Source: Rufibacter psychrotolerans
Lineage (GTDB): Bacteria > Bacteroidota > Bacteroidia > Cytophagales > Hymenobacteraceae
Length of the DNA: 64,000 nt
Direction: 5' to 3'
Assembly (NCBI RefSeq): GCF_016924645.1
Contig: NZ_JAFFJV010000001.1
Span: forward strand, 62,001-126,000
Positions 1-64,000 of the stretch are shown one piece after another. Made by a program: the position numbers and the translations under genes. The notes under the pieces were generated by a model. It ran no database searches. It was given only the letters and a program-made list of their open reading frames with translations, and was not told where the DNA came from. Position 1 is the stretch's first letter; every line of letters begins with the position of its first letter.

Positions 1-308
1 TCATGGAGCGCCTGGCCATTGCCGGTATTCATGTGCTGGAGGCCCGCATCAGTTACCTGGCCTACGCCCAGGAAATTGCCAGCGCCATGCTGCAACGCCA
101 GCAAGCCACCGCCATTGTGGCGGCCCGCGCCAAGATTGTGGAAGGGGCCGTGGGCATGGTAGAGATGGCCCTGGCGGAGCTCAGCGACAAGCGCCTGGTA
201 GACTTTGACGAGGAGCGCAAGGCCGCCATGGTAAGCAACCTCATGGTGGTCCTGTGCTCTGACCGGGCCGTGGCCCCCGTGGTAAATGCCGGAACTTTAC
301 ATCATTGA
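1..308 (+). CDS. SPFH/band-7 (prohibitin-like) protein, C-terminal fragment
   Basis: The reading frame is open from the left edge, so only the last ~102 residues are present; the ATG at position 3 is an internal Met, not the start. The Ala/Glu/Arg-rich helix ([19 protein letters not shown], then an Ile/Val-Ala-Ala-Arg-Lys stretch) and the MVEMALAEL segment match the C-terminal coiled coil of bacterial SPFH proteins, membrane-associated scaffolds that oligomerise. The membrane anchor and SPFH core lie outside the window. It ends 3 nt before a small ribbon-helix-helix-like gene, a pairing I recall as common in Bacteroidota, so the two are probably cotranscribed. Confident at family level only. 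Confidence 0.7.
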
Positions 309-311
309 TCA

Positions 312-515
312 ATGGCCGATAAAAAATCGTTTGCCCTGCGCATGAACGCTGAGATGCTGAAGGCCGTGGAGAAATGGGCTGCAGACGAGTTCAGGAGTAC
401 CAACGGCCAGATTGAATGGATCATTCAGGAGGCCCTCAAAAAATCTGGCCGGCTGCCCAAACCAGACACGGAGGCTCCGCCCGAGGAGAGCGCCCCAGCC
501 CAGCCCCCGGAATAA
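312..515 (+). CDS. Arc-family-like ribbon-helix-helix protein
   Basis: A 67-residue protein starting 3 nt after the SPFH stop. Residues 5-12 (KSFALRMN) resemble the short DNA-contacting beta strand of Arc/MetJ folds, followed by two amphipathic helices (AEMLKAVEKWAADEF and GQIEWIIQEALKKSG). The last 20 residues are Pro/Glu/Ala-rich and probably disordered. Arc-type proteins dimerise through the strand and bind DNA operators. The tight spacing suggests translational coupling to the SPFH gene; whether it regulates that operon is inference. Confidence 0.65.
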   Translation: MADKKSFALRMNAEMLKAVEKWAADEFRSTNGQIEWIIQEALKKSGRLPKPDTEAPPEESAPAQPPE

Positions 516-867
516 GGAGCGTTCTGCCTGATCTAAAGCCACTTGCCTGCCTAGCCCTGCGCTGCGTCCCTGCCCGCGTGTTCCAAACCACGCCCGGGCA
601 GGAACGCAACGTTTTTCAGGGCAACGTAAATTTTAGAGAGCGGTCTAACTTTTGGGCCGGGCTGCCGTACATAAGGGCCTCTATAGATATATAGATACTT
701 GTATATATGAACCTCGCAGTAACTATATACCTCCCGCTGGAAAACTAGTAGAAATGCGCCCGGAATTTAGGTAGTTATCTGATTGGGATTGACCAAAATA
801 TAGATAACTTAAGCAAACGTTAATCTCCCTTACATACACCTCCACTACTAAAGCTTAATTTGAACAT
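516..867. other. Intergenic region upstream of ino1
   Basis: About 350 bases without a convincing gene. An overlapping 92-codon frame (416-694) is low-quality and partly a shadow of the Arc-like gene. From about 680 the sequence becomes AT-rich with runs of TATATA, which contrasts with the GC-rich coding around it and fits a promoter/leader for ino1. No exact TAnnTTTG box is seen; TTAATTTG at 854-861, just before the start codon, is the nearest resemblance. Confidence 0.4.
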
Positions 868-2193
868 ATGGACTATCAAGTAAAAGAAGCCAAAGGACGC
901 TTAGGAATCCTGATCCCAGGTTTGGGTGCGGTGGCCACCACCTTCATTGCCGGGGTAGAAGCCGTGAAGAAAGGCCTGGCGCAGCCCATCGGGTCCCTCA
1001 CCCAGATGGGAAACATCCGGTTGGGCAAGCGCACGGAGAACAGATACCCCCTAATCAAGGATTTCGTGCCTCTGGCAGATCTGAACAATATCGTATTCGG
1101 CGGCTGGGACGTGTACGCCGACAACGTGTTTGAGGCGGCGGTGAACGCCAAAGTGCTGGAGCCCATGCTGCTGCACGCCGTCAAACCCGAGCTGGAGGCC
1201 CTCAAGCCCATGAAAGCGGTGTTTGACAAGTCCTACGCCCGCAACCTGGACGGCACCCACGTAAAAGAGGGCGCCGACAAGATGGAGCTGGCCGAAATGC
1301 TGATGGACGACATCCAGAACTTCCGGGAGGCGAACGCCTGCGACCGCCTGGTGATGGTATGGTGCGGCTCCACCGAGATCTACATCGAGGAGTCTGCCGT
1401 GCACCAGAGCATTGAGGCGTTTGAGGAAGGCCTGCGCAACAACGACCCGGCCATCGCGCCTAGCATGATCTACGCCTACGCGGCCATCAAATCGGGGGTG
1501 CCTTTCGCCAACGGCGCGCCTAACCTGACCGTGGACATCCCGGCCCTGGTGGAGCTTGCCAGAGAGCACGGCATCGCCATCTCCGGCAAGGACTTCAAGA
1601 CCGGTCAGACCCTGATGAAGACCATCCTGGCCCCTGGGCTGCACGCCCGCGCTTTGGGGGTGAGAGGTTGGTTCTCCTCCAACATCCTGGGGAACCGTGA
1701 TGGCTACGTTTTGGACCACCCGGACAACTTCAAGACCAAAGAGGTAAGCAAGCTGAGCGTGCTGGACGAGATCTTCAAGCCCGAGTCTAACCCAGAGCTC
1801 TACGGAGACATGTACCACAAGGTGCGCATCAACTACTACCCTCCTCATGGTGACAACAAGGAGAGCTGGGACAACATTGACATCTTCGGGTGGCTGGGCT
1901 ACCAGATGCAGATCAAGATCAACTTCCTGTGCCGCGACTCCATTTTAGCGGCTCCGCTGGTGCTGGACCTTGCCCTGTTCACCGACCTGGCGCAGAGAGC
2001 CGGCATGAGCGGCATCCAGGAGTGGCTGAGCTTTTACTACAAGTCGCCGCAGACCGCTGAGGGCCTGGCACCGGAGCACGACATCTTCAAGCAGCTGATG
2101 AAGCTGCAGAACACCCTGCGCCACATGATGGGCGAGGACCTGATCACCCACCTGGGCCTGGATTACTACCAGGATTTAGTGGAAGCCTTGTAA
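868..2193 (+). CDS. ino1: Inositol-3-phosphate synthase
   Basis: 441 residues, normal for bacterial myo-inositol-1-phosphate synthases. The enzyme converts glucose 6-phosphate to inositol 3-phosphate using tightly bound NAD. The Rossmann signature GLGAVATTF is at residues 18-26. Family motifs follow: GKDFKTGQTLMKT near 239-251, the GNRDGY segment near 274, and the lysine-containing KINFLCRDSILAAPLVLDL region near 350-369, which supplies active-site lysine and aspartate. The ATG at 868 gives the expected N terminus. GtrA and a CDP-alcohol phosphatidyltransferase follow on the same strand, so the product is probably used for phosphatidylinositol-type lipids. Confidence 0.93.
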   Translation: MDYQVKEAKGRLGILIPGLGAVATTFIAGVEAVKKGLAQPIGSLTQMGNIRLGKRTENRYPLIKDFVPLADLNNIVFGGWDVYADNVFEAAVNAKVLEPMLLHAVKPELEALKPMKAVFDKSYARNLDGTHVKEGADKMELAEMLMDDIQNFREANACDRLVMVWCGSTEIYIEESAVHQSIEAFEEGLRNNDPAIAPSMIYAYAAIKSGVPFANGAPNLTVDIPALVELAREHGIAISGKDFKTGQTLMKTILAPGLHARALGVRGWFSSNILGNRDGYVLDHPDNFKTKEVSKLSVLDEIFKPESNPELYGDMYHKVRINYYPPHGDNKESWDNIDIFGWLGYQMQIKINFLCRDSILAAPLVLDLALFTDLAQRAGMSGIQEWLSFYYKSPQTAEGLAPEHDIFKQLMKLQNTLRHMMGEDLITHLGLDYYQDLVEAL

Positions 2194-2428
2194 CCAGAAA
2201 TGCAGCACAACGCTGTTGGTTCTTAAAACCAAGAGGGAGGAGGTACCCGTAAGATAGCTTGCGTAAGCGGCCGTTGGGGTTGCCTCCTCCTTTGTTGTAC
2301 CAGGGAGTAGTGCCAACCTCCTTGCTGCCCCTCTAGTCTTAAAATACTGGGCAGCCACCAGGGCTGTAGGGAGGGGATTGGGCTACGCTTGTCTCTTAAA
2401 TTTTTTGATTCACGTTAAGGTGCTTTAA

Positions 2429-2800
2429 ATGCAGACCTTCATAAAGGCGCAAACGGCCTCGCTGGGAGCCACCGTCGTTGATTTTCTGGTCACGGTGCTG
2501 GCAGTGGAGATATTCAAGAGCTGGTACGTGTCGGCCTCTTTCATGGGGACCGTCTGCGGGGGCATTTTCCATTTTTCGCTGGGGCGGTCCTGGGTGTTTC
2601 ATTCCCAGGACCCCAAGGTGGGCACGCAGGCCATGCGTTATTTCGTGATCTGGAACGGCAGCCTGTTCCTCAACGCGGCGGGCGTGTACCTGATCACCCA
2701 TTACGCGGGCATCAGCTATATTATTTCTAAGGTAATTTCTTCGCTTCTGGTAGGAATTGGGTATAATTACTTGATGCAAAAGAAGTTTGTGTTTAGATAA
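2429..2800 (+). CDS. GtrA-family membrane protein
   Basis: 123 residues with four predicted membrane helices (about 10-32, 37-55, 73-92 and 97-115), the full GtrA fold. GtrA-like proteins are thought to move polyprenyl-phosphate-linked sugars across the inner membrane or to assist membrane glycosyltransferases; the substrate cannot be read from sequence. The conserved FHFSLGRSWVF segment between helices 2 and 3 is typical. It sits between ino1 and a phosphatidylinositol-synthase-like gene (35 nt downstream), suggesting a role in glycosylating or moving an inositol lipid. That link is inference. Confidence 0.85.
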   Translation: MQTFIKAQTASLGATVVDFLVTVLAVEIFKSWYVSASFMGTVCGGIFHFSLGRSWVFHSQDPKVGTQAMRYFVIWNGSLFLNAAGVYLITHYAGISYIISKVISSLLVGIGYNYLMQKKFVFR

Positions 2801-2835
2801 GGTGCGCTTTTTGGTAACTCTTTGATGCTGGGCAT

Positions 2836-3618
2836 ATGGAAGCAAGTGAAAAAATTGGCCTGAATACCAACTTTGAGGTAAAGAAAAATAAGGAGGAAAA
2901 GGCCTGGAAGGTGTTCCTGCAACAGGGCATTTACAAGATTGTGAACCCCTTTGTGCGCCTCCTGATAAAGCTGGGCTTTACGCCCAACGCCGTTACCACC
3001 ACCGGGTTTATCATGAACGTGGGGGTGGCGGTGATCTTTGTGGTAGGCGGCGAAAGCGAAAACCGCGACGACCTCTCGTACGTGGGCTGGGCCGGTTTCC
3101 TGATCATGATGGCCGGCCTGTTTGACATGCTGGACGGCCAGGTGGCCCGCATGGGCAAAATGGGCTCTACCTTCGGGGCGCTGTATGACTCCGTGCTGGA
3201 CCGCTACAGTGAGCTGGTCATGTTCCTGGGCATCTGCTACTACCTCATGGCCCACCATTACTTCCTGAGTTCGCTCTTCGCGTTTATTGCCATGATTGGC
3301 TCCATGATGGTGAGCTACACCCGCGCCCGCGCCGAGGGCCTGGGCGTGGACTGCAAGGGCGGCTTCTTCCAGCGCCCTGAGCGGGTGGTGCTGATTGCCC
3401 TGGCAGGAATGTTCTGCGGCATTGCCTCCTCCCTTATTGGCGGCGACTACAAACTCTACATTCCGGGCCTGCCGTTCCACGTGTTTGAGACCATGTCTAT
3501 CTTCACGGTGCCCATTACGGTGCTGGCCATCTTTACCAACGTAACGGCCATTACCCGCCTGCGCGAAGCCAAAAAAGCCATAGAACTCAAAGAAAAACGC
3601 CAGGCCGAAGGGCTGTAA
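2836..3618 (+). CDS. CDP-alcohol phosphatidyltransferase (phosphatidylinositol-phosphate synthase-like)
   Basis: 260 residues with the complete CDP-alcohol phosphatidyltransferase signature D-x2-D-G-x2-A-R-x8-G-x3-D-x3-D at residues 97-122 (DMLDGQVAR ... GALYDSVLD). These aspartates bind two metal ions and the CDP-diacylglycerol pyrophosphate. Several hydrophobic helices surround it, as in the six-helix family fold. The N-terminal ~35 residues are charged and cytosolic. With ino1 two genes upstream, the likely acceptor is inositol phosphate, giving phosphatidylinositol phosphate; the family alone would also allow glycerol-phosphate or other alcohols. Its 3' end is followed by a perfect terminator-like palindrome. 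Confidence 0.85.
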   Translation: MEASEKIGLNTNFEVKKNKEEKAWKVFLQQGIYKIVNPFVRLLIKLGFTPNAVTTTGFIMNVGVAVIFVVGGESENRDDLSYVGWAGFLIMMAGLFDMLDGQVARMGKMGSTFGALYDSVLDRYSELVMFLGICYYLMAHHYFLSSLFAFIAMIGSMMVSYTRARAEGLGVDCKGGFFQRPERVVLIALAGMFCGIASSLIGGDYKLYIPGLPFHVFETMSIFTVPITVLAIFTNVTAITRLREAKKAIELKEKRQAEGL

Positions 3619-3643
3619 AGCAGGAGTTCCTGTGCAGTTAGTA

Positions 3644-3690
3644 AGCGTTTCAGGGCTGTTTTACCCAAAACAGCCCCGAAACGCTTTTTT
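3644..3690 (+). terminator. Rho-independent terminator built from repeat copy 1
   Basis: A 19-bp stem (one G-U pair) with loop ACCC, followed by TTTTTT at 3685-3690. It lies 26 nt after the phosphatidyltransferase stop, between convergent genes. The core is a member of the 36-bp palindrome family. Confidence 0.75.
3647..3682. repeat. 36-bp palindrome family, copy 1
   Basis: Arms GTTTCAGGGCTGTTTT and AAAACAGCCCCGAAAC around ACCC. Near-perfect pairing, extended by flanking AGC/GCT. It sits between the 3' ends of two convergent genes. Confidence 0.8.
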
Positions 3691-4690
3691 ATTGAACACC
3701 GCTGGCGCCCTCAAACAGCTCCAGCATGGGCTCGCCGTCCAGTTTGGGAATGGGCACGCCCAGGAGTTCGGCAATGGTGGGGGCTATGTCTGCCTGGGAA
3801 CGGGGCTTGGTGGCCACGGTGCCGGGTTCCACGTCGGGGCCCAGCACCAGCAAGCTGATGTGGCGGCAGCCCTCGCAGCCGTCGCCGTGGTTCTGGAAAC
3901 GCTCGCCCGTATGGCGGCCGTGGTCGTTGGTGACCAGCAGGGTGGTGGTGTTCCGGTATGAAGGGTGTTTTTGGAGCCATTTCCACAGATCGGCCACCAT
4001 CTGGTCGGTTTCTTCGATAGCGTCCAGGTAGCCCGACCAGTCGCCCTCGTGCGCCTCGGAATCGGGCCCCTTGAGGTTGAGCAGTACGGCGTGGGGCGTG
4101 TGTTTGGCCAGGATCTGCTTGGCCACGCGCAGGGTGGTGGTGTCATCGCGGTAGCCCGAGCCCAGGCCTTCCACTCCGCAGTCCACCGAGGGGGCAAACG
4201 CCGCCGCCGGCTCCTCGCTGGTGGTGCGGGCCAGGATTTCCAGCTTGTCTTTGCTGGTAATGATCCAGGCCTTGTGGGCCGGCGCGCCGGTGTGCTGGCG
4301 GTAATAATGGAACACCGAAGGAGCCTCGGGCACCTCCCTGCCCCGGTTGCTGAGCCGCTGGTAATTGCCCGTCATGAGCGCCACGTGCCCCGGGTTGGTG
4401 AGGGTAACGCCCTTGTTGTAAAAAGCCGGGTGAAACACGCCCTTGGGGGCCAGTTCCCGGGCCATGTGCCGGATGTGGCGGTGGGTAGAGTCGCCCCACG
4501 ACTCGGTGTATCTCACGCCGTCAATCACCACCACTACCACGTTCTGGGTGGCGTAGGTGCGCTGGGGCTGCAGCAGCACGGTGGCTGCCGCCGGTACCGT
4601 CTCGTGCTTGCCCGCCGAAGTAGACTGGCAGGCGCTAACTCCCAGGCCAGAAAGCAGTGCCAATACATTGATCCAAAAGCCTTTCAACAT
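3689..4690 (-). CDS. Alkaline phosphatase-family lipoprotein (type I phosphodiesterase-like)
   Basis: 333 residues. An N-terminal signal with lipobox VSAC (Cys21) predicts an outer-membrane or periplasmic lipoprotein. The alkaline-phosphatase-superfamily metal site is visible: VVVVIDG (Asp57), TLTNPGHVALMTG with nucleophile Thr98, a DSEAH segment, a VTNDHGRHTG segment and NHGDGCEGCRH. This resembles nucleotide pyrophosphatase/phosphodiesterase-like enzymes rather than classic PhoA. It is 31 nt downstream of namZ on the same strand, so it probably shares an operon with namZ and nagZ. A role on wall- or lipid-linked phosphoesters is plausible but inferred. Confidence 0.8.
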   Translation of the reverse strand: MLKGFWINVLALLSGLGVSACQSTSAGKHETVPAAATVLLQPQRTYATQNVVVVVIDGVRYTESWGDSTHRHIRHMARELAPKGVFHPAFYNKGVTLTNPGHVALMTGNYQRLSNRGREVPEAPSVFHYYRQHTGAPAHKAWIITSKDKLEILARTTSEEPAAAFAPSVDCGVEGLGSGYRDDTTTLRVAKQILAKHTPHAVLLNLKGPDSEAHEGDWSGYLDAIEETDQMVADLWKWLQKHPSYRNTTTLLVTNDHGRHTGERFQNHGDGCEGCRHISLLVLGPDVEPGTVATKPRSQADIAPTIAELLGVPIPKLDGEPMLELFEGASGVQ

Positions 4691-4721
4691 GTATCCTTTC
4701 TGTATGGTTGATAGTTGTCTA

Positions 4722-6005
4722 CTACGGATACAGCAGGTATTTGGCTCGCACTTGCTTGAAATAATCTAATTCAGGGCCCCAGCTGGCGATGATGCCGGCC
4801 GGGGTGTCGCCGGCTTGGAGGCGTTGCCGGGTCACGTCGGTTTTCCAGAGCCCGTCCAGGCGGCTGTTCTTCCATTCCAGCTGGGTAGGGTAGAGCGTCT
4901 TGAGCGCATGAATGATGTACACCGAAGCCTTGGCCGACTCAAACTTGGTCCGGTCGGTGACCACGGCCTGCACGCCCTGGCAGGTCTGGCCCACAAACTT
5001 GGGCGGGTAAATCCGGATGCCGTCTACCACGCTGTCGGGTTTGAACTGGGCGGGTTTAAAGGTAATGCCCGCCAATTTGTAGCTGTTCAGCTGTTTGGCC
5101 AGTTTTTCGCCGTTTATCCAAGGAGCCCCAATAAACTCAAAGGGTTGCAGGGTGCCCCGGCCCTCTGACACGTTGGTGCCTTCCAGAATACAGGTAGCGG
5201 GGTACAGCGTGGCGGTGGTGAGGTTGAGCATGTTGGGCGAGGGCTTTACCCACGGCAAACCGGTCTGGTCAAACCACTGTGTACGGGCATAGTGGCGCAT
5301 GGGCACCACCAGCAGTTCGGCCTGGGGTAGTTGGCGGGCGCCGCGCTCCCCGTTGAACATGCGGGCCAGTTCACCCACCGTCATGCCGTGCGTGATGGGC
5401 AGGTAATTGGGGCCGGTCACGGGTTCCCTGGCGTTCTTGCCTACGGCGCCGTCTACATAAAGTCCTGTAATGGGGTTGGGCCGGTCCAGCACTACCAGCA
5501 ACTTGTTATTTTCCGCGGCGGCCTCCAGCACCGCAGTCATGGTGGCAATGTAGGTGTAGTAGCGGGCGCCCACATCCTGAATGTCAAAGAGGAGCACGTC
5601 TACGTCCTGCAGCATCTGTGGGGTGGGCTTGCGCACCTTACCGTAGAGCGAGATGACCTTGAGACCGGTTTTGGGGTCCACAGCGTCGGAGACGTGCGTG
5701 TCTGCCTCGCCCCTGATGCCGTGCTCGGGGCTGAACAGCTTCACCAGTTTCACGTCTGGGCGGGCGTGCAGCAGGTCCACAATGTGGCTTCGGTCTGGCA
5801 TGACCCCAGTGTGGTTGGTTAACACGGCCACCCGGCGGTGTTGCAGGTAGGGGAGAAACTCAGGGGTAACCAACCGTTCAATGCCAATGATGACCCGGTC
5901 TGAGGCGGTTTTGGAAGTTTTGCCCGCCTGCGCGAAGGCGGAAAGGGAGGCCGACAGGCCCAGGAGCAGCACGTAAATAACGCTGAGGGAAAGACGTATT
6001 TTCAT
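4722..6005 (-). CDS. namZ: Exo-beta-N-acetylmuramidase NamZ (DUF1343)
   Basis: 427 residues with a signal peptide (cleavage near ASLSAFAQA). The mature protein is a full-length DUF1343 domain: GIERLV near residue 43, VAVLTNHTGVMPD, LFSPEHGIRG, LLFDIQDVGARYYTY, VVLDRPNPITG and the C-terminal EGTNVSEGRGT segment are family hallmarks. NamZ enzymes release N-acetylmuramic acid from the non-reducing end of peptidoglycan fragments. The upstream gene encodes a NagZ-type beta-N-acetylglucosaminidase, the partner activity that exposes MurNAc ends. Both are exported here, so muropeptide breakdown would take place in the periplasm. Confidence 0.9.
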   Translation of the reverse strand: MKIRLSLSVIYVLLLGLSASLSAFAQAGKTSKTASDRVIIGIERLVTPEFLPYLQHRRVAVLTNHTGVMPDRSHIVDLLHARPDVKLVKLFSPEHGIRGEADTHVSDAVDPKTGLKVISLYGKVRKPTPQMLQDVDVLLFDIQDVGARYYTYIATMTAVLEAAAENNKLLVVLDRPNPITGLYVDGAVGKNAREPVTGPNYLPITHGMTVGELARMFNGERGARQLPQAELLVVPMRHYARTQWFDQTGLPWVKPSPNMLNLTTATLYPATCILEGTNVSEGRGTLQPFEFIGAPWINGEKLAKQLNSYKLAGITFKPAQFKPDSVVDGIRIYPPKFVGQTCQGVQAVVTDRTKFESAKASVYIIHALKTLYPTQLEWKNSRLDGLWKTDVTRQRLQAGDTPAGIIASWGPELDYFKQVRAKYLLYP

Positions 6006-6045
6006 GCCTACAATATAGCAAATTGTGCATGTCTTCTACCCATTC

Positions 6046-6081
6046 GTTTAGAGGCTATTTTGGCTAAAACAGTCCCTAAAC
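6046..6081. repeat. 36-bp palindrome family, copy 2
   Basis: Arms GTTTAGAGGCTATTTT and AAAACAGTCCCTAAAC around GGCT; 13 Watson-Crick pairs plus one wobble. It lies 15 nt beyond the nagZ stop, in the nagZ-namZ gap. Confidence 0.7.
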
Positions 6082-6096
6082 AGAAAGGCAGAAAGG

Positions 6097-7902
6097 CTAG
6101 AGCCCGTCACCGTATTTAAAGTGCTTGTTCACCGTGACCGGCAACTTGCCTTGGGGCTTTATGTCACCCATGATCAGTTTGGCCGCGGCAGCCTGCACGG
6201 CGGGCAGTTGCTGGTAGCCTACCACCAGCGCCGTGGCCTGGTGGATGTCCTGAAACCGGTTCAAGGTATAGGCATTGTCAAAGAGCACCACCACGCTGCG
6301 CTTTTTCCGGACCAGCTCGTCCACCAGGGCCCGTTCCTCAGGCGCGAACCCCAGGTTATTGCTGGGCCTGATGCTGGGGCCGTAAATGCTGATAAGCAGC
6401 AGGTCATACTTGAGCAGTTCCTTCCGCAGTTTTTCCAGGTTCTTTTTGTTGGTGCGGCGGGGCAGGAAGAAGTCTTTCACCGCCAGTTGTTCTTTGATTT
6501 TCTTCTGGAAAAAGGTGGTTCTGGTGCCGCCCACAGCCAGGCTGGCTATCTGGCGGCGCTTGCGGTTTTCCAGCGGCAGTACTTTCCTTTTGTTGTGCAG
6601 CAGGGTGAGCGAGCCTTCGGCCAGGTGCCGCAGCATCTCGTGGGCGTGCGGGGCGTGCAGGTCCTGGTACAGGTTTTCTAGCTTGATGGGTTGGTACTTG
6701 TGCAAGCCCACCCAGTACTTGGCCGCCAGCACTTTCTTGCAGCGCCGGTCAATCTCTTGCTGGCTGAGCCGGCCCTGCCGGATGGCCGCTTTGATGGCAG
6801 CCAGGGCCTTGGGCACGTTCACCAGGCGCTCCAGCACGTCGTTGCCCGCTTCCAGAGCCATCACCTCGGCCTCGCCGGGCGCAAAATACTTGGTCACGCC
6901 TTTCATCACCATGGCATCGGTGACAATGAGGCCGCCATAGCCCAGCTCCTCTTTCAGAATTCCCGTGACAATGGGCTTGGACAGGGAAGCCGGCAGGTTA
7001 GGGGTGGAGTCAAGTTTGGGCAGGTGGATGTGGCCTACCATGATGCCGCCCACCCCGCTCTGGATCAGGTGCCGGAACGGGTAGAGTTCCAGCGAGTCCA
7101 GGCGGTTGCGGCCGTAGGGAATCACCGGCAAGTCATAGTGCGAGTCCACGTCGGTGTCGCCGTGGCCGGGAAAGTGCTTGGCGGTGGCAATGATGCCGTT
7201 GTCCTGCATGCCCTGCATCTGGGCCAGGCTTTTGGAGCTTACATCGTCCTTGTTTTCGCCAAAAGCCCGGTAACTGATGATGGGGTTCTGCGGGTTGTTG
7301 TTCACGTCTACCACCGGCGCGAAGTTGAGGTGCATGCCCAGCCGCTTGAACTCAAAGGCCATCTCGGCGCCCATGCGGTAAATAAGACTGTCGTTGTTGA
7401 TGGCGCCCAGCAGCATGGGCAGCGGGTACTGCATGGCGCTGTCCATGCGCATGCCAATGCCGTTTTCGGCGTCCATGCCAATCCAGAGGGGTATTTTGGA
7501 GGCGGCCTGCAGGCGGTTGGTCATCTTGGCCTGCCGTACCGGTCCACCCTGGAAGAAGATAAGCCCACCCACTTTGTACTGCCTGATGAGGCGCAACACA
7601 TCTTCCTCGTGCTGGGGGCCCTGGTTGGAGAAAACCTCCACCATCATGAGCTGGGTGATGCGCTCATCGGGCGTCATGCGCCGGAAGACCGAGTCTACCC
7701 ACTTGTTTTTACGGTGGAGGGTGGTGATGAGCTCGTTGGGGTAGTTGATGGTATCCTCCGGCGAGATGGGCTCAGGCTTGAACACCACAGTCTCCTCGGC
7801 GTGCGGGTCTTTCTTCTTACACGCCGAAAACGCCATGCCTATAACCAGCACGGCCAAACCATAGACAAGCAACGAAAATCTCAGGACAGGAACTGCGGGC
7901 AT
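6097..7902 (-). CDS. nagZ: GH3 beta-N-acetylhexosaminidase (NagZ-type) lipoprotein
   Basis: Start set at the ATG at 7902 (601 residues), because this gives a proper signal (LLVYGLAVLVIGMAFSAC, lipidated Cys28); the frame is open to 8010 but that extension is Arg-rich and not signal-like. The N-terminal half is a GH3 TIM barrel with the NagZ signature KHFPGHGDTDVDSH near residues 242-255, which contains the Asp/His dyad for GlcNAc release. The LIVTDAM segment carries the nucleophile Asp. The C-terminal ~200 residues form the second GH3 domain. It probably removes GlcNAc from wall fragments ahead of NamZ, encoded 91 nt downstream. Confidence 0.88.
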   Translation of the reverse strand: MPAVPVLRFSLLVYGLAVLVIGMAFSACKKKDPHAEETVVFKPEPISPEDTINYPNELITTLHRKNKWVDSVFRRMTPDERITQLMMVEVFSNQGPQHEEDVLRLIRQYKVGGLIFFQGGPVRQAKMTNRLQAASKIPLWIGMDAENGIGMRMDSAMQYPLPMLLGAINNDSLIYRMGAEMAFEFKRLGMHLNFAPVVDVNNNPQNPIISYRAFGENKDDVSSKSLAQMQGMQDNGIIATAKHFPGHGDTDVDSHYDLPVIPYGRNRLDSLELYPFRHLIQSGVGGIMVGHIHLPKLDSTPNLPASLSKPIVTGILKEELGYGGLIVTDAMVMKGVTKYFAPGEAEVMALEAGNDVLERLVNVPKALAAIKAAIRQGRLSQQEIDRRCKKVLAAKYWVGLHKYQPIKLENLYQDLHAPHAHEMLRHLAEGSLTLLHNKRKVLPLENRKRRQIASLAVGGTRTTFFQKKIKEQLAVKDFFLPRRTNKKNLEKLRKELLKYDLLLISIYGPSIRPSNNLGFAPEERALVDELVRKKRSVVVLFDNAYTLNRFQDIHQATALVVGYQQLPAVQAAAAKLIMGDIKPQGKLPVTVNKHFKYGDGL

Positions 7903-8060
7903 TATCAAACTGGGTGTAGGGTGCAATAGCTGGCCAAGCGCGGGGGAATGCGCTGCCAAGGCCTTTACCTTACGGCAACGGCGGGTGATGGTTAAACCGG
8001 CGTTGCGCAAATGGTCAAATCAACTACGCGGGAGGTCAAGAGCGGGGTTGGCCGGGGGCG

Positions 8061-8068
8061 TAGCTTTG
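8061..8068 (+). promoter_or_regulatory. Bacteroidota minus-7 box (TAGCTTTG)
   Basis: Exact match to TAnnTTTG, 31 nt before the ATG at 8100. No TTTG was seen at the usual minus-33 distance. Confidence 0.45.
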
Positions 8069-8099
8069 TACCATCCAATCACTTAACGCAAAGCAGGTC

Positions 8100-9119
8100 A
8101 TGACTACCCATCTTTCTACCCCTTCCTGCCTGGTGCTGGGCGCTACCGGCGCTATTGGCTACGCCCTCACCAAAGAACTCCTGAGCCGCAAGTTCGCGGT
8201 AACCGTGCTGGCCCGTGATCCCGCCAAAGCAAGGCGCCTGTTTGGCCCTGCCGAAGGCCTTGAGATTCTAAAGGGAGACGCCCTCTCGGCCCCCGAGGTG
8301 CTGGCGGCGGCCCAGGGCAAGCAGTTGGTGGTACACGCTGTGAATTACCCTTACCACCAGTGGGAACAGTACATGAAACCGGTGACCCAAAACATTCTGG
8401 ACGCGGCTTCCGCCGAAGGGGCCACCCTGCTGTTCCCCGGAAACGTGTACGCCTACGGAAACGCTACCCAGCCCATCCGGGAAACCGATGCGCCCCACCC
8501 AACCACCCAAAAAGGCCGGCTGCGCCTCCAGCTGGAACAGCAACTGGAAGCAGCCACGCAGGCGGGTGCCCTGCGGGTAGTCAACGTACGCCTCCCCGAT
8601 TTCTGGGGACCCAACGTGACCAATGCTGGTTTCGCGCCTATTTTTGAGGGAGCGCTGCAAAAGAAGGCCATGCCCTGGCTGGTAAACGCCGACATTCCGC
8701 ACCAACTGGCCTACACGCCAGATGCCGCCCGGTTTATGGTAGAGGCGGCTTTGGCACCCTTGCCCGGCGCCTATACCGTGCTCAACTACGCCAGCCAGAC
8801 CGTGCCCAGCATGCGCCACTGGTTCCACCAGGTTGCCCAGGTTGCCGGAGGCGCCGCGCAGGTGCGGGTGTACCCCAAAGTGCTGTTCAGGGTGCTGGGC
8901 TGGTTCCAACCCGTGATGCGCGAACTAGAGGAAATGCTCTATCTGTTTGAGCACACCGTGGTGCTGGACGACTCGCTGCGCCGGCAACAGTTCCCCCATT
9001 TCAGGGAAACCGATCCGGAGGAAGCCATCAGGACCACCCTGGCCTGGTTCGCTGAAAACCGGCTGAAATCCGGAAAACAGGCCCAAAACAGCAGGCCAAT
9101 TCAAATAGCGACAGCTTGA
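8100..9119 (+). CDS. NAD-dependent epimerase/dehydratase-family protein (extended/atypical SDR)
   Basis: 339 residues with the Rossmann motif GATGAIG at 14-20 and an NAD(P)-binding profile (VTVLARDPAKARRLFG). The usual SDR Tyr-x3-Lys is not obvious: the segment GNVYAYGNAT occupies the place of the Tyr region, so this looks like an atypical SDR, possibly non-catalytic or a nucleotide-sugar/isoflavone-reductase-like enzyme. Substrate unknown. The last ~25 codons (ENRLKSGKQAQNS...) overlap a half-copy of the 36-bp palindrome at 9074-9089, suggesting the C terminus has been remodelled by repeat sequence. Confidence 0.75.
   Translation: MTTHLSTPSCLVLGATGAIGYALTKELLSRKFAVTVLARDPAKARRLFGPAEGLEILKGDALSAPEVLAAAQGKQLVVHAVNYPYHQWEQYMKPVTQNILDAASAEGATLLFPGNVYAYGNATQPIRETDAPHPTTQKGRLRLQLEQQLEAATQAGALRVVNVRLPDFWGPNVTNAGFAPIFEGALQKKAMPWLVNADIPHQLAYTPDAARFMVEAALAPLPGAYTVLNYASQTVPSMRHWFHQVAQVAGGAAQVRVYPKVLFRVLGWFQPVMRELEEMLYLFEHTVVLDDSLRRQQFPHFRETDPEEAIRTTLAWFAENRLKSGKQAQNSRPIQIATA
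9074..9089. repeat. Half-copy of the 36-bp palindrome inside a coding end
   Basis: AAAACAGGCCCAAAAC, an exact right arm with no matching left arm, within the C-terminal codons of the SDR gene. A similar 35-nt stretch recurs at 9520-9554. Confidence 0.6.
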
Positions 9120-9176
9120 GGGGATTGCGCCTGGATTGGGGGATTGTTGCCAGAAACCTCTAGTCAGATGGAACGG

Positions 9177-9212
9177 GTTTATTGGGTGTTTTCCAAAAAT
9201 AAGCCTGAAAAG
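9177..9212. repeat. 36-bp palindrome family, copy 3
   Basis: Arms GTTTATTGGGTGTTTT and AAATAAGCCTGAAAAG; diverged but with the same 16-4-16 geometry, 57 nt after the SDR stop. Confidence 0.5.
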
Positions 9213-9519
9213 TGAGTTCGCTTACCAGATACCAGCGTCGCTGCCTCGGTCCGTTTCCAGGGTCTACGTTCTGGGTTTGGAAGTACCTGCTTTAGACGGT
9301 GGGAAGTTCACGCCTCACGGCAGTTGCAAACTGCCGCTATGGTAGGTCCAAGTCACAGACCTGAACCATGGGAAAAGAAGCATCAACTGGTGGAAACATT
9401 CCTCTTGCCGCCACTAAGAGGAAGTCCGCGTTGATGAAGCGTAGTTCAGGTTGTTGGTGAGAACTCCAACAATGGAGGCAACACCAACAACTTAACGGCG
9501 GCAAACGCCAACAACGGGG

Positions 9520-9554
9520 GCAAAATCCGGAAAACAGGCCAAAAACAGGCAGGC
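9520..9554. repeat. Direct repeat of the SDR gene end (other copy at 9062-9096)
   Basis: Shares AAATCCGGAAAACAGGCC and flanking CAGGC with 9062-9096, about 458 bp apart. It includes a palindrome right-arm relative (AAAACAGGCCAAAAAC, 9531-9546). Confidence 0.6.
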
Positions 9555-9623
9555 GGTAGCGGTGGGCTGGCAGTGGGTTTCCTCTGTAAACGGGAATGCG
9601 CCTCGTTTACCGTCCCAAGCAAA

Positions 9624-9654
9624 ACGCCGCTACAGGACTAGGCTTGCAGCGGCG
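9624..9654 (-). terminator. Possible terminator for the dienelactone hydrolase gene
   Basis: 8-bp stem ACGCCGCT/AGCGGCGT with a 15-nt loop; on the minus strand it ends in TTTT. It is 23 nt beyond the restored stop at 9677. Confidence 0.4.
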
Positions 9655-9676
9655 TGGTGCTAAGGTTGTTTTAGGG

Positions 9677-10470
9677 CTACTTTTTGAAAATCTCGGCGAA
9701 AAACAGCTTCATGGCTTCCCAGGAGCGGCGGTCGGCGGCGGCTTGGTAGGCAGCGCCTTTGCTGGGGTCTGAGCCCGCCTGCGGATTGGTAAACGCGTGC
9801 ACGGCACCGCTGTAGGCGATAAACTGGTAGTCTACCTTGGCCTCGTTCATCTCTTTAAAAAAAAGCCGTCCAGCTCGGCCTGGGGCACGAAGGGGTCAAT
9901 GGCACCATGCGCCACCAGGACTTTTGCCTTGATGTTGGCCGCATCGGCGGGATTGGGAGTGCCCAGGCCCCCGTGGAAACTGACCACCCCGGCCACCTGG
10001 GCCCCGCTGCGGGCCAGCTCCAGAACGGTGGTGCCGCCAAAGCAATAGCCAATGGCGGCTACCCGGGCGGCATCAACGTTGGGCTGCTTCTTTAATTGGG
10101 CAAGGCCGGCGTTCACCCGCTGGCGCAGCAACGGAATGTTGTTCTTGTACTTGCCCGACTCGGCCCCCATCGCCTGAGGGGTTGTGGGCCTTACGCCCTT
10201 GCCGTAGATATCGGCCGCAAAGGCCACGTACCCCATTCGGGCCAGCTGGTCGCACCGCTGTCTGGTGTAATCACTGATGCCTTTCCACTCGTGCACCACC
10301 AGCACGGCCGGTAGTTTCCCTTTCCTGGAGGCGTCATAGGCCAGGTAGCCCTCCAGGGTGGTGTTGCCCTCGCGGTACTCCACCAGTTGGGTTTTGATGT
10401 TCTGCCCCTGGGCCGAAAGGTGCGCCGCGGCAGAAAGCAGTAGGACGAGAGCGAGCAAAAGTTTTTTCAT
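9677..10470 (-). pseudogene. Dienelactone hydrolase-family protein, frameshifted at a homopolymer
   Basis: A signal peptide (start 10470, MKKLLLALVLLLSAAAHLSAQ) precedes an alpha/beta-hydrolase with nucleophile motif IGYCFGG and the Asp of AHGAIDPF. The frame then hits eight A (9857-9864 on the plus strand; T8 on the coding strand) and stops at 9847. Adding one T restores a further ~65 codons ending at 9677, including SGAVHAFTNPQAG with the third catalytic residue His. As written, the product lacks that His and the last helices. The interruption may be an assembly error, a true pseudogene or slippage. An AraC regulator gene lies upstream on the same strand. Confidence 0.8.
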
Positions 10471-10551
10471 ATAGAAGCACGTAAAGTTAGGTGGCAAATC
10501 AAATGGCGAAGGGGGACGCTGTTCACAAGCCAGAGAGCCGGCCAAGACAGG

Positions 10552-11574
10552 TTAGCCCTGCAACTGAGCCTGGTACTGGCTGGGCGAAACCCCGGTCCAT
10601 TTCCTGAACGTTCTTGAAAATACGCTGATTTCTGAAAAACCCAGCAAATACGCGATATCTGCCTTGGAGAGGTGGCGTTCTCTGAGGTAGAGCTGCGCCA
10701 GGTCCTTGCGGGTCTCGTTCAAGATGGCCTGAAAAGTGGTGTTTTCCTGCTGAAGTTTCAGCTGCAGGGACCGCACGCTCAGGTGCAGGTTCTGGGCCAC
10801 CACCTCCACCGCAGGAGCCTGGGCGGGCAGCAGTTTCATGAGTTCGGCCCCCACTAGGTAGGTAATGGAGTGCGTTTGCTGGTGCCTGGCCAGTAAAGTC
10901 TGCGCGTGCTGCTCAAAGATGCGGTACAGCTCCAGATTGGCCCCGCGCACGGGCAGCGCCAGGTCCTGCGGCCTGAACTTGAGGTAATTGGTGGGGCAGT
11001 CGAAGAGGAACTCGGTCTGGGGCAGCAGGCGGTGGTAGCCGCGAAGGTCTGCCGGGGCCGGAAAGGTAAAGCCTATCTGCAGCGGGGCTACCTGCTGGCA
11101 CGTCATCTGGCGCATGACCACGGTGAACAGGGCTACCATTTTGTCAATGGTGTAGCGGGTCTCGGGCGCCCAGGGTACCAGGAACTCCAGGGTAAAGGTG
11201 GCTTTGGTGGGGTGATAGCGCAACCGGGTGGCATCACAGAGCAGCGCCTGGTACTGGCCGCATTTCTCCATGGCCTTGCCCAGGGTGGGCGCGTGCATCA
11301 TGACGTAGGCCACCGTGCTGGCCGCCTGCGGCTGAAACCGTTCGCCGGCCAGCAACCCGAACTGCTCATTGCCCGTCTGGTCCAGAATGGCCCGCCAGAG
11401 CCGGTTCTGGGCACTGAACGGGACGCGGGCTTCCCAGTCGGCCAGCACGGTGGGGTCCAGGTTGGCTGCCTGGCACAGGGCGGCATTGTCCAGGCCCTCT
11501 TCCTGGGTGATTTGCAGCGTCATGTTCAGGAGCTGCACCGAGATAGTGGGTTCTTGGCGGGGTAGGGTAGGCAT
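10552..11574 (-). CDS. AraC-family regulator with arabinose-binding-like N domain
   Basis: 340 residues. Residues ~20-200 match the AraC_arabinose_N-type domain of OruR/ArgR-like regulators (TLQITQEEGLDNAALCQAA, then FGLLAGERFQPQA and MMHAPTLGKAMEKC). Residues ~240-338 hold two helix-turn-helix units; the second, SKADIAYLLGFSEISVFSRTFRKWTG, is a textbook AraC recognition region, followed by SPSQY. It lies 81 nt upstream of the dienelactone hydrolase gene in the same orientation, so that gene is a likely target or operon partner. The effector is unknown. Confidence 0.88.
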   Translation of the reverse strand: MPTLPRQEPTISVQLLNMTLQITQEEGLDNAALCQAANLDPTVLADWEARVPFSAQNRLWRAILDQTGNEQFGLLAGERFQPQAASTVAYVMMHAPTLGKAMEKCGQYQALLCDATRLRYHPTKATFTLEFLVPWAPETRYTIDKMVALFTVVMRQMTCQQVAPLQIGFTFPAPADLRGYHRLLPQTEFLFDCPTNYLKFRPQDLALPVRGANLELYRIFEQHAQTLLARHQQTHSITYLVGAELMKLLPAQAPAVEVVAQNLHLSVRSLQLKLQQENTTFQAILNETRKDLAQLYLRERHLSKADIAYLLGFSEISVFSRTFRKWTGVSPSQYQAQLQG

Positions 11575-11614
11575 GGCTTAAAGGTAGCCAATTGCCGCTT
11601 ATTCTGCCAGCGGC

Positions 11615-12442
11615 TTAGAACCGGAGCGAGGCGCTGAGGCCCGTTTGCCCCCGCTGCCAGCTGGGAGTCACCAGCCACCTGGGTTTGGTGAGCTTCCCCT
11701 TCAGCTGGTGGTAGCCCCAAAAGGTGGCCTTGCCGGTGAGGTAGCCCACTGCCGCGCCCGCCAGCACATCAGATGCCCAGTGCTTGTTGTCATGGATGCG
11801 GGACAGGCCCACCAGGGTAGCCACCCCGTAGGCCACCTGCGGCACCCAGCGGCTGTCTCGGTACACCGAGGCGATGGCGGTAGCGGCCGCGAAGGCGTTG
11901 GAGGTGTGCGAAGACGGAAAAGACGTGTTCTTGCCGTCGCCATCGGCGCCCTCAAACAGTTGGTTGTCATTGGTGGTGCTGGGCCGGTGCCGCTGAAACG
12001 CTTTCTTGAGCTGGTCGGTGAGGAGGGAGTTGGCGTAAAGGCTGCCCAGGCCCACCAGGGCCGCCTCCCGCATCTTGGGGCGCTTGGCCAGAGCCCCAAT
12101 GGTGAACATGGTGGCAAAGGTGGCGTGCAGCGGAACGGCGGTGCCCATGGGCTCCACCAGGCGGGCCGTGCCGTTGGAAAGGGCGGTTCGGTTGGCCTGC
12201 GTCAGTTTGTGGATGGACCGGTCAAATTGCTGGTAAGAAGCAATGAACAGGCCCGTGGCCACCAGGGCCGAAGAAGACCGCAGCAAGAGCCGCCGGTGTT
12301 TCTTGGCCCAGGAGAGTTCTGGTTTAGGTGGGGAAAAGGTGGTGTCAGAAAAGGACCTAACCGTATCTGGCGGAAGCATGGCCGCCGACCCGGTTGTTCT
12401 CAGCACGAACAGCAGCGCTAGAACCAGCAGGAGTGAACGCAT
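11615..12442 (-). CDS. PAP2-family membrane phosphatase
   Basis: 275 residues with a signal/anchor at the N terminus and a PAP2 domain. All three catalytic motifs are present: KKAFQRHRP (motif 1, near 136), FPSSHTSNAFA (motif 2, where Ser replaces the usual Gly of PSGH, a common variant) and SRIHDNKHWASD (motif 3). The family dephosphorylates lipid phosphates such as phosphatidate, undecaprenyl pyrophosphate or phosphatidylglycerophosphate, and which one applies cannot be told here. The N-terminal ~100 residues before motif 1 are longer than in minimal PAP2 proteins. Confidence 0.88.
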   Translation of the reverse strand: MRSLLLVLALLFVLRTTGSAAMLPPDTVRSFSDTTFSPPKPELSWAKKHRRLLLRSSSALVATGLFIASYQQFDRSIHKLTQANRTALSNGTARLVEPMGTAVPLHATFATMFTIGALAKRPKMREAALVGLGSLYANSLLTDQLKKAFQRHRPSTTNDNQLFEGADGDGKNTSFPSSHTSNAFAAATAIASVYRDSRWVPQVAYGVATLVGLSRIHDNKHWASDVLAGAAVGYLTGKATFWGYHQLKGKLTKPRWLVTPSWQRGQTGLSASLRF

Positions 12443-12668
12443 AAACGCTTAAAAGTGAAAAAGGGTATAAAGGGTAAGGTGTACCGGGGAGGTGATGTTA
12501 CTATTCTTATTTTTAAATGGAGCTCAACTCCTGTGAAGCACAGAGGACTCCCCCCTAGAACCGGCAGTATACCACTCGAACGAATTGTCTATCAGGATAT
12601 TGGCTACGGTGGAATGAAAAAAGAAGAGGCGGAAGGGGCGCTGAGGCGTTTTGGATCATCCTGAAACG

Positions 12669-12701
12669 CAAAAAGCCCTTGCCACGGGGGCAAAGGCTTT
12701 T
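12669..12701 (-). terminator. Bidirectional-looking hairpin, terminator of the DUF2059 gene
   Basis: AAAAGCCCTTGCC pairs with GGCAAAGGCTTTT around ACGGG, with one internal mismatch. On the minus strand it follows the stop at 12737 by about 35 nt. The 294-nt gap it occupies holds no convincing gene. Confidence 0.6.
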
Positions 12702-12736
12702 ATAAAGTCCGGGTCACCGGTAACTAGTGCAAAGGC

Positions 12737-13201
12737 TTAGTTATCGCCCTGCATCTTTTTCTGAATGGCTTGCTGCAGTTCCATCATGTGCGGCTCTACC
12801 TTTGACTGCCCAATCTGGGCGCTCTTCATGGTAATGGTGGTCTGCTTGGCGGCCAGCTTTTTACCGGTTGGGGTTTGGTAAAAGGTATTCATGTCTTTCA
12901 GCTCCTTCTCGGTGAATTCATCCATGTAGAGCTTGATCAGATCTTCCTTAACGGCATCCCAGTTCATGTACTTAGAGAAGAAAGAGCGCACTTCCACCTC
13001 GGCGGCTTTCATGGCAGGTACCTGCTCCATTTGCATGGTCAGCATCTGCTGCAGGTTGTCGTCAATGGTTTTGGGGCTGCCCATGGTCAGGAGCAGGGTT
13101 TCGGCCGCTTTGTAGTGGCTGCTTTGGGGCTGAGTCTGTGCCGTAGCACTGCCTACTGCAACCAACAGCAGGACCACCCACACGGATAAGAATTTTTTCA
13201 T
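12737..13201 (-). CDS. DUF2059-containing secreted protein
   Basis: Start placed at 13201, which begins a clean signal peptide (MKKFLSVWVVLLLVAVGSATAQ); 154 residues. The mature part is all-helical and contains the DUF2059 core: WDAVKEDLIKLYMDEFTEKELKDMNTFYQTPTGKKL, i.e. the conserved FTxxEL, FYxTPxGKK signature. DUF2059 proteins are small periplasmic proteins of unknown function; no enzymatic residues are recognisable. Transcribed alone, with a hairpin after it and a Nudix gene divergently upstream. Confidence 0.85.
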   Translation of the reverse strand: MKKFLSVWVVLLLVAVGSATAQTQPQSSHYKAAETLLLTMGSPKTIDDNLQQMLTMQMEQVPAMKAAEVEVRSFFSKYMNWDAVKEDLIKLYMDEFTEKELKDMNTFYQTPTGKKLAAKQTTITMKSAQIGQSKVEPHMMELQQAIQKKMQGDN

Positions 13202-13360
13202 TGGAAAAAGAATATTTGCTCCTAAATACGTATTTGCGGGCAGAATAACCACCACCGGGGTTTATTTATTTTGCCCCAGGGGTGCCTTAACCGGGGCCAA
13301 CGGCATCCGTAGGAGGGGAAGAAGCAAGCCCCCGGGCCCCCATACCCTAACCGCATACCC

Positions 13361-13897
13361 ATGAAGATAACCAAGAAAGAAACCGCCTACCAGGGCTTTT
13401 ACCGCCTGCAAGTATTCACCGTAGAAGACCAGGGCAAAGAGTTTACCCGCGAGGTGTTCCAGACCGGCCAGGCCGCCGCCGCCCTGGTGTATGACACCCA
13501 AAAGCAGAAATTCATCTTTGTCAAGCAGTTCAGGCCAGCCGTGGAGCAGGACCTGGTGGAAACGGTGGCCGGCATGCTGGACAGCAAAGACGAAAAGCCC
13601 GAAACGGCCATTAAACGCGAAATTGAGGAAGAGATAGGCTACGCCGTAGATCACCTGCAGCCCATCCATGCGTTCTATCCTTCGCCGGGCGCCTTCTCAG
13701 AAAAGATCTACCTGTTCTATGCCGAAGTAAGCCACAAGGTGGGCGAGGGCGGCGGCAAGGAAGACGAGAACGAAGCCATCCACACCCTGGAACTGACCGC
13801 CGATGAACTGGTGAAGCACACCTTCATTGACGGAAAAACCATTCTGGCCATAGAGTGGGCCAAAACCCACGTACTGCCTAACCTGACCGGAAAATAG
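13361..13897 (+). CDS. NUDIX hydrolase (ADP-ribose / GDP-mannose pyrophosphatase-like)
   Basis: 178 residues with a Nudix box ending REIEEEIGY (residues ~87-95). Reading back, Gly and the first Glu are separated by six rather than five residues (GMLDSKDE), so the box is slightly lengthened. The overall layout (FVKQFRPAVEQDLVETVAGML) is that of NudF/NudK-type enzymes that split nucleoside-diphosphate sugars, with Glu/Arg positions for Mg and diphosphate binding. It is the first of a run of stress-type genes. Exact substrate unknown. Confidence 0.85.
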   Translation: MKITKKETAYQGFYRLQVFTVEDQGKEFTREVFQTGQAAAALVYDTQKQKFIFVKQFRPAVEQDLVETVAGMLDSKDEKPETAIKREIEEEIGYAVDHLQPIHAFYPSPGAFSEKIYLFYAEVSHKVGEGGGKEDENEAIHTLELTADELVKHTFIDGKTILAIEWAKTHVLPNLTGK

Positions 13898-14091
13898 TTG
13901 GGAGAAGAGGGCCCGCGCCTCCGCCAGCGGGGAGAGCGCCCGCCGGTCTAGGCCAAGCCATAGGAGAAACCAACCGCCTGGGGCAGGATAGCCAGCGGGC
14001 AGCCTAAAGTGGCGCAGAACCTTAACTCTCCGGGCCGGCTCCCGTAAACAGGTACTCAAGTTTGTTGTATTACCTTAAACCTGACGATACG

Positions 14092-14637
14092 ATGGAAGAG
14101 CAAAATAAAGACCAAGGAACGCCCCAGATGAGCGGGTCTGGCAGCAATAACAGCCAGGACGGAAACCGTGGAGAGGGCGTATTCGCAGACCACAACTACG
14201 GCACCAAGGCAGAGGGCGGCAACACCGCCAACTATGACGCCGACGGCAACTTTGTAGATGACAACGGCAAGCAGGACTACGGCACGCCCCACGTGGACAT
14301 CAACGGCGGCGGCGACGTGCAGGGCCGCCGCGGCGGCGGGTATGGCGAGAAAGACATGCAGCTGGGCAAACACCCCAACGAGGGCAAGATGCAATCCAAG
14401 CACGATGCAGAAAGTGACAAAGATACGGGACACGGCACCCACGCGGGCGGCCTGGGCGACAGCCACAGCGGCTTCAAAGGCAACCACAACGGCAACGACG
14501 GTACCGGCGGCGGCCGCAGCAGCGGGCATGCCGGCCACGGCGGCGACCCCGATGACCAGAAGTACTCCCCCAACAAAGGCGGAAAAGACGATAACAATGA
14601 CCCCAACGTAGCGGGCAGAGGTTCTAAGAACTACTAA
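14092..14637 (+). CDS. Gly/Asp/Asn/His-rich intrinsically disordered protein
   Basis: 181 residues from the ATG at 14092 (an in-frame ATG at 14062 would add 10 residues). No recognised domain, membrane segment or signal. Composition is extreme: nearly all Gly, Asp, Asn, Ser, Lys and His with hardly a hydrophobic residue. Patches such as NGGGDVQGRRGGGYGEKD and HGTHAGGLGDSHSGFKGN recur loosely. Such proteins are usually hydrophilins linked to drying or osmotic stress; the His/Asp clusters could also bind metals. A second short disordered protein ending in -NNY lies 4 kb on (this one ends -KNY). Function unknown. Confidence 0.7.
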   Translation: MEEQNKDQGTPQMSGSGSNNSQDGNRGEGVFADHNYGTKAEGGNTANYDADGNFVDDNGKQDYGTPHVDINGGGDVQGRRGGGYGEKDMQLGKHPNEGKMQSKHDAESDKDTGHGTHAGGLGDSHSGFKGNHNGNDGTGGGRSSGHAGHGGDPDDQKYSPNKGGKDDNNDPNVAGRGSKNY

Positions 14638-14650
14638 CCTGCGCAGCCCG

Positions 14651-14695
14651 GCAAGGCCTGTCTCTTCTCAGGAGGAGACAGGCCTTGCTGTTTTT
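14651..14695 (+). terminator. Rho-independent terminator
   Basis: A perfect 14-bp stem (14651-14664 with 14675-14688), GC-rich, followed by GTTTTT. Its T tract is the first part of palindrome copy 4. Confidence 0.85.
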
Positions 14696-14725
14696 GGGCT
14701 GTTCTGCCAAAAACCGGCCTAAAAC
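14690..14725. repeat. 36-bp palindrome family, copy 4
   Basis: Arms GTTTTTGGGCTGTTCT and AAAACCGGCCTAAAAC around GCCA. It starts inside the T tract of the preceding terminator. Confidence 0.75.
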
Positions 14726-14844
14726 CCACCGGCTTAAACACAGCGCCCTCCGCAATTTATCCGTAGAAAGGCTGAGTTGCCCCACCCGTAGCCCACCCAA
14801 AACCCGGCTATAGTGGGGCGGCTGTCACCCAGGAACCCCGTGCC

Positions 14845-16416
14845 ATGAGCCTAGAAGAATACAACCAGAAACGACACTTTGACCAGACCCCCGAACCCGA
14901 ATGGAAGGAAACCAAGGGCAAGGGAGCGCTCCGGTTTGTGGTGCACCGGCACCAGGCCTCCAAACTGCACTATGATTTCCGGCTGGAGCTGGGCGGCGTG
15001 CTCAAAAGCTGGGCCGTTCCCAAAGGTCCCTCCCTAAACCCCGCCCACAAACGCCTGGCCGTGGCGGTGGAAGACCATCCCTTTAGTTACCGTACCTTTG
15101 AGGGCGACATCCCCGAAGGGAATTACGGCGCCGGCCACGTAGCCATCTGGGACCAAGGTACCTTGCACGCCGTGGGCACCACCGCCCGCGCTGCCGGTGA
15201 AAAGCAGCTATTACAGGAACTGGCCCAAGGTAACCTGCACTTCAGGCTGGAGGGCGAAAAACTGCAGGGCGAATTCTCCCTGGTGAAAATGAAAGGCCGG
15301 CAGCAAGACGCCTGGCTGCTCCTGAAAAAGCAGGACCAGTTCGCCACCGAGGAGGACTACAATGCCGAGGACTACGTGCCGGGGACAACGGCAGCGGCCC
15401 CCAGAAAAGCGCCGGCAAAGAAAGCTGCCCCTACCAAGGCCGACGTGGCAAGCGCCCCCACCCAAAAAGCGACCAAATCTTCAAAAACAGCCCTAAAACA
15501 GAAACCAGAAACCAGTGAATTCACCCTGGAGCTGGACGGGCACCAGGTACCCATCAGTAACCCAGATAAGCTGTATTGGCCGGAGGAAGGCATCACCAAA
15601 AAAGACCTGGTGCTCTACTATCAGGCCATGGCCCCCGTGCTGTTGCCTTACCTGCAAGACCGGCCCCAGTCGTTGCTCCGGCACCCCAATGGCACTACCA
15701 AACCGGGCTTCTTCCAGAAAGACGCGGGGGAGCAGGCGCCTGATTGGGTAGAGACCATCACCATCACGGCAGCGTCAACGGGCAAGGACGTGGCGTACCT
15801 GGTCTGCCAGAACAACGCCACCCTGGCCTACCTCAACAACCTGGGCTGCATTCAGCTGAACCCCTGGAACGCCCGTCGGTCACACCTGGACCAGCCCGAT
15901 TACCTGGTGCTGGACTTGGACCCCGGTGAGAACACCTACGACGAGGTAGTGGAGACCGCCCTGGTGGCCAAACAAATGCTGGACGAGCTGGAGATTCCGG
16001 TGTACGCCAAGACCTCGGGGGCCACGGGCATGCACCTGTACGTGCCTTTAGGGGCCCGCTGGCCGTTTGAGCCGGTGAAGGAACTGGCCCACCTGCTGGC
16101 CCAGCGGGTGCACCAGCAACTGCCCAAACTTACCAGCCTGGAGCGCAGCCCCAAGGAGCGCCGGCACCAGATCTACCTGGACTACCTGCAGAACGCCACC
16201 GCCCAGACCATTGCGGCACCGTACAGCGTGCGGCCCCGGCCGGGCGCTCCCGTTTCCACGCCCCTGGACTGGAAAGAAGTAAAAACCGGATTGCACCCTT
16301 CGCAGTTTACCATACACAACGTGCCTGCGCGGGTGAAAAAGCGGGGCGACCTCTTTCAACCGGTGCTGGGCGAAGGCCTTGACGTGGCCGCGTACCTGAA
16401 AAAACTCAAAACCTAA
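14845..16416 (+). CDS. ligD: LigD-type NHEJ protein with only phosphoesterase and polymerase domains
   Basis: 523 residues. Residues ~10-160 are the LigD 3'-phosphoesterase, with His36, His42, Asp44, Arg46 (LHYDFRLE), His78 and Tyr82 all in place. Residues ~230-520 are the archaeo-eukaryotic primase-type polymerase, with the DxD of LDLDPGE and KTSGATGMHLYVPL. Between them is a ~45-residue Lys/Ala/Pro-rich, histone-H1-like linker. The central ATP-dependent ligase domain of full LigD is missing altogether. The protein could trim and fill broken DNA ends with a ligase and Ku encoded elsewhere; neither is in the window. The SDR gene begins 5 nt downstream. Confidence 0.9.
   Translation: MSLEEYNQKRHFDQTPEPEWKETKGKGALRFVVHRHQASKLHYDFRLELGGVLKSWAVPKGPSLNPAHKRLAVAVEDHPFSYRTFEGDIPEGNYGAGHVAIWDQGTLHAVGTTARAAGEKQLLQELAQGNLHFRLEGEKLQGEFSLVKMKGRQQDAWLLLKKQDQFATEEDYNAEDYVPGTTAAAPRKAPAKKAAPTKADVASAPTQKATKSSKTALKQKPETSEFTLELDGHQVPISNPDKLYWPEEGITKKDLVLYYQAMAPVLLPYLQDRPQSLLRHPNGTTKPGFFQKDAGEQAPDWVETITITAASTGKDVAYLVCQNNATLAYLNNLGCIQLNPWNARRSHLDQPDYLVLDLDPGENTYDEVVETALVAKQMLDELEIPVYAKTSGATGMHLYVPLGARWPFEPVKELAHLLAQRVHQQLPKLTSLERSPKERRHQIYLDYLQNATAQTIAAPYSVRPRPGAPVSTPLDWKEVKTGLHPSQFTIHNVPARVKKRGDLFQPVLGEGLDVAAYLKKLKT
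15484..15499. repeat. Palindrome-like half arm within the ligD linker
   Basis: AAAACAGCCCTAAAAC matches the right arm of the 36-bp family and is translated as part of the Lys-rich linker. No left arm. It could be chance. Confidence 0.35.
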
Positions 16417-16421
16417 GACTT

Positions 16422-17444
16422 ATGGAAAACCGAACCAAAAACAACCTGCTGCTTGCCGGGGCCGGCGCGGGAGCCCTGCTCGCGCTTACCTATTTCTCGC
16501 GCAAGAAGCATGAATTCTCCTTTAAAGACCGCACCGTGTTGATCACCGGGGGCAGCCGGGGGCTGGGCCTGGTCTTGGCGCGCATGTTCGCGGAGCAGGG
16601 TGCCCGCATTGCCATCTGCTCGCGCACCCAGCACCAACTGGACGCCGCCCGCGAGGAACTGCAGGCCGGCGGAGCCACGGTGCGCGCCTTCAACTGTGAC
16701 GTGAGCGACCAGGCCCAGGTGAAAGCCATGATCTCTGACATCAGCCAGCAGCTGGGGCCGGTGGAGGTGCTCATCAACAACGCCGGCATTATTGCCGCCG
16801 GTCCCCTGGAGGAGATGACCGTCCATGACTTCAAAGCCGCCATGGACATCCACTACTGGGGTTCGCTCTACACCATGCTGGAGGTACTCCCCGAGATGAA
16901 GCGGCGCGGCGAGGGGCGCATTGTCAACATTGCCTCCATTGGCGGGAAGGTGAGCGTGCCCCACCTGGTGCCCTACAGCGGCAGCAAGTTCGCGCTGGTG
17001 GGCCTGTCAGAAGGATTCAGGGCAGAGCTGCTCAAAGACGGCATTTACGTCACCACCATCAACCCCTCGCTCATGCGCACGGGCAGCGCCCGCAACGCTT
17101 TTGTGAAAGGGCAGAACCAGAAGGAATACACCGCCTTCGCCCTGCTGGATGCCAACCCCATGATCTCGCTGGCCGCTGATACTGCTGCCCGTAAAATCAT
17201 GGACGCCTGCCGCTACGGCCGGGCCGAGGCCACCCTGGGCCTGAACGGCAAGCTCATCAACGCGGTGCACGGCCTGTTCCCTGGCCTGGTCACCGATTTG
17301 TTCGGGATGGTGAACTACTTCCTGCCCGGCCCGGGTGGGGTAGGCAAGAAAGCGGTGCGCGGCTATGAGAGCGAGACGGAGCTTACCCAGTCGGTACTGA
17401 ATGCGCCCAACCAGAAAGCGGCCCGAGAGAACAATGAACTGTAG
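16422..17444 (+). CDS. Membrane-anchored short-chain dehydrogenase/reductase
   Basis: 340 residues. A short hydrophobic segment (residues ~8-24, [17 protein letters not shown]) anchors it to the membrane. A classical SDR follows: TGGSRGLG at 42-49, DV after the coenzyme-binding region, NNAG, a catalytic Ser in IASIGGK and YSGSK (Tyr/Lys). The ~80 C-terminal residues beyond the SDR core are predicted partly helical. The 5-nt gap after ligD points to cotranscription. Substrate unknown; similar anchored SDRs are often found in general-stress gene sets of soil bacteria. Confidence 0.87.
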
Positions 17445-17494
17445 CCCAGGCGCTGCCTTTGCCAGCTGCTTAGGCTGACTTTTTCCAGGAGGCT

Positions 17495-17530
17495 GTTTCA
17501 GGGCTAAAATCCTAGAATCGGCCCTGAAAC
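17495..17530. repeat. 36-bp palindrome family, copy 5
   Basis: Outer arms GTTTCAGGGC and GCCCTGAAAC pair perfectly; the inner part is looser. It lies 50 nt after the SDR stop. Confidence 0.65.
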
Positions 17531-17663
17531 AGGCTGTCCCTGCGTCTGGGGGCTTTTGCTTCTGTTGCGCCTCTGGAAGAAAACGCTGAGGTTCTAGCGG
17601 TTACCTCCTGACAAAACCGCCAAACCTTCGTACAACTATTCTCATTCACTAACCTGTACACCT

Positions 17664-18005
17664 ATGAGCGACACCACAGTGACCAAAATTGACGGGGCGT
17701 TTTCCCCCAAGGGAGAAGACGACGAAAAGTACCTGGCCTCGGGCAAAACCGTTGCCATGCGCCTCTGGGAAAACGAACAACCCGGCGACTCCAAACCCGA
17801 GGTAAGGCGTGAGTACGAGACCGTGGGCTACGTGATCGCGGGCCGGGCCGAACTGCACGTGGAAGGCCAGATGGTTTTGCTGGAACCGGGCAACTCGTAC
17901 GTGGTACCCAAGGGGGCCTCGCATACCTACAAGATCCTGGAGGCATTCACCGCCGTGGAGGCCACTTCGCCACCGGCGCAGGTAAAAGGCAGGGACGAGG
18001 GCTAA
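17664..18005 (+). CDS. Single-domain cupin protein
   Basis: 113 residues covering one cupin beta-barrel. The first motif is diverged (VRREYETVGYVIAGRAELHVEG) and lacks the canonical His pair; the second is LEPGNSYVVPKGASHTYKI, with one His. Because most metal ligands of motif 1 are absent, it may not bind metal in the usual way or may be non-enzymatic. Sandwiched between the SDR and CZB genes in a stress-type run. Function unknown. Confidence 0.8.
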   Translation: MSDTTVTKIDGAFSPKGEDDEKYLASGKTVAMRLWENEQPGDSKPEVRREYETVGYVIAGRAELHVEGQMVLLEPGNSYVVPKGASHTYKILEAFTAVEATSPPAQVKGRDEG

Positions 18006-18144
18006 GCAGGAGCCGCTGGGCCGGCGGCTGGCCAGTTTACGCAGGTGCGCCGCCGCCCCGGTTGCCAACGAGGGTACCCATAGGAGCCTCCGCGGGCCGG
18101 CTCCGGTCCCGTTGGTTGGTGCAGCATCAATGCCAGATAGAAAG

Positions 18145-18531
18145 ATGAGCAGGAACGAACAGCAGGATTTCTTTGAGAGCATCAGCAGGCTTGACTTTGA
18201 GCAGGCCCGCATCAAGCATGTTCTGTTCAAATCAAAGCTGCGCGCCATGTTGTACGGGGCCAGCATTGACACCGAGCCCGTTATTTCTCCCACCGACTGT
18301 TCCCTGGGCAAATGGATTTACCAGGTAGCCCTGCCCCGCATCGGGCACCTGCCCGAGGTGAAGGAACTGGAGCGGGTGCACCATGACATGCACGTGATTG
18401 CGCGCCGCCTGTGGGCGGAGTACCAGAAAGGCAACCAGGAGCAAGCCCTGCAGGGCCTGCAGCAGGTAGACGCCACCGCCGAGAAACTCCTGCACCTGCT
18501 CACCGTGATTGAGCGCAAGGCGGTGGGCTAG
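18145..18531 (+). CDS. Stand-alone CZB (chemoreceptor zinc-binding) domain protein
   Basis: Start chosen at 18145 (128 residues); in-frame ATGs at 18112 and 18130 would add short tails. A four-helix CZB domain fills the protein: His in ARIKHVLFKSKL, CSLGKWIY with the Cys ligand, and the two His of ERVHHDMH make the 3His/1Cys zinc site. CZB domains usually sit on chemoreceptors or diguanylate cyclases and sense zinc or hypochlorous acid; here it stands alone with no output domain, so it may act in trans on a partner. That is inference. Confidence 0.82.
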   Translation: MSRNEQQDFFESISRLDFEQARIKHVLFKSKLRAMLYGASIDTEPVISPTDCSLGKWIYQVALPRIGHLPEVKELERVHHDMHVIARRLWAEYQKGNQEQALQGLQQVDATAEKLLHLLTVIERKAVG

Positions 18532-18668
18532 AGAGTTGGCCACCACGGACGGGAAGCGGCGGATTCCGCAACCCTTCGGGTGCCCAGAAAGAACTTTTTG
18601 CCCCGGTTGCAGTACAAACAAAGGGCCCATGCAGTAATGGGTAAAATGTGTTACCAAAGCAAAACCGT

Positions 18669-18950
18669 ATGTCAGATAAAATAGAACCAACCGACAACGC
18701 AGACAACGTGCAGAAGTCAGACCAGGCAGGATCAGAGACCAGCTCGGCCACCAACCAGAACCAGGGCCGCCAGTCAGAACGTCAGCGTGACAGTGGCAGC
18801 AGCAATGACACGTACAAGCGGTCCATGACCGGGTATGACAGCACCAAGCAAGACGAGAACTTCAGCGGCACGGAGCGCGCCTCGGGCGGGGCCACCATTG
18901 ACGAGCGTGACCCTAATGACGGCGATGCCAACCAGGAAAACAATTATTAG
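18669..18950 (+). CDS. Small disordered hydrophilic protein
   Basis: 93 residues from ATG 18669 (the frame opens at 18648 with seven extra residues). It is made of Ser, Asp, Asn, Gln, Glu, Thr and Arg with no hydrophobic core and no known domain. The end (DPNDGDANQENNY) recalls that of the disordered protein at 14092-14637. Followed at once by a strong terminator, so it is a real transcript end. Possibly a hydrophilin-like stress protein; function unknown. Confidence 0.65.
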   Translation: MSDKIEPTDNADNVQKSDQAGSETSSATNQNQGRQSERQRDSGSSNDTYKRSMTGYDSTKQDENFSGTERASGGATIDERDPNDGDANQENNY

Positions 18951-18958
18951 CCTTCTAT

Positions 18959-18995
18959 AAAAAGCCCCTTGCTCCATCTGCCAGGGGCTTTTTTG
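18959..18995 (+). terminator. Rho-independent terminator
   Basis: AAAAAGCCCCT pairs with AGGGGCTTTTTT around a 13-nt loop; starts 8 nt after the stop at 18950. Confidence 0.85.
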
Positions 18996-19161
18996 TGCTT
19001 TCCCGGGAACTAAAAAAATATTTTTGGTGCAGCCTGCCGCACCTTTGTTTTGGGGCCGTTCTCGTAAAAATTGGCAGAAAACTTGCTGATAAGAGATGTA
19101 CGCAATGATTTGGCAGTGTTTTCGTTGAATCATACGGCGTGTTCTTCTGTTCTAAAACTAT

Positions 19162-20091
19162 ATGAAAAAGCATATGAAAAAGGTTCTTTTATCAGTACTG
19201 GCCGGGTTGCTTTTAACCGGGGCGTCGGTGGGCACACCGGCGGTGGCTGAGACCAGGGGAGCGGCGGCGACAGCCTATGCAGCGCCTGCGGTAGGAGCCC
19301 GGGACATTATCACCGAGATCATTGACGTGGTGGGCCTGAAGCCCCGGTTTGAGGTGCGGGCCGCCAACGTGCCCAACGCCGCCGCCGTGATCCTGAACGG
19401 CCAGCGCTACATTCTCTACAATGAGCAATTTGTGAGCCGGCTGAACAACGCGCTTAAAACCGACTGGGCCGGGGTAAGCATCCTGGCGCACGAGATTGGG
19501 CACCACCTGAACGGGCACACGCTCTCAAAAACCGGCAGCAACCACCGCGATGAGTTGGAGGCCGATGAGTTCTCTGGGTTTGTGCTGCGCAAGATGGGCG
19601 CCAGCCTGAGCGAGGCCCAGGCCGCCATTGGGGCCCTGGCCGAAGAAGAGGACTCTTACACCCACCCGGGCCGGAGTTCGCGCCTGGCCGCCATCAGCAA
19701 AGGCTGGCGCAACGCCGAGAGCCAGATCCTGGCCAGCGCCAAAGCCGGTACGCCCAACCGCAGGGTTGCCGTAGACAGAGGTGCCGTGGCCCAGCAGCAG
19801 ACCGTGACCACCCCCACCAGACGCACGTCGGCCCGCATGGGGTCCCAGCAGATCATGCGCCAGGTGAAACTGGCCAGCGCCCCGCAGGAGCGCATCTACG
19901 TGACCACCGCGTTCAACCTGGTGCGCGAAACCGCCAGCGGGCTGGAAGTAATTGGCAAGCTGCAGAAAACCAACAACAGCAGATTCCCTTACGTGCTGGA
20001 GAGCCGTTACTTTGACTACCTCTTCGTAAGCACCGACGGGTTATTATTGAACGAAGACGGCAGACGGGTAGGGGTGTTAACCACCACCTAA
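19162..20091 (+). CDS. M48-like exported zinc metalloprotease
   Basis: 309 residues; alternative Met start at 19174. An N-terminal signal peptide (VLLSVLAGLLLTGASVGTPAVAE) is followed by a gluzincin site: HEIGHH at 110-115 and ELEADEFSG near 131 providing the third zinc ligand, as in M48 proteases. There are no further membrane helices, so it is probably a soluble periplasmic enzyme, unlike HtpX. The C-terminal ~100 residues after a linker are unassigned and may be a small beta domain. It is bounded by terminators on both sides, so likely monocistronic. Confidence 0.82.
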   Translation: MKKHMKKVLLSVLAGLLLTGASVGTPAVAETRGAAATAYAAPAVGARDIITEIIDVVGLKPRFEVRAANVPNAAAVILNGQRYILYNEQFVSRLNNALKTDWAGVSILAHEIGHHLNGHTLSKTGSNHRDELEADEFSGFVLRKMGASLSEAQAAIGALAEEEDSYTHPGRSSRLAAISKGWRNAESQILASAKAGTPNRRVAVDRGAVAQQQTVTTPTRRTSARMGSQQIMRQVKLASAPQERIYVTTAFNLVRETASGLEVIGKLQKTNNSRFPYVLESRYFDYLFVSTDGLLLNEDGRRVGVLTTT

Positions 20092-20114
20092 CCGTTGAGG
20101 CCCTACTTGCATAC

Positions 20115-20150
20115 ACCGCCACCTTCCAGCCAGAGGGTGGCGGTTTTTTT
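20115..20150 (+). terminator. Rho-independent terminator
   Basis: ACCGCCACC pairs with GGTGGCGGT, then a run of T. It lies 24 nt after the M48-like gene and just before palindrome copy 6. Confidence 0.85.
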
Positions 20151-20156
20151 ATGGCG

Positions 20157-20192
20157 GGTTCAGCCCGGTTTTGCGGAAAACTGCCTAAAAAC
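20157..20192. repeat. 36-bp palindrome family, copy 6
   Basis: Arms GGTTCAGCCCGGTTTT and AAAACTGCCTAAAAAC around GCGG. Diverged copy, 7 nt after the terminator T tract. Confidence 0.5.
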
Positions 20193-20338
20193 AGCCGGCA
20201 AGCACCGCTTCAGCGGGATGGTTGACCAATCACCACCAGGCGCTACCGTTTTTGACCTGTTTTTATGAAAACCGCCGAAAAACCGCGCCTGCCAGGCCAA
20301 CTGGTGCAAGATTCCATTTTTTGCCGTACCTTTTGGGT

Positions 20339-21259
20339 ATGAACCAGTCCTTCTTCCTGCCCCGCTTTTTGGCCGGGGCCCTCTGTATCTGCTCCCTCAG
20401 CCTAACCTCCTGCGCCCAGCAGGTGTATGAGCCCAGCCAGATCCTCAAAGACGTTGAAATCCTGGCCGCCGACTCACTGGAGGGGCGCCTGCCCAACACG
20501 CCGGGCCACGGCAAGGCCCAACAATATCTTTTGCAGCGTTTCCAGAGCATCGGCCTGAAGCCGGTGGGTACGCAGTACCAGCATGCTTTTACCTTTACGC
20601 CCCGCAACAGCTCCATCAGCCAGCCAGGGGTGAACCTGGTGGGCATGATTCCGGGCAAGTCTGAGAAGGTGATTGTGGTGTCGGCGCACTATGACCACGT
20701 GGGCATCCGGAACGGGAAAGTCTACAACGGGGCCGATGACGACGCCTCGGGCATTGGCGCCATCCTGGCCCTGGCCACCCAGTTCCAGAAGCAGAAACCG
20801 CAGCACACCCTGGTTTTTGTGGCGTTTGACGCCGAGGAGCAGGGCTTGCAGGGATCCAATGCCTTTGTGGCCAACCTGCCCTTCGCCAAGGAACGGGTGC
20901 TCCTCAACGTGAACCTGGACATGGTGAGCATTTCTGAGAAGAACGAGCTGTACGCCGCCGGCACCTACCACCATCCGGCCCTGAAGCCGCTGCTGGAGCA
21001 GGTAAAGGTGCCCCAGGGCTTGCACCTGCGCTTAGGGCACGACCGGCCCGAGCAAGGTCCCAATGACTGGACCCTGCAGTCTGACCACGGAAGCTTTCAC
21101 CGGGCCCAGATCCCGTTCATTTACTTCGGGGTAGAGGACCATCCGCATTACCACCAGGAGACCGATGAGTTCCGCAACATCCACCAAGCCTTCTACCTGA
21201 AAGCGGTGGAGACCATTCAGAGGGCCGTGGAAGTGCTGGACCAGCAACTGCCCCTGTAA
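20339..21259 (+). CDS. M28-family peptidase lipoprotein
   Basis: Start at 20339 gives a lipoprotein signal (FLAGALCICSLSLTSC, lipobox LTSC) and 306 residues; the frame is open 39 codons further up but that part is not signal-like. Two zinc ions are bound by the M28 ligands: His of SAHYDHVG, Asp of GADDDASG, Glu of FDAEEQG (catalytic/ligand), Asp of NLDM and the His of the late SDHGSFHRAQIPFIYF segment. It is likely an outer-membrane or periplasmic aminopeptidase. Monocistronic, between palindrome copies 6 and 7. Confidence 0.88.
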   Translation: MNQSFFLPRFLAGALCICSLSLTSCAQQVYEPSQILKDVEILAADSLEGRLPNTPGHGKAQQYLLQRFQSIGLKPVGTQYQHAFTFTPRNSSISQPGVNLVGMIPGKSEKVIVVSAHYDHVGIRNGKVYNGADDDASGIGAILALATQFQKQKPQHTLVFVAFDAEEQGLQGSNAFVANLPFAKERVLLNVNLDMVSISEKNELYAAGTYHHPALKPLLEQVKVPQGLHLRLGHDRPEQGPNDWTLQSDHGSFHRAQIPFIYFGVEDHPHYHQETDEFRNIHQAFYLKAVETIQRAVEVLDQQLPL

Positions 21260-21302
21260 GGCGGAGAGGGACAGATAATTCCGGCCTTTTTTACGCAAAT
21301 CG

Positions 21303-21337
21303 GTTTTAGGCTCATTTCATGAAAATGGGCCTAAAAC
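21303..21337. repeat. 36-bp palindrome family, copy 7 (35 bp)
   Basis: GTTTTAGGCTCATTTC and AAATGGGCCTAAAAC, with flanking AATCG/CGATT extending the stem to about 20 bp. It lies 43 nt after the M28 stop. Confidence 0.8.
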
Positions 21338-21516
21338 CGATTTTCTGTTTTTACCCCTAAGAGGGGTGTTATGTTAACCAGCGGCTGTTCTCAGGATTGT
21401 AGAAGCCAAAAATACGTTTGTTAGCCTAGTTGTACTATTCTAAGTAGTAAAACCCTTTAAAATATAAACCGTTTAAGACCTAGCCTCTAAACCGATGTTT
21501 CACCAACAACGAAAGC

Positions 21517-21996
21517 ATGGTCAAGAATCAAACGTATGGACTTTTACTCTTAATCATTCTCCCGTTCCTGAAAGAAATCACAGGATCCACCACGCCGGCC
21601 CCGGCAATGCCCGTGCTGGAGCACCGGCCTATGGTGGCGAAGGCAATGCCCCAACCAGAGCCCGAATCTATTGCGGTAGACGCCTCGGTGTACTTCCCGG
21701 TGGAAGAACAGACCGACGAGGACCCGCTGGTCACCGCCGATGGCTCCCGCATCAATGAACACAATCCCCGCGGTCACCGCTGGCTGGCCTTGTCCAGAAA
21801 TCTGCTTTCCCGCTGGGGCGGCCAGATTGCGTACGGCGACTCGGTGAAGGTAGAAGGCATTTCCCCGCAGTTAGACGGGGTGTACGTGGTACGGGATGCC
21901 ATGCACCGCCGCATTAAAAACCGGGTAGACATTCTGGTAGGCCCTAATGACGAGATCATGGGCTACTGGGAAGACGTAAAGCTTACTAAGCTGTAA
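21517..21996 (+). CDS. 3D-domain (double-psi beta-barrel) protein
   Basis: 159 residues. A hydrophobic N terminus (YGLLLLIILPFL) acts as a signal or anchor, then a ~45-residue Pro/Glu-rich stretch, then a 3D domain (from about TADGSRIN to the end). Family features are RWLALSRNLLSRWGGQIAYGD, DGVYVVRDAMHRR and NRVDILVG, with the conserved aspartates. The 3D fold is that of MltA and YuiC-type lytic transglycosylases; whether this one cuts peptidoglycan cannot be told, but it is probably periplasmic. A terminator follows 29 nt on. Confidence 0.75.
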   Translation: MVKNQTYGLLLLIILPFLKEITGSTTPAPAMPVLEHRPMVAKAMPQPEPESIAVDASVYFPVEEQTDEDPLVTADGSRINEHNPRGHRWLALSRNLLSRWGGQIAYGDSVKVEGISPQLDGVYVVRDAMHRRIKNRVDILVGPNDEIMGYWEDVKLTKL

Positions 21997-22024
21997 AAGA
22001 TTATTAAAGCATACCTTCCTCAGC

Positions 22025-22061
22025 AAAAGGCCGCTCCTGTAAAAAGGAGGGGCCTTTTTTT
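22025..22061 (+). terminator. Rho-independent terminator
   Basis: AAAAGGCCGCTCCT pairs (one mismatch) with AGGAGGGGCCTTTT, followed by TTT. Confidence 0.8.
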
Positions 22062-22231
22062 GTTTGAGAAGCAGATAGCTTGATTTTAAGTGCTTGATAG
22101 TCAATGAAGTAATTGCCTGGTGTTGTGCTTTTTACAAACCGCTGTACCTCCTCCTGTAAATTTTGGCACGGTTTTTCCATTTAGCCAAGCACAGCCCACC
22201 CAAGGGCGGCGAAAGAGAAAGTACAAGCATT

Positions 22232-22912
22232 ATGAAGAAGATACTACTTATGATGGCGGTTCTCATGGGAGGGCTCCTCAGCGAAGGTTTCGCCCAGACA
22301 GGCGACGGTGTCCGGATAGGCATCAAAGGCGGGTACAGCGTCATGGGCTGGCAGGGCGAAACGGTGAAAAGTTTTGGCGACCTGCTGGAGTACACCAACG
22401 GCAACGTGACCACCAAAATGCGCCAGGGCTTTCATGCCGGGGCGTACCTGAGCATCCCCATGGGCAACGGGTTTGAGTTTGAGCCCGGGGTGCAGTACTC
22501 GCAGAAAGGGATGGTGCTGGAAGGCCGCGTGCCCGGTGACGTAGGCACCTACACCAACGCCAAGGTGACCCTCACCAACAAAGCCGAATACATTGACGTG
22601 CCGCTGCTGGCCAAGGTGTACGTGGGCGAGGGCTTCAACTTGTTTGCCGGTCCGCAGGTGTCTTTCCTGGTGTCCAATAAAGTGAACGTGAACGCCGGGG
22701 CCTTTGGGTTCTCTGCTTACAACGATGATTTTGAGTGGCAGAACAGCCAGCGCAAGGTAGACGTGGGCGCTGCGGCGGGTGCCGGTTACCAGTTCCAGAA
22801 CGGACTGAACATCAGCGGAAGCTATGACATGGGCTTCACCACCATAGACGACAACGCCGATTACAAATCATACAACCACGGGTTCAAAGCATCGGTTGGG
22901 TTCAGATTCTAA
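22232..22912 (+). CDS. Outer-membrane beta-barrel protein (PorT-like)
   Basis: Start at 22232 yields a typical signal peptide (MKKILLMMAVLMGGLLSEGFAQ), 226 residues. The mature part alternates hydrophobic and polar residues in 8-10 strands (GIKGGYSVMGW, GFHAGAYLSIPM, GFEFEPGVQYSQKGM, YIDVPLLAKVYV, NLFAGPQVSFLV) and ends GFKASVGFRF with a terminal aromatic, as in 8-stranded barrels of the porin/PorT type. No enzymatic motif. Function likely structural or as a small porin; not assignable further. Confidence 0.85.
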   Translation: MKKILLMMAVLMGGLLSEGFAQTGDGVRIGIKGGYSVMGWQGETVKSFGDLLEYTNGNVTTKMRQGFHAGAYLSIPMGNGFEFEPGVQYSQKGMVLEGRVPGDVGTYTNAKVTLTNKAEYIDVPLLAKVYVGEGFNLFAGPQVSFLVSNKVNVNAGAFGFSAYNDDFEWQNSQRKVDVGAAAGAGYQFQNGLNISGSYDMGFTTIDDNADYKSYNHGFKASVGFRF

Positions 22913-22955
22913 AGAGTAGTAGTTGTATAGTGAATGTGTTATAGGATGAGTGGAA

Positions 22956-22986
22956 AAACGGCGGACATTGTCCGCCGTTTTTTTTT
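22956..22986. terminator. Bidirectional terminator between convergent genes
   Basis: AAACGGCGGAC and GTCCGCCGTTT form a perfect 11-bp stem with loop ATT. T tracts flank both sides, serving the barrel gene (plus) and the four-helix gene (minus). Confidence 0.85.
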
Positions 22987-22987
22987 G

Positions 22988-23677
22988 CTATTGGTTGGCG
23001 GCCTTAGGGCTCCGCTTCCCGGAAGACTGGCCATCGGCGCCCAGTCGGCCCTTGGTGAGGTTGGACACGCTGGACATAAGCCGGTCTGTGGGGATGCGCT
23101 TGGTGATAAGCGCGTAGAGGAGTGCCGCGCCGGCCGCCCCTGCCGCAATGTACAGGGCGGTTTTGAGGGGCCTGTTCGCGGCGGGCGAGGCAATGGCGGC
23201 TGGCAACCCACCGGGGGCTGGCGCATAGCCGGCTGCTTCGCGCAGCTGGTGCAGGTAAGTTAACACATCGGTGGAGGCTTCGCGCTGGCGCAGGATCACG
23301 CCGCGCACCTCGGCGGGCAGTTCATGGTCCAGGGCATCGCGGTAGGCTTTCTGCGCCCACTCCTCGCCGTAAATGTTGGAGCCCAGGATGGCTTCCTCGT
23401 TGCCGCCGGTGAGGGTGGCTTTCAGGTCCATCCATTGCCGGTATAGTTTTCCTTTGCCGGTGGTCCCAAACTCTGGGATGCCGCCGTGTTGCTGGATGAT
23501 CTGGTTCAGTTCATTGGCGAACGCCAGGCGTTGCTGGGCAAACCGGCGATAAGCATCCTGGCGAGCGGTGTCTGTACTTTCCTTGGCGGCGCGCTCGTAG
23601 CCTTCCAGGCCATCATGCACAAATTCGTTCAGTTCCTGTAGAACCTGCACGACTTTTTGTTTCTCGTTCGTTGACAT
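22988..23677 (-). CDS. PA2169-family four-helix-bundle protein (DUF2383)
   Basis: 229 residues. Residues ~8-150 form a ferritin-like four-helix DUF2383 unit: LNEFVHDGLEGYERAAKES, FAQQRLAFANELNQIIQ, GGNEEAILGSNIYGEEWAQKAYRDAL and GVILRQREASTDVLTYLHQLR, with Glu/Tyr placing typical of the family. After a Pro/Ala-rich linker there is a single membrane helix (ALYIAAGAAGAALLYALIT) and a basic tail, an unusual membrane-anchored version. Such proteins are stress-induced and of unknown activity. Transcribed leftward, convergent with the barrel gene. Confidence 0.85.
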   Translation of the reverse strand: MSTNEKQKVVQVLQELNEFVHDGLEGYERAAKESTDTARQDAYRRFAQQRLAFANELNQIIQQHGGIPEFGTTGKGKLYRQWMDLKATLTGGNEEAILGSNIYGEEWAQKAYRDALDHELPAEVRGVILRQREASTDVLTYLHQLREAAGYAPAPGGLPAAIASPAANRPLKTALYIAAGAAGAALLYALITKRIPTDRLMSSVSNLTKGRLGADGQSSGKRSPKAANQ

Positions 23678-23790
23678 ATGTTCGGTTATGGGTTATCAGT
23701 TTTTATGAACGTGAACCACCCAAACAGGTTTAGGAAAAATACCTAGCGGTCTTCCTGAGAAACAAAAGGGACTATGAGCCATTTGGCGCC

Positions 23791-23815
23791 GTTTTGGAGA
23801 AAACAGGCCCAAAAC
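23791..23815. repeat. 36-bp palindrome family, copy 8 (shortened, 25 bp)
   Basis: GTTTTGG and CCAAAAC arms kept, the centre deleted. It lies 29 nt beyond the 3' end of the gene at 23845. Confidence 0.6.
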
Positions 23816-23844
23816 CCGCCAAGCCGCTAGGCCACCTCAAACTG

Positions 23845-24378
23845 TTAGGGCAGGTTGAACGGCAACTGCCGGCGCTTGCTGCGGCCGTTCAGGTCGGTGA
23901 GGAACTGGTTGAGCTGGTCCTGGTACTCCAGGTGGTAGTCTTCATGCAGGTACTTCTGAATGAGCGATATGGTGCGCAGCACCAGCCGGGCCGTGGCCAC
24001 GTAGAAACCCTTGTAAATGCTATCAAACTGACCGGTGAAATTCTCAAAGACCAGCCCCAGCAGGTACAGGTGCAGTTCCACCTCGCCTTTACGGTCTTTG
24101 GTGATGCGGTAGTAGCGGGCAATTTCCTGCGTGCTTTTCTTGAGGGCCCGGTTCAGGGCCTTGCTCAGGCTTCGGCCGTTGGCGGTGAACAGAATATCAT
24201 GGATGATCTGGGTGCTGCGCTCAAACAAGGTTTCCAGGGTAACCTCGTCCAGCAGTTCAAAGGCCAGGGTGTCGTACGCTTCGGCGTCTTTGCGCACCAG
24301 CCGCAGAATCAGGGCTTCTTTCTCTTTCTCGCTTAGTTGCTTCAACGCCTGCTTAAAGTCAGCGGAGGGTACGGGCAT
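23845..24378 (-). CDS. Conserved helical protein of unknown function
   Basis: 177 residues from ATG 24378; the frame is open to 24438 with ATGs there, but the first 20 residues look untranslated. Predicted all-helical and cytosolic, with no membrane segment. It opens with a Lys/Glu-rich helix (ADFKQALKQLSEKEKEALILRLVRKD) and contains LFERSTQIIHDILF and VFENFTGQFDSIYKGFYVATARL. I do not recognise the family. On the minus strand, TACTTTTG (24454-24447) is an exact minus-7 box, supporting transcription. Confidence 0.7.
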   Translation of the reverse strand: MPVPSADFKQALKQLSEKEKEALILRLVRKDAEAYDTLAFELLDEVTLETLFERSTQIIHDILFTANGRSLSKALNRALKKSTQEIARYYRITKDRKGEVELHLYLLGLVFENFTGQFDSIYKGFYVATARLVLRTISLIQKYLHEDYHLEYQDQLNQFLTDLNGRSKRRQLPFNLP

Positions 24379-24446
24379 GCTTGGTGAATTAGGAATTAAT
24401 AACATGGAACTGAGCCATTGAGAGTACATGAGGCTCAATTCTTTAG

Positions 24447-24454
24447 CAAAAGTA
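24447..24454 (-). promoter_or_regulatory. Bacteroidota minus-7 box (TACTTTTG)
   Basis: Exact TAnnTTTG on the minus strand, about 70 nt before the preferred ATG at 24378 and 9 nt before the ATG at 24438. Confidence 0.4.
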
Positions 24455-24632
24455 CGGCTTTGTTAGCAATTGCGCCACAAAGAGCACGGGCGGCCGAAAT
24501 CTTCTCAAAGGATTATCGCTTTTGTGACTGCAAGAGCCATGGCGGGCAGCCGAAAGGGAACGCGGTGCCTTTGGGGGTTGGGCCGTACGTTCTTAAAATC
24601 GTAATTTGGGCCCAAAAATTGAAAATTACTCC

Positions 24633-26411
24633 ATGAGCCATACCAATAGATTAGCTGGCATCCGGCAGCAGATGCAGGCGCAGGGCGTGAGCGCCTACAT
24701 CATTCCCTCGGCAGACCCGCACTTGAGCGAGTACGTGCCAGACCGTTACAAATGCATTGCCTTCGCCTCGGGCTTTACCGGCTCGGCGGGCACGCTGGTG
24801 ATTACCCAGGATTTTGCCGGCCTCTGGACCGATGCCCGTTACTTTGAGCAGGCCCAGGAACAGTTGGCCGGATCGGGCTTTGAGCTGGTGAAACTGAAGG
24901 TGCAGCACGCGCCAGAGTACATTCAGTGGCTGGTCGAACGATTAACAGGCGGCGAAACCGTGGCCTTTGACGGAAGGCTGATGTCCTTGACTCTGGCCCG
25001 GTTGCTGGAGCAGCAATTGAAGCGCCGCGGCATCCAACTAGCCAGCGACCGCGACTACCTGGAGGCCGTTTGGCAAGACCGCCCGGCCCTGCCCACCGCC
25101 CCCGCGTTCTTGCTGGACGAGCAGATCACCGGCAAATCAATGGAAGAAAAACTGCAGGAAGTGCGGGTCGCCCTTCGGCAAGCCGGAACCCAGTTTCACC
25201 TGATCTCCTCCTTGGATGACCTGGCCTGGCTGTTCAACGTGCGCGGCAGCGATGTGAAATGCAACCCCGTGGTGCTGGGCTTCGCCCTGATTAGCCAAGA
25301 CCAGGCCGTGTTGTTCATGGACGAAGCCAAACTGAACCCCGCAGACAAAGCCCGGCTGGAAAAGGCCGGAGTTACGCTGCAACCCTACGATGCAGTGGGG
25401 CAGGCCCTGAGCCAGTTGCCCGCAGACGCTTCTATTTACCTGGACCCGAAACGCACCTGTCAGGCCCTGTTTGAGCAAGTGCCGGTTCAAATGAACGTGG
25501 TGCAGGAAACCAACCCCACCACCGTTTTAAAAGCCGTGAAGAATGGGGTAGAGGCCGCCCATACCCGCACCACCATGGTGAAAGACGGCGTGGCCCTTAC
25601 CCGGTTTTTCAAGTGGTTAGAGGAAAACATCACGAAAACAGACATCACCGAAATCTCTGCCGCCGAGAAGCTGCGGGAGTTTAGGGCGGAGCAGGAAGGC
25701 TTCGTGGGCGAGAGTTTCGATACTATTGCGGGCTACCGCGCGCACGGCGCCCTGCCGCACTACAAAGCCACCCCGGAAAGCGACGCGGTACTGAAACCCG
25801 AGGGGCTGTTCCTGCTGGACTCGGGCGGACAGTACCAGACCGGTACCACCGATATCACCCGCGTCATCTCCCTGGGCCACCTCACCGAGGAGGAGAAAAC
25901 CGATTACACCCTGGTGTTGAAAGGCATGATTGACGGTTCCACCGCCCGCTTTCCTAAAGGTACCCGCGGTTACCAGATAGACGCCATCACCCGCAAGCCA
26001 TTATGGGACCACGCGCGCAACTACGGCCACGGCACCGGCCACGGCGTAGGCTTCTTCCTGAACGTGCACGAGGGGCCGCACACCTTCAATCCTACGCCTT
26101 TGCCCGTGGACATTGAATTGGGCATGATCACCTCGGTGGAGCCCGGCATTTACCGCCCCGGCCGCTACGGCATCCGGATTGAGAACCTGGTGCTCACCGT
26201 ACCAGATGAAACAAATGAGTTCGGGGAGTTCTACACCTTTGAAACGCTCACCCAGTTCCTGATTGACACGGCCCCGGTGAACAAAGCCCTGCTGGAGCCG
26301 CACCACATCCAATGGCTGAACCAGTATAACCAACAGGTAGTGGAGAAACTGGCCCCCCACCTGGCACCCGATGAACAGGTCTGGCTCCAGGAAAAAGCAA
26401 AGGCTATTTAG
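24633..26411 (+). CDS. Aminopeptidase P-family (Xaa-Pro) metallopeptidase
   Basis: 592 residues from ATG 24633 (MSHTNRLAGIRQQMQ), a long three-domain form: two creatinase-like N-terminal domains (residues ~1-300, beginning AYIIPSADPHLSEYVPDRY) and a C-terminal pita-bread domain. Metal ligands are DSGGQYQTGTTD (two Asp), GHGTGHGVG (His), SVEPGIY (Glu) and RIEN (Glu). It removes N-terminal residues ahead of proline; no signal peptide, so cytosolic. Ends shortly before a strong terminator that overlaps palindrome copy 9. Confidence 0.92.
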   Translation: MSHTNRLAGIRQQMQAQGVSAYIIPSADPHLSEYVPDRYKCIAFASGFTGSAGTLVITQDFAGLWTDARYFEQAQEQLAGSGFELVKLKVQHAPEYIQWLVERLTGGETVAFDGRLMSLTLARLLEQQLKRRGIQLASDRDYLEAVWQDRPALPTAPAFLLDEQITGKSMEEKLQEVRVALRQAGTQFHLISSLDDLAWLFNVRGSDVKCNPVVLGFALISQDQAVLFMDEAKLNPADKARLEKAGVTLQPYDAVGQALSQLPADASIYLDPKRTCQALFEQVPVQMNVVQETNPTTVLKAVKNGVEAAHTRTTMVKDGVALTRFFKWLEENITKTDITEISAAEKLREFRAEQEGFVGESFDTIAGYRAHGALPHYKATPESDAVLKPEGLFLLDSGGQYQTGTTDITRVISLGHLTEEEKTDYTLVLKGMIDGSTARFPKGTRGYQIDAITRKPLWDHARNYGHGTGHGVGFFLNVHEGPHTFNPTPLPVDIELGMITSVEPGIYRPGRYGIRIENLVLTVPDETNEFGEFYTFETLTQFLIDTAPVNKALLEPHHIQWLNQYNQQVVEKLAPHLAPDEQVWLQEKAKAI

Positions 26412-26432
26412 CGATTGGGTTTCTCTTAAAAA

Positions 26433-26471
26433 CAAAAGAGCGGCATCTGATAGGTGCCGCTCTTTTGTTTT
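26433..26471 (+). terminator. Rho-independent terminator
   Basis: CAAAAGAGCGGCA and TGCCGCTCTTTTG form a perfect 13-bp stem (26433-26445 with 26455-26467), then TTTT. Confidence 0.88.
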
Positions 26472-26502
26472 GGGTCTGTTTTAGCCAAAACCGGCCTAAA
26501 AC
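26467..26502. repeat. 36-bp palindrome family, copy 9
   Basis: Arms GTTTTGGGTCTGTTTT and AAAACCGGCCTAAAAC around AGCC; 15 of 16 positions pair (two wobbles). It begins in the T tract of the terminator and ends 6 nt from the 3' end of the convergent M28 gene. Confidence 0.85.
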
Positions 26503-26508
26503 CCAGCG

Positions 26509-28197
26509 CTACTGCTTGGGCATGTACTTATCCCGAATGGCCTTGAACTCAGAGCCGGCTTTCCACTGGGGCCACTCCTTGGAGAAGGCCAGGCGCCGGC
26601 CCAGCTGGTAGAGCAACTGCAGGTCGGCCACGGCGCCGTCTAGCTTGAAGGCGGCGTTCACCTCATCGTTGGGTTTGTGGTAGATGTTGGCGGTGAAATG
26701 GTCCAGCAGCTTTTTGCCCTCGGCCTTGCCCAGTTGCACGTGGTCAATGCCCATGCCGGTGAACAGCGCCGGAATGCCGGTCTTGGCGAAGTTGAAGTGG
26801 TCTGAGCGGTAGTACAGGCCGGCCTCGGGGTTGGGTTCGGGGGCCACGTAGCGGCCTTCTTTGCGGGCCTCCTGGGCCAGCATTTCTTCCAGCTCAGACT
26901 GGCCCCGGCCAATGAGCACGATGTCTTTGGTGAGGCCCAGGGGAGTGAGCATGTCCATGTTGAGGTTGGCCACGGTTTTCTCTTTGGGGACCGTGGGGTT
27001 CTCGGCGTAGAATTGCGAGCCTAGCAGACCTTGCTCCTCGGCGGTGACCGCCAGGAACACCACGGTCCGGTCGGGCTGCTGTCCCTGCGCCTTGAACGCC
27101 TTGGCTACGGCCAGCAAACCGGCGGTACCGCTGGCGTTGTCGGCGGCGCCGTTGTAAATGCTGTCGTTCTGCTGGTTTTTCTTGCCGATGCCCAGGTGGT
27201 CCCAGTGCGCTGAGTACACGATGGCTTCCTGGACCTGGTTGCCGCCGCTGATCTTGGCGATGAAGTTATAGGAAGTATCATGCTTTACCCGGGCTTTCAG
27301 GGAAGTGCTCACCGTCTGGCCCAGCGAACTGCCCTTGAATCCGGGCTTGGCGGCGCGTTGCAGTTCAGATTGGAAATTCTTGCCGGCCGCGGCGAAGAGT
27401 TTCTCGGCCACGGGCGTGGTGATCCAGCCTTCCATGGCGCAGCGGTACGCGTCCTGGCCCTTGGGTGCCAGGTAGAACTTAGACGTGTTCCAGTTGTTCT
27501 GCACTACCTGGAAGCCGTAGCCGGCCGGTTCGGTGGCGTGCACAATGAGGCAACCCTTGGCTCCCTGGCGAGCCGCTTCCTCCAGTTTGTAGGTCCAGCG
27601 GCCATAATACGTCATGGTGCGGCCTTTGAAAAAGGTGGTGTCTGAAGAGTAGAACCCCGGGTCGCTCACCAGCACCACCACTACTTTGTCTTTCACGTTG
27701 AGTCCGGCGTAGTCGTTCCAGTTGTACTCCGGCGCCACAATCCCGAACCCGGCAAACACCAGCTCGCTGTCTTTGATGGACACGTTCTCCTCGGGGCGTC
27801 TGGCCCAGATCACGTAATCTTCCAAGCCTTTCAGGGTCATGGATTTTTTGCCTTTCACGGTCATGGTAGGGGCAGGGGAGGAGGTGATTTCCACCATGGG
27901 CACTTCTTGCAGGTAGCTGTTGCCGTTGCCCGGTTCCAGCCCCAATGCCTTGGCTTCCTGCTCCAGGTAAGCGAGTGTTTTCTTCTCGCCGTTGGAGAAC
28001 GGTTTGCGGCCCTCCATAGCATCAGACGCCAGCGCAGTCACATAGGTGCGGTAGCTGTCTTCCGTCACCCGCACTTCCGGGGCAGCCGTCGCCTCTGGGG
28101 TGGCTACGGCCGAAGTGGTCTGGGGACTGGTGGACTGGCAAGCGGATAAGAAGCCTATACTAAGCGGAATAGCCCAGAAATGAAGTCGTTTAAGCAT
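26509..28197 (-). CDS. M28 metallopeptidase lipoprotein with PA domain
   Basis: 562 residues. Lipoprotein signal LSIGFLSAC (lipidated Cys20). Residues ~150-270 form a PA insert (DYVIWARRPEENV through GCLIVHATEPAGYGF), and ~300-530 the M28 catalytic domain: SAHWDHLGIG, NGAADNASG, VTAEEQGLLGSQ, NMDML and YYRSDHFNFAKTGIPAL supply the two-zinc ligands. Likely a surface or periplasmic aminopeptidase. A SIMPL gene lies 25 nt upstream on the same strand, giving a probable two-gene operon. The second M28 lipoprotein in the window, alongside 20339-21259. Confidence 0.9.
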   Translation of the reverse strand: MLKRLHFWAIPLSIGFLSACQSTSPQTTSAVATPEATAAPEVRVTEDSYRTYVTALASDAMEGRKPFSNGEKKTLAYLEQEAKALGLEPGNGNSYLQEVPMVEITSSPAPTMTVKGKKSMTLKGLEDYVIWARRPEENVSIKDSELVFAGFGIVAPEYNWNDYAGLNVKDKVVVVLVSDPGFYSSDTTFFKGRTMTYYGRWTYKLEEAARQGAKGCLIVHATEPAGYGFQVVQNNWNTSKFYLAPKGQDAYRCAMEGWITTPVAEKLFAAAGKNFQSELQRAAKPGFKGSSLGQTVSTSLKARVKHDTSYNFIAKISGGNQVQEAIVYSAHWDHLGIGKKNQQNDSIYNGAADNASGTAGLLAVAKAFKAQGQQPDRTVVFLAVTAEEQGLLGSQFYAENPTVPKEKTVANLNMDMLTPLGLTKDIVLIGRGQSELEEMLAQEARKEGRYVAPEPNPEAGLYYRSDHFNFAKTGIPALFTGMGIDHVQLGKAEGKKLLDHFTANIYHKPNDEVNAAFKLDGAVADLQLLYQLGRRLAFSKEWPQWKAGSEFKAIRDKYMPKQ

Positions 28198-28222
28198 AAG
28201 GGATGATTTGGTGAGATCGTGT

Positions 28223-28942
28223 CTATTTAAGTTGGAAAGTAACTTTTACCGTAGCAGTGACAGAGATGCTCTGGGGGATTTCTATCAAGGTGCCCTCATT
28301 GGATCCACCTATCGCATTTTCCCCAGCGGCTGCGTACATATCATCATTTGAATAATTGTTAAACATGGGGTCGGTGTCATCGGTGTCAGCAATTCTGACG
28401 ATGCGTTTTATTTTTCTGTTCCCTGATATTGCCAAAACCTCCGCCTTGTCAGTGGCTGTTTTCACGGCTTTGGCCAGTACTTCTTTTTTCATTTCACCTT
28501 CTTTGGAAGAGGTAAATGCGCTGCCGAAGGTGATCACGCCTTCTCTGATCAATCTATCTCGTATAGCCGGGTAGGTTTGAAGCGAATCAATGGTGAACGA
28601 AATCTCCTGACGCCCTTCAAAATACCAGACAGGTTCTTCGTCATCCTTAGCATAGGAAGGCCGCTTGCCCACTGACAGCAGTGAGTAAGAAATCTTATTA
28701 GCTGGAATATGCAAGTCTCTCAGGATTGTGACGATTTTAGTTTCCATGGCCTTGTGTTTGGAGTACATTTTATCAAGGCTTAAGGTGTCTGTGGAGATCA
28801 GGTAGATGTTGAAACTGACTTGGTCAGCAGGTGCATCAATGGTAGCCTGTCCCATGACTACGATCCTGTTGTCAGGGGAAATGGTCTGGGCTGACACCAG
28901 ACTGGAAACAAGCACGAGAAGGGCCGAAAGAAGTCTCTTCAT
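28223..28942 (-). CDS. SIMPL domain (DUF541) secreted protein
   Basis: 239 residues: signal peptide (MKRLLSALLVLVSSLVSAQ) and one SIMPL domain with the N-terminal strand RIVVMGQATIDAPADQVSFNIYL, the KISYSLLSVG segment and a long helical middle. SIMPL proteins are periplasmic or envelope proteins of poorly known function. A TATCTTTG box on the minus strand (28972-28965) lies 22 nt upstream of the ATG, so this gene probably leads the operon with the M28 peptidase. Confidence 0.88.
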   Translation of the reverse strand: MKRLLSALLVLVSSLVSAQTISPDNRIVVMGQATIDAPADQVSFNIYLISTDTLSLDKMYSKHKAMETKIVTILRDLHIPANKISYSLLSVGKRPSYAKDDEEPVWYFEGRQEISFTIDSLQTYPAIRDRLIREGVITFGSAFTSSKEGEMKKEVLAKAVKTATDKAEVLAISGNRKIKRIVRIADTDDTDPMFNNYSNDDMYAAAGENAIGGSNEGTLIEIPQSISVTATVKVTFQLK

Positions 28943-28964
28943 GAGTGGGGTATCTAAGTTTGAC

Positions 28965-28972
28965 CAAAGATA
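28965..28972 (-). promoter_or_regulatory. Bacteroidota minus-7 box (TATCTTTG)
   Basis: Exact TAnnTTTG, 22 nt before the SIMPL ATG. A TTTTTG lies 16 nt upstream, shorter than the usual 19-21 nt, within the tail of the neighbouring terminator. Confidence 0.5.
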
Positions 28973-28987
28973 AGTGACAGAGTAGAA

Positions 28988-29023
28988 ACAAAAAGGGAGC
29001 CTTTACCAAGGCTCCCTTTTTGT
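28988..29023 (-). terminator. Rho-independent terminator of the S9 peptidase gene
   Basis: ACAAAAAGGGAGCCTT and AAGGCTCCCTTTTTGT form a perfect 16-bp stem with loop TACC. Symmetric, so it could act in both directions; it follows copy 10 on the minus strand. Confidence 0.85.
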
Positions 29024-29028
29024 TTCCT

Positions 29029-29064
29029 GTTTCAGACCTGTTTTCTGAAAAACAGTCCAGAAAT
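29029..29064. repeat. 36-bp palindrome family, copy 10
   Basis: Arms GTTTCAGACCTGTTTT and AAAACAGTCCAGAAAT around CTGA. It starts 7 nt beyond the S9 stop and is followed 5 nt later by the terminator. Confidence 0.7.
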
Positions 29065-29071
29065 GGAGTTC

Positions 29072-31231
29072 TTACTTTAAATGCTCATCAAAGTACTGCG
29101 TCACCTTCTTGTACAGGTGCACGCGGTCTTTGCCCATCACGTTATGCGGGTGGCCCGGGTACACGAAATAATCCAGCAGCACGCCTTCATCTACGGCTTT
29201 CTTGAGGAAAGCCTGGCTGTGTTGCCACAACACCACATCGTCAACGGTGCCGTGGATCATGAGCAGTTTGCCTTTCAGGTTTTTTACGTAGTTGAGCAGG
29301 TTGGCTTTCTGGAAACCCTCGGGGTTTTCCTGGGGCGTGTCCATGTAGCGCTCGGTGTACATGATCTCGTAGAGGCGCCAGTCAATCACGGGACCACCGG
29401 CGATGCCTACTTTGAACACGTCTGGGTGTTTCAGCATTAAAGAAGTGGTCATGAAGCCGCCGTAGCTCCAGCCGTGCACACCCAGGCGGGACGCATCTAC
29501 GTAAGGCAGGCCCTTGAGGTATTCTACGCCTTTCAGTTGGTCGCTCACCTCAGGGGTGCCTACCTGCCGGAAGATGGCCTGCTCAAACGCCCGGCCTCTA
29601 TCGGCGGAGCCGCGGTTGTCCAAGGTGAAGACAATGTAGCCTTTCTGGGCCATCATTTGCATCCAGAGGTTAGAGCCACCCAGCCAGCTGTTGGTGATCA
29701 TTTGGGCGTGCGGACCGCCGTACACGTACACCACCACCGGGTATTTCTTCTTCTCATCGAAGTTGGGCGGAGTGATCATGCGGCAGAAAAGATCGGTACC
29801 GTCCTCGGCCTTGATGGGGAAAATGGTGGTCTCGCCTAGTTTGTAGTCCTGCAGCGGATTTTGGGCCACCAGCAAGGTTTTGGCCACTTTCCCGGCATCG
29901 GTGTCCAGGATACGGATGGTGCGCGGGGTTACCGGGCTGCTGTAGTTATCAATGAAGTACTGGCTGGTGGGCCCGAAGCTGATGTTGTGCACGCCGCTTC
30001 CCTGGGTGAGTCTACCGGTACGGCCGGTACTGAGTTCTACGGCATACAGATGGCGCTCCAGCGGGCTTTCGGCGGTGGAGGTGTAGTACGTTTCGCGGCC
30101 GTTTTTGTCAAAACCCACTAAATCCGTCACCACCCACTCGCCTTTGGTCAGTTGCCTAATGAGCTGGCCGTTTGTGTTGTAGAGGTACAGGTGGTTGAAG
30201 CCGTCGCGCTCACTAATCCACACGAATTGGTCAGTTCTGCCCGGCACAAAGTACAGCGGGTGCTCTGGCTCAACCCATTTCTCGTTCTGCTCCTCAAACA
30301 GGGTTTTCACGAAGGCTCCGGTAGCGGCATCGTACTGGTTCAGCCACATGTGGTTCTGGGCGCGGTTCACCACGGCCAGGTAGATGTGTTTCTCGTCGGG
30401 GCTCCAGGTCAGGTTAGTGAGGTACTGCTCGGCGGGCTCGCCGGTTTTCAGGAAGACGGTTTTGCCGGAGGCCACGTTGTACACACCCACGGTTACGTGG
30501 TGGCTTTTGGCGCCCGCCATGGGGTACTTGATGTTGTTGAGTTTGGCGGGCATCTGGTCAATGCTCACCAGCGGGTAATCGGTGACCATGGTCTGGTCCA
30601 TGCGGTAAAAGGCCAGGCTGTTGCCGCTGGGGCTCCAGAACGTACCCTTCCTGATCCCGAACTCAGAGCGGTGGGCCGCCTGTCCGTTCACAATCTCGGG
30701 GTTGGTTTCCTGCGTGATGGGCACGTTCTCTTTGCCAGGCTGGGAGATGAACAGGTTCTGCGCTTTGGTATAGGCGGCGCGTTGCTTGTTGGGCGCAAAA
30801 TCTACATTCTCGGCGGCGGCATCCAGTTTGTAAAAGGCTTGGCCGGTTTTGTTCCGCACGTTGTAGCGGTACACGGTGCCTTTCTGGTTCAGGAGGACTT
30901 CCTGGCCGTTGAGCCACTGCAAACCGTTCACGGTGGAGACTTTGCTGGCTCCGGCTTTCTCCAGGGCTGCGCTCAGGTCGGTGGCGGTTAAGATGACCTG
31001 AGGATTGCCTTTGAGGCCTCCGCGCAGAAGCTGGTCGTAGCGGTCACTTACGTAACTGTACTCGTTGGTGCCGGGCACCCAGGTGAGCTGGCGCAGGTTG
31101 GCCGGCGTGAGCGCAGGGTTTTGGAAAGCGTCTTCCACGGTGAGCGTCTTTTGCTGCGCCGTTACCGAAAAAGAAGCCAGAAACAGGAGCCAGAGCAGCA
31201 GGAGCCCGGCAAGCGGTTGTTTATGCGTCAT
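29072..31231 (-). CDS. S9-family peptidase (dipeptidyl peptidase IV-like)
   Basis: 719 residues with a signal peptide (LLLLWLLFLASFSVTAQ). The N-terminal ~460 residues form a beta-propeller (repeated Trp-Ser-Pro-Asp/Gly-type blades such as TWSPDEKHIYLAV). The C-terminal alpha/beta-hydrolase has nucleophile Ser in GWSYGGFM, Asp in GTVDDVV and His in PGHPHNV. DPP IV-like enzymes cut Xaa-Pro/Ala dipeptides from peptide N termini; here in the periplasm. The double Glu motif was not examined in detail. Standing next to M28 and aminopeptidase P genes, it suggests a peptide-feeding lifestyle. Confidence 0.92.
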   Translation of the reverse strand: MTHKQPLAGLLLLWLLFLASFSVTAQQKTLTVEDAFQNPALTPANLRQLTWVPGTNEYSYVSDRYDQLLRGGLKGNPQVILTATDLSAALEKAGASKVSTVNGLQWLNGQEVLLNQKGTVYRYNVRNKTGQAFYKLDAAAENVDFAPNKQRAAYTKAQNLFISQPGKENVPITQETNPEIVNGQAAHRSEFGIRKGTFWSPSGNSLAFYRMDQTMVTDYPLVSIDQMPAKLNNIKYPMAGAKSHHVTVGVYNVASGKTVFLKTGEPAEQYLTNLTWSPDEKHIYLAVVNRAQNHMWLNQYDAATGAFVKTLFEEQNEKWVEPEHPLYFVPGRTDQFVWISERDGFNHLYLYNTNGQLIRQLTKGEWVVTDLVGFDKNGRETYYTSTAESPLERHLYAVELSTGRTGRLTQGSGVHNISFGPTSQYFIDNYSSPVTPRTIRILDTDAGKVAKTLLVAQNPLQDYKLGETTIFPIKAEDGTDLFCRMITPPNFDEKKKYPVVVYVYGGPHAQMITNSWLGGSNLWMQMMAQKGYIVFTLDNRGSADRGRAFEQAIFRQVGTPEVSDQLKGVEYLKGLPYVDASRLGVHGWSYGGFMTTSLMLKHPDVFKVGIAGGPVIDWRLYEIMYTERYMDTPQENPEGFQKANLLNYVKNLKGKLLMIHGTVDDVVLWQHSQAFLKKAVDEGVLLDYFVYPGHPHNVMGKDRVHLYKKVTQYFDEHLK

Positions 31232-31411
31232 ATCAGGGTATAATGAAAAATTCAGGCCTCAAAACGGAAAAGTAAACCAAATTCAAAGGCCGGTAGTACA
31301 ATCAAAAATTAGGCTAAACTACCCATTTTTCAGGAACAAGAGGCGTTTTTTAGCTGTTTTACTTTTGCTGAGACCGGAGCAGAGGAGCTTCCTATACTCA
31401 TGTTAATTGCT

Positions 31412-31419
31412 TAATTTTG
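31412..31419 (+). promoter_or_regulatory. Minus-7 box (TAATTTTG) abutting the clpS start
   Basis: Exact TAnnTTTG whose last base is only 4 nt from the ATG at 31424, implying a leaderless or near-leaderless transcript. Confidence 0.5.
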
Positions 31420-31423
31420 CGTT

Positions 31424-31705
31424 ATGGACATTCTAACCGAAATTCTGGAGCAGGAAGACGTGCTGTTGTTGGAGGAGACCACTGACATGCGGGAGCTGGT
31501 GGTGTACAACGACGACGTAAATACGTTTGAGCACGTGATCAATACCCTGGTGCAGGTCTGCCGCCACACACAGGAGCAGGCTGAGCAGTGTACCATGCTA
31601 ATCCACTACAAAGGAAAATGCACCGTGAAGCTGGGTACGTTCACCGAGCTGCTGACCATGTGCACCGCCATCCACGACCGGGGTATCTCAGCGGATATCG
31701 TTTAA
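31424..31705 (+). CDS. clpS: ATP-dependent Clp protease adaptor ClpS
   Basis: 93 residues, the normal ClpS length. The N-degron-binding core is clear: LVVYNDDVNTFEHVINTL (the Asp-Asp/Asn pocket), a helix with HTQEQAEQCTMLIHYKG, and the closing KLGTFTELLTMCTAIHDRGISADI. ClpS delivers proteins with destabilising N-terminal residues to ClpAP or ClpC-type unfoldases. It is 16 nt upstream of recR, so the two are probably cotranscribed. Confidence 0.93.
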   Translation: MDILTEILEQEDVLLLEETTDMRELVVYNDDVNTFEHVINTLVQVCRHTQEQAEQCTMLIHYKGKCTVKLGTFTELLTMCTAIHDRGISADIV

Positions 31706-31721
31706 ACCCCTGAACTAAAGG

Positions 31722-32330
31722 ATGAATTTTCCTTCCAAACTGATTGAAAACGCGGTAGAGGAATTGGCCAAGTTACCTGGCGTAGGCAAGAAAACGGCCC
31801 TGCGGTTGGTATTACACTTGCTCAAAGCCGAGACCGAAGATACCAAACAACTTTCTGAGTCGCTGGTGCGCATGCGTACCGGCATCAGGTATTGTAAAAC
31901 CTGCCACAACATCTCAGACACCGAGGTGTGCGGCATCTGTGCCAATCCGCTGCGGGACCGTTCTCTGCTCTGCGTGGTGAGCGACATGCGCGATGTGATC
32001 GCCATTGAGAACACGGCGCAGTACAAAGGGCTGTACCACGTATTGGGCGGCGTGATCTCCCCGCTGGAAGGCATCGGCCCTTCAGACCTGCACATCCAGT
32101 CCCTACTGGAGCGTTTGCCAACGGCTGAGGTCAAGGAGATCATCCTGGCACTGAGCCCTACCATGGAAGGCGACACCACGGCGTTCTACCTCACCAGGAA
32201 ATTGAAGGATTTCCCGGCCCGTATCTCCAGCATTGCGCGGGGCGTACCCGTGGGCGGCGAACTGGAATACACCGATGAGATTACCCTGGGCCGCAGCATC
32301 CTGGACCGCACCGCCTACAGCCAGGGCTGA
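31722..32330 (+). CDS. recR: Recombination mediator RecR
   Basis: 202 residues, full length. Order: helix-hairpin-helix (ELAKLPGVGKKTALRL, residues ~11-26), C4 zinc finger (CKTCHNISDTEVCGIC, ~57-72) and Toprim domain (LCVVSDMRDVIAIENT, ~85; GISPLEG-type loop VISPLEGIGP), ending with a Walker-B-like GRSILDRTAYSQG tail. RecR with RecO/RecF loads RecA on gapped DNA. Its stop codon is directly followed by palindrome copy 11. Confidence 0.95.
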   Translation: MNFPSKLIENAVEELAKLPGVGKKTALRLVLHLLKAETEDTKQLSESLVRMRTGIRYCKTCHNISDTEVCGICANPLRDRSLLCVVSDMRDVIAIENTAQYKGLYHVLGGVISPLEGIGPSDLHIQSLLERLPTAEVKEIILALSPTMEGDTTAFYLTRKLKDFPARISSIARGVPVGGELEYTDEITLGRSILDRTAYSQG

Positions 32331-32366
32331 GTTTTTGGCTTATTTTACAGAAAACACCCCAGAAAT
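32331..32366. repeat. 36-bp palindrome family, copy 11
   Basis: Arms GTTTTTGGCTTATTTT and AAAACACCCCAGAAAT around ACAG. It begins at the base after the recR stop codon. Confidence 0.65.
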
Positions 32367-32372
32367 AGACCC

Positions 32373-32402
32373 AAAGCAGGAGCAAAAGTTCCTGCTTTTT
32401 TT
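32373..32402 (+). terminator. Rho-independent terminator of clpS-recR
   Basis: AAAGCAGGA pairs with TCCTGCTTT around an 8-nt loop, then a T run. It follows palindrome copy 11 by 6 nt. Confidence 0.8.
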
Positions 32403-32473
32403 ATGTTTGTAGTTCTTTTTACAAATTAGACCCCAAAACGCCCCCGCATCTGTAGTACCCAACCTTATCCTGC

Positions 32474-34423
32474 TTGAAAGACCTCTCCGTCATCATTGTC
32501 AATTACAACGTCAGCTATTTCCTGGAGCAGTGTCTGCTGTCGGTCAGGAAAGCCGCGCAGGGGCTGCAGGTAGAGGTGTTTGTGGTAGACAACAACTCGG
32601 TAGACGGGTCGGTGGAGATGGTGCGGCGGCGCTTCCCCGAGGTCATCCTGCTGGCCAACAAAGACAACCTGGGCTTCTCCAAGGCCAACAACCAGGCCAT
32701 CCGGCAGGCGCAGGGCAAATACGTCTTGCTGCTCAACCCAGACACGGTGGTGGAGGAAGATACCTTTGTGGCGTGTTTCGGGTTTATGGAGGCGCATCCT
32801 AAGGCCGGTGCCCTGGGGGTAAAGATGATGGACGGCGCCGGGCAGTTCCTGCCGGAGTCCAAGCGCGGCTTGCCTACGCCCTGGGTGGCCTTCTGCAAGG
32901 TGTTCGGGTTGTCTGCCCTGTTTCCTACCTCCTCGCTGTTCAACCGCTACCACCTGGGGCATTTGTCTTCTGAGAAGATTCACCAGGTAGATATTCTGGC
33001 GGGCGCCTTCATGTTCATGCGCGCCGAGGCGCTGGAGAAAGTAGGGCTCCTGGACGAGAATTTCTTCATGTACGGCGAAGACATTGACCTTTCTTACCGC
33101 ATCAAGGAAGGCGGCTACGAGGTCTACTACTTCCCCCAGACCCGCATCATCCACTACAAAGGCGAAAGCACCCGCAAGACCAGCGTGAACTACGTGTTCA
33201 TGTTTTACCGCGCCATGATGGTCTTCGCCCGCAAGCACTTTAGCGGCCGGCAGGCCTGGCTCTACTCTTTCCTGATTCAGCTGGCCATTTACCTGCGGGC
33301 GGGCATTGCCATTCTGGCCCGGGCGGTGCAGCACGCGTTCCCCATTATGCTAGACGGCTTGTGCCTGGCCCTGGGCGTGCTGGTGGGGGAGAAGGTGGTG
33401 CCCAACCCGTTTTCTTTGGAGTTTTCGCCCATGTGGGCGGCCTACTTTGGGGTGTGGCTGGGAGCGGCCTACTTCAGCGGGGCCTATGACCGGCCCACCC
33501 GCCTGTACTGGCTGTTGCGGGGCATGCTGTGGGGCAGCATCCTGCTCATGGCCTTCTCCAGCGTGGTAGGCATTGTGGGCACCATCAACAAAAAGCACCT
33601 GCTGGTGGCGGTGTTGGTGGGCCTGGTGGGCATGACCGCCTGGCGCCTGCTCTGGCACTTTAGGCAGTACGGCCACTGGCGGTTTGGCGAGCAGAAAGCC
33701 AAGCGCATTGCGGTGGTGGGCAGCAGCAAGGAGGTAAAACGCGCCGCGCTGCTCCTGCGGCAGGCCGGGGCCCAGGAACCGGTAGCCCGCCTGGAGCCGC
33801 AGCACACCCCTGCCGACCTGCGCCAGATTCAGGAAGTGATCCAGATCTACAAGATCAATGAGCTCATCTTCTGCGGCAAAGACCTGGCCGTTTCGCAGAT
33901 CATTGAGTGGATGGTGCAAATCCACAACCGGGCCGTGGAGTTCAAGATCCTGCCCGAGAACAGTGCCTACATCATCGGGAGCTCGTCAAAGAACGCCCCC
34001 GGCGACTACTATGCCCTGCACATTGAGGTAAACCTGCTCAACCCATACCACCAGCGCAACAAAGTGGTCTTGAACTCGCTGGTGAGCGCGCTCCTGCTCC
34101 TGGCTGCGCCGGTCCTGATCTGGCGCATCAGGGGAAAGAAACAGTTCCTCAAGAACTGCCTGGGCAACCTGGTGGGGCTGTACCAGTGGGTGGGCCTCAA
34201 AGCCACCGCCACCCCAGACGCCAAGCCCGCCATCCTTTCGCCGGTAGACAAAGTGAACAGTCAGCGAATCAGCCCTATGGCTGCCCGTCAGATAGAGGTG
34301 GTCTACGCCAAGGACTACACGCCCTATGATGATCTCACCATCCTGGCCCGGAACCTTGCCAAACTGGGCAGGCCGGCGCAACCCGTCCGGGTGCCCCATG
34401 CTGAGATGCCCGTCTTGCGGTAA
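32474..34423 (+). CDS. GT2 glycosyltransferase fused to a WbaP-like membrane/Rossmann half
   Basis: 649 residues, starting at TTG 32474 (encodes MKDLSVIIVNYNV, the usual GT2 beginning; no in-frame ATG is nearby). Residues ~1-230 form a GT-A glycosyltransferase with VVDNNSVDGS, NLGFSKANN, LLLNPDT and the YGEDIDLSYRIKEGG motif with the catalytic base. Residues ~250-400 carry four or five membrane helices, and ~410-560 hold a Rossmann-like part (AKRIAVVGSSKEVKRAALLL) resembling the N-terminal half of polyprenyl-phosphate sugar-1-P transferases. The catalytic transferase domain of those enzymes is absent. Likely role: surface polysaccharide sugar transfer at the inner membrane. Confidence 0.82.
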   Translation: MKDLSVIIVNYNVSYFLEQCLLSVRKAAQGLQVEVFVVDNNSVDGSVEMVRRRFPEVILLANKDNLGFSKANNQAIRQAQGKYVLLLNPDTVVEEDTFVACFGFMEAHPKAGALGVKMMDGAGQFLPESKRGLPTPWVAFCKVFGLSALFPTSSLFNRYHLGHLSSEKIHQVDILAGAFMFMRAEALEKVGLLDENFFMYGEDIDLSYRIKEGGYEVYYFPQTRIIHYKGESTRKTSVNYVFMFYRAMMVFARKHFSGRQAWLYSFLIQLAIYLRAGIAILARAVQHAFPIMLDGLCLALGVLVGEKVVPNPFSLEFSPMWAAYFGVWLGAAYFSGAYDRPTRLYWLLRGMLWGSILLMAFSSVVGIVGTINKKHLLVAVLVGLVGMTAWRLLWHFRQYGHWRFGEQKAKRIAVVGSSKEVKRAALLLRQAGAQEPVARLEPQHTPADLRQIQEVIQIYKINELIFCGKDLAVSQIIEWMVQIHNRAVEFKILPENSAYIIGSSSKNAPGDYYALHIEVNLLNPYHQRNKVVLNSLVSALLLLAAPVLIWRIRGKKQFLKNCLGNLVGLYQWVGLKATATPDAKPAILSPVDKVNSQRISPMAARQIEVVYAKDYTPYDDLTILARNLAKLGRPAQPVRVPHAEMPVLR

Positions 34424-34547
34424 GGCAGCGCAGGGGCAGCGGGAGAAGCAGGGCCCTGTTTCTTTAGTTTTTGGCAGGCCGGCGCGGGGCTTGAATAAGA
34501 GACTAATTAAATCTTGATGATTTCACTATAAAAACGGCAAAAGCTTC

Positions 34548-34555
34548 TAATTTTG
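34548..34555 (+). promoter_or_regulatory. Minus-7 box (TAATTTTG) before the aminotransferase
   Basis: Exact TAnnTTTG, 27 nt before ATG 34583. No clear minus-33 TTTG at the right distance. Confidence 0.4.
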
Positions 34556-34582
34556 GAGTTACACCGTTAGTCTTTTTAAGAG

Positions 34583-35791
34583 ATGATTACTAGCCAACAA
34601 AAAACACTTTCAGACCGCATTACCTCCCTGGCCGAGTCTCAGACCATCGCCATGGCGAAGAAGGCCCGTGAGCTGGCCGCCAAAGGGGTGGATGTGATCA
34701 ATTTGAGTTTCGGGGAGCCTGATTTCCAGACCCCGCAGTACATCAAAGACGCTGCCAAGAAAGCCATTGACGATGGCTATACCTTTTATACGCCGGTGGC
34801 CGGCTACCCCGAGCTGCGCAAAGCCATTGTAGAGAAACTGCGCCGCGACAACGGCCTGGAGTACGGCCCCGAGAACATTGTGGTGTCTACCGGCGCCAAG
34901 CAGTCCATCGCCAATGCCGTGATGTGCCTGGTAAACCCCGGCGATGAGGTGATCATTATCTCTCCGTACTGGGTGAGCTACGAGGAAGTGGTGAAACTGG
35001 CCGAGGGGATTCCAGTGCCCGTGCGCGGTTCCCTGGAGAACGACTACAAGATCACGGCCCAGCAACTGGAAGACGCCATTACAGCCAACACCAAACTGGT
35101 GATGTACTCTTCACCTTGTAACCCAACCGGTTCTGTGTTCACCAAGGAGGAACTGGCTGCTTTTGCCGCTATTCTGGAAAAACACCCGCAAATCCACGTC
35201 ATCGCCGATGAGATTTATGAGTACATCAACTTCACCGGTGAGCACTACAGCCTGGCTCGTTTTGAGTCCATCAAAGACCGCGTGATCACCGTGAACGGCT
35301 TCTCCAAAGGATACGCCATGACCGGCTGGCGCGTAGGCTACATTGCGGCCCACAAAGACATTGCCGAAGCCTGCGACAAAATGCAGAGCCAGATCACCAG
35401 CGGTACCTGCTCTATTGCCCAGAAAGCCGCCCAAGGCGCGCTGGAAGGTGGCCGCGGTTCTGCCGAGGAAATGAGTGCGTCTTACCTGCGCCGCCGTGAC
35501 CTGGTGCTGGGCCTGATGAAGGACATCCCGGGCATTAAAACCTACGTGCCGCAGGGCGCTTTCTACATCTTCCCGGATGTGAGCGAATTCTTCGGCAAGT
35601 CAACCGGCGACACCGTGATCCAGAACGCCAACGACCTGGCCATGTACCTGCTCAATGATGCGCACGTTTCTCTGGTGGAAGGTGGAGCCTTCGGGGCGCC
35701 GGAGTGTATCCGGTTCTCTTTTGCGGCCTCAGACGCCAAATTGATTGAGGCGCTGGAGCGAATTAAGGCTAGTTTGGCCAAACTGAGCTAA
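34583..35791 (+). CDS. PLP-dependent class I aminotransferase (aspartate aminotransferase-like)
   Basis: 402 residues of fold-type I. The PLP lysine is in NGFSKGYAMTGWRVGY (residues ~232-247); NPTGSVF, ADEIYEYI and the C-terminal IRFSFA arginine motif are all present. The opening INLSFGEPDFQTP and YTPVAGYPELRKA match the group I-gamma/alpha aspartate aminotransferases. It probably makes aspartate or other amino acids from 2-oxo acids; exact specificity (Asp, aromatic) is uncertain. Confidence 0.9.
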   Translation: MITSQQKTLSDRITSLAESQTIAMAKKARELAAKGVDVINLSFGEPDFQTPQYIKDAAKKAIDDGYTFYTPVAGYPELRKAIVEKLRRDNGLEYGPENIVVSTGAKQSIANAVMCLVNPGDEVIIISPYWVSYEEVVKLAEGIPVPVRGSLENDYKITAQQLEDAITANTKLVMYSSPCNPTGSVFTKEELAAFAAILEKHPQIHVIADEIYEYINFTGEHYSLARFESIKDRVITVNGFSKGYAMTGWRVGYIAAHKDIAEACDKMQSQITSGTCSIAQKAAQGALEGGRGSAEEMSASYLRRRDLVLGLMKDIPGIKTYVPQGAFYIFPDVSEFFGKSTGDTVIQNANDLAMYLLNDAHVSLVEGGAFGAPECIRFSFAASDAKLIEALERIKASLAKLS

Positions 35792-35820
35792 AAACGAGTC
35801 TCGCAAATTCTTACTAACTT

Positions 35821-35828
35821 TACCTTTG
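35821..35828 (+). promoter_or_regulatory. Minus-7 box (TACCTTTG) before rfaE1
   Basis: Exact TAnnTTTG 71 nt before ATG 35900. A predicted hairpin (35831-35867) follows at once and would form the 5' end of the mRNA. Confidence 0.45.
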
Positions 35829-35830
35829 CA

Positions 35831-35867
35831 TTGGATAAAATGCCCCGAAAACGGGTGTTTTATCCAA
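35831..35867 (+). promoter_or_regulatory. 5'-leader hairpin of rfaE1
   Basis: TTGGATAAAATGCCC pairs with GGGTGTTTTATCCAA (10 bp plus inner GC pairs) around CGAAAAC. It sits just after the minus-7 box and 32 nt before the ATG, not followed by a T run, so it is more likely a leader structure than a terminator. Confidence 0.5.
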
Positions 35868-35899
35868 TGTTTTGTTTCCAACCTATTCTCTCTCTCTGA

Positions 35900-36937
35900 A
35901 TGCCCCTTCAGCAAACTGTCTCCGCGCTGTTCAGCCGTTTTAGCCAATTGAAAGTCTTGGTGGTAGGCGATGTCATGATTGATGCGTACCTCTGGGGAAA
36001 ATCCACGCGCTTGTCGCCCGAGGCCCCGGTGCCCATTGTGAACCGCACCAAAACCGAGCAGCGCCTGGGCGGAGCCGCCAACGTGGCCCTGAACGTGCAG
36101 AGCCTGGGTGCCACCCCGCTTCTCTGCTCTGTTGTAGGTGATGACCAGGAAGGTGGTGATTTGATTAGACTGCTGCACGAGCAAGGCCAAACCGAAGAAG
36201 GCATCGTCCTGAGCCCCGACCGGCCCACCACCGTGAAGCAGCGCATCATCTCCGGCGGCCAGCAACTCCTCCGGATCGATTCCGAGGTGGAAACAGACCT
36301 GAACGAATGGGAGCGCGAAGCCCTGGTAGACCGGTTCAAACAGCTGCTGGAACAAGCCCACGTGGTCATCTTTGAGGACTACGACAAAGGCGTGCTGAGC
36401 GCCGAAGTGATTGCCGAACTCCTCACCCTTTCAAGGCAAGCCGGCGTACCCACCGTCATCGATCCCAAAAAGAAGAATTTCCTCTCCTACAAAGGCAGCA
36501 CGCTGTTCAAGCCCAACCTGAAAGAACTCAAAGAAGGCCTGAAAGTAGATTTCGCTGAAAATAACCTGGAGGCGTTTGAAGCCGCCGTGAACCAACTGCA
36601 GGAAAAACTGGCGCTGGAGAATGTACTGGTGACCCTCTCAGAGCGCGGCGTGTTCTGCCAGTCGGCCCAGAAAACTAAAACCTACCTGGATGCCCACATC
36701 CGCACCATCTCAGACGTCTCCGGGGCGGGTGACACCGTGGTAAGCATCGCGGCGCTGAGTCTGGCGGTTGGCCTCCCGTTACCTGCTTTGGCCGAGTTGG
36801 CAAACTTAGGCGGTGGCTTGGTCTGCGAGCACGTAGGCGTAGTTCCTATTGACCGGGAGCGCCTGAAACAGGAGGCGCAGCAATCTAAAGTGTTGCAAAG
36901 AGAACTGGCTGCTTTTGAAGTGAAAGCGGAGTTGTAA
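35900..36937 (+). CDS. rfaE1: D-glycero-beta-D-manno-heptose-7-phosphate kinase
   Basis: 345 residues of the PfkB/ribokinase fold. Signatures: VVGDVMIDAYLWG and RLSPEAPVPIV near the N terminus (heptose kinase type), the RLGGAANVALN substrate loop, and the C-terminal ATP/anion-hole motif DVSGAGDTV (residues ~272-280) with the catalytic Asp. It phosphorylates heptose 7-phosphate for LPS inner-core ADP-heptose. Only the kinase half of HldE is encoded; the adenylyltransferase domain would be separate (not in the window). Downstream is the large inverted repeat. Confidence 0.9.
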   Translation: MPLQQTVSALFSRFSQLKVLVVGDVMIDAYLWGKSTRLSPEAPVPIVNRTKTEQRLGGAANVALNVQSLGATPLLCSVVGDDQEGGDLIRLLHEQGQTEEGIVLSPDRPTTVKQRIISGGQQLLRIDSEVETDLNEWEREALVDRFKQLLEQAHVVIFEDYDKGVLSAEVIAELLTLSRQAGVPTVIDPKKKNFLSYKGSTLFKPNLKELKEGLKVDFAENNLEAFEAAVNQLQEKLALENVLVTLSERGVFCQSAQKTKTYLDAHIRTISDVSGAGDTVVSIAALSLAVGLPLPALAELANLGGGLVCEHVGVVPIDRERLKQEAQQSKVLQRELAAFEVKAEL

Positions 36938-37022
36938 GGGTCGTGAACAGGAGTGGGAGAGCCTGATGGCAATGTTTCTTTTACGGAGAAACCCGTTCCT
37001 TATTTGATTGGCAGAACTATTC

Positions 37023-37148
37023 CCCTCGCTCGCCTCCGGCGAGTGTGGGTTATGGGGCGGCGTCCCGCCGCTATGTGAATTATTAAACTTTCCCGCATTT
37101 CGGCCAGAGGCCGAAAAATAGCTCACACTCGCCGGAGGCGAGCGAGGG
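37023..37148. repeat. Large inverted repeat (25-bp perfect arms, 76-nt spacer)
   Basis: Arms 37023-37047 and 37124-37148 are exact reverse complements; each holds a nested palindrome CTCGCC-TCC-GGCGAG. Within the spacer are two more hairpins: GCGGCG/CGCCGC near 37056-37070 and TTTCGGCC/GGCCGAAA at 37098-37116. The 36938-37293 gap otherwise holds no gene. No transposase is linked; it may be a REP/MITE-like unit. Confidence 0.85.
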
Positions 37149-37260
37149 AAAAGTTCAAAAGAGACCAGGGCAAAACGGAGCTATAAAGCGGCTTTTGACT
37201 AGTTAACGCGAGCTTCTAATGCCCCATCTCCCATCTGCGAAACAGCGCGTAATTTCTCCT

Positions 37261-37277
37261 GCTCGCCAGAGGCGAGC
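37261..37277. repeat. Third copy of the GCTCGCC-GGCGAGC palindrome
   Basis: GCTCGCCAGAGGCGAGC, continuing as GAG, matches the arm of the large inverted repeat 120 bp upstream with one change in the centre. Confidence 0.7.
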
Positions 37278-37293
37278 GAGTAAACAGCTTACA

Positions 37294-37338
37294 AACCGAA
37301 ACGGCCTCTTGCACCAAGTGCAAGAGGCCGTTTCGGTT
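37294..37338 (-). terminator. Strong bidirectional terminator downstream of hemE
   Basis: A perfect 21-bp stem (37294-37314 with 37318-37338) with loop CAA. It stands after palindrome copy 12 on the minus strand, whose left arm overlaps it. Confidence 0.8.
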
Positions 37339-37365
37339 ATATTTTCAGGAAAACAGGTCAGAAAC
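37330..37365. repeat. 36-bp palindrome family, copy 12
   Basis: Arms GTTTCGGTTATATTTT and AAAACAGGTCAGAAAC around CAGG. It ends 2 nt from the hemE stop codon and its left arm overlaps the terminator's right arm. Confidence 0.65.
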
Positions 37366-37367
37366 GC

Positions 37368-38399
37368 TTAGCGGGCGCTGTACTCTTTCACCGTCTGGAT
37401 GAAGCATTTCACTTTCTCCGGATCAGTGTCTGGATACACGCCGTGGCCCAGGTTGGCGATGTGGCGGCCCGGCCCGAAGGCGTCCAGCATTTTGATGGTT
37501 TCCCGCTTCACGCCTTCAAACGAGTTGTAGAGGGCACAAGGGTCCAGGTTGCCTTGCAGCGTTTTAGTATCACCCACGGTGGCGCGGGCGTTTTTAATGT
37601 CCATGTTCCAGTCCAGCCCGATTACCTGGCAGTCCAGCTTCGCGAAATCCGCGAGGGAGAAGAAAGCGCCTTTTGCGAAAACGGTCACCGGCACGTCTGG
37701 CAGGGCCTGGCAGATCTCGGAGATATAGCGGTACGAGAATTCTTTGTAGTGCGCCGGAGGCAGAATACCCGCCCAGGAATCAAAGATCTGGATGAGGTTA
37801 GCGCCGGCTTCCACCTGGGCCTTCAGGTAAGCGATGGTGGTGTCTGTGATTTTGCGGAGCAGTTGGTGCGACAGCTCGGGAGCCTCGTAGAGCATTTTAC
37901 GCGCTTTGGAGAACGTCTTGGAGCCGCTGCCTTCCACCATGTACGCGAAGATTGTCCACGGCGCGCCCGCAAACCCGATGAGCGGCACGCGTCCGTTCAA
38001 CTCACGCTTGGTGACTTTGATAGCCTCCAGCACGTAGTTCAGGTGCTCATAGGGATCAGCTACGCGCACGTTTTCTACATCGGCGGCGGTTTTGATGGTG
38101 TTCGGGAACAAGGGACCGCGTTTCTCCACCATCTCATAGGTGCAGCCCATGGCCTCGGGCACTACCAGGATATCGGAGAAAATAATGGCGGCATCCACGT
38201 CCAGCAGGTCTACCGGCTGAATGGTTACCTCGGCGGCCAGTTCAGGGGTTTCCACCAGTTCCTTGAAACCGGAGAGACGCGCACGCACGGCGCGGTATTC
38301 CGGTAAAATGCGGCCTGCCTGGCGCATGAGCCACACAGGGGTTCGTTCGGTCGGCTGGCCCAGGGCGGCGCGCAGCAGCAAGTCGTTCTTTAATTGCAT
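37368..38399 (-). CDS. hemE: Uroporphyrinogen decarboxylase
   Basis: 343 residues from ATG 38399 (an upstream ATG at 38417 adds six residues but lies beyond the minus-7 box). The (beta/alpha)8 enzyme decarboxylates uroporphyrinogen III to coproporphyrinogen III in heme synthesis. Signatures are [11 protein letters not shown] (phosphate/propionate binding), [14 protein letters not shown] with the catalytic Asp, GFAGAPWTI and a C-terminal [15 protein letters not shown]. Transcribed alone; the start is 4 nt from an exact minus-7 box. Confidence 0.95.
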
Positions 38400-38403
38400 G
38401 GCG

Positions 38404-38411
38404 CAAAGATA
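38404..38411 (-). promoter_or_regulatory. Minus-7 box (TATCTTTG) abutting the hemE start
   Basis: Exact TAnnTTTG on the minus strand, ending 4 nt before ATG 38399, which implies a leaderless or near-leaderless mRNA. A short tandem of TTGAGTC-like units lies upstream (38430-38456). Confidence 0.5.
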
Positions 38412-38495
38412 AGGCAAAACAATGAAGTCCTGAGTCTTGAGTCTTGAGTTCTGAGTCAGAATTTAAGTAGAGCAGAAACGAATAACCTTGAAGTA

Positions 38496-38531
38496 GTTTT
38501 AGGCTTATTTTTGAAAAATCGGCTTAAAAAC
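38496..38531. repeat. 36-bp palindrome family, copy 13
   Basis: Arms GTTTTAGGCTTATTTT and AAATCGGCTTAAAAAC, with most positions pairing. It lies 10 nt beyond the marC stop. Confidence 0.75.
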
Positions 38532-38541
38532 AGCTTGTTTC

Positions 38542-39159
38542 TTATTTGAACAGGGCCAGTAGCGCCGTCACAATGAAGCTCACGCCCAAAGACAGCACAA
38601 TAAAACCCATGATCTTGGCCAGGGCGGCCAGGCCGGCTTTGCCCATGAACATCATGAGACGGGGCGAGAAAAGCAGGATGGTGTAGGTAACGGCTCCCAG
38701 CAGCACAATAGCCAGCACGGTCAGGCCCATGTCAATCACCGTCAGGGATTTGGTGAAAAGGCTGATGACCACCGCAATGGAGCCCGGCCCTGAGAGCAGC
38801 GGCATGGCCAACGGGGTGAAGGAAATGTCTTCTTTCTCCACGCCTTCGGCCACTACGTCTTTGGAAATTTTCTTGCCCTCCTCGGCTTTGGGGTTGAGCA
38901 GCTCAAAGCCTGCCCGCATGATCATGATGCCCCCGGCAATGCGCAAATCATGAATCCGGAGGCCGAAGAAGTCCAGCACGGCCTGCCCGGCCAGGAAGAA
39001 CACCGTCAGGATCAGGATCATGTACACGCAGGCCCGCAGCGCTTGCTGGTTGCGGCGCTGGGTGGTGTCGTCTTGCGTGAGGGTCAGAAAGACCGGCATG
39101 GCCCCAAAGGGGTTCACCACCGAGAAAAGGGCCGAGAAGGTTGCTAACAGGATTTCCAT
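38542..39159 (-). CDS. MarC-family integral membrane protein
   Basis: 205 residues from ATG 39159 (MEILLATFSALFSVVNPFGAMPVFL); upstream in-frame ATG at 39186 rejected because the former begins the conserved first helix. Six membrane helices, with NPFGAMPVFL in TM1 and the PLAMPLLSGPGSIAVVIS re-entrant-like segment typical of MarC (UPF0056). MarC proteins were once tied to antibiotic resistance but have no established substrate. It lies 63 nt downstream of a receiver-like gene, likely one transcript. Confidence 0.9.
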   Translation of the reverse strand: MEILLATFSALFSVVNPFGAMPVFLTLTQDDTTQRRNQQALRACVYMILILTVFFLAGQAVLDFFGLRIHDLRIAGGIMIMRAGFELLNPKAEEGKKISKDVVAEGVEKEDISFTPLAMPLLSGPGSIAVVISLFTKSLTVIDMGLTVLAIVLLGAVTYTILLFSPRLMMFMGKAGLAALAKIMGFIVLSLGVSFIVTALLALFK

Positions 39160-39222
39160 TGCCGCCAAATTACAGAAATTCCCCACACCAGCTACGGCGG
39201 GGCAGAATAGAAGGCAGCGGCG

Positions 39223-39711
39223 TTAGGCCAGCACGCTGCCCATCAGGCTCCTGAGCTTGCCCCAGAAGCCGGTAGGCTGTTGCTTGGTAAACCGCGTGTA
39301 CACCCGCTGCAACTGTACAATCTGGATGCGCTGGATGGCCTTCACCAGCCACTGGGCGGCTTGTTCGTGGCGCTCCAGGACCCCGTGCACCCCCGGCTGC
39401 CAAAAGCCCAGGACTTGTTTGGCGTCTGTGGTGGAGGTGAGCACGAAGATATGCGTGCGGTCCAGCTGGTTCACCAGGGTCTTCAGTAGCCTGGCGTCTG
39501 GCTCATACTGCAGACTGGCTTTGCCCCCCAGCACAATCAGTTCACGGGTAGAGTTGCGGGCCATGCCAAACTTGTCTTCAAACGCGGCATAACTGAGCGC
39601 CTGTACCTCAATGCGTTGCGAGTACAGGTTTTGCTTGTGTAAGGTCTGGGTAATGGTCTCAGCTAAAGTTTGGTCATCTTCCAGCAAGAGCAGGCGGTAA
39701 GAAGTAGTCAT
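39223..39711 (-). CDS. Degenerate response-regulator receiver protein
   Basis: 162 residues from ATG 39711. A CheY-like fold is suggested by strand 1 with the acidic pair (LLLLEDDQTLAETI), strand 3 (ELIVLGG), strand 4 with the switch Thr (HIFVLTSTTD) and strand 5 (GVHGVLERHEQA). The phosphoacceptor Asp after strand 3 is replaced (ELIVLGG instead of DLxxxD) and the conserved Lys by Glu, so it probably cannot be phosphorylated. The C terminus (FTKQQPTGFWGKLRSLMG) is basic with no output domain. Function unknown. Confidence 0.7.
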   Translation of the reverse strand: MTTSYRLLLLEDDQTLAETITQTLHKQNLYSQRIEVQALSYAAFEDKFGMARNSTRELIVLGGKASLQYEPDARLLKTLVNQLDRTHIFVLTSTTDAKQVLGFWQPGVHGVLERHEQAAQWLVKAIQRIQIVQLQRVYTRFTKQQPTGFWGKLRSLMGSVLA

Positions 39712-40018
39712 AGAAGAATGCAACGGGGTGTCAGCGCTGGTAGCCCTCAAAATCTTTGAAAATCTTATACTGCAGAAAAGGGAGCTTTTTCAAAGATGAC
39801 AGATTTAAAAGAACGTAAGAGATGGCTAGTTATAGTAATTCTTAGGGGACTTCTACATATTAGATTTCAAATATAGAATAGTTGAGAAAATAATCCTTGT
39901 TCTGGGCCAAAAACTTGTAGCTTATCGGCATAACTGTGAGATTTGGGCTGTGAGCGGCGCCCGCGCGGAGCTGCATGGTTACATTTAAATAGCACAAATC
40001 TTACGTACTTCTTTTACA
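39712..40018. other. AT-rich intergenic region upstream of purK
   Basis: About 300 bases between divergent genes. Strongly AT-rich between 39770 and 39900, fitting promoter DNA for both. No exact TAnnTTTG was found near the purK ATG, and no gene is visible. Confidence 0.4.
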
Positions 40019-41146
40019 ATGAACGCTATACGATTAGGCATATTAGGCGGGGGGCAACTGGGCCGCATGTTGCTGCAGGCCGGCATAGATTACAACCTCT
40101 ATACCCTGGTCCTGGACCCCGATGAGCACGCGCCCTGCCGGCATCTCTGCGAGGAGTTTGTGCACGGTGACTTCAAGGATTATGACACGGTATATGCCTT
40201 CGGGAAGCGCTGTACCCACCTCACCATTGAGATTGAGCACGTGAACGTGGAGGCCTTGTTTGCTCTGGAGCAGGAGGGAGTGCAGGTATATCCTAAACCG
40301 GCCTCGTTGCGCACCATTCAGGACAAAGGGCTGCAGAAGGAGTTCTTTCAACAGCACTCCATCCCCACCGCCGACTTCAGGCTGCTGCAGGATTCTGCTG
40401 AACTGGAGGCCAACCTCGGCTTTCTGCCAGCTTTCCAGAAGCTGCGCAAAGGCGGCTATGATGGCAACGGCGTGACCCGTTTGACCTCAAAGGAAGACCT
40501 GGGCAAGGCGTTCCAGGCCCCAACCGTGCTGGAGAAACTGGTAGAGTTTGAAACGGAGATCTCGGTGATCTGCGCCCGCAACGTGCAGGGCGAGGTAAAG
40601 GCCTTTCCGGTGGTGGAGCAGGTCATGCACCCAGAGCACAACCTGGTAGATTACTTGCTGGCCCCGGCCCAGGTAGCCTATAAACTGCAGCGCATGGCCA
40701 TTGAGATTGCCACCCACGTAACCACCGCCCTGGACATTGTAGGCTTGCTGGCCGTGGAAATGTTTGTGACCCCAGACGGGCAGATCCTGGTGAACGAGGT
40801 AGCGCCCCGGCCGCACAACAGTGGGCACCACACCATGAAAGCCAACGCCACCTCGCAGTTTGAGCAGCACCTGCGCGCCATTCTGGGGCTTCCCCTGGGC
40901 GACACAGAACCACATTGCCCGGCCGTGCTGGTGAACCTGTTGGGCGAGGCCGGCTACTCAGGCGAGGCCGTTTATGAAGGGCTGGCCGAGACTATTGGCG
41001 AACCCGGCGTGTACATTCACTTGTACGGCAAGAAATTTACCCGCCCGTTCCGCAAGATGGGGCACCTCACCGTGCTGGCGCCTACCGTTGAAGAAGTAAA
41101 ACAAAAAGCAGATACCATCAAGAACCGCTTAAAAATCATTGCATGA
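40019..41146 (+). CDS. purK: 5-(carboxyamino)imidazole ribonucleotide synthase
   Basis: 375 residues of the ATP-grasp fold. [13 protein letters not shown] at residues 9-21 starts the preATP-grasp domain; [11 protein letters not shown] and [13 protein letters not shown] belong to the ATP-grasp region, and [14 protein letters not shown] is the metal/substrate signature. It carboxylates AIR to N5-CAIR with ATP and bicarbonate in purine synthesis. The stop overlaps the purE start (ATGA), so the two are translationally coupled. Confidence 0.95.
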
Positions 41147-41670
41147 GCCAATCACCTGAGAGAAATGCCCCCTTGGTAGGCATTATTATGGGCAGCCAGT
41201 CAGACCTGAAAGTGATGTCGGGCGCGGCCGATATTCTGGAGCAGCTGAACGTTCCGTTTGAAGTGACCATTGTGTCGGCGCACCGTACGCCGCACCGTAT
41301 GCTGGAGTACGCCGAGGGCGCCCGGAAAAGGGGCCTGAAAGCCATTATCGCCGGCGCCGGTGGGGCGGCCCATTTGCCCGGCATGGTGGCCGCGCTAACC
41401 ACGCTTCCGGTTATTGGGGTGCCCGTGAAATCCAGCAACTCCATTGACGGCTGGGACTCCATCCTGTCTATCCTGCAGATGCCGTCGGGGGTGCCGGTGG
41501 CTACCGTGGCCCTGAACGGTGCCACCAACGCTGGCTTGCTGGCCGCCCAGATCCTGGGCAGCACCAACGCCGTAGTGGCCGATGCCCTGGAAAGATACCG
41601 CGCCACCCAGCGCGACAAGGTGATGCGCTCTGTGGAGCAACTACACCGCGGCGATATAGAAATGGACTAA
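41143..41670 (+). CDS. purE: N5-carboxyaminoimidazole ribonucleotide mutase
   Basis: 175 residues, class I Pur[14 protein letters not shown] (nucleotide-phosphate loop, residues ~11-23), [10 protein letters not shown] with the catalytic His, [13 protein letters not shown] and [30 protein letters not shown] are hallmarks. It converts N5-CAIR to CAIR, the step after PurK. Overlaps purK by 4 nt and is 4 nt before the GNAT gene. Confidence 0.95.
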
Positions 41671-41674
41671 TCCC

Positions 41675-42208
41675 TTGCAGACTTTACTGCCCATCCTCTC
41701 AACTGCCACGCCGGAATTTGCCCTGGCGTGGCAGTTGTATGAAGAGGCGTTCCCACCCGAAGAGCGCCGGAGCCTGGTGCAGCAGACCTCGCTGCTTACC
41801 AATCCCCGTTACCAGTTGTTCGCCCTTGAGCACCAACACGCCTTTGCGGGGTTGCTGTGCCTCTGGCAATTGCCCGGGTTTACGTTTCTGGAACATTTTG
41901 CCGTTTTGCAGCACTTGCGCGGCCAGGGTGTGGGGGCAGCGGTGTTACAGGCATTCCTAACTTCCTCAGAGGAGCCGGTCATCCTGGAAACAGAGCCGCC
42001 CACCACTCAGATCGCGGCGCGCCGCATCAGGTTTTATGAACGCGCCGGTTTCCACCTGAACCAGTTTGACTATTGGCAGCCTCCGTACAGCCCCCAGAAA
42101 CCTTGGGTAGAACTGCGGTTGATGTCATACCCCCGGGCATTGGAGGCGGGTGTCCTGGAAAAGGTAAAACGCCAGGTATACCAGCACGTGTACGGGGTGG
42201 ACCTGTAA
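41675..42208 (+). CDS. GNAT-family N-acetyltransferase
   Basis: 177 residues, TTG start at 41675, 4 nt after the purE stop. The acetyl-CoA loop (R/Q-x2-G-x-G/A) is LRGQGVGAAVL near residues 84-94, preceded by the beta4 strand FLEHFAVLQ. The EEAFPPEERRS N terminus and IRFYERAGF motif near the C terminus fit a typical single-domain GNAT. The acceptor cannot be guessed. Tight spacing makes it the third gene of a pur operon. Confidence 0.85.
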   Translation: MQTLLPILSTATPEFALAWQLYEEAFPPEERRSLVQQTSLLTNPRYQLFALEHQHAFAGLLCLWQLPGFTFLEHFAVLQHLRGQGVGAAVLQAFLTSSEEPVILETEPPTTQIAARRIRFYERAGFHLNQFDYWQPPYSPQKPWVELRLMSYPRALEAGVLEKVKRQVYQHVYGVDL

Positions 42209-42221
42209 GCCGGGAAGTCTG

Positions 42222-42569
42222 TCAGTCGCGGTAGCGCCACTCCAGCAGGTAACAGTACGCCATGACCAGGGCGCAGATGGAAAGCCCCACCGAGTTGCGG
42301 GCCTCCTCAATGGCGGCCAGGTTGTTACCGTCGTGCAACAGGCCGTGGTACACCGGGGGCCACATGAAGAAAGCGGCGGCGGCATACAGCAGAAACGCTG
42401 TCCCATACACCCACCGGAACAACTTGCGCTTATACGCCAGCCAGCACAGCACCGCCGCCGCCAGGTACACCGGCATCCAGATCAACCGGTTTTCGGCATT
42501 CCATTGTGACACGGCAAACAGCACGAACATGACCATGAACACCAGCAAAAGTAGGACACGCAGTTTCAT
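42222..42569 (-). CDS. TMEM220-like small membrane protein
   Basis: 115 residues with four hydrophobic segments. The layout N-E-N-R-L-I-W-M-P-V-Y (residues ~25-35), WVYGTAFLLYAAAAFFMWPPVYHG, then EEARNSVGLSICAL matches the transmembrane 220 family (tryptophans in loops, Glu-Arg/Glu in the last stretch). Function of the family is unknown. The gene is convergent with the GNAT gene, the gap being only 13 nt. Confidence 0.7.
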   Translation of the reverse strand: MKLRVLLLLVFMVMFVLFAVSQWNAENRLIWMPVYLAAAVLCWLAYKRKLFRWVYGTAFLLYAAAAFFMWPPVYHGLLHDGNNLAAIEEARNSVGLSICALVMAYCYLLEWRYRD

Positions 42570-42694
42570 GAGATGTGAACCAGGTTAATCATTGTTTTTC
42601 TTTTGGGTAGGGGTAGTTCTTCTTTACTACGTACAAAGGCAACTCTTTTCCATACAACCGGTATTTGAATAAGACTCCTTCTTTTCAACTGCCT

Positions 42695-44155
42695 ATGAAG
42701 AACGCGTTACGCCTGTGTAGCTGGGGCCTACTCACGTTGCTGGCCTTTGGCTGCTATAAGATCAAAGGACATTACGGCGGACCCAAGATCTTTGACCCGC
42801 TCACCCGGGCCCTGCAGCCCCAGGACGTGGCCCTGCCGGCGGGCTACTCCATTACGCCCGTTGCCGCCAACCTCACGTACCCCACGGGCATTACGTTTGA
42901 CGAGCAGGGCACCGCGTACGTGACTGAATCTGGGTACGCCTACGGCGAAGTCTGGTTGCCTCCCAAACTGCTGCGCCTGAACCCAGACGGAACCACCACC
43001 CAGATTGCGGCCGGCGACAAGAATGGTCCCTGGACCGGGGCCACGTACCACAACGGATTTTTCTACGTGTCTGAGGGCGGACAGCTGGAGGGCGGCCGTA
43101 TCCTCAAAATCTCCCGCACCGGCGAGATAACCCGCCTGGTGGAAAACCTGCCCAGCCTGGGCGACCACCATACTGATGCCCCGGTGGTGGGGCAGGACGG
43201 CTACCTGTACTTCGGGCAGGGAACGGCCACCAACTCCGGGGTGGTAGGCACCGACAACTACCACTACGGGTGGCTTAAACGAAACCCCGCTTTCCATGAC
43301 ATTCCGTGCAAAGACATCACCCTGACGGGGCAAAACTTCACCACCTACAATCCCTTAACCGAGGACGACAAAGATGAGGTAACCACCGGGGCGTATCTGC
43401 CCTTCGGGACGGCCAGCACGCCCAACCAGACCATTAAAGGCGCCATTCCGTGTTCCGGGGCCATTTTCAGGGTGCCGGTACAGGGCGGTCCGCTGGAGCT
43501 GGTGGCCTGGGGCTTGCGTAATCCGTTCGGGCTGGCATTCTCCCCCAGCCACCAGCTCTACGTCACCGACAACGGCTACGATACCCGCGGCAGCAGGCCG
43601 GGCTACGGCACCGGAGATGTGCTGTGGGCGGTGCAACCGGGCCACTGGTACGGCTGGCCAGACTTTGCGGCCGGGCAGCCCATGGCCTCAGATGACTACA
43701 AGACCCCGCACGATGACCCTAAATTCCTGCTGGCCAGGCACCCGGGCACGCCTCCCAAGCCCGCCGCCATCCTGGGCGTGCATTCCTCGTCTAACGGGCT
43801 GGACTTTTCGCGCAGCGCCAGTTTCGGGCACGTGGGCGAGGCGTTTATTGCCCAGTTTGGCGATATGACGCCCGAAGTAGGGCACGCCTACGGTCCCGTG
43901 GGGTTCAAGGTGGTGCGGGTGAACCCGATGAACGGAGTGGTGGAAGATTTCGCGGTGAACAAAAGTAAGACCAACGGACCGGCTTCCATGATGAAAAACG
44001 GCGGGCTGGAGAGGCCCATTGCCGTGAAGTTTAACCCGGCCGGCACCGAGCTGTACGTGGTGGACTTTGGTATTATGCCCATGACCGAGCAAGGCCCCGC
44101 GCCCAAGCAGCAGACCGGCGTTGTCTGGAAAATCACTAAAACCGCTGCCAAATGA
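42695..44155 (+). CDS. PQQ-dependent sorbosone/glucose dehydrogenase-like lipoprotein
   Basis: 486 residues from ATG 42695 (upstream TTG 42665 also in frame). Probable lipoprotein: LLTLLAFGC. The rest is a six-bladed beta-propeller of the GSDH/sorbosone dehydrogenase type: LTYPTGITFDEQGTAYVTES, GDHHTDAPVVGQDGYLYFGQG (His near the substrate/PQQ site), RNPFGLAFSP, YVTDNGYDTRG and RPIAVKFNPAGTELYVVDFG. PQQ use is known for relatives; here it is inferred. The next gene is a cytochrome c overlapping by 4 nt, a natural electron acceptor. Confidence 0.85.
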   Translation: MKNALRLCSWGLLTLLAFGCYKIKGHYGGPKIFDPLTRALQPQDVALPAGYSITPVAANLTYPTGITFDEQGTAYVTESGYAYGEVWLPPKLLRLNPDGTTTQIAAGDKNGPWTGATYHNGFFYVSEGGQLEGGRILKISRTGEITRLVENLPSLGDHHTDAPVVGQDGYLYFGQGTATNSGVVGTDNYHYGWLKRNPAFHDIPCKDITLTGQNFTTYNPLTEDDKDEVTTGAYLPFGTASTPNQTIKGAIPCSGAIFRVPVQGGPLELVAWGLRNPFGLAFSPSHQLYVTDNGYDTRGSRPGYGTGDVLWAVQPGHWYGWPDFAAGQPMASDDYKTPHDDPKFLLARHPGTPPKPAAILGVHSSSNGLDFSRSASFGHVGEAFIAQFGDMTPEVGHAYGPVGFKVVRVNPMNGVVEDFAVNKSKTNGPASMMKNGGLERPIAVKFNPAGTELYVVDFGIMPMTEQGPAPKQQTGVVWKITKTAAK

Positions 44156-44559
44156 GAAAGCCAGGCCTTGACTCTAGAATTTTAAAGGGGCTGCTGGGCG
44201 GCCTCTGCCTGCTGGTGCTGGGCAGTTGCGGCTCGGCCCGGCGCAGCGAACCGCTGGTGGGCCCCCTGACCATTCAGACCCAGCAACTGGAAAACGGGCG
44301 CGTGGTGTTCATGCAGAACTGCCAGCGCTGCCACCCGCTGGGCGAGGCCGGCCTGGGGCCTTCCATCAACAACGTTCCCTTGCCCGGCATTGCCCTGCGG
44401 TACAGAATCCGGAGCAAATCCTTTTTTCTGGGCATCGGGCGCATGCCTTCCTTCAAAAAGCACGAAATCTCGCGCGACCAGATGGATGACCTGATTGTGT
44501 ACCTCAAAGCGCTCCGCCGGCACAAGGGAGGCACTAAGGTAGCAGCGCAGCACCCCTGA
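44152..44559 (+). CDS. c-type cytochrome lipoprotein
   Basis: 135 residues, start overlapping the dehydrogenase stop (ATGA). A lipoprotein signal (LLGGLCLLVLGSC) leads to a monoheme domain with CQRCH (heme attachment, near 57-61) and the Met ligand in GRMPSFKKHE. It ends with the usual helix DQMDDLIVYLKALR. Presumably it takes electrons from the propeller dehydrogenase and passes them to the respiratory chain; both would be tethered in the same compartment. Confidence 0.9.
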   Translation: MRKPGLDSRILKGLLGGLCLLVLGSCGSARRSEPLVGPLTIQTQQLENGRVVFMQNCQRCHPLGEAGLGPSINNVPLPGIALRYRIRSKSFFLGIGRMPSFKKHEISRDQMDDLIVYLKALRRHKGGTKVAAQHP

Positions 44560-45041
44560 TTTTGGGCGATAAAAGGTATTGCTGTGAAATGGAAAGTTAC
44601 CTGGGTTTGACCAGTCCCATAATACCAGGTGCATGGTGCTCAGTCGCTACCTAAGTAATCCTTAATTCACCTTTGTTCTACCGTTGAGCTTCTTCCGCTT
44701 ACCTGCTTGTCCTGTACATTGTCAGCAATAGGCCTAGTGTTGGGCGTGGCATCCTTTACAACCCCACCGTTCGCCGGTGAAGCGCTCAAGGCGACATGTT
44801 TTAGATCTGACCGAACTCTCGCCTATCACTGCTAATGTAACAGGACTTGCCCACGTGACGCGGCTCAGGGAGGGCAAAACATCTCTGGTACTACTGGAAT
44901 CTCTCCCCGGAGTAGTAGGGGCAGGTGAGTTCAATAAGCCTGGTTTACTCTAGCGGTCCATACTTCAGACCTTCCGCTTGATAAAGCGGCCTCTAGCAGT
45001 GCTTGCCGTTGCCTTGCCCAAGCCCAAGAGGTTTAACATTA
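44560..45041. other. Gene-free stretch with unexplained sequence
   Basis: About 480 bases without a recognisable gene. Open frames (44734-44934 minus; a plus-strand one around 44752-44952) show no family resemblance. Composition drifts to AT-richer from here on to 46.4 kb. It could be decayed DNA from an insertion. No repeats, tRNA or terminator are obvious. Confidence 0.4.
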
Positions 45042-46280
45042 TCAAAGTTGATACCCTAGCGTAAAGTAAAGGGTTTTAAGGGGCGTATGAATGTTTTGGG
45101 AGGAAGAAAAACCATCCGTGAACTCAAACCTTCCTTCAAACAGAATTGGATGTTTAGGAATCTTGTGGAATGCAACCCCAGCTCCTACGGTAACTCCTTG
45201 GGTGAGTTTCCCAAAGGAATTGAAAACAGGGTTAATTTCTTCAGTAGTAAACTCTTTGTATGTTCTGGTTCTGGTATGCTTTTGCTTCTGTTTTAGAGCT
45301 ACTCCTCCCACAATACCCGCATTAAAGAAAGGTCTTATTTCACCGGCAGGAAAACTATATTGCACCTGCAATGGAACCATCAGGTAGCTCAAATCAATCT
45401 GTACAAGGTTAGAGTAACTTGCGTGTAAATTCGGGTTGAATTCCTTATTCTCTCCGTCTCTGAAGTCCCTGTCAAAACTGGTTTGGCTAAACAGGGCACT
45501 TACTTTTAATGACAGTTTCTCATTGATGTTATTCAGGTTTAACCCATAGGCTATTCCAAAGACAGGGTTCAGGGCTGAGGTGTACTTGTGATTGGTGGTA
45601 ACTTCTGAGGTACCCCCCTTGATGGTTAGGAATGAAAAGTTGGTACCTGCTACCAAACCAATTTTAAATTTTGGAGCCTTTGGTTGGTTAACAAAAACTT
45701 CTTGTCTGGGCTCTGCGCACAAGTTATAGGCTTTAGTAATGTCAATAAATTGTTTTAGGTTGAAAGCCAGTTTTTTGGTTTTAGCGGCTACCTCCCCACA
45801 GTCATAGAACGCTTTTGCGAAGGTTCTTCTGAAGACATGATCTGTGCCAAGGGCAGATGTCCCTTTGGAAGTAGTAGTGTTGAACGTCTTTACTTCCAAT
45901 TCTGTGAAAGCTCCGTCTTTTATGAGAATGTACTTGTCTGTACCAATGTTGTCTCTATAGCTATAAAGACTAGCTTTTCCCTTTACTAACACTTGCAGAA
46001 AAAGGTGCTGAATTGAATCTTCACTTCCTATTTGCTGAGATTCATACTGCTCTCCATCAGCAAAGGCGTATGCTTCTATTTCCAAAGGTGAATAATCTGT
46101 AACAGCACTTTCTTCCGTTAATCTAAAAGATACCTTAGAGGCATTTCTAATTGCACCTCTTTTGTCTAGTTGCCCATGAATAGTATCATTTTTCTGGATA
46201 ATGTAACCCGATTTAAAATTGCGTTGTGCAGAAGCAGAAATACAGATAAACAGGAGTAAAAAGGAGAGTAAGGTTTTTTT
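45042..46280 (-). CDS. PorT-like outer-membrane beta-barrel protein, start lost at a T9 run
   Basis: The C-terminal ~210 residues form a beta-barrel (FKIGLVAGTNFSFLTI, LNPVFGIAYGLN, LSLKVSALFSQ, YLMVPLQVQYSF, PFFNAGIVGGVALK, ending YFTLGYQL). The best standard start is TTG 46085, but the frame stays open to 46280 and encodes a signal-like segment (KKTLLSFLLLFICISASAQ) then an extracytoplasmic part (GYIIQKNDTIHGQLDKRG). No ATG or GTG precedes it; a stop sits at 46281-46283 next to nine T (46274-46282). Deleting one T would join it to a TTG at about 46303. The gene is clearly more AT-rich than its neighbours. Confidence 0.7.
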   Translation of the reverse strand, partial: KKTLLSFLLLFICISASAQRNFKSGYIIQKNDTIHGQLDKRGAIRNASKVSFRLTEESAVTDYSPLEIEAYAFADGEQYESQQIGSEDSIQHLFLQVLVKGKASLYSYRDNIGTDKYILIKDGAFTELEVKTFNTTTSKGTSALGTDHVFRRTFAKAFYDCGEVAAKTKKLAFNLKQFIDITKAYNLCAEPRQEVFVNQPKAPKFKIGLVAGTNFSFLTIKGGTSEVTTNHKYTSALNPVFGIAYGLNLNNINEKLSLKVSALFSQTSFDRDFRDGENKEFNPNLHASYSNLVQIDLSYLMVPLQVQYSFPAGEIRPFFNAGIVGGVALKQKQKHTRTRTYKEFTTEEINPVFNSFGKLTQGVTVGAGVAFHKIPKHPILFEGRFEFTDGFSSSQNIHTPLKTLYFTLGYQL

Positions 46281-46394
46281 TTATAAAATTTTTGATAGTG
46301 AACAAATATAGAAAATTCCAATATACTGCAGATAGTAATATTTCAAAGGGTGAGTAGCGTATTTCTGTCGTAAATATTGTATTTCAAATAAGTG

Positions 46395-46961
46395 ATGGCA
46401 GCACACATCTACCTCATCCGGCACGCCCGGCCCGTTCTTAACCGCAAAGGCCTGTTCAGCAAAGAGCAGGCCGCGCAGTACCTGAAAGACTACAACCTGG
46501 CCGAGGTAGAGCAAATCATTGAGCGGAGCGAACACCTGCCTCTGGAGTTAATCAGGAAAGTGTACTGCAGCACCTTGCCCCGCGCCAAAGCCACTGCCCG
46601 CCTGCTGTTTGGCCCGGAGGTGCAGTTGATAGAGGATGCCACGTTTGTGGAGTTTGAGAACCGCATTTGGGGGCTGCCATGGGGCCGGTTTCCGCTGCGC
46701 TGGTGGCAGGTCACGTCGCGCATCCTCTGGCTCCTGGGCCTCAACCAGAAAGACATAGAAAGCTTCCAGCAGGCCCGAAAAAGAGCCGACCAAGCGGCCG
46801 ACAAGCTGGCCGCGGAAGCCGAAACCAACGGTTTGGCGGTGCTGGTGGCCCACGGTTTCCTGAATGAGTTCATCAAACGCTCGCTCCGGAAGAAAGGCTG
46901 GAAGGTGGTGCTGGACGGGGGCCGCAGGTACGTGGGCGTGACCCAACTCAGTAAGCAGTAG
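46395..46961 (+). CDS. Histidine phosphatase-family protein
   Basis: 188 residues from ATG 46395 (a GTG directly before is possible). The phosphohistidine motif is LIRHARP near residues 6-12; the second His lies in VAHGFLNEF near 153, and the first acidic residue in the ATFVEFENR segment. This is a branch-1 phosphoglycerate-mutase fold, with substrate unknown. The 3' end is convergent with a membrane-protein gene, copy 14 of the palindrome lying between them. Confidence 0.85.
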   Translation: MAAHIYLIRHARPVLNRKGLFSKEQAAQYLKDYNLAEVEQIIERSEHLPLELIRKVYCSTLPRAKATARLLFGPEVQLIEDATFVEFENRIWGLPWGRFPLRWWQVTSRILWLLGLNQKDIESFQQARKRADQAADKLAAEAETNGLAVLVAHGFLNEFIKRSLRKKGWKVVLDGGRRYVGVTQLSKQ

Positions 46962-46966
46962 CGCCT

Positions 46967-47002
46967 GTTTTGGGCCTGTTTTCGGGTAAACGGGCCCAGA
47001 AC
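46967..47002. repeat. 36-bp palindrome family, copy 14
   Basis: Arms GTTTTGGGCCTGTTTT and TAAACGGGCCCAGAAC around CGGG. It starts 5 nt after the histidine-phosphatase stop and lies between convergent genes. Confidence 0.8.
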
Positions 47003-47017
47003 GGCTGGCGGAGGTTT

Positions 47018-47785
47018 TCAGGAGGCGGTTACGGCCAGTTGCTGGTGGTTGGCGGCAACTTCCCTCTTTTCCAGCGCGGCTTTTCTGAGCGAGAAGAAAT
47101 GGAGCGCGTAGGCCAGCGGCACCAGAAACGTGGGCAGAAACATCACCGGGAAAGAGACCATGACCTCGGCCCCGGGCGCTTGCTTGTAAACCTGGAACGG
47201 CGTGGGCAAAGAAAGCACGCCCGTGAGCACAATGTGGAGGAGCAGGCCCAAACCAGCCAGGTGGTAGAGCAAGGCCAGGCGCGGACGGTAGCGGGTACCC
47301 CCGTAGCACAGCACCGCAAAAAGGGGCCCGGCCAGGCCGGAGAGCACGTCCCAGTTGCGGCCTTCAAAGGTCATCCGCTCAGGCAGGGCATTGGCCAGGA
47401 ACAACCACCACAGGAAAACCTCCACCGGAACCCGAAAGGCCTGCAGGTAGAGCAGCCCCCTGGCGGGCAAATGCCGGATGAACCCCTGCGTGCGGGGGTG
47501 AAACGTGAGTACCAGCACCGCTGCCAAGGGAGGCAGCAAGGCCGGAACCATGTTGAGCGGGGCCAGGGCGAAGTTGCCCATAAAGCCACTCAGGCTGAGA
47601 GCACTGGCAAAGGCCAGCCAACCCAGCAGCAGGGCCCCGATGATAATGGTCTTTCGGGCGGCTACGGCGGGTCCGAGGCCCAGGGAAAGAAACGTGCGGT
47701 ACGCCCCCGCCACCACCAGCACGAGGCACACCAGGGGGAGGGCGGCAAACCCTCCCTGGGCTAGAAAAAGGAAGTCTGTTTTCAT
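47018..47785 (-). CDS. Polytopic membrane protein of unknown function
   Basis: 255 residues with about seven predicted membrane helices (roughly 10-32, 45-68, 75-95, 115-133, 150-165, 170-195 and 207-230). No recognised family and no catalytic motif. Charged residues cluster in cytosolic loops (AARK, HPRTQG, TRYRPR) and at the C terminus. It is 69 nt downstream of an AraC-type regulator gene on the same strand, so the regulator and this membrane protein may form one transcript; the regulator may control it. Confidence 0.65.
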   Translation of the reverse strand: MKTDFLFLAQGGFAALPLVCLVLVVAGAYRTFLSLGLGPAVAARKTIIIGALLLGWLAFASALSLSGFMGNFALAPLNMVPALLPPLAAVLVLTFHPRTQGFIRHLPARGLLYLQAFRVPVEVFLWWLFLANALPERMTFEGRNWDVLSGLAGPLFAVLCYGGTRYRPRLALLYHLAGLGLLLHIVLTGVLSLPTPFQVYKQAPGAEVMVSFPVMFLPTFLVPLAYALHFFSLRKAALEKREVAANHQQLAVTAS

Positions 47786-47853
47786 AACACAACAAATGGT
47801 TTCTACACGCCAAAGATGGGGGAAGCCGGGGCCAACCTGTTTGACAAAAATTG

Positions 47854-48816
47854 CTAATTTCTGGCAAGCCGGTACCGGGCGGGCGAGCAGCCCACTATTT
47901 TCCGGAAGGTGCGGCTAAACGCCGATACCTCTGGGTAACCGCAAAGCAGCGCCACTTCCCCCACCGGGAGCCGGGTTTTCTGCAGCAGGGGCAGGCTGCG
48001 CTCTATGCGGTGCTGCAGCAGAAACTGGTGGGGCGTGCGGCCGTGCACCTGGCTGAACGCCCGCAGAAAATGGAACTTAGACAAACAGGCCAGTTGGGCA
48101 AGTGCCTCCAGGGTGGGGGTTTGGTCAGGGTAGGCCAGCAGGTAATCGGTGGCCAGGGCGATGCGCTTAAACAGTTCGGCCCGGGCACTGGCTTTGGCCG
48201 CCGCAAGCTGGTTGCACCGCCGGTGCAGTTCCTGCTTTTGCTGTAACAAGGCGTGCAGCACAGGAACCAGGTGCTCCTGCAACTCCAGGGCCGTTGGCGG
48301 GGCCGCTGCGCCCAGGCGGTGGAGGCGGGCGAGGGCGGCATCCAGGGCGGGAGTTTTCCGTTGCAGCAGGTTGGGGAATTCTGAGGAGCCAGCCTCTAAC
48401 GGAAGCGAGATAGGATTGTCCAGGAGCTGCGGGGCCGCGCTAATATGGGCTTTCACGAAGTCTTCCCAAAGGTCCTGGCCCAGGTGCAGGTTAAAGGTTT
48501 CTATCGGCTGGCCCGGGCTGTCAATGTCCAGGGTGTAGTGCTGGGCGCGGTTGGTCAGGAAAAAGCAGTCTGGCGGCACCGCCACTTTCTTGTTGCCGGC
48601 GCTCACGTAAGAAGTCCCGCTCAGGTTGGTGAACAGCGAGAAAGGCCCTTTGATGTCGGGGCGGTGGCACTGGGTAGCCTGGGTGTTCAGGATGACCAGG
48701 GGCCACTCAAACGCGGGCTGCGCCTGGCTTGGTGCGGCCGGCCCAGACGGGTCCCGAAAAGCGCTGTCGGCTCGTTCTTTCAGTTGCCGGTAATCAGGAA
48801 ACTCTTTCAGGAACAT
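47854..48816 (-). CDS. AraC-family transcriptional regulator
   Basis: 320 residues from ATG 48816 (MFLKEFPDYRQ); the frame opens at 48879 but the extra 21 residues overlap repeat copy 15. N-terminal ~190 residues are a cupin-like sensory domain (PPDCFFLTNRAQHYTLDI, IETFNLHLG). The C-terminal HTH pair has LEALAQLACLSKFHFLRAFSQVHGRTPHQFLLQHRI and VGEVALLCGYPEVSAFSRTFRKIVGCSPARYR, both canonical. Ligand unknown. Likely governs itself and the membrane-protein gene. Confidence 0.87.
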   Translation of the reverse strand: MFLKEFPDYRQLKERADSAFRDPSGPAAPSQAQPAFEWPLVILNTQATQCHRPDIKGPFSLFTNLSGTSYVSAGNKKVAVPPDCFFLTNRAQHYTLDIDSPGQPIETFNLHLGQDLWEDFVKAHISAAPQLLDNPISLPLEAGSSEFPNLLQRKTPALDAALARLHRLGAAAPPTALELQEHLVPVLHALLQQKQELHRRCNQLAAAKASARAELFKRIALATDYLLAYPDQTPTLEALAQLACLSKFHFLRAFSQVHGRTPHQFLLQHRIERSLPLLQKTRLPVGEVALLCGYPEVSAFSRTFRKIVGCSPARYRLARN

Positions 48817-48850
48817 TTTGGGGCTGTTTTCAGAAATGTAGCTGAAAATC
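48815..48850. repeat. 36-bp palindrome family, copy 15 (diverged)
   Basis: Left arm ATTTTGGGGCTGTTTT is good; the right side (AATGTAGCTGAAAATC) is weak. It begins at the ATG of the AraC gene, in its leader. Confidence 0.4.
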
Positions 48851-48899
48851 AGGAAAGTTGAAAGAGGCAAACTCCGCAAACTGAGGGGAAGACAACCCC

Positions 48900-48935
48900 G
48901 TTTTCATGCTTTTTTTGAGAAAACCGGGCAGAAAC
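48900..48935. repeat. 36-bp palindrome family, copy 16
   Basis: GTTTTCATGCTTTTTT and AAAACCGGGCAGAAAC around TGAG; flanked by CCC/GGG. It lies 12 nt beyond the exonuclease stop. Confidence 0.6.
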
Positions 48936-48947
48936 GGGAGCCCCTTG

Positions 48948-49568
48948 CTAGAACGGAAACGCTTTTTTCTTCTTGGGTGCTTTTCGTACCGAGGAAGCGG
49001 TGTAGCCGCCCGCAAACAACCGCCCCAGGTTGATGTTTAGCTTCTCGGGCAAATCTGCCAGCGTATGGCAGTTGGTGTGCGCCAGGGCTTTCAGGGTCAG
49101 TTCCGCGCAGGCCCGGGAGTCGGCAGCGGCCCGGTGGTGATGGAACTTGATCTGGTGCTGGTTGCAAAGCGACTTCAAATCATACTGCGGCAGGCCCTGC
49201 CACACCTGTTTGCAGAACTGCACGCTACAGGCGTACTGCAGCTCGGGGAAGGGCAGGCGGTAGGTGGTAAGGGTGGCCCGGAGCACGCTCATGTCAAAGC
49301 TGGCGTTGTGGGCAATGATCAACTGATTCTGCAGCAGGGGCCCAAGTTCCTGCCAGACCTGGTCAAACGAGGGGCTGTTCTTTACATCCTGCGGTTTAAT
49401 GCCATGGATGCTGATGTTCATGCCGTTGAAGTACGGGTAAGATTTCGGTTTGATAAGCCAGGCCTGGGTGCCCACAATCTGCCCGTTCTGCACAAACGTC
49501 AAGCCAATCTCACAGGGGCTGTCCCGCTCTGGGGTGGCTGTCTCAAAATCTAGGGTAATAAAATCCAT
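48948..49568 (-). CDS. DEDDh 3'-5' exonuclease (DnaQ/epsilon-like)
   Basis: 206 residues. The acid ligands for two metals are Asp/Glu in FITLDFETAT (residues ~3-12), Asp in IIAHNASFDMSVL (~96) and the His/Asp of HHHRAAADSRAC (~152), the DEDDh order of the DnaQ-type RNase T/epsilon family. The C-terminal ~40 residues after the domain are basic and Lys-rich (KAPKKKKAFPF), perhaps nucleic-acid-binding. Acts on DNA or RNA 3' ends; which cannot be told. No helicase or polymerase partner lies beside it. Confidence 0.88.
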   Translation of the reverse strand: MDFITLDFETATPERDSPCEIGLTFVQNGQIVGTQAWLIKPKSYPYFNGMNISIHGIKPQDVKNSPSFDQVWQELGPLLQNQLIIAHNASFDMSVLRATLTTYRLPFPELQYACSVQFCKQVWQGLPQYDLKSLCNQHQIKFHHHRAAADSRACAELTLKALAHTNCHTLADLPEKLNINLGRLFAGGYTASSVRKAPKKKKAFPF

Positions 49569-49666
49569 GCGGGTGCTGCTTTGCGTTGGGGCCGCAAGTT
49601 ACAACCGTTTTGGAAGACTGGGCTCAATTTCCGGAAGGACTTGGGTGGGGAACATGGAGTGCCTGC

Positions 49667-49702
49667 GTTTTGGGGCCTTTTCAAGAGAAATGGGCCCAAA
49701 AC
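49667..49702. repeat. 36-bp palindrome family, copy 17
   Basis: Arms GTTTTGGGGCCTTTTC and GAAATGGGCCCAAAAC around AAGA. Nearly perfect pairing, upstream of the exonuclease gene. Confidence 0.8.
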
Positions 49703-49805
49703 GGGAGAAGCGGCAAAATGACCGGCGTTTGCTGTTCGGTTAGGTAACGCCAGCCTCGGCTTGGGGCCGCACGTGCCAGGTGTGCGTTTGCGGAAGAAAA
49801 ATAAA

Positions 49806-49829
49806 AAAGCCACTCTTTTTTAGAGTGGC
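49806..49829 (-). terminator. Rho-independent terminator of the 80-residue gene
   Basis: GCCACTCT pairs with AGAGTGGC; the plus-strand A run before it gives a T run on the minus strand. It lies 23 nt beyond the stop at 49852. Confidence 0.75.
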
Positions 49830-49851
49830 CTTAGGTGCTGGTGTTGGGCCC

Positions 49852-50094
49852 TTACCTGAGCCCAATGGGATTAGCTACCCTTTTAAAATCCAGATCAAGA
49901 TAATCCGCAGCAGACAAGGCCTCTTCTAACGATTTACGCCCTTCTTGTTTGATAGGGTATAAACATCCTTCTTCATCCAATAACGCAACTGGGCTAACTT
50001 CTGGTAGCACTTTCAGGGTGGTTTTTGCCAGTACCAAGCTTTCCTCTTCTAAAAAGGCGGGGGTACCGTTTCGGGAGTAGATGGCGTAATGCAT
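49852..50094 (-). CDS. Small hypothetical protein
   Basis: 80 residues with no known domain. Mixed alpha/beta composition, e.g. a Tyr-Ala-Ile-Tyr strand at the start, AFLEEESLVLAKTTLKV and a helix ESLEEALSAADYLDLDF-type region near the end (residues ~55-70). Cytosolic, slightly acidic. Expression is supported by its own terminator. I recognise no family; it may be an orphan or a former member of a neighbour operon. Confidence 0.6.
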   Translation of the reverse strand: MHYAIYSRNGTPAFLEEESLVLAKTTLKVLPEVSPVALLDEEGCLYPIKQEGRKSLEEALSAADYLDLDFKRVANPIGLR

Positions 50095-50259
50095 AGACGT
50101 TTTTCCGTAAGCTCTTTTTTACGGGCACGTAAGCCATTGGTTGTCAGAATGGAGGAGGTGCGTTGATTTTTTTAGTAACGACCTTTGCCGTACGAAAGGG
50201 GGCGGGAGAGAAGCCATGCCGCTCTCCCGCAGGTACCGGCCGCTCGTTCCAGGCCCTAC

Positions 50260-50403
50260 TTACCGGCGCGGAAACAGGATGTCCAGAATGGCACGCCCCA
50301 TTGAACCCGAACGGCGTTTTTCCTCGGTGCGCCAGTCGTACTCAGCGTCATAGGCGCGGTCCTCGTGCAGGATAAAGGCACAGTGTTCTACCTCTCTTGA
50401 TGC
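50260..50403 (-). pseudogene. Possible short gene remnant (about 47 codons)
   Basis: A minus-strand frame ending in TAA at 50262-50260 reads with good codon use: an HCAFILHEDRAYDAEYDW segment then a basic stretch and ILDILFPRR. No ATG, GTG or TTG start is seen; the frame runs into dnaK's terminator. It may be the 3' remnant of a deleted gene. Low confidence. Confidence 0.3.
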
Positions 50404-50436
50404 AAAAAAAAGCCCCTCCGCTAAACGGAGGGGCTT
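50404..50436 (-). terminator. Rho-independent terminator of dnaK
   Basis: AAGCCCCTCCG (50410-50420) pairs with CGGAGGGGCTT (50426-50436), 11 bp, with eight A on the plus strand (T run on the minus strand). It lies 25 nt after the dnaK stop. Confidence 0.88.
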
Positions 50437-50460
50437 TACAACTAAACCTAATTGTATTGA

Positions 50461-52395
50461 TTATTTTACTTCTTCGTAGTCCACGTCAGTGACGTTGTCA
50501 CCGGCAGGTTGACCTGCGCCTTGTCCGTTAGAACCTGGCTGTCCGGCTCCACCGAAACCGGCGTCAGGGCCTGGCTGTCCGGCTCCGCCCGTGGCGGCGT
50601 ACATCTCCTGAGAGGCCGCCTGCCAGGCGTTGTTGATGCTTTCCATGGCGCTGTCAATAGCGGCGATGTCTTTCGACTCGTGCGCTTTCTTCAGGTCGGC
50701 CAGGGCACCTTCAATGGCAGTTTTGTTGCCGGCAGACAGTTTGTCGCCGTACTCTTTCAGCTGCTTCTCGGTCTGGAAAATCATAGAGTCCGCTTGGTTC
50801 ACTTTCTCTACTTGCTCTTTGGCTACGCGGTCAGCTTCGGCGTTGGCCTCCGCCTCTTTGCGCATGCGCTCGATTTCCTGCTCAGACAAGCCAGAAGAAG
50901 CCTCGATTCTGATTTTCTGCTCCTTGCCAGTTCCTTTGTCTTTGGCAGACACGTGCAGGATACCGTTGGCGTCAATATCAAAGGTTACTTCAATCTGCGG
51001 AACGCCGCGTGGTGCTGGTGGAATGTCTGACAAGTGGAAACGACCGATGGTGCGGTTGTCGCGGGCCATGGGGCGCTCACCCTGCAATACGTGGATCTCC
51101 ACACTTGGCTGGTTGTCAGAAGCCGTTGAGAAGGTCTCAGACTTCTTGGTTGGGATAGTCGTGTTGGCCTCAATCAACTTGGTCATCACACCACCCATGG
51201 TCTCAATACCCAGAGAAAGCGGCGTTACGTCAAGCAACAACACGTCTTTCACTTCACCAGTCAATACACCACCCTGGATAGCAGCACCAATCGCTACTAC
51301 CTCATCTGGGTTCACCCCTTTAGATGGTTTCTTACCGAAGAATTTCTCTACTTCTTCCTGGATTCTTGGGATACGGGTAGAACCACCCACCAGGATCACT
51401 TCGTCAATGTCAGATGGCTGCAGGCCAGCGTCTTGTAACGCCTTGCGCACCGGCTCCATGGAACGACGTACCAGGTCATCAGCTAACTGCTCAAACTTGG
51501 CTCTTGACAGTCTGCGCACCAAGTGTTTAGGACCAGTCTGCGTAGCGGTGATGTAAGGCAGGTTGATTTCGGTCTCAGAAGAAGAGGAAAGCTCAATCTT
51601 TGCTTTCTCAGCGGCTTCTTTCAAGCGCTGCAGGGCCATTGGGTCTGTGCGCAGGTCCATGCCTTCTTCGGCTTTGAACTCATCGGCCAGCCAGTTGATG
51701 ATCACTTGGTCAAAGTCGTCACCGCCCAGGTGGGTGTCACCGTTGGTAGACAATACTTCAAACACACCGTCGCCCAACTCCAGGATGGATATATCGAAGG
51801 TACCACCTCCTAAGTCGTACACGGCAATTTTCTGATCAGCGTGTTTTTTATCCAGGCCGTAGGCCAGGGCAGCGGCCGTTGGCTCGTTGATGATACGTTT
51901 TACATCAAGGCCGGCAATCTGTCCGGCTTCTTTGGTAGCCTGACGTTGCGCGTCGTTGAAATAGGCAGGCACGGTGATCACGGCCTCGGTCACGGTAGTG
52001 CCCAGGTAATCTTCCGCGGTCTGCTTCATTTTCTGCAACACCATGGCAGAGATTTCCTGCGGCGTGAACTGGCGGTCGCCAATCTGCACGCGCACGGTGT
52101 TGTTGCTGCCAGACACCACGTTGTAAGAAACGTGGGAGGTTTCGTCTTTTACTTCAGAGAAGCCGCGGCCCATGAAACGCTTGATGGACGCGATGGTATT
52201 TTGTGGGTTGGTGATAGCTTGACGCTTGGCAGGATCCCCTACTTTACGCTCACCGTTCCCGTTGTCCAGGAAAGCCACGATGGACGGCGTAGTCCGACGG
52301 CCCTCGCTGTTCGGAATTACCACCGGTTCGTTCCCTTCCATTACGGATACGCAAGAGTTGGTAGTTCCTAAGTCAATGCCTATGATTTTTCCCAT
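50461..52395 (-). CDS. dnaK: Molecular chaperone DnaK (Hsp70)
   Basis: 644 residues, standard length. The nucleotide-binding domain begins [11 protein letters not shown] and contains [27 protein letters not shown] and VGGSTRIP; the substrate domain follows GIETMGGV. The C terminus has the Gly/Gln/Pro-rich stretch GQPGPDAG..., ending VDYEEVK, as in other DnaK. It has no dnaJ or grpE adjacent. No CIRCE element is visible upstream; instead a sigma-54-like sequence and an inverted repeat lie in the leader. Confidence 0.97.
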
Positions 52396-52449
52396 TGCTA
52401 TAGTTTTATTTAAGTAGTTTCTGAATCAAACTTGTTTGCTCTCTCTTTA

Positions 52450-52465
52450 ACAAGACATGTGCCAA
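52450..52465 (-). promoter_or_regulatory. Sigma-54-like element upstream of dnaK
   Basis: On the minus strand TTGGCACATGTCTTGT resembles the sigma-54 consensus TGGCAC-N5-TTGC (last base differs). It lies about 55 nt before the dnaK ATG. A single match could be chance. Confidence 0.35.
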
Positions 52466-52486
52466 GGCTTTTTTCTATGCCATTTG

Positions 52487-52499
52487 TGACACAATGTCA
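52487..52499. promoter_or_regulatory. Inverted repeat in the dnaK upstream region
   Basis: TGACACAATGTCA: perfect 5-bp arms with a 3-nt spacer, extended by ATTTG/CATTTG-like flanks. Possible operator; no factor can be named. Confidence 0.35.
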
Positions 52500-52563
52500 T
52501 TTGCAACCAGAAAGATAAGTTTAGCTATACGAACAATTGGCGGAGGGTGTCAGGTAAGAATGC

Positions 52564-52599
52564 GTTTTTGACTTGTTTTTTGGAAAGGAGGGCTAAAAT
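52564..52599. repeat. 36-bp palindrome family, copy 18
   Basis: GTTTTTGACTTGTTTT and AAAGGAGGGCTAAAAT around TTGG. Diverged, with about nine pairs; upstream of the cassette, not near a gene end. Confidence 0.45.
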
Positions 52600-52881
52600 G
52601 GAGGGCTGTGTTTCTTCCAAAGCGGTGGTTTGAGCAAGGCTGTCTTGTCCTGCCCTGCACCCATAACCGGCGATGCCTTACTGCTTTTTCTTGGTTTCTC
52701 CTGGGGCTTCGGCAAAGCTACCCGTTTGCCAAGGCCGGGCTACCCGGGCCAAATGATAGGCCCACCCGGGGGAAAATGCCAGTTAAGTGGGGTTATGGTT
52801 CTGTTAAATATTCCCTTCTCTACCTCTTGTTTCCTAATGTTCACTTAAGCTTGGTTAAACATTCAGGTAAAACCAGTGCTC

Positions 52882-52889
52882 TAGCTTTG
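52882..52889 (+). promoter_or_regulatory. Minus-7 box (TAGCTTTG) before susC
   Basis: Exact TAnnTTTG, 252 nt before the susC ATG, which would give a long leader. No TTTG at minus 33. Confidence 0.4.
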
Positions 52890-53141
52890 CACCAGAATTT
52901 TATACCCCCATGCTGGAGCAAAGGAATCAAAAAGCCCTGGAGCCTTGTAAGTACCCCCTCAGAATGGCAGGTATCCGCCCCTGCCGCGCTACCCTCCTCA
53001 CGCATACGGTGGCTGCACCCTGGCCCCAAGCAAGGGAGCAACATCTCCAATTTGGGGGCAGGGCCTACATGCCAAGCCAGTAAGTTTCTGCCAATCCCAG
53101 ACCTCAACCGAAAACCATTTACCCATTACCATAGCTTAGCA

Positions 53142-56100
53142 ATGAAATCAAAACTACCAGTTAAAAGCAAAGAAGGCTCCAAGACAGGGTACTCGCTCCT
53201 GTTTCTGGCCATGCTTGGCTTAGCCCCCTTCCATGGTTTTGCGAAAGGCCCGGAGTTTCCGGTCTCAAAGACCGCTTTTTCTGACGCCGTACCGCGTGCC
53301 AGGCAGAGCAGAGCCATCTCTGGGCAGGTAAAGAACTCGGCTGGAGAGCCGCTGCCCGGCGTTTCTGTATCGCTGAAAGGCACTACCACCGGCACATTGA
53401 CCGATGCGGAGGGCCGGTTCTCGCTCAACGTGGCTGGGGTAGGGGAACCCGTACTGGTTATCACCTACATTGGCTACCTCAAACAGGAGGTGGCGGTAGG
53501 CAGCCAGAACTTTGTGTCCGTTTCCCTGGCCGAAGATACCCAGGCGCTGGATGAGGTGGTAGTGGTAGGATATGGCGTGCAGGAAAAAGTAAATGTAACA
53601 GGGGCCGTGGAGGTGATTGACGCTGAAGCCCTTGAAAACCGGCCTCTCACCAATGCCGCGTCGGCTTTGCAGGGCCTGGCCCCGGGTTTGACGGCGGTAA
53701 GTTCTTCGGGCTTTCCTGGTGCTTCAGGTGCCAGCCTGCGCATTAGGGGTATCGGCACGCTCAACAACTCCAACCCTTTCATAGTAGTTGACGGTATTCC
53801 GGACGTAGACATCAACTCCCTTAATCCGGATGATATTGAGAGCGTTTCTGTGCTGAAAGACGCCGCCTCAGCCTCTATCTATGGATCTCGCGCGGCCAAC
53901 GGGGTTATCCTGATCACCACTAAGAGCGGAAAGTCCAATCAACAACCCACCCTCAGTTACAATGGGTATTATGGGGTGCAAACCCCAACTGCGTTGCCTA
54001 AAATGGTGGGCTCTGCTGAGTACATGGAAATGCTCAATGAGTCGCAGCGGAACGTGAACCTTCCCATCACCTATAAAGACGAGCAGATAAAAGTTGCCAG
54101 GGAGGGAACAGACCCTAATTACTTTGCCAATACCAACTGGTCTGAGGAACTCTTCAAGGACTACGCCCCGCAGCAAAACCACAATGTAAGCCTCAACGGC
54201 GGCACTGCTGACCTGAACTACTATGCTTCTTATGGCCGGCTAGATCAAAAAGGGCTAGTGGTGGGCGACCAGTACTGGGCTTCCCGTAATAATGCCAGGT
54301 TACGTTTAAACTCGCAAAAGCTGTTAGGCTTTCTGGACCTTGACTTGAATCTGAACTATATAGACCGGGAGCAAAACCAACCCGCCGGCGGTACTGATCA
54401 CGATACAGGGCCTATCTATACCACCTTTACCATGTCTCCTCTAGACCCGGTTAGGTTCAGCAACGGGAAATGGGGATACGGTGGGGGATCCAGCAACCCC
54501 GTCGCCATCGCCACAGACGGAGGTTTCAATAACTTCAACTCCCAGGAATTTTACGGCAACCTGGCCGGTACCGTGCACATACTTAAGAACCTGAGCTTGC
54601 GGGGGCAGTATGGCATGAATGCCATGAACCAATTACGCTCCACGTTCTCACGCAAGATTGACTACTTCTATCCTGAGACTGGGGCGTTCTGGTACAGCAA
54701 CATGCTCGCCAATCAGCTGGAGAACCGTGACTACAAACAACGCAAGGAGTTATTGTCTGGCCTGCTGAACTATGACACCCACCTAGGCGACCATGGCATT
54801 AAGGTACTGTTGGGCTACCAGCAGGAGGAATTCAGGTATGACAGTTGGGCTGCCTCTAAACTGGGGTTTGTGAGTGATGCTGTGCCGGTGCTCAACCTGG
54901 GTAGCGACGACCCGCGGGCCTCTGGCGATGCGTACCAGTGGGCGCTTAGGTCTTACTTTGGAAGAATCAATTACAGCTACAAAGAGAAGTATCTGCTGGA
55001 AGCGAACGCCCGCTACGATGGTTCTTCCCGGTATCTTCCATCCAAACGGTATGGGTTTTTCCCTTCAGCCTCGGTGGGTTGGAGGTTCACCCAGGAGAAC
55101 TTTATCCAGAACAGCGGAGCACTCTCCTGGCTGAGCGAAGGAAAGATAAGAGCCTCTTACGGTGATCTGGGCGGGCAGTACGGCGCCAATGGGCCTGCTT
55201 ATTCAGAGTGGTACCCATACATCAATGTGCTTACTGCTTTGACTACCATGCCAATTGGCAATCAGCTTACCACCAGTCTGGCGCAGCAGATCCTGGCCAA
55301 CCCCGATCTGGAGTGGGAGACTGCCAGTATAGCCAACCTTGGGGTTGACCTGAGCTTCCTGAATAACCGGCTAACGTTCACCGGTGATCTGTTTGACCGC
55401 CGCACCAAGAACATTCAGCTAAAGGTGCCGCAGCCTGATATTCTGGGCCTGGAGGTGCCGGACCAGAATGCGGGTGAAGTGTCCAACAAAGGATGGGAGG
55501 TGAGCCTGGGATGGCGTGAGGCCAAAAATGATTTCCGCTACGGAATAACCGCCCAGCTTTCTGATGTGAGAAATGAAGTAGTTAACCTGGGAGGAGCGCC
55601 CCCTACCATAGGGAACACCATCCGGCAGGTAGGATACCCCATTGATGCGTACTATGGGTATAGAACGGACGGATTAGCCCAGATGGAAGACTTTAGGGTA
55701 GATGAGAATGGTGCCATGATTCCTTTGTTCCCCATCTTTGACGCTGATAAGAACAAGGTAGGCCCCGGCGACATCAAGTTTGTGGACCTGGACGGCGACG
55801 GCAAAATCACGGCAGATAAAGACCGCACCGTGATAGGGCATGCTTTTCCTCGCTATACTTATTCCCTAAGGGGAGACTTTGCCTACAAGGCATTTGATTT
55901 TTCCTTCTTTTTACAAGGAGTGGGCAAAGCAAATGGCTACCTAACCGGTTCTGGTATCCATACTTTCCACGTGAATGGTGCATTTCCGCAGGAGGTACAC
56001 CGCGACCGCTGGACGCCTGAGAACACCGATGCCTGGTACCCTCGCTTCACCTATTCTGATACCCGCAACTCCACCATGCGCATGTCAGATTACTGGCTGC

Positions 56101-56345
56101 AGGATGCCGCCTACCTCCGCGTGAAAAATGTGCAGGTAGGGTATACCCTTCCTAATCACCTGATCAGCAAACTACGCATTGACCACCTCAGAATCTACAT
56201 GTCTGCTGAGAACCTGTTTACCAAGACAGACTACTTCTACGCCTATGATCCTGAGACGGCAGGGTTGGGGGGAGCCGCTACCAACGGTGGTATGTACCCG
56301 CAGGTGAAAACCTTCATTGTGGGCCTTAACCTAAGGTTCAAGTAA
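53142..56345 (+). CDS. SusC/RagA-type TonB-linked outer-membrane transporter
   Basis: 1067 residues from ATG 53142, chosen because it begins a signal peptide (basic start, then GYSLLFLAMLGLAPFHGFAKG). Order: CarboxypepD-reg-like Ig domain (SGQVKNSAGEPLPGVSVSLKG), TonB-box-like region, plug (SLNPDDIESVSVLKDAASASIYGSR, ANGVILITTKSG) and a long 22-stranded barrel ending NLRFK. It imports large nutrients together with the SusD partner encoded 132 nt downstream. The two phosphoesterase genes after it suggest a phosphoester-containing substrate. Confidence 0.93.
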   Translation: MKSKLPVKSKEGSKTGYSLLFLAMLGLAPFHGFAKGPEFPVSKTAFSDAVPRARQSRAISGQVKNSAGEPLPGVSVSLKGTTTGTLTDAEGRFSLNVAGVGEPVLVITYIGYLKQEVAVGSQNFVSVSLAEDTQALDEVVVVGYGVQEKVNVTGAVEVIDAEALENRPLTNAASALQGLAPGLTAVSSSGFPGASGASLRIRGIGTLNNSNPFIVVDGIPDVDINSLNPDDIESVSVLKDAASASIYGSRAANGVILITTKSGKSNQQPTLSYNGYYGVQTPTALPKMVGSAEYMEMLNESQRNVNLPITYKDEQIKVAREGTDPNYFANTNWSEELFKDYAPQQNHNVSLNGGTADLNYYASYGRLDQKGLVVGDQYWASRNNARLRLNSQKLLGFLDLDLNLNYIDREQNQPAGGTDHDTGPIYTTFTMSPLDPVRFSNGKWGYGGGSSNPVAIATDGGFNNFNSQEFYGNLAGTVHILKNLSLRGQYGMNAMNQLRSTFSRKIDYFYPETGAFWYSNMLANQLENRDYKQRKELLSGLLNYDTHLGDHGIKVLLGYQQEEFRYDSWAASKLGFVSDAVPVLNLGSDDPRASGDAYQWALRSYFGRINYSYKEKYLLEANARYDGSSRYLPSKRYGFFPSASVGWRFTQENFIQNSGALSWLSEGKIRASYGDLGGQYGANGPAYSEWYPYINVLTALTTMPIGNQLTTSLAQQILANPDLEWETASIANLGVDLSFLNNRLTFTGDLFDRRTKNIQLKVPQPDILGLEVPDQNAGEVSNKGWEVSLGWREAKNDFRYGITAQLSDVRNEVVNLGGAPPTIGNTIRQVGYPIDAYYGYRTDGLAQMEDFRVDENGAMIPLFPIFDADKNKVGPGDIKFVDLDGDGKITADKDRTVIGHAFPRYTYSLRGDFAYKAFDFSFFLQGVGKANGYLTGSGIHTFHVNGAFPQEVHRDRWTPENTDAWYPRFTYSDTRNSTMRMSDYWLQDAAYLRVKNVQVGYTLPNHLISKLRIDHLRIYMSAENLFTKTDYFYAYDPETAGLGGAATNGGMYPQVKTFIVGLNLRFK

Positions 56346-56477
56346 TAGAAGCTGGTTGGTGCGCCAGGGCCGGATAGGATGATGGCCCTGGCACACAAGA
56401 CAGCCAGTGCCAAGTTTGATAGAGTGTCCTTAGATGCCTGGCATCTTCTTTAAAAGACCTGAATAGTATTAGTCATC

Positions 56478-58193
56478 ATGAAACAATTGAGCATTTTTAA
56501 CCTGCGTAAAGCAACGTTGAGGCAGGTTTCCCTTAGATGTGCATCTCTCGCAATACCTATCGTTTTTGGATTTTCCCTGAGCAGTTGTGACGAAGATTTT
56601 CTGGAGCGGCAGCCCATTGATGCCATCACAGACGTCACCTTCTGGGAAACCGAGGAGCAGCTGAGGCAAGCTGTGAACGGGGTCTACGCTTCCCTGAAAG
56701 GCAAGAACTTCGCCGATATGGAGAACCTGGCAGACAATACCATTTACCCGCCCCGTTCAGACTATCAGTCTATCTCCAGCGGTAACTTTGATTTTACCGT
56801 GGGTACCCTCAACAGCGAGTGGACGGCGCAGTTTGATGGCATCCGGCGCTGCAACCATTTCCTGGAGAACTACTCAAAGGCCGAAGGAACCGTTAGTCCC
56901 GAAGTCCTGAACCAGTTTGTGGGGGAGGTTCGCTTCATGCGGGCTTTCCTCTATAGCTACCTTTCTTTCTTCTTTGGGGATGTGCCCCTGATTACCAAAA
57001 CCCTGAACATAGGTGACCCTGAGATTTATGGTTCAAGAACACCGCGGGCAGAGATAGTTGATTTTATATTGGAGGAGCTGGACAAAGCCGCCCAGGGATT
57101 ACCGGCAACTTATAACTCGGCCAATTTGGGTAGAATCACCAAAGGAGCCGCCCTGGGCTGGAAAGCCAGAGTTGCTTTGTTCTACGGCCGTTATGAGGTA
57201 GCAGAAGCCGCCGCAAAGGCTGTGATGGACCTGGGGGTATACCAACTGTACTCCAACGGAGATCCTGCCACCAGTTACCAGCAACTGTTTACCGATGCCG
57301 GTAAACTGGCCGCCGGTAAGAACAAAGAGACAATTTTGGCGAGGTTATTCCTGGAGAACGTTTCCATGCACAACATGAGCCGGGAAACGCTTGTGCCTGA
57401 CCAGACCTCCCGTTTTAGCCCAACCAAGTCGTTGGTAGATGCCTACCTGGCCAGTGATGGTCTGCCTATCCAGAAGTCACCCCTTTACAGCGAAGCTACC
57501 TACGAAGACATCTTCAAGAACCGGGATCCTCGCATGACTCAGACCATCCTCACGCCGGGGACTCCATGGGGTGGGAAAGACGACGGAGACCAGGACGATA
57601 AACCCAATGCCGTTTTCAATCTTCCTAAATTCAACGCTGATAAGAAGGGCAGCGTGACGGGTACCGGATTTTATTTTATAAAGTATGTAGATCCGGGTGC
57701 GGTGGCTACCTATAACAAAGATGACAATGACATTCACCTGCTCCGTTATGCCGAAGTTCTGTTGACGTATGCCGAAGCCCGCTTAGAGCAAGGCAAACTG
57801 ACTCAGCAGGACTTGGATATCACCATTAATAAACTGCGGGACCGCGTGGGCATGGTGCACATGAACATGGACGAACTAGCCGCTAATGGGTTAGACCTAC
57901 GCGAAGAGATTAGGAGAGAGCGCAGGGTGGAACTGGCCCGGGAAGGACAAAGGTATTTTGATATCTTGCGCTGGAAGCAGGGAGACCTTCTGGCCCAGGA
58001 TGTAAAAGGAGTGAAAAAGAGCCTGATCCCAAGCTGGGCCCAGTCGTACGTTGCCGGCTACCCTACAGATGAGAACGGATACCTGATCATTAACACCGGC
58101 AGAAGGTTTGATCCGGCTAAGAATTACCTCTGGCCCGTTCCTTTCACCCAATTACAGCAAAACCCTAACCTGGGGCAGAACCCGGGCTGGTAA
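56478..58193 (+). CDS. SusD/RagB-family outer-membrane lipoprotein
   Basis: 571 residues; lipoprotein signal IPIVFGFSLSSC, then the SusD N-terminal start DEDFLERQPIDAITD. TPR-like helices follow (EEQLRQAVNGVYASL; NFDFTVGTLNSEWTAQFDGIRRCNHFL), with the usual C-terminal RREIRRERRVELAREGQRYFDILRW segment. It is the ligand-binding lid of the SusC transporter. Substrate specificity cannot be read. Seven nt before the EEP gene. Confidence 0.93.
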   Translation: MKQLSIFNLRKATLRQVSLRCASLAIPIVFGFSLSSCDEDFLERQPIDAITDVTFWETEEQLRQAVNGVYASLKGKNFADMENLADNTIYPPRSDYQSISSGNFDFTVGTLNSEWTAQFDGIRRCNHFLENYSKAEGTVSPEVLNQFVGEVRFMRAFLYSYLSFFFGDVPLITKTLNIGDPEIYGSRTPRAEIVDFILEELDKAAQGLPATYNSANLGRITKGAALGWKARVALFYGRYEVAEAAAKAVMDLGVYQLYSNGDPATSYQQLFTDAGKLAAGKNKETILARLFLENVSMHNMSRETLVPDQTSRFSPTKSLVDAYLASDGLPIQKSPLYSEATYEDIFKNRDPRMTQTILTPGTPWGGKDDGDQDDKPNAVFNLPKFNADKKGSVTGTGFYFIKYVDPGAVATYNKDDNDIHLLRYAEVLLTYAEARLEQGKLTQQDLDITINKLRDRVGMVHMNMDELAANGLDLREEIRRERRVELAREGQRYFDILRWKQGDLLAQDVKGVKKSLIPSWAQSYVAGYPTDENGYLIINTGRRFDPAKNYLWPVPFTQLQQNPNLGQNPGW

Positions 58194-58199
58194 TAATCT

Positions 58200-59039
58200 A
58201 TGAGATCGTTCCTTCTTTATTTGTTAACAGGAGTCACCCTTTGGGCGGCTTCCTGTGCTAATACCTCCAGGTCCTTGGGCCCTGAGCCAGGGCCTACTCC
58301 TGTAGCGCAGAATGCTTCCTCGCTAACGGTGATGGCGTACAACATTCACCACTGTAATCCTCCCTCTAAACCAGAGGTGATAGACTTGGCGGCTATTGTG
58401 AACACCATACGGAAGCAAAAGCCAGATTTAGTGGCGCTGCAGGAGGTAGATGTGCGCACAGAGCGGTCCGGGAACGTACACCAGGCAGAAGAGATTGCCA
58501 AAAGGCTGGGCATGCATTTTTTCTTTGGCAAAGCGATAGACCACCAGGGCGGCGAGTACGGGGTAGCCCTCCTGTCCAGGTATCCTTTGTCTGAGACAGT
58601 GGTTCACCGGCTGCCTACCAAGGCTGAGACCAAAGGTGAACCGCGGGTGTTGGCCACCGCCAAGGTGACGCTGCCAGACGGAACCAGCCTTCGGTTTGGC
58701 AGTACCCACCTAGATGCCCAAAGAGACTCCGTAAACCGGGAACTCCAGATAAGGGAAATTGTGAAAATCGCCTCAGGGGAACCGCTCCCGTTTCTGCTGG
58801 CCGGTGATTTCAACGCCACTCCTGGCTCTGGCACCGTCAATCTGCTGGACCAAGCCTTTACCCGTACCTGCCAGCAGTGCGCCCCCACCATTCCGGTCCT
58901 GAAACCAACCAAAGCCATTGATTTTATCGCGTACAGGCACCCGGCGGGCAAGTTCTTAGTGAGCAGCCATACGGTTGTTCCAGAGACGTATGCCTCTGAT
59001 CACCTGCCGGTGGTAGCTGTTATCCGGGTCCAGAATTGA
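58200..59039 (+). CDS. Endonuclease/exonuclease/phosphatase-family lipoprotein
   Basis: 279 residues; lipoprotein signal with LWAASC (Cys19). EEP core: MAYNIHH, LQEVD with the metal-binding Glu, GSTHLD, LAGDFNATPGSG and ASDHLPVVAVI (final His). This fold includes phosphodiesterases, sphingomyelinases and sugar-phosphatases; the substrate is unknown. Being exported, and joined to susCD with 7-nt spacing, it probably cuts a phosphodiester outside the cell membrane before or after SusC import. Confidence 0.88.
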   Translation: MRSFLLYLLTGVTLWAASCANTSRSLGPEPGPTPVAQNASSLTVMAYNIHHCNPPSKPEVIDLAAIVNTIRKQKPDLVALQEVDVRTERSGNVHQAEEIAKRLGMHFFFGKAIDHQGGEYGVALLSRYPLSETVVHRLPTKAETKGEPRVLATAKVTLPDGTSLRFGSTHLDAQRDSVNRELQIREIVKIASGEPLPFLLAGDFNATPGSGTVNLLDQAFTRTCQQCAPTIPVLKPTKAIDFIAYRHPAGKFLVSSHTVVPETYASDHLPVVAVIRVQN

Positions 59040-59203
59040 GTAGGGCGGGCGGGTCCTTTTAGACATAACCGCTTGTCCTCCTACACTGGCACGCCGTATG
59101 GCCCCGGTGACCTGCTTCGCGCCATTCATGCGCTTTTTACAATCGTTCGCACCCATCATCTACATATTAATTCCTCCAGAGAAACAGCTTAGCAAGACAG
59201 TAC

Positions 59204-60784
59204 ATGAAAAAATCAGTTCTATTAGCCGGCAGCCTGCTCATGGCCTGGGCAGTACAGGCCCAATCTACGGTAAACGGGTACGTTTATGAAGATGTCAACG
59301 GCAATGGCCGGAAAGACAAACGCGAAAAAGGAATCCAGAAAGTAGCCGTGACCAATGGCCGCGAAGTAACCCTGACGGATGCAAAAGGAAAGTACACCCT
59401 GCCGGTAGGGCAGGATAACATTATCTCGGTGATTAAACCCAGCGGCTATAACGTGCGCCTCAACTCCGCTAATCTGCCGCAGTTCTACTACATCCACAAA
59501 CCACAGGGTTCCCCAGCCCTCAAGTTCAAAGGCGTGGCCCCCACCGGACCGCTCCCTAAATCCGTGGACTTTGCGCTTGCTCCGGCCCAGGAAGGCGATG
59601 AGTTCACGATGTTGCTCTTCGGCGATCCGCAGCCCTATACAGAGCAGGAAGTGGATTTCTTTGCCCGCGGCATTGTGGCCGAGGTAGAGGGCATCAAGAA
59701 TGTACCCTTCGGGTTAAGCCTGGGTGATCTGGTGGGCAATGACCTTAAATTATTCAACCCCTACATCAAAGCCGTGAAGAAGGTGGGCATTCCCTGGTAC
59801 AACCTCATGGGCAACCACGACATTAACTTTGATGCCAAAGCCGATTCATTGGCTGACGAAACCTACGAGGCGCACTTTGGCCCGGCCAACTACGCCTTCA
59901 ACTACGGCAAGGTACACTTCATTGTATTGGACGATGTGTTGTACCCAGACCCCAGAGACGGCAAAAGCTACTGGGGCGGGTTCCGGAAAGACCAGCTGGA
60001 TTTTGTGGAGAATGACCTGAAACTGGTGCCCAAAGACCATCTGGTGGTGCTAGCCTTTCACATCCCGCTCAGCGAGCCCGATGGGGATGCTTTCCGTGAC
60101 GAGGATCGGCAACGTCTCTTTGACTTGCTCAAAGACCATCCGCATACGCTTTCCCTCTCAGCGCACACGCACTTGCAGAAGCAGGATTTCTTTTCCAAGG
60201 CGGAAGGCTGGCACCAGGATAAACCACACCACCATTACAACGCAGGCACCACCTCCGGAGACTGGTACTCGGGCAAGCTGGACCAGAACGGAGTGCCTGA
60301 GTCTACCATGCGCGATGGCACGCCCAAGGGCTACGCTTTCCTCCATTTCAAAGGCAGCCAATACACCATTGACTACAAAGTAGCCAACCAACCCAAGGAA
60401 TACCAGATGGATCTGTTCCTGCCCAAGGTGGTGGCCAGGGGGAGGAATACCTCGGCCGGTGTTTTCGTCAATTTCTTCATGGGAAGCGAGCGGGACACGG
60501 TCTTATACCGGGTAGATGACGGCCCCTGGAAACCCATGGCTTTTCAAAGCGACTATGATCCGGCCTTCCTGCACAAGCTGCACGAATGGGACCTTGCCGA
60601 GGAACTGATGCCCGGGCGGAGACCCTCTAACCCAGCCAAAAGCCAGCACCTGTGGAGGGGCAATATTCCTACCAACCTGAGCGTGGGGGAGCATGCCATT
60701 GAAGTAAAAGCCACGGACATGTTTGGCCGCACCTTTACCCAAAAAGGCCGCTACCGCATTGAAGAACCCAAACAGGTTCAGTAG
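59204..60784 (+). CDS. Metallophosphoesterase with N-terminal Ig-like and C-terminal domains
   Basis: 526 residues, signal peptide (VLLAGSLLMAWAVQA). Residues ~22-95 form a MetallophosN-type beta-sandwich (NGYVYEDVNGNGRKD...); ~125-370 is a calcineurin-like core: LLFGDPQ, SLGDLVGN, LMGNHDIN, LAFHIPLS and SAHTHLQ, the di-metal site; the last ~150 residues are the MetallophosC-like domain. These enzymes hydrolyse phosphomono- or diesters. Together with EEP and SusCD it completes a probable phosphoester-scavenging cassette. Confidence 0.88.
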   Translation: MKKSVLLAGSLLMAWAVQAQSTVNGYVYEDVNGNGRKDKREKGIQKVAVTNGREVTLTDAKGKYTLPVGQDNIISVIKPSGYNVRLNSANLPQFYYIHKPQGSPALKFKGVAPTGPLPKSVDFALAPAQEGDEFTMLLFGDPQPYTEQEVDFFARGIVAEVEGIKNVPFGLSLGDLVGNDLKLFNPYIKAVKKVGIPWYNLMGNHDINFDAKADSLADETYEAHFGPANYAFNYGKVHFIVLDDVLYPDPRDGKSYWGGFRKDQLDFVENDLKLVPKDHLVVLAFHIPLSEPDGDAFRDEDRQRLFDLLKDHPHTLSLSAHTHLQKQDFFSKAEGWHQDKPHHHYNAGTTSGDWYSGKLDQNGVPESTMRDGTPKGYAFLHFKGSQYTIDYKVANQPKEYQMDLFLPKVVARGRNTSAGVFVNFFMGSERDTVLYRVDDGPWKPMAFQSDYDPAFLHKLHEWDLAEELMPGRRPSNPAKSQHLWRGNIPTNLSVGEHAIEVKATDMFGRTFTQKGRYRIEEPKQVQ

Positions 60785-60809
60785 GTCAACTTCTTTCACG
60801 GAACCAGAA

Positions 60810-60857
60810 ACTGGGTTCAGGGCAGGCAGGTAATCTTCTGCCCGCTCTGAACCCAGT
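60810..60857. terminator. Terminator-like hairpin after the metallophosphoesterase
   Basis: ACTGGGTTCAG pairs with CTGAACCCAGT, with an inner GGCAG/CTGCC stem. No T tract follows on either strand, so termination strength is uncertain. Confidence 0.5.
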
Positions 60858-60966
60858 ACTGTGAATGGGGGGCGTGCTATCAGTTACGTCGTACGAGTTA
60901 CTTACATACAGAGAACTCCCGCGCCAGGGCGGAAATGGACCAAAGCCGGGGAATGGCTTCTATGGT

Positions 60967-61572
60967 TTACCGCCTGCGGAACCGGGGCTGGTAAGAAGCC
61001 TTGGGCTTGGCAAGGGCCTGTAGTTTGCTCACTTCGGCAGGGGTAAGCGGCCTGAACTCACCCGGCTGCAAATCTCCTAGTTGCAGCGGGCCAATGGCTA
61101 CCCGTACCAACCGAAGCGTGGGAAACCCTACGGCCGCGGTCATCTTGCGCACCTGGCGGTTCATGCCCTGGCTGATTTTGATTTCCACCCAAGTGGTGGG
61201 AATGTTGGCCCGGAACCGGATGGGCCTGGAGCGCTCCCAAAAGGCAACATCTTCCAGGAGCCTGGCTTTGGCCGGGGCGGTCTTCTTGCCCTGGATGACT
61301 ACGCCCCGTTCTAATTGGTCCAAGGCTTCATCAGTGGGTACGCCTTCCACCTGCACCCAATAGGTTTTCTCCACCTTGAACTTAGGGTCTGAGAGGCGGT
61401 GCTGCAGTTGTTTGTCGTCGGTGAGCAGGACCAGGCCTTCGCTGTCATAGTCCAGGCGGCCCACCGGGTATACGTTGGGCACTTGCACATAGTCTTTCAA
61501 GGTGCGGCGGCCCGTTTCATCGGTGAACTGGGTGAGGACTTCAAACGGCTTGTTGAGGAGAAGGTAATGCAC
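60967..61572 (-). CDS. RsuA/RluE-type pseudouridine synthase
   Basis: 201 residues from GTG 61572, which puts the canonical VHYLLLNKPFEVLTQFTDETGR at the start; the frame is open to 61749 with an ATG, but that leader is Arg-rich and not S4-like. The catalytic motif is GRLDYDSEGLVLLTDD near residue 40, with Asp in GRLD. KTYWVQVEG, then the late EIKISQGMNRQVRKM complete the RluE/RluB/RsuA branch. No S4 domain in the chosen form, as in RluE. It modifies rRNA uridines. Confidence 0.88.
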   Translation of the reverse strand: MHYLLLNKPFEVLTQFTDETGRRTLKDYVQVPNVYPVGRLDYDSEGLVLLTDDKQLQHRLSDPKFKVEKTYWVQVEGVPTDEALDQLERGVVIQGKKTAPAKARLLEDVAFWERSRPIRFRANIPTTWVEIKISQGMNRQVRKMTAAVGFPTLRLVRVAIGPLQLGDLQPGEFRPLTPAEVSKLQALAKPKASYQPRFRRR

Positions 61573-61662
61573 GGGCGTTAGGGATTGTGGAGAGGACAAA
61601 GGTACGGCTTTACGGTGGCTTGGGCTAATCTGACCGCAGAGGGCTAATCGTGCCCTGGTCCC

Positions 61663-61698
61663 GTTTTTAACCCCATTTTGCCAAAACAGGCCCGAAAC
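61663..61698. repeat. 36-bp palindrome family, copy 19
   Basis: Arms GTTTTTAACCCCATTT and AAAACAGGCCCGAAAC around TGCC, with CG extending outward. It lies 47 nt beyond the 3' end of the lipoprotein gene. Confidence 0.6.
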
Positions 61699-61745
61699 GG
61701 TTTTGCCTTTTGTGCGTTCCCGGCACCTGGTGCGCCCGGCCGGTT

Positions 61746-62492
61746 TCACCGAAGCCTGAGCCGCAGGTACTGGAAGGTATTGCTGGGCATTCCGTTTTCG
61801 GCGGCCATGAATTCCACGGGCGTTACCTGCAGCAAGATGGCGTGGTCAGATTCCCAGACAAAGTCGCGGGGTGCCCAGACCTGTTGGTCCAGCTCCAGGA
61901 ACTTCCGCACGGTAAACGACCCATCGCCTTGGGCCGATGGCGTTACCTGCCACACCTGCACGCCGTTGGGTACGCCCTCCAGTCCGTACGGCAAAGACAA
62001 ATTGGCCAGGTACCGCTGGCCGGGGGACAGCACCGGGTCAGACCAGGTGGTGGTCACCGTACCGGTGGCTTGGTTGATCAGGTAGCCTTCATAGTGTTCC
62101 CAGAAGGCACCCGTGACCAGGTAGTGCCCAATGGTGGGGTATTGCCCGGCGTATCGGAACTCCCTGGCGTCTACCTCATCTGTGCCCACCAGGGTGTCGG
62201 TGAATACCACGTAGGGCTGCGCCAACCGGCGGGTAGGAATCCGGAGAACGCCTTGCTTCTTCCGGATGAGGAGGGTGTCTTGCCGGAACGGGTCGTTGAA
62301 CCGGCTTTTGGCCGCGTCAAATTGGGCCGAGGTGGCTTGCTCTATCCTGAAGTGGGGGTGGGGCTGCGCAGAGTCACGTGCGGCAGGCGGCTGCGCAATG
62401 GCGGCCGGCTTGGCGGGGGTACCGGCCACATTGGCTGGCTGGTCGCAGCCTGGCCCAAGAAGAGCAAGCATTCCGAAGATCAGATGCCGCAT
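61746..62492 (-). CDS. Probable lipoprotein of unknown function
   Basis: 248 residues from ATG 62492, where a lipoprotein-like signal begins (HLIFGMLALLGPGC); the lipobox is imperfect (Gly-Pro before the Cys), so this is tentative. No known domain. The mature part is rich in beta-prone residues with motifs such as GHYLVTGAFWEHYEGYLI and WAPRDFVWESDHAILL. It is divergent from the small lipoprotein gene and sits 173 nt upstream of the pseudouridine synthase on the same strand. Possibly an envelope protein. Confidence 0.6.
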   Translation of the reverse strand: MRHLIFGMLALLGPGCDQPANVAGTPAKPAAIAQPPAARDSAQPHPHFRIEQATSAQFDAAKSRFNDPFRQDTLLIRKKQGVLRIPTRRLAQPYVVFTDTLVGTDEVDAREFRYAGQYPTIGHYLVTGAFWEHYEGYLINQATGTVTTTWSDPVLSPGQRYLANLSLPYGLEGVPNGVQVWQVTPSAQGDGSFTVRKFLELDQQVWAPRDFVWESDHAILLQVTPVEFMAAENGMPSNTFQYLRLRLR

Positions 62493-62535
62493 CACTGGTA
62501 GTAAGGGGTAGGTCTGGGGCATGAGGCGCACCGCT

Positions 62536-62570
62536 GTTTTGGGGCAAGGTACCAAAAACGGCTCAGAAAC
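62536..62570. repeat. 36-bp palindrome family, copy 20
   Basis: GTTTTGGGGC and right arm AAAACGGCTCAGAAAC; centre diverged, 35 bp. In the divergent intergenic region. Confidence 0.5.
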
Positions 62571-62717
62571 AGAGCCGGAACCAGGCTGGGTTTGGGCGGC
62601 AGAGCCGTAAGGCTTTTTCCTGCGTATAAAAAGCATGACCAAGGTGAGGGGGAGCATTTCTTCCCCGCTGGTCTAAACGCAATTGCCAAGACCCCAAACC
62701 CACTAACAGGCAACACT

Positions 62718-62942
62718 ATGAAAAAGGTATTAGCATACGGAGCCGCTTTACAACTGCTGTTCCTGGTAGGCTGCAACTCTGGCCCTAAACCCAAAGAAGC
62801 CGAGGTAGCCCCCACAGCCACCGAAGACCGGGACCCCTCGGTGCGGGCCCAGGACTATGAAACCGGCGCCGCCGATAACCGCGCCGACACCATGGCGCCC
62901 CAGGTTGATTCCTCGGCTGCCGCCGCCACTACCGGCCCATAA
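62718..62942 (+). CDS. Small lipoprotein, disordered mature part
   Basis: 74 residues from ATG 62718: signal KVLAYGAALQLLFLVGC (lipobox LVGC, Cys19), then an acidic Ala/Glu/Asp/Pro-rich tail with no hydrophobic core. No known domain. Probably tethered to the membrane with a flexible tail. A strong terminator begins immediately after the stop. Confidence 0.7.
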   Translation: MKKVLAYGAALQLLFLVGCNSGPKPKEAEVAPTATEDRDPSVRAQDYETGAADNRADTMAPQVDSSAAAATTGP

Positions 62943-62991
62943 GCTGTAATCAAAAAGGCCGCCTGTTTGGGGCGGCCTTTTTGATTACAGC
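62943..62991. terminator. Perfect bidirectional terminator, 21-bp stem
   Basis: Arms 62943-62963 and 62971-62991 are exact reverse complements around TGTTTGG, with TTTTT within the stem end. It serves both convergent genes and overlaps the last codons of the minus-strand gene at 62985. Confidence 0.85.
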
Positions 62992-64000
62992 GTACCGAAG
63001 AAGCGGCGCAGGGCCCATTCACTACAGGCCAAGGCCAGCAGCAGGAAATAGAACCACGGCTGCTCAATCAGGTCTTTCTCTTCTTCCTGGCTGCGCAGCA
63101 CGGTCTTAAAATTGGCTTTGAGCAGATCCTGTTCCAGCTGCGCCAGTTGGGTGGGGTAGTACAGGCGGGTCTCAGAGCGCTGTGCCAATTGGTGAAGCAG
63201 GTCATGGTCGGCCACGGCCAGCAGCGATTCCAGGTTTTGCTCCTGTACCACAAACTCCCCATTGTCGGTGTAGTTCTGGTTTTCTACCCGCGCCGAGGCG
63301 GCGTAGCGGTACACGCCGGCCGGTAAGTTGCCCAGGCGCAGGCCTTCGCCCCCTTGTTCGTGGCGGAACCGGTGACGGGTTTGCCTGCCACCCTCGTGGG
63401 TGAGGGTGAGGGCAATGTCCTGTCCGAAGATTTCTTCCTGCACGGCATTGAAGACATCGGCCTGCAGGGCCACGCCTTCAGACACTTCAAACTCATCCTT
63501 CACCGGGTACACGTGCAGCCGCTTCTGGTTGCGCCGGTTGGCCAGCAGTTGAACCATGTGCGTCATCAGCTCATCATAAATCTGCGAGTTGCCGTGGTCT
63601 GCGGCCTCGGTGAGGCGCCACTGCCAGCTGCCATCGGTGAGCAGGACCGCCGTGGGCGCGGCGGAAGTGGCTTTGTAGAGCAGGAGCGGTTTGGTGGTGC
63701 GCACGGGGCCCACCTGCTGGTACAGGACCACTTCTGCCCCGGCCCCCACGCTCCAGTCCCCGAAGGTAACGGCGGTGGGAGGCCAGGTCCGGATGCGAGT
63801 TTGGGCAATAGGCTCGGTAGAGAAACGCCGGAAAGTTTGGTTGAGTACCGGTTGCACCTCATCATACTGCACCGAAGGGCGGCCCAGCTGCACGCCGGCC
63901 TGCAGCGCGTTGAAGGCGTTGTAGTCTGACTGGGCACCCAGGATGTAGAAGGTAGGCACCCTGGCAGCCCGCAGCCGACGGAGCCAGTCGGTACCCAGGC
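62985..64000 (-). CDS. C-terminal part of a membrane-anchored protein (possibly VWA/BatA-like)
   Basis: Open across the right edge, so the N terminus is missing; the GTG at 63959 is internal. The visible ~338 residues form an exported domain (VTFGDWSVGAGAEVVLYQQVGPVRTTKPLLLY, DGSWQWRLTEAADHGNSQIYDELM) with C-terminal Ig-like strands, then one membrane helix (PWFYFLLLALACSEWALRRFFG). The layout suggests a von-Willebrand-like or glutamine-amidotransferase-like membrane protein of Bacteroidota, anchored at its C terminus; the family is not certain. Confidence 0.6.
   Translation of the reverse strand, partial: LGTDWLRRLRAARVPTFYILGAQSDYNAFNALQAGVQLGRPSVQYDEVQPVLNQTFRRFSTEPIAQTRIRTWPPTAVTFGDWSVGAGAEVVLYQQVGPVRTTKPLLLYKATSAAPTAVLLTDGSWQWRLTEAADHGNSQIYDELMTHMVQLLANRRNQKRLHVYPVKDEFEVSEGVALQADVFNAVQEEIFGQDIALTLTHEGGRQTRHRFRHEQGGEGLRLGNLPAGVYRYAASARVENQNYTDNGEFVVQEQNLESLLAVADHDLLHQLAQRSETRLYYPTQLAQLEQDLLKANFKTVLRSQEEEKDLIEQPWFYFLLLALACSEWALRRFFGTL

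Follow-up and report, generated by a model that had tools for sequence, protein, structure and literature searches.

DNA uptake sequences (DUS) of the Neisseriaceae and uptake signal sequences of the Pasteurellaceae are described as thousands of dispersed copies with dialects by species or clade, which prefer permissive places and gene ends, also occur within genes, and are conserved above their flanks (PMC3630211, PMC2397512). The REP/REPIN elements with RAYT transposases are described as short, palindromic and extragenic sequences that reach high copy numbers and form lineage-specific families (PMC3733652, PMC8049555).

We have analysed a stretch of 64,000 nucleotides (the window) from Rufibacter psychrotolerans, in which an earlier note, made from the sequence, had pointed out about 20 copies of a dispersed 36-bp palindrome. 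Here, we compare this repeat with the systems above and weigh what it may serve for.

Identification and distribution of the repeat

Genes were called with a home-made codon-usage script, and sites of at least 8 bits were collected with a weight matrix that was trained on 250 copies from intergenic DNA, including those of the window. The window holds 35 such sites, whereas its mirrored sequence holds 1 and 100 Markov resamplings gave a mean of 0.2 and a maximum of 3. The abundant family is thus confirmed and larger than first noted, and its enrichment over shuffled sequence, the check that had been proposed, is clear. Nineteen of the 20 coordinates given earlier match weight-matrix sites, and the remaining one, 23791, is a shifted reading of the site starting at 23780; the site read at 21303 starts one base earlier, at 21302, and that read at 62536 is present and weak. 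Overlooked were the intergenic sites at 9668, 19047 and 20248, weaker intergenic sites at 9511, 32404 and 35817, and 9 weaker in-gene sites. The statement that no copy lies between 39 and 46.9 kb holds except for a weak match inside a gene at 43843 (12.1 bits).

Table 1. Dyad sites of the window with their weight-matrix scores. The names hemE, S9-peptidase-like and aminotransferase-like are our own presumptive readings of these genes.
Position	Strand	Feature	Bits	Remark
3647..3682	.	dyad site, convergent gap	44.6	aligned with copy in G011
6046..6081	.	dyad site	36.8	
9177..9212	.	dyad site	26.5	
9668..9703	.	dyad site	27.2	overlooked earlier
14690..14725	.	dyad site	42.3	
17495..17530	.	dyad site	28.9	
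19047..19082	.	dyad site	31.0	overlooked earlier
20157..20192	.	dyad site	34.9	
20248..20283	.	dyad site	42.5	overlooked earlier
21302..21337	.	dyad site	36.8	read earlier as 21303
23780..23815	.	dyad site	35.0	read earlier as 23791, shifted
26467..26502	.	dyad site	42.0	immediately after terminator-like hairpin
29029..29064	.	dyad site	42.7	adjoins terminator-like hairpin
32331..32366	.	dyad site	37.5	immediately after stop codon
37330..37365	.	dyad site	33.1	2 bp after hemE stop (hemE on - strand)
38496..38531	.	dyad site	37.3	upstream of hemE
46967..47002	.	dyad site	41.5	5 bp after stop codon
48815..48850	.	dyad site	26.8	
48900..48935	.	dyad site	36.0	
49667..49702	.	dyad site	39.3	
52564..52599	.	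dyad site	36.3	
61663..61698	.	dyad site	39.3	
62535..62570	.	weak dyad site	10.9	
30090..30125	.	weak in-gene site	17.7	S9-peptidase-like gene
35159..35194	.	in-gene site	20.0	aminotransferase-like gene

In the whole studied genome (G000), the 36-base pattern with at most 2 mismatches occurs at 333 places and its backward (mirrored) control at 0. The 800 kb sampled hold 334 non-overlapping copies with at most 6 mismatches; when mirrored, they gave 6 matches with exactly 6 mismatches and 1 with exactly 5. Extrapolated from this sample, the genome is estimated to carry ~2,100 copies.

The repeat family is restricted to the genus Rufibacter. It was found in 16/16 Rufibacter genomes (G011 being the sister of the studied genome and G001, G004, G005, G006, G012 and G013 other genomes of the genus), and 6 of 188 other family members had a match, each single and at chance level. 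Copies with at most 6 mismatches lie 1-5 bp after the hemE stop in 13/16 genus genomes and within 260 bp upstream of hemE in 12/16; in the hemE neighbourhoods of Pontibacter and other Cytophagales, no dyad of the same geometry was upheld among the top-ranked ones. A plasmid search with one 126-base query returned two weak matches in other genera, and viral contigs gave one exact match. When an operator array that could reveal the reader gene was sought, 2.76 Mb contained a single cluster, of 4 copies inside 900 bp, at an ordinary place. Literature searches, which left most subscription journals outside, found no paper on repetitive extragenic palindromes in Hymenobacter, and none of the papers among the matches listed in some further searches mentions Rufibacter.

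Architecture and conservation of the copies

The unit consists of the short boxes CYGTTTY and CYRTTTT and the reverse complements of both, four boxes in all, which follow at 11-bp steps and together form a dyad of 36-44 bp. We compared 34 shared intergenic copies base by base between G000 and G011, excluding gapped rows and rows with no sister copy and fewer than 20 identical bases; the G000 copies were picked by the pattern, which biases the set toward the pattern's columns. Columns 1-4, 14-15, 22-23 and 33-36 were 88-100% identical, whereas columns 6 and 17-20 were only 44-56% identical and the flanks 59%. Conservation tracks individual bases. At column 9, 230 of 255 transcript-oriented copies have C or G, yet its combinations with column 28 are nearly equally frequent (C-G 58, G-G 57, G-C 53 and C-C 51 of 250). 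Of the half-sites with no more than one mismatch, 182/200 on C13 and 79/100 in G011 face a partner.

The earlier note had also claimed that the arms change together and had offered selection on structure or a mobile palindrome as the cause. In G000, the arms do change together at pairs 5/32 and 6/31, at several flanking pairs and, in the best copies, at 9/28; they do not at pairs 7-8 and 10-13. Single inner pairs covary in other species, namely pair 12 in G012 (z 5.9), pairs 9 and 11 in G001 (z 3.9) and pair 13 in G005 (z 3.4). In transcript orientation, G.U was not preferred over A.C (321 vs 288, p = 0.19), and the covarying pairs likewise showed no consistent preference (pair 5, 25 vs 37; pair 6, 26 vs 19). 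Since the inner pairs of G000 do not covary and G.U is not preferred, selection for folding is not what mainly shapes the copies; an intrinsic terminator or structured RNA would preserve its base pairs by way of G.U and compensatory changes, and this pattern was not found.

Dialects and sites within genes

Several species spell the copies in their own way at shared places. With six species models, copies were assigned to their own species in 37/37 cases for G012, 15/17 for G004, 28/35 for G001, 18/27 for G005, 21/27 for G013 and 9/22 for G006; G013 and G006 have a common spelling. In shared gaps, 109 of 125 copies fit their own species' model best.

Within the genes of G000, 79 sites reach at least 10 bits, against 0 in the mirrored control and 0-3 when +3 to +6 bases are added between the halves. 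With a shift of 1-2 bases, 8 to 57 such sites are still obtained, because the T and A runs overlap. These mirrored and re-spaced controls replaced permuted columns, which were dropped because permutation destroys the T and A runs. For the 21 in-gene sites on C13 that are gap-free in G011, third codon positions in the core were identical to G011 in 73/84 cases and those of flanking sequence in 503/839 (p = 4e-7), and the re-spaced controls showed no excess of such identity. The in-gene sites occur anywhere along a gene and in every frame, and lie in nearly gap-free protein alignments. That at 35159 is present in five genus genomes and absent in ten, with no gaps in the protein. In-gene sites are few in the species whose dialects are sharp.

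Possible explanations

We consider that the copies are probably double-stranded DNA sites read by a putative dimeric protein and re-tuned in place. In favour are the per-base conservation, the lack of an RNA signature, the facing half-sites, the dialects, the in-gene sites, and the shared places and information content given below. This sequence-specific protein would contact each half of the dyad with one subunit, and the dialects would follow its changing preference. The covariation of pairs 5, 6 and the flanks, and of the single inner pairs in G012, G001 and G005, counts against independent halves.

As to their use, we weakly favour a mark of self-DNA similar to an uptake signal. Like DNA uptake sequences, such a genome-wide mark would be kept up by a bias in uptake or recombination, and it may be polished wherever the sequence can change freely, foremost after stop codons. 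The ComEC family, found in 16/16 Rufibacter genomes, is consistent with this reading. Against this use we count that the copies are clumped (spacing CV 1.15 vs 0.88 for random gap placement), that gaps unmatched to the sister are occupied as often as orthologous ones (23/50 and 27/58), that sharp-dialect species have few in-gene sites, that known uptake signals need no dyad, and that ComEC is widespread, with 10/14 control genomes also having it. Taken as a whole, protein-read dyad sites serving as an own-DNA mark are our best explanation, which we put forward tentatively. In its fullest form, which we regard as rather doubtful, the repeat would represent a self-DNA mark of a class new to Bacteroidota, namely a dyad of 36-44 bp with its four boxes in helical spacing, read by a dimeric receptor, with hundreds to thousands of fixed chromosomal places that would be redialected when the receptor's taste shifts, and with an influence that would shape even synonymous codons. 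To our knowledge, uptake signals occur in two families only (Neisseriaceae and Pasteurellaceae); if the uptake reading is true, the repeat would add a signal beyond them.

A close rival to the self-DNA mark, in our weak ranking, is that the copies bind a nucleoid or boundary protein peculiar to the genus, by which transcription units would be anchored or insulated at their ends, with site and protein coevolving by selection and no uptake; we consider this somewhat unlikely. The dyad geometry with its four boxes in 11-bp steps is consistent with such a protein, and so is placement, the copies lying mostly just downstream of genes. Occupied gaps number 52/74 for convergent, 162/370 for tandem and 25/73 for divergent genes; in tandem gaps, copies start 0-8 bp after the stop codon in 28/176 cases vs 9.6 under uniform placement, and they are depleted ahead of start codons. 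Terminators in tandem gaps are commoner at gene ends with a copy (47/157) than at those without (22/167), partly because copy-bearing gaps are longer. However, the in-gene sites in all frames and positions and the divergent-gap copies misfit a gene-end role, the information content (37-56 bits vs ~11 bits needed for finding the sites) far exceeds the need of recognition, and selection alone can hardly account for dialects that changed at many sites. If this rival is true, the repeat would be a chromosome-structuring code of unusual specificity.

An REP/REPIN-like family, spread by a transposase, homogenised through new copies and later partly retained, ranks below both and is unlikely. On the one hand, the copies are numerous and intergenic, those of G012, G013, G005 and G001 are near-perfect and homogeneous, and the covarying outer columns may be remnants of sub-families. 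Y1_Tnp genes occur in 15/16 Rufibacter genomes, and copies are slightly denser near them, with 38 copies in the 21 readable loci (of 30) of ~3.2 kb, or 0.56 per kb vs 0.35-0.43 on average. On the other hand, the places are shared. Pooled over all gap types and non-independent species pairs, orthologous gaps had a copy in both species in 573 cases, in one in 350 and in neither in 559 (odds ratio 10.8), and in pairs with at least 4 single-copy shared gaps, 172/240 such gaps kept the distance to the gap end within 12 bp. Little was gained or lost between dialects (13 both and 1 one-sided for G013-G006; 8 both and 2 one-sided for G012-G013). Among 252 C13 copies, 137 were not covered by the alignment and another 55 lacked usable synteny; none of the remaining 60 was classed as cleanly absent from the sister. 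Because of these shared places, the 0/60 clean absences and the nearly gap-free in-gene alignments, the mobile palindrome suggested earlier is not supported, and a search for empty sites and new places gave no convincing case. Two copies (C13:2494 and C13:82156) lie opposite a gap in the sister, both of them in a poorly aligned context with another copy close by. The arm-mismatch correlation is weak (-0.33 to 0.32), whereas exponential copy ages would give ~0.65 by our estimate. A link to RAYT, sought in the genus and its relatives, is not supported: Y1_Tnp is also present in 33/43 genomes of other genera, which have no copy of the repeat or a single one, whereas G006 carries the repeat and has no Y1_Tnp gene at the cut-off. 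The REP/REPIN tags are rare, with raw counts of 23/20 for GTAG/CTAC and 4/6 for CGTC/GACG in 250 copies +-12 bp.

RNA hairpins acting as transcription terminators or 3' end stabilisers are very unlikely, for although copies follow stop codons, 17/305 copy/gene-end cases are nested within a terminator stem-loop, others adjoin one, and the tandem-gap terminators above point the same way, 187/305 cases have no detected terminator, convergent gaps have terminators as often without a copy (26/46) as with one (59/116), sites occur inside genes, an Rfam search of the window gave no match, and the pairing data of G000 speak against a fold.

Comparison with known systems

Under the protein-read dyad that we prefer, sites fixed in place with a spelling that drifts by lineage would offer a natural series of matched site sets for the coevolution of reader and target, in which copying can be separated from in-place drive. 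Like DUS and uptake signal sequences, the Rufibacter repeat is dispersed, has very many copies and forms species dialects; in G000 and G011 it also occupies permissive places, including those within genes, and is conserved above its flanks, whereas dialect species have few in-gene sites. Unlike them, its unit is a dyad whose good half-sites seldom stand alone, its spacing is uneven, and its gaps unmatched to the sister were occupied about as often as orthologous ones. With regard to the depletion in recently acquired DNA expected of uptake sequences, copies also correlate with block GC (r = 0.52 over 29 blocks). With REP/REPIN elements it shares a short, palindromic, extragenic, high-copy and lineage-specific character, but it lacks the GTAG or CGTC tag and a clear link to RAYT, its arms measure 16 bp vs stems of 5-13 bp, its places are shared, and its in-gene sites show no insertion. 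The pho-box-like tandem sites of OmpR/PhoB-type regulators have seven-base boxes every 11 bp, and the Rufibacter boxes are likewise of seven bases with an 11-bp repeat; unlike those sites, two tandem pairs face each other in Rufibacter, in very many copies and with no regulator linked to them.

Abundance and taxonomic range

The 36-base interrupted palindrome (two 16-nt arms and a 4-nt loop) was scored with a weight matrix built on 250 intergenic copies, the window's own included, and 19 of the 20 coordinates listed in the earlier note coincided with a site found in this way. The enrichment over randomised sequence was also confirmed: 35 sites in the window scored 8 bits or more, versus 1 in the mirrored window and a mean of 0.2 over 100 Markov resamplings. 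In the whole R. psychrotolerans genome, the pattern with at most two mismatches occurred at 333 places and the backward pattern at none. A sampled 800 kb of the genome contained 334 non-overlapping copies with at most six mismatches, and the mirrored-sequence control gave 7 matches, at 5-6 mismatches. Scaled to 5.18 Mb, these 334 copies would amount to about 2,100.

The palindrome was present in all 16 Rufibacter genomes, at 34 to 1185 places in each with a first pattern and 18 to 1188 with a second. Outside the genus, the first pattern matched one of 43 genomes, at a single place, and the second matched one place each in 6 of 188 other family members, with the backward control matching one each in 7 of the 188. 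The closest named relative is Sabulibacter ruber (HemE 99%). Around hemE in Pontibacter and other Cytophagales, none of the top-ranked spaced dyads had the geometry of the Rufibacter site. A different dyad, CCCC-N14-GGGG, was enriched in the Pontibacter neighbourhoods (loci L066-L099; 49 observed versus 6.3 expected), which is perhaps one orthologous hairpin counted across many species. The sole exact match in the viral collection lies on a 39-kb contig (Table) that is probably host DNA or a Rufibacter prophage.

Anatomy of the site

Column counts of 255 transcript-oriented copies from R. psychrotolerans and its sister genome, G011, divided the site into four boxes in 11-bp steps, two opposing two. 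CYGTTTY occupies columns -1 to 5 and CYRTTTT columns 10 to 16; the reverse complements of these boxes fill columns 21-27 and 32-38. Half-sites with 0-1 mismatch had a facing partner in 182/200 cases on contig C13 of R. psychrotolerans and in 79/100 in G011.

The proposal that the arms change together held only for part of the site. In R. psychrotolerans, pairing exceeded shuffles at pairs 5 (columns 5/32) and 6 (6/31) and at several flanking pairs, and weakly, in the best copies only, at pair 9 (9/28), but not at pairs 7-8 and 10-13. Other species showed covariation at pairs 5, 6 or 9 and at a few single inner pairs (pair 12 in G012, pair 11 in G001, pair 13 in G005). Column 9 retained C or G, and its pairing was not retained in the bulk of copies. 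In transcript orientation, G.U mismatches numbered 321 versus 288 for A.C (p = 0.19; flanks, 184 versus 186), and an Rfam search of the window gave no match. Considering the inner pairs of R. psychrotolerans, the similar mismatch counts and the empty Rfam search together, we read the copies as sites that would be recognised as double-stranded DNA, each half largely alone, the outer part having symmetric sub-families.

Shared places and species dialects

The earlier note had also suggested a mobile palindrome. On alignment with G011, 60 of the 252 C13 copies were alignable: 44 lay opposite a scored copy without a large gap, 4 had a copy elsewhere in the same intergenic gap, and 12 had neither a scored copy nor a large gap. 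Clean absence was found for 0/60; the places are largely orthologous, which speaks against mobility. In 34 ungapped intergenic pairs from the two genomes, the GTTT, TT, AA and AAAC columns were 88-100% identical, versus 59% in the flanks. On the 3' side of hemE, a copy with at most six mismatches began 1-5 bp past the stop in 13 of 16 species; G005 and G001 had one farther downstream, and that of G003 had 7 mismatches. Over all species pairs pooled, orthologous gaps held a copy in both members in 573 cases, in one in 350 and in neither in 559, and distance to a gap end was kept in 172 of 240 single-copy shared gaps.

At these shared places the spelling differed. Characteristic dialects were found in G012, G004, G013/G006, G005 and G001. 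In shared gaps, the model of the copy's own species gave the better fit for 109 of 125 copies. In samples of 4-20 gaps, orthologous copies were scarcely more similar than non-orthologous ones between dialect species and were more similar in many pairs of R. psychrotolerans-like species, except G011-G010, G000 (R. psychrotolerans)-G015 and G011-G015. The numbers of mismatches to the dialect correlated weakly between the two arms (-0.33 to 0.32), so replacement of whole units is disfavoured. Beside the GTTTAGGGGC dialect, contigs C1, C8 and C10 of G004 carried near-perfect copies spelled GTTTTTGGCC and GTTTCGGGGC; one genome therefore holds several sub-dialects.

Placement relative to genes and terminators

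With genes predicted by a home-made gene caller, 300 of the 334 copies were intergenic, occupying 52/74 convergent, 162/370 tandem and 25/73 divergent gaps. In 176 single-copy tandem gaps of R. psychrotolerans and G011, 28 sites started 0-8 bp past the stop codon, about threefold the 9.6 under uniform placement, and the final 40 bp ahead of the start codon held 9 copies versus about 42.

No terminator lay near the copy in 187 of 305 cases. In convergent gaps, gene ends with a terminator were equally common without a copy (26/46) and with one (59/116); the excess in tandem gaps (47/157 with, 22/167 without) arises in part because copy-bearing gaps are longer. The site formed the top of a terminator stem in 17/305 cases. 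The intergenic DNA of R. psychrotolerans was also enriched in a second hairpin word (Table), whose TCGC-N9 and CTCG-N7 dyads were observed 25 and 23 times, about 1 being expected.

Table. Individual features and their locations
Feature	Location	Observation	Basis
Terminator-like hairpins	window 26429-26471, 28985-29026, 37294-37338	fused with, or directly adjoining, the GTTT/AAAC end of the dyad site	
Second hairpin word, GCTCGCC...GGCGAGC	window 37261-37277 (approximate)	enriched in R. psychrotolerans intergenic DNA	
In-gene site	window 35159	present in G000, G011, G008, G015, G009; absent in ten others; 75 residues around the site 83-99% identical, gap-free	protein alignment
Dyad cluster at a Y1_Tnp gene	L196 (G001:C100, ~16.6 kb)	seven sites in 3.2 kb; densest of 21 readable loci	
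Viral-contig copy	L266 1275-1310 (IMGVR_UViG_2839759663_000002)	terminator-like hairpin immediately before it, as in host genomes	exact match

Sites inside genes

R. psychrotolerans had 79 in-gene sites of at least 10 bits, versus 0 in mirrored sequence and 0-3 when the spacing between the halves was changed by +3 to +6; a change of 1 or 2 still gave 8 to 57, because runs overlap. G011 also showed the excess, as did small samples of the seven other R. psychrotolerans-like species; dialect species showed a slight one and Pontibacter almost none. Reading frames and gene positions were mixed among 69 sites in well-supported genes. Within C13:40-200 kb, 14 of 15 in-gene sites had at least one other species aligned, gap-free except at two sites in G006 and one in G013, each with a single gap. 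Third codon positions were identical with G011 at 73/84 in the core versus 503/839 in the flanks (p = 4e-7; 21 alignable sites), and 71 re-spaced controls gave 187/284 and 1888/2836. Together, the nearly gap-free alignments and conserved third positions point to in-gene sites that would arise by point substitution, with the DNA word under selection or drive.

Discussion

We consider it likely that the copies are protein-read DNA sites that have been re-tuned in place. In terms of their use, an uptake-like role is weakly favoured, and sites of a nucleoid or boundary protein are nearly as likely. A search of 2.76 Mb for operator clusters gave one cluster and no candidate reader gene. Spread by a RAYT-like transposase is less likely: Y1_Tnp genes occur in 15/16 genus genomes, yet also in 33/43 outside it, copy density at their flanks (21/30 loci readable) was 0.56 per kb, little above average, and the GTAG/CGTC tags of REP elements were rare at copies.

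Returning to protein-read sites with an uptake-like use, ComEC is present in 16/16 genus genomes and is widespread elsewhere too. Gaps unmatched to the sister showed no depletion of copies, which may count against this use. On the one hand, uneven spacing and a strict dyad set the Rufibacter sites apart from DNA uptake sequences. On the other hand, their dialects, permissive places, in-gene copies and conservation above the flanks resemble these sequences, as portrayed in two reports (PMC3630211, PMC2397512).
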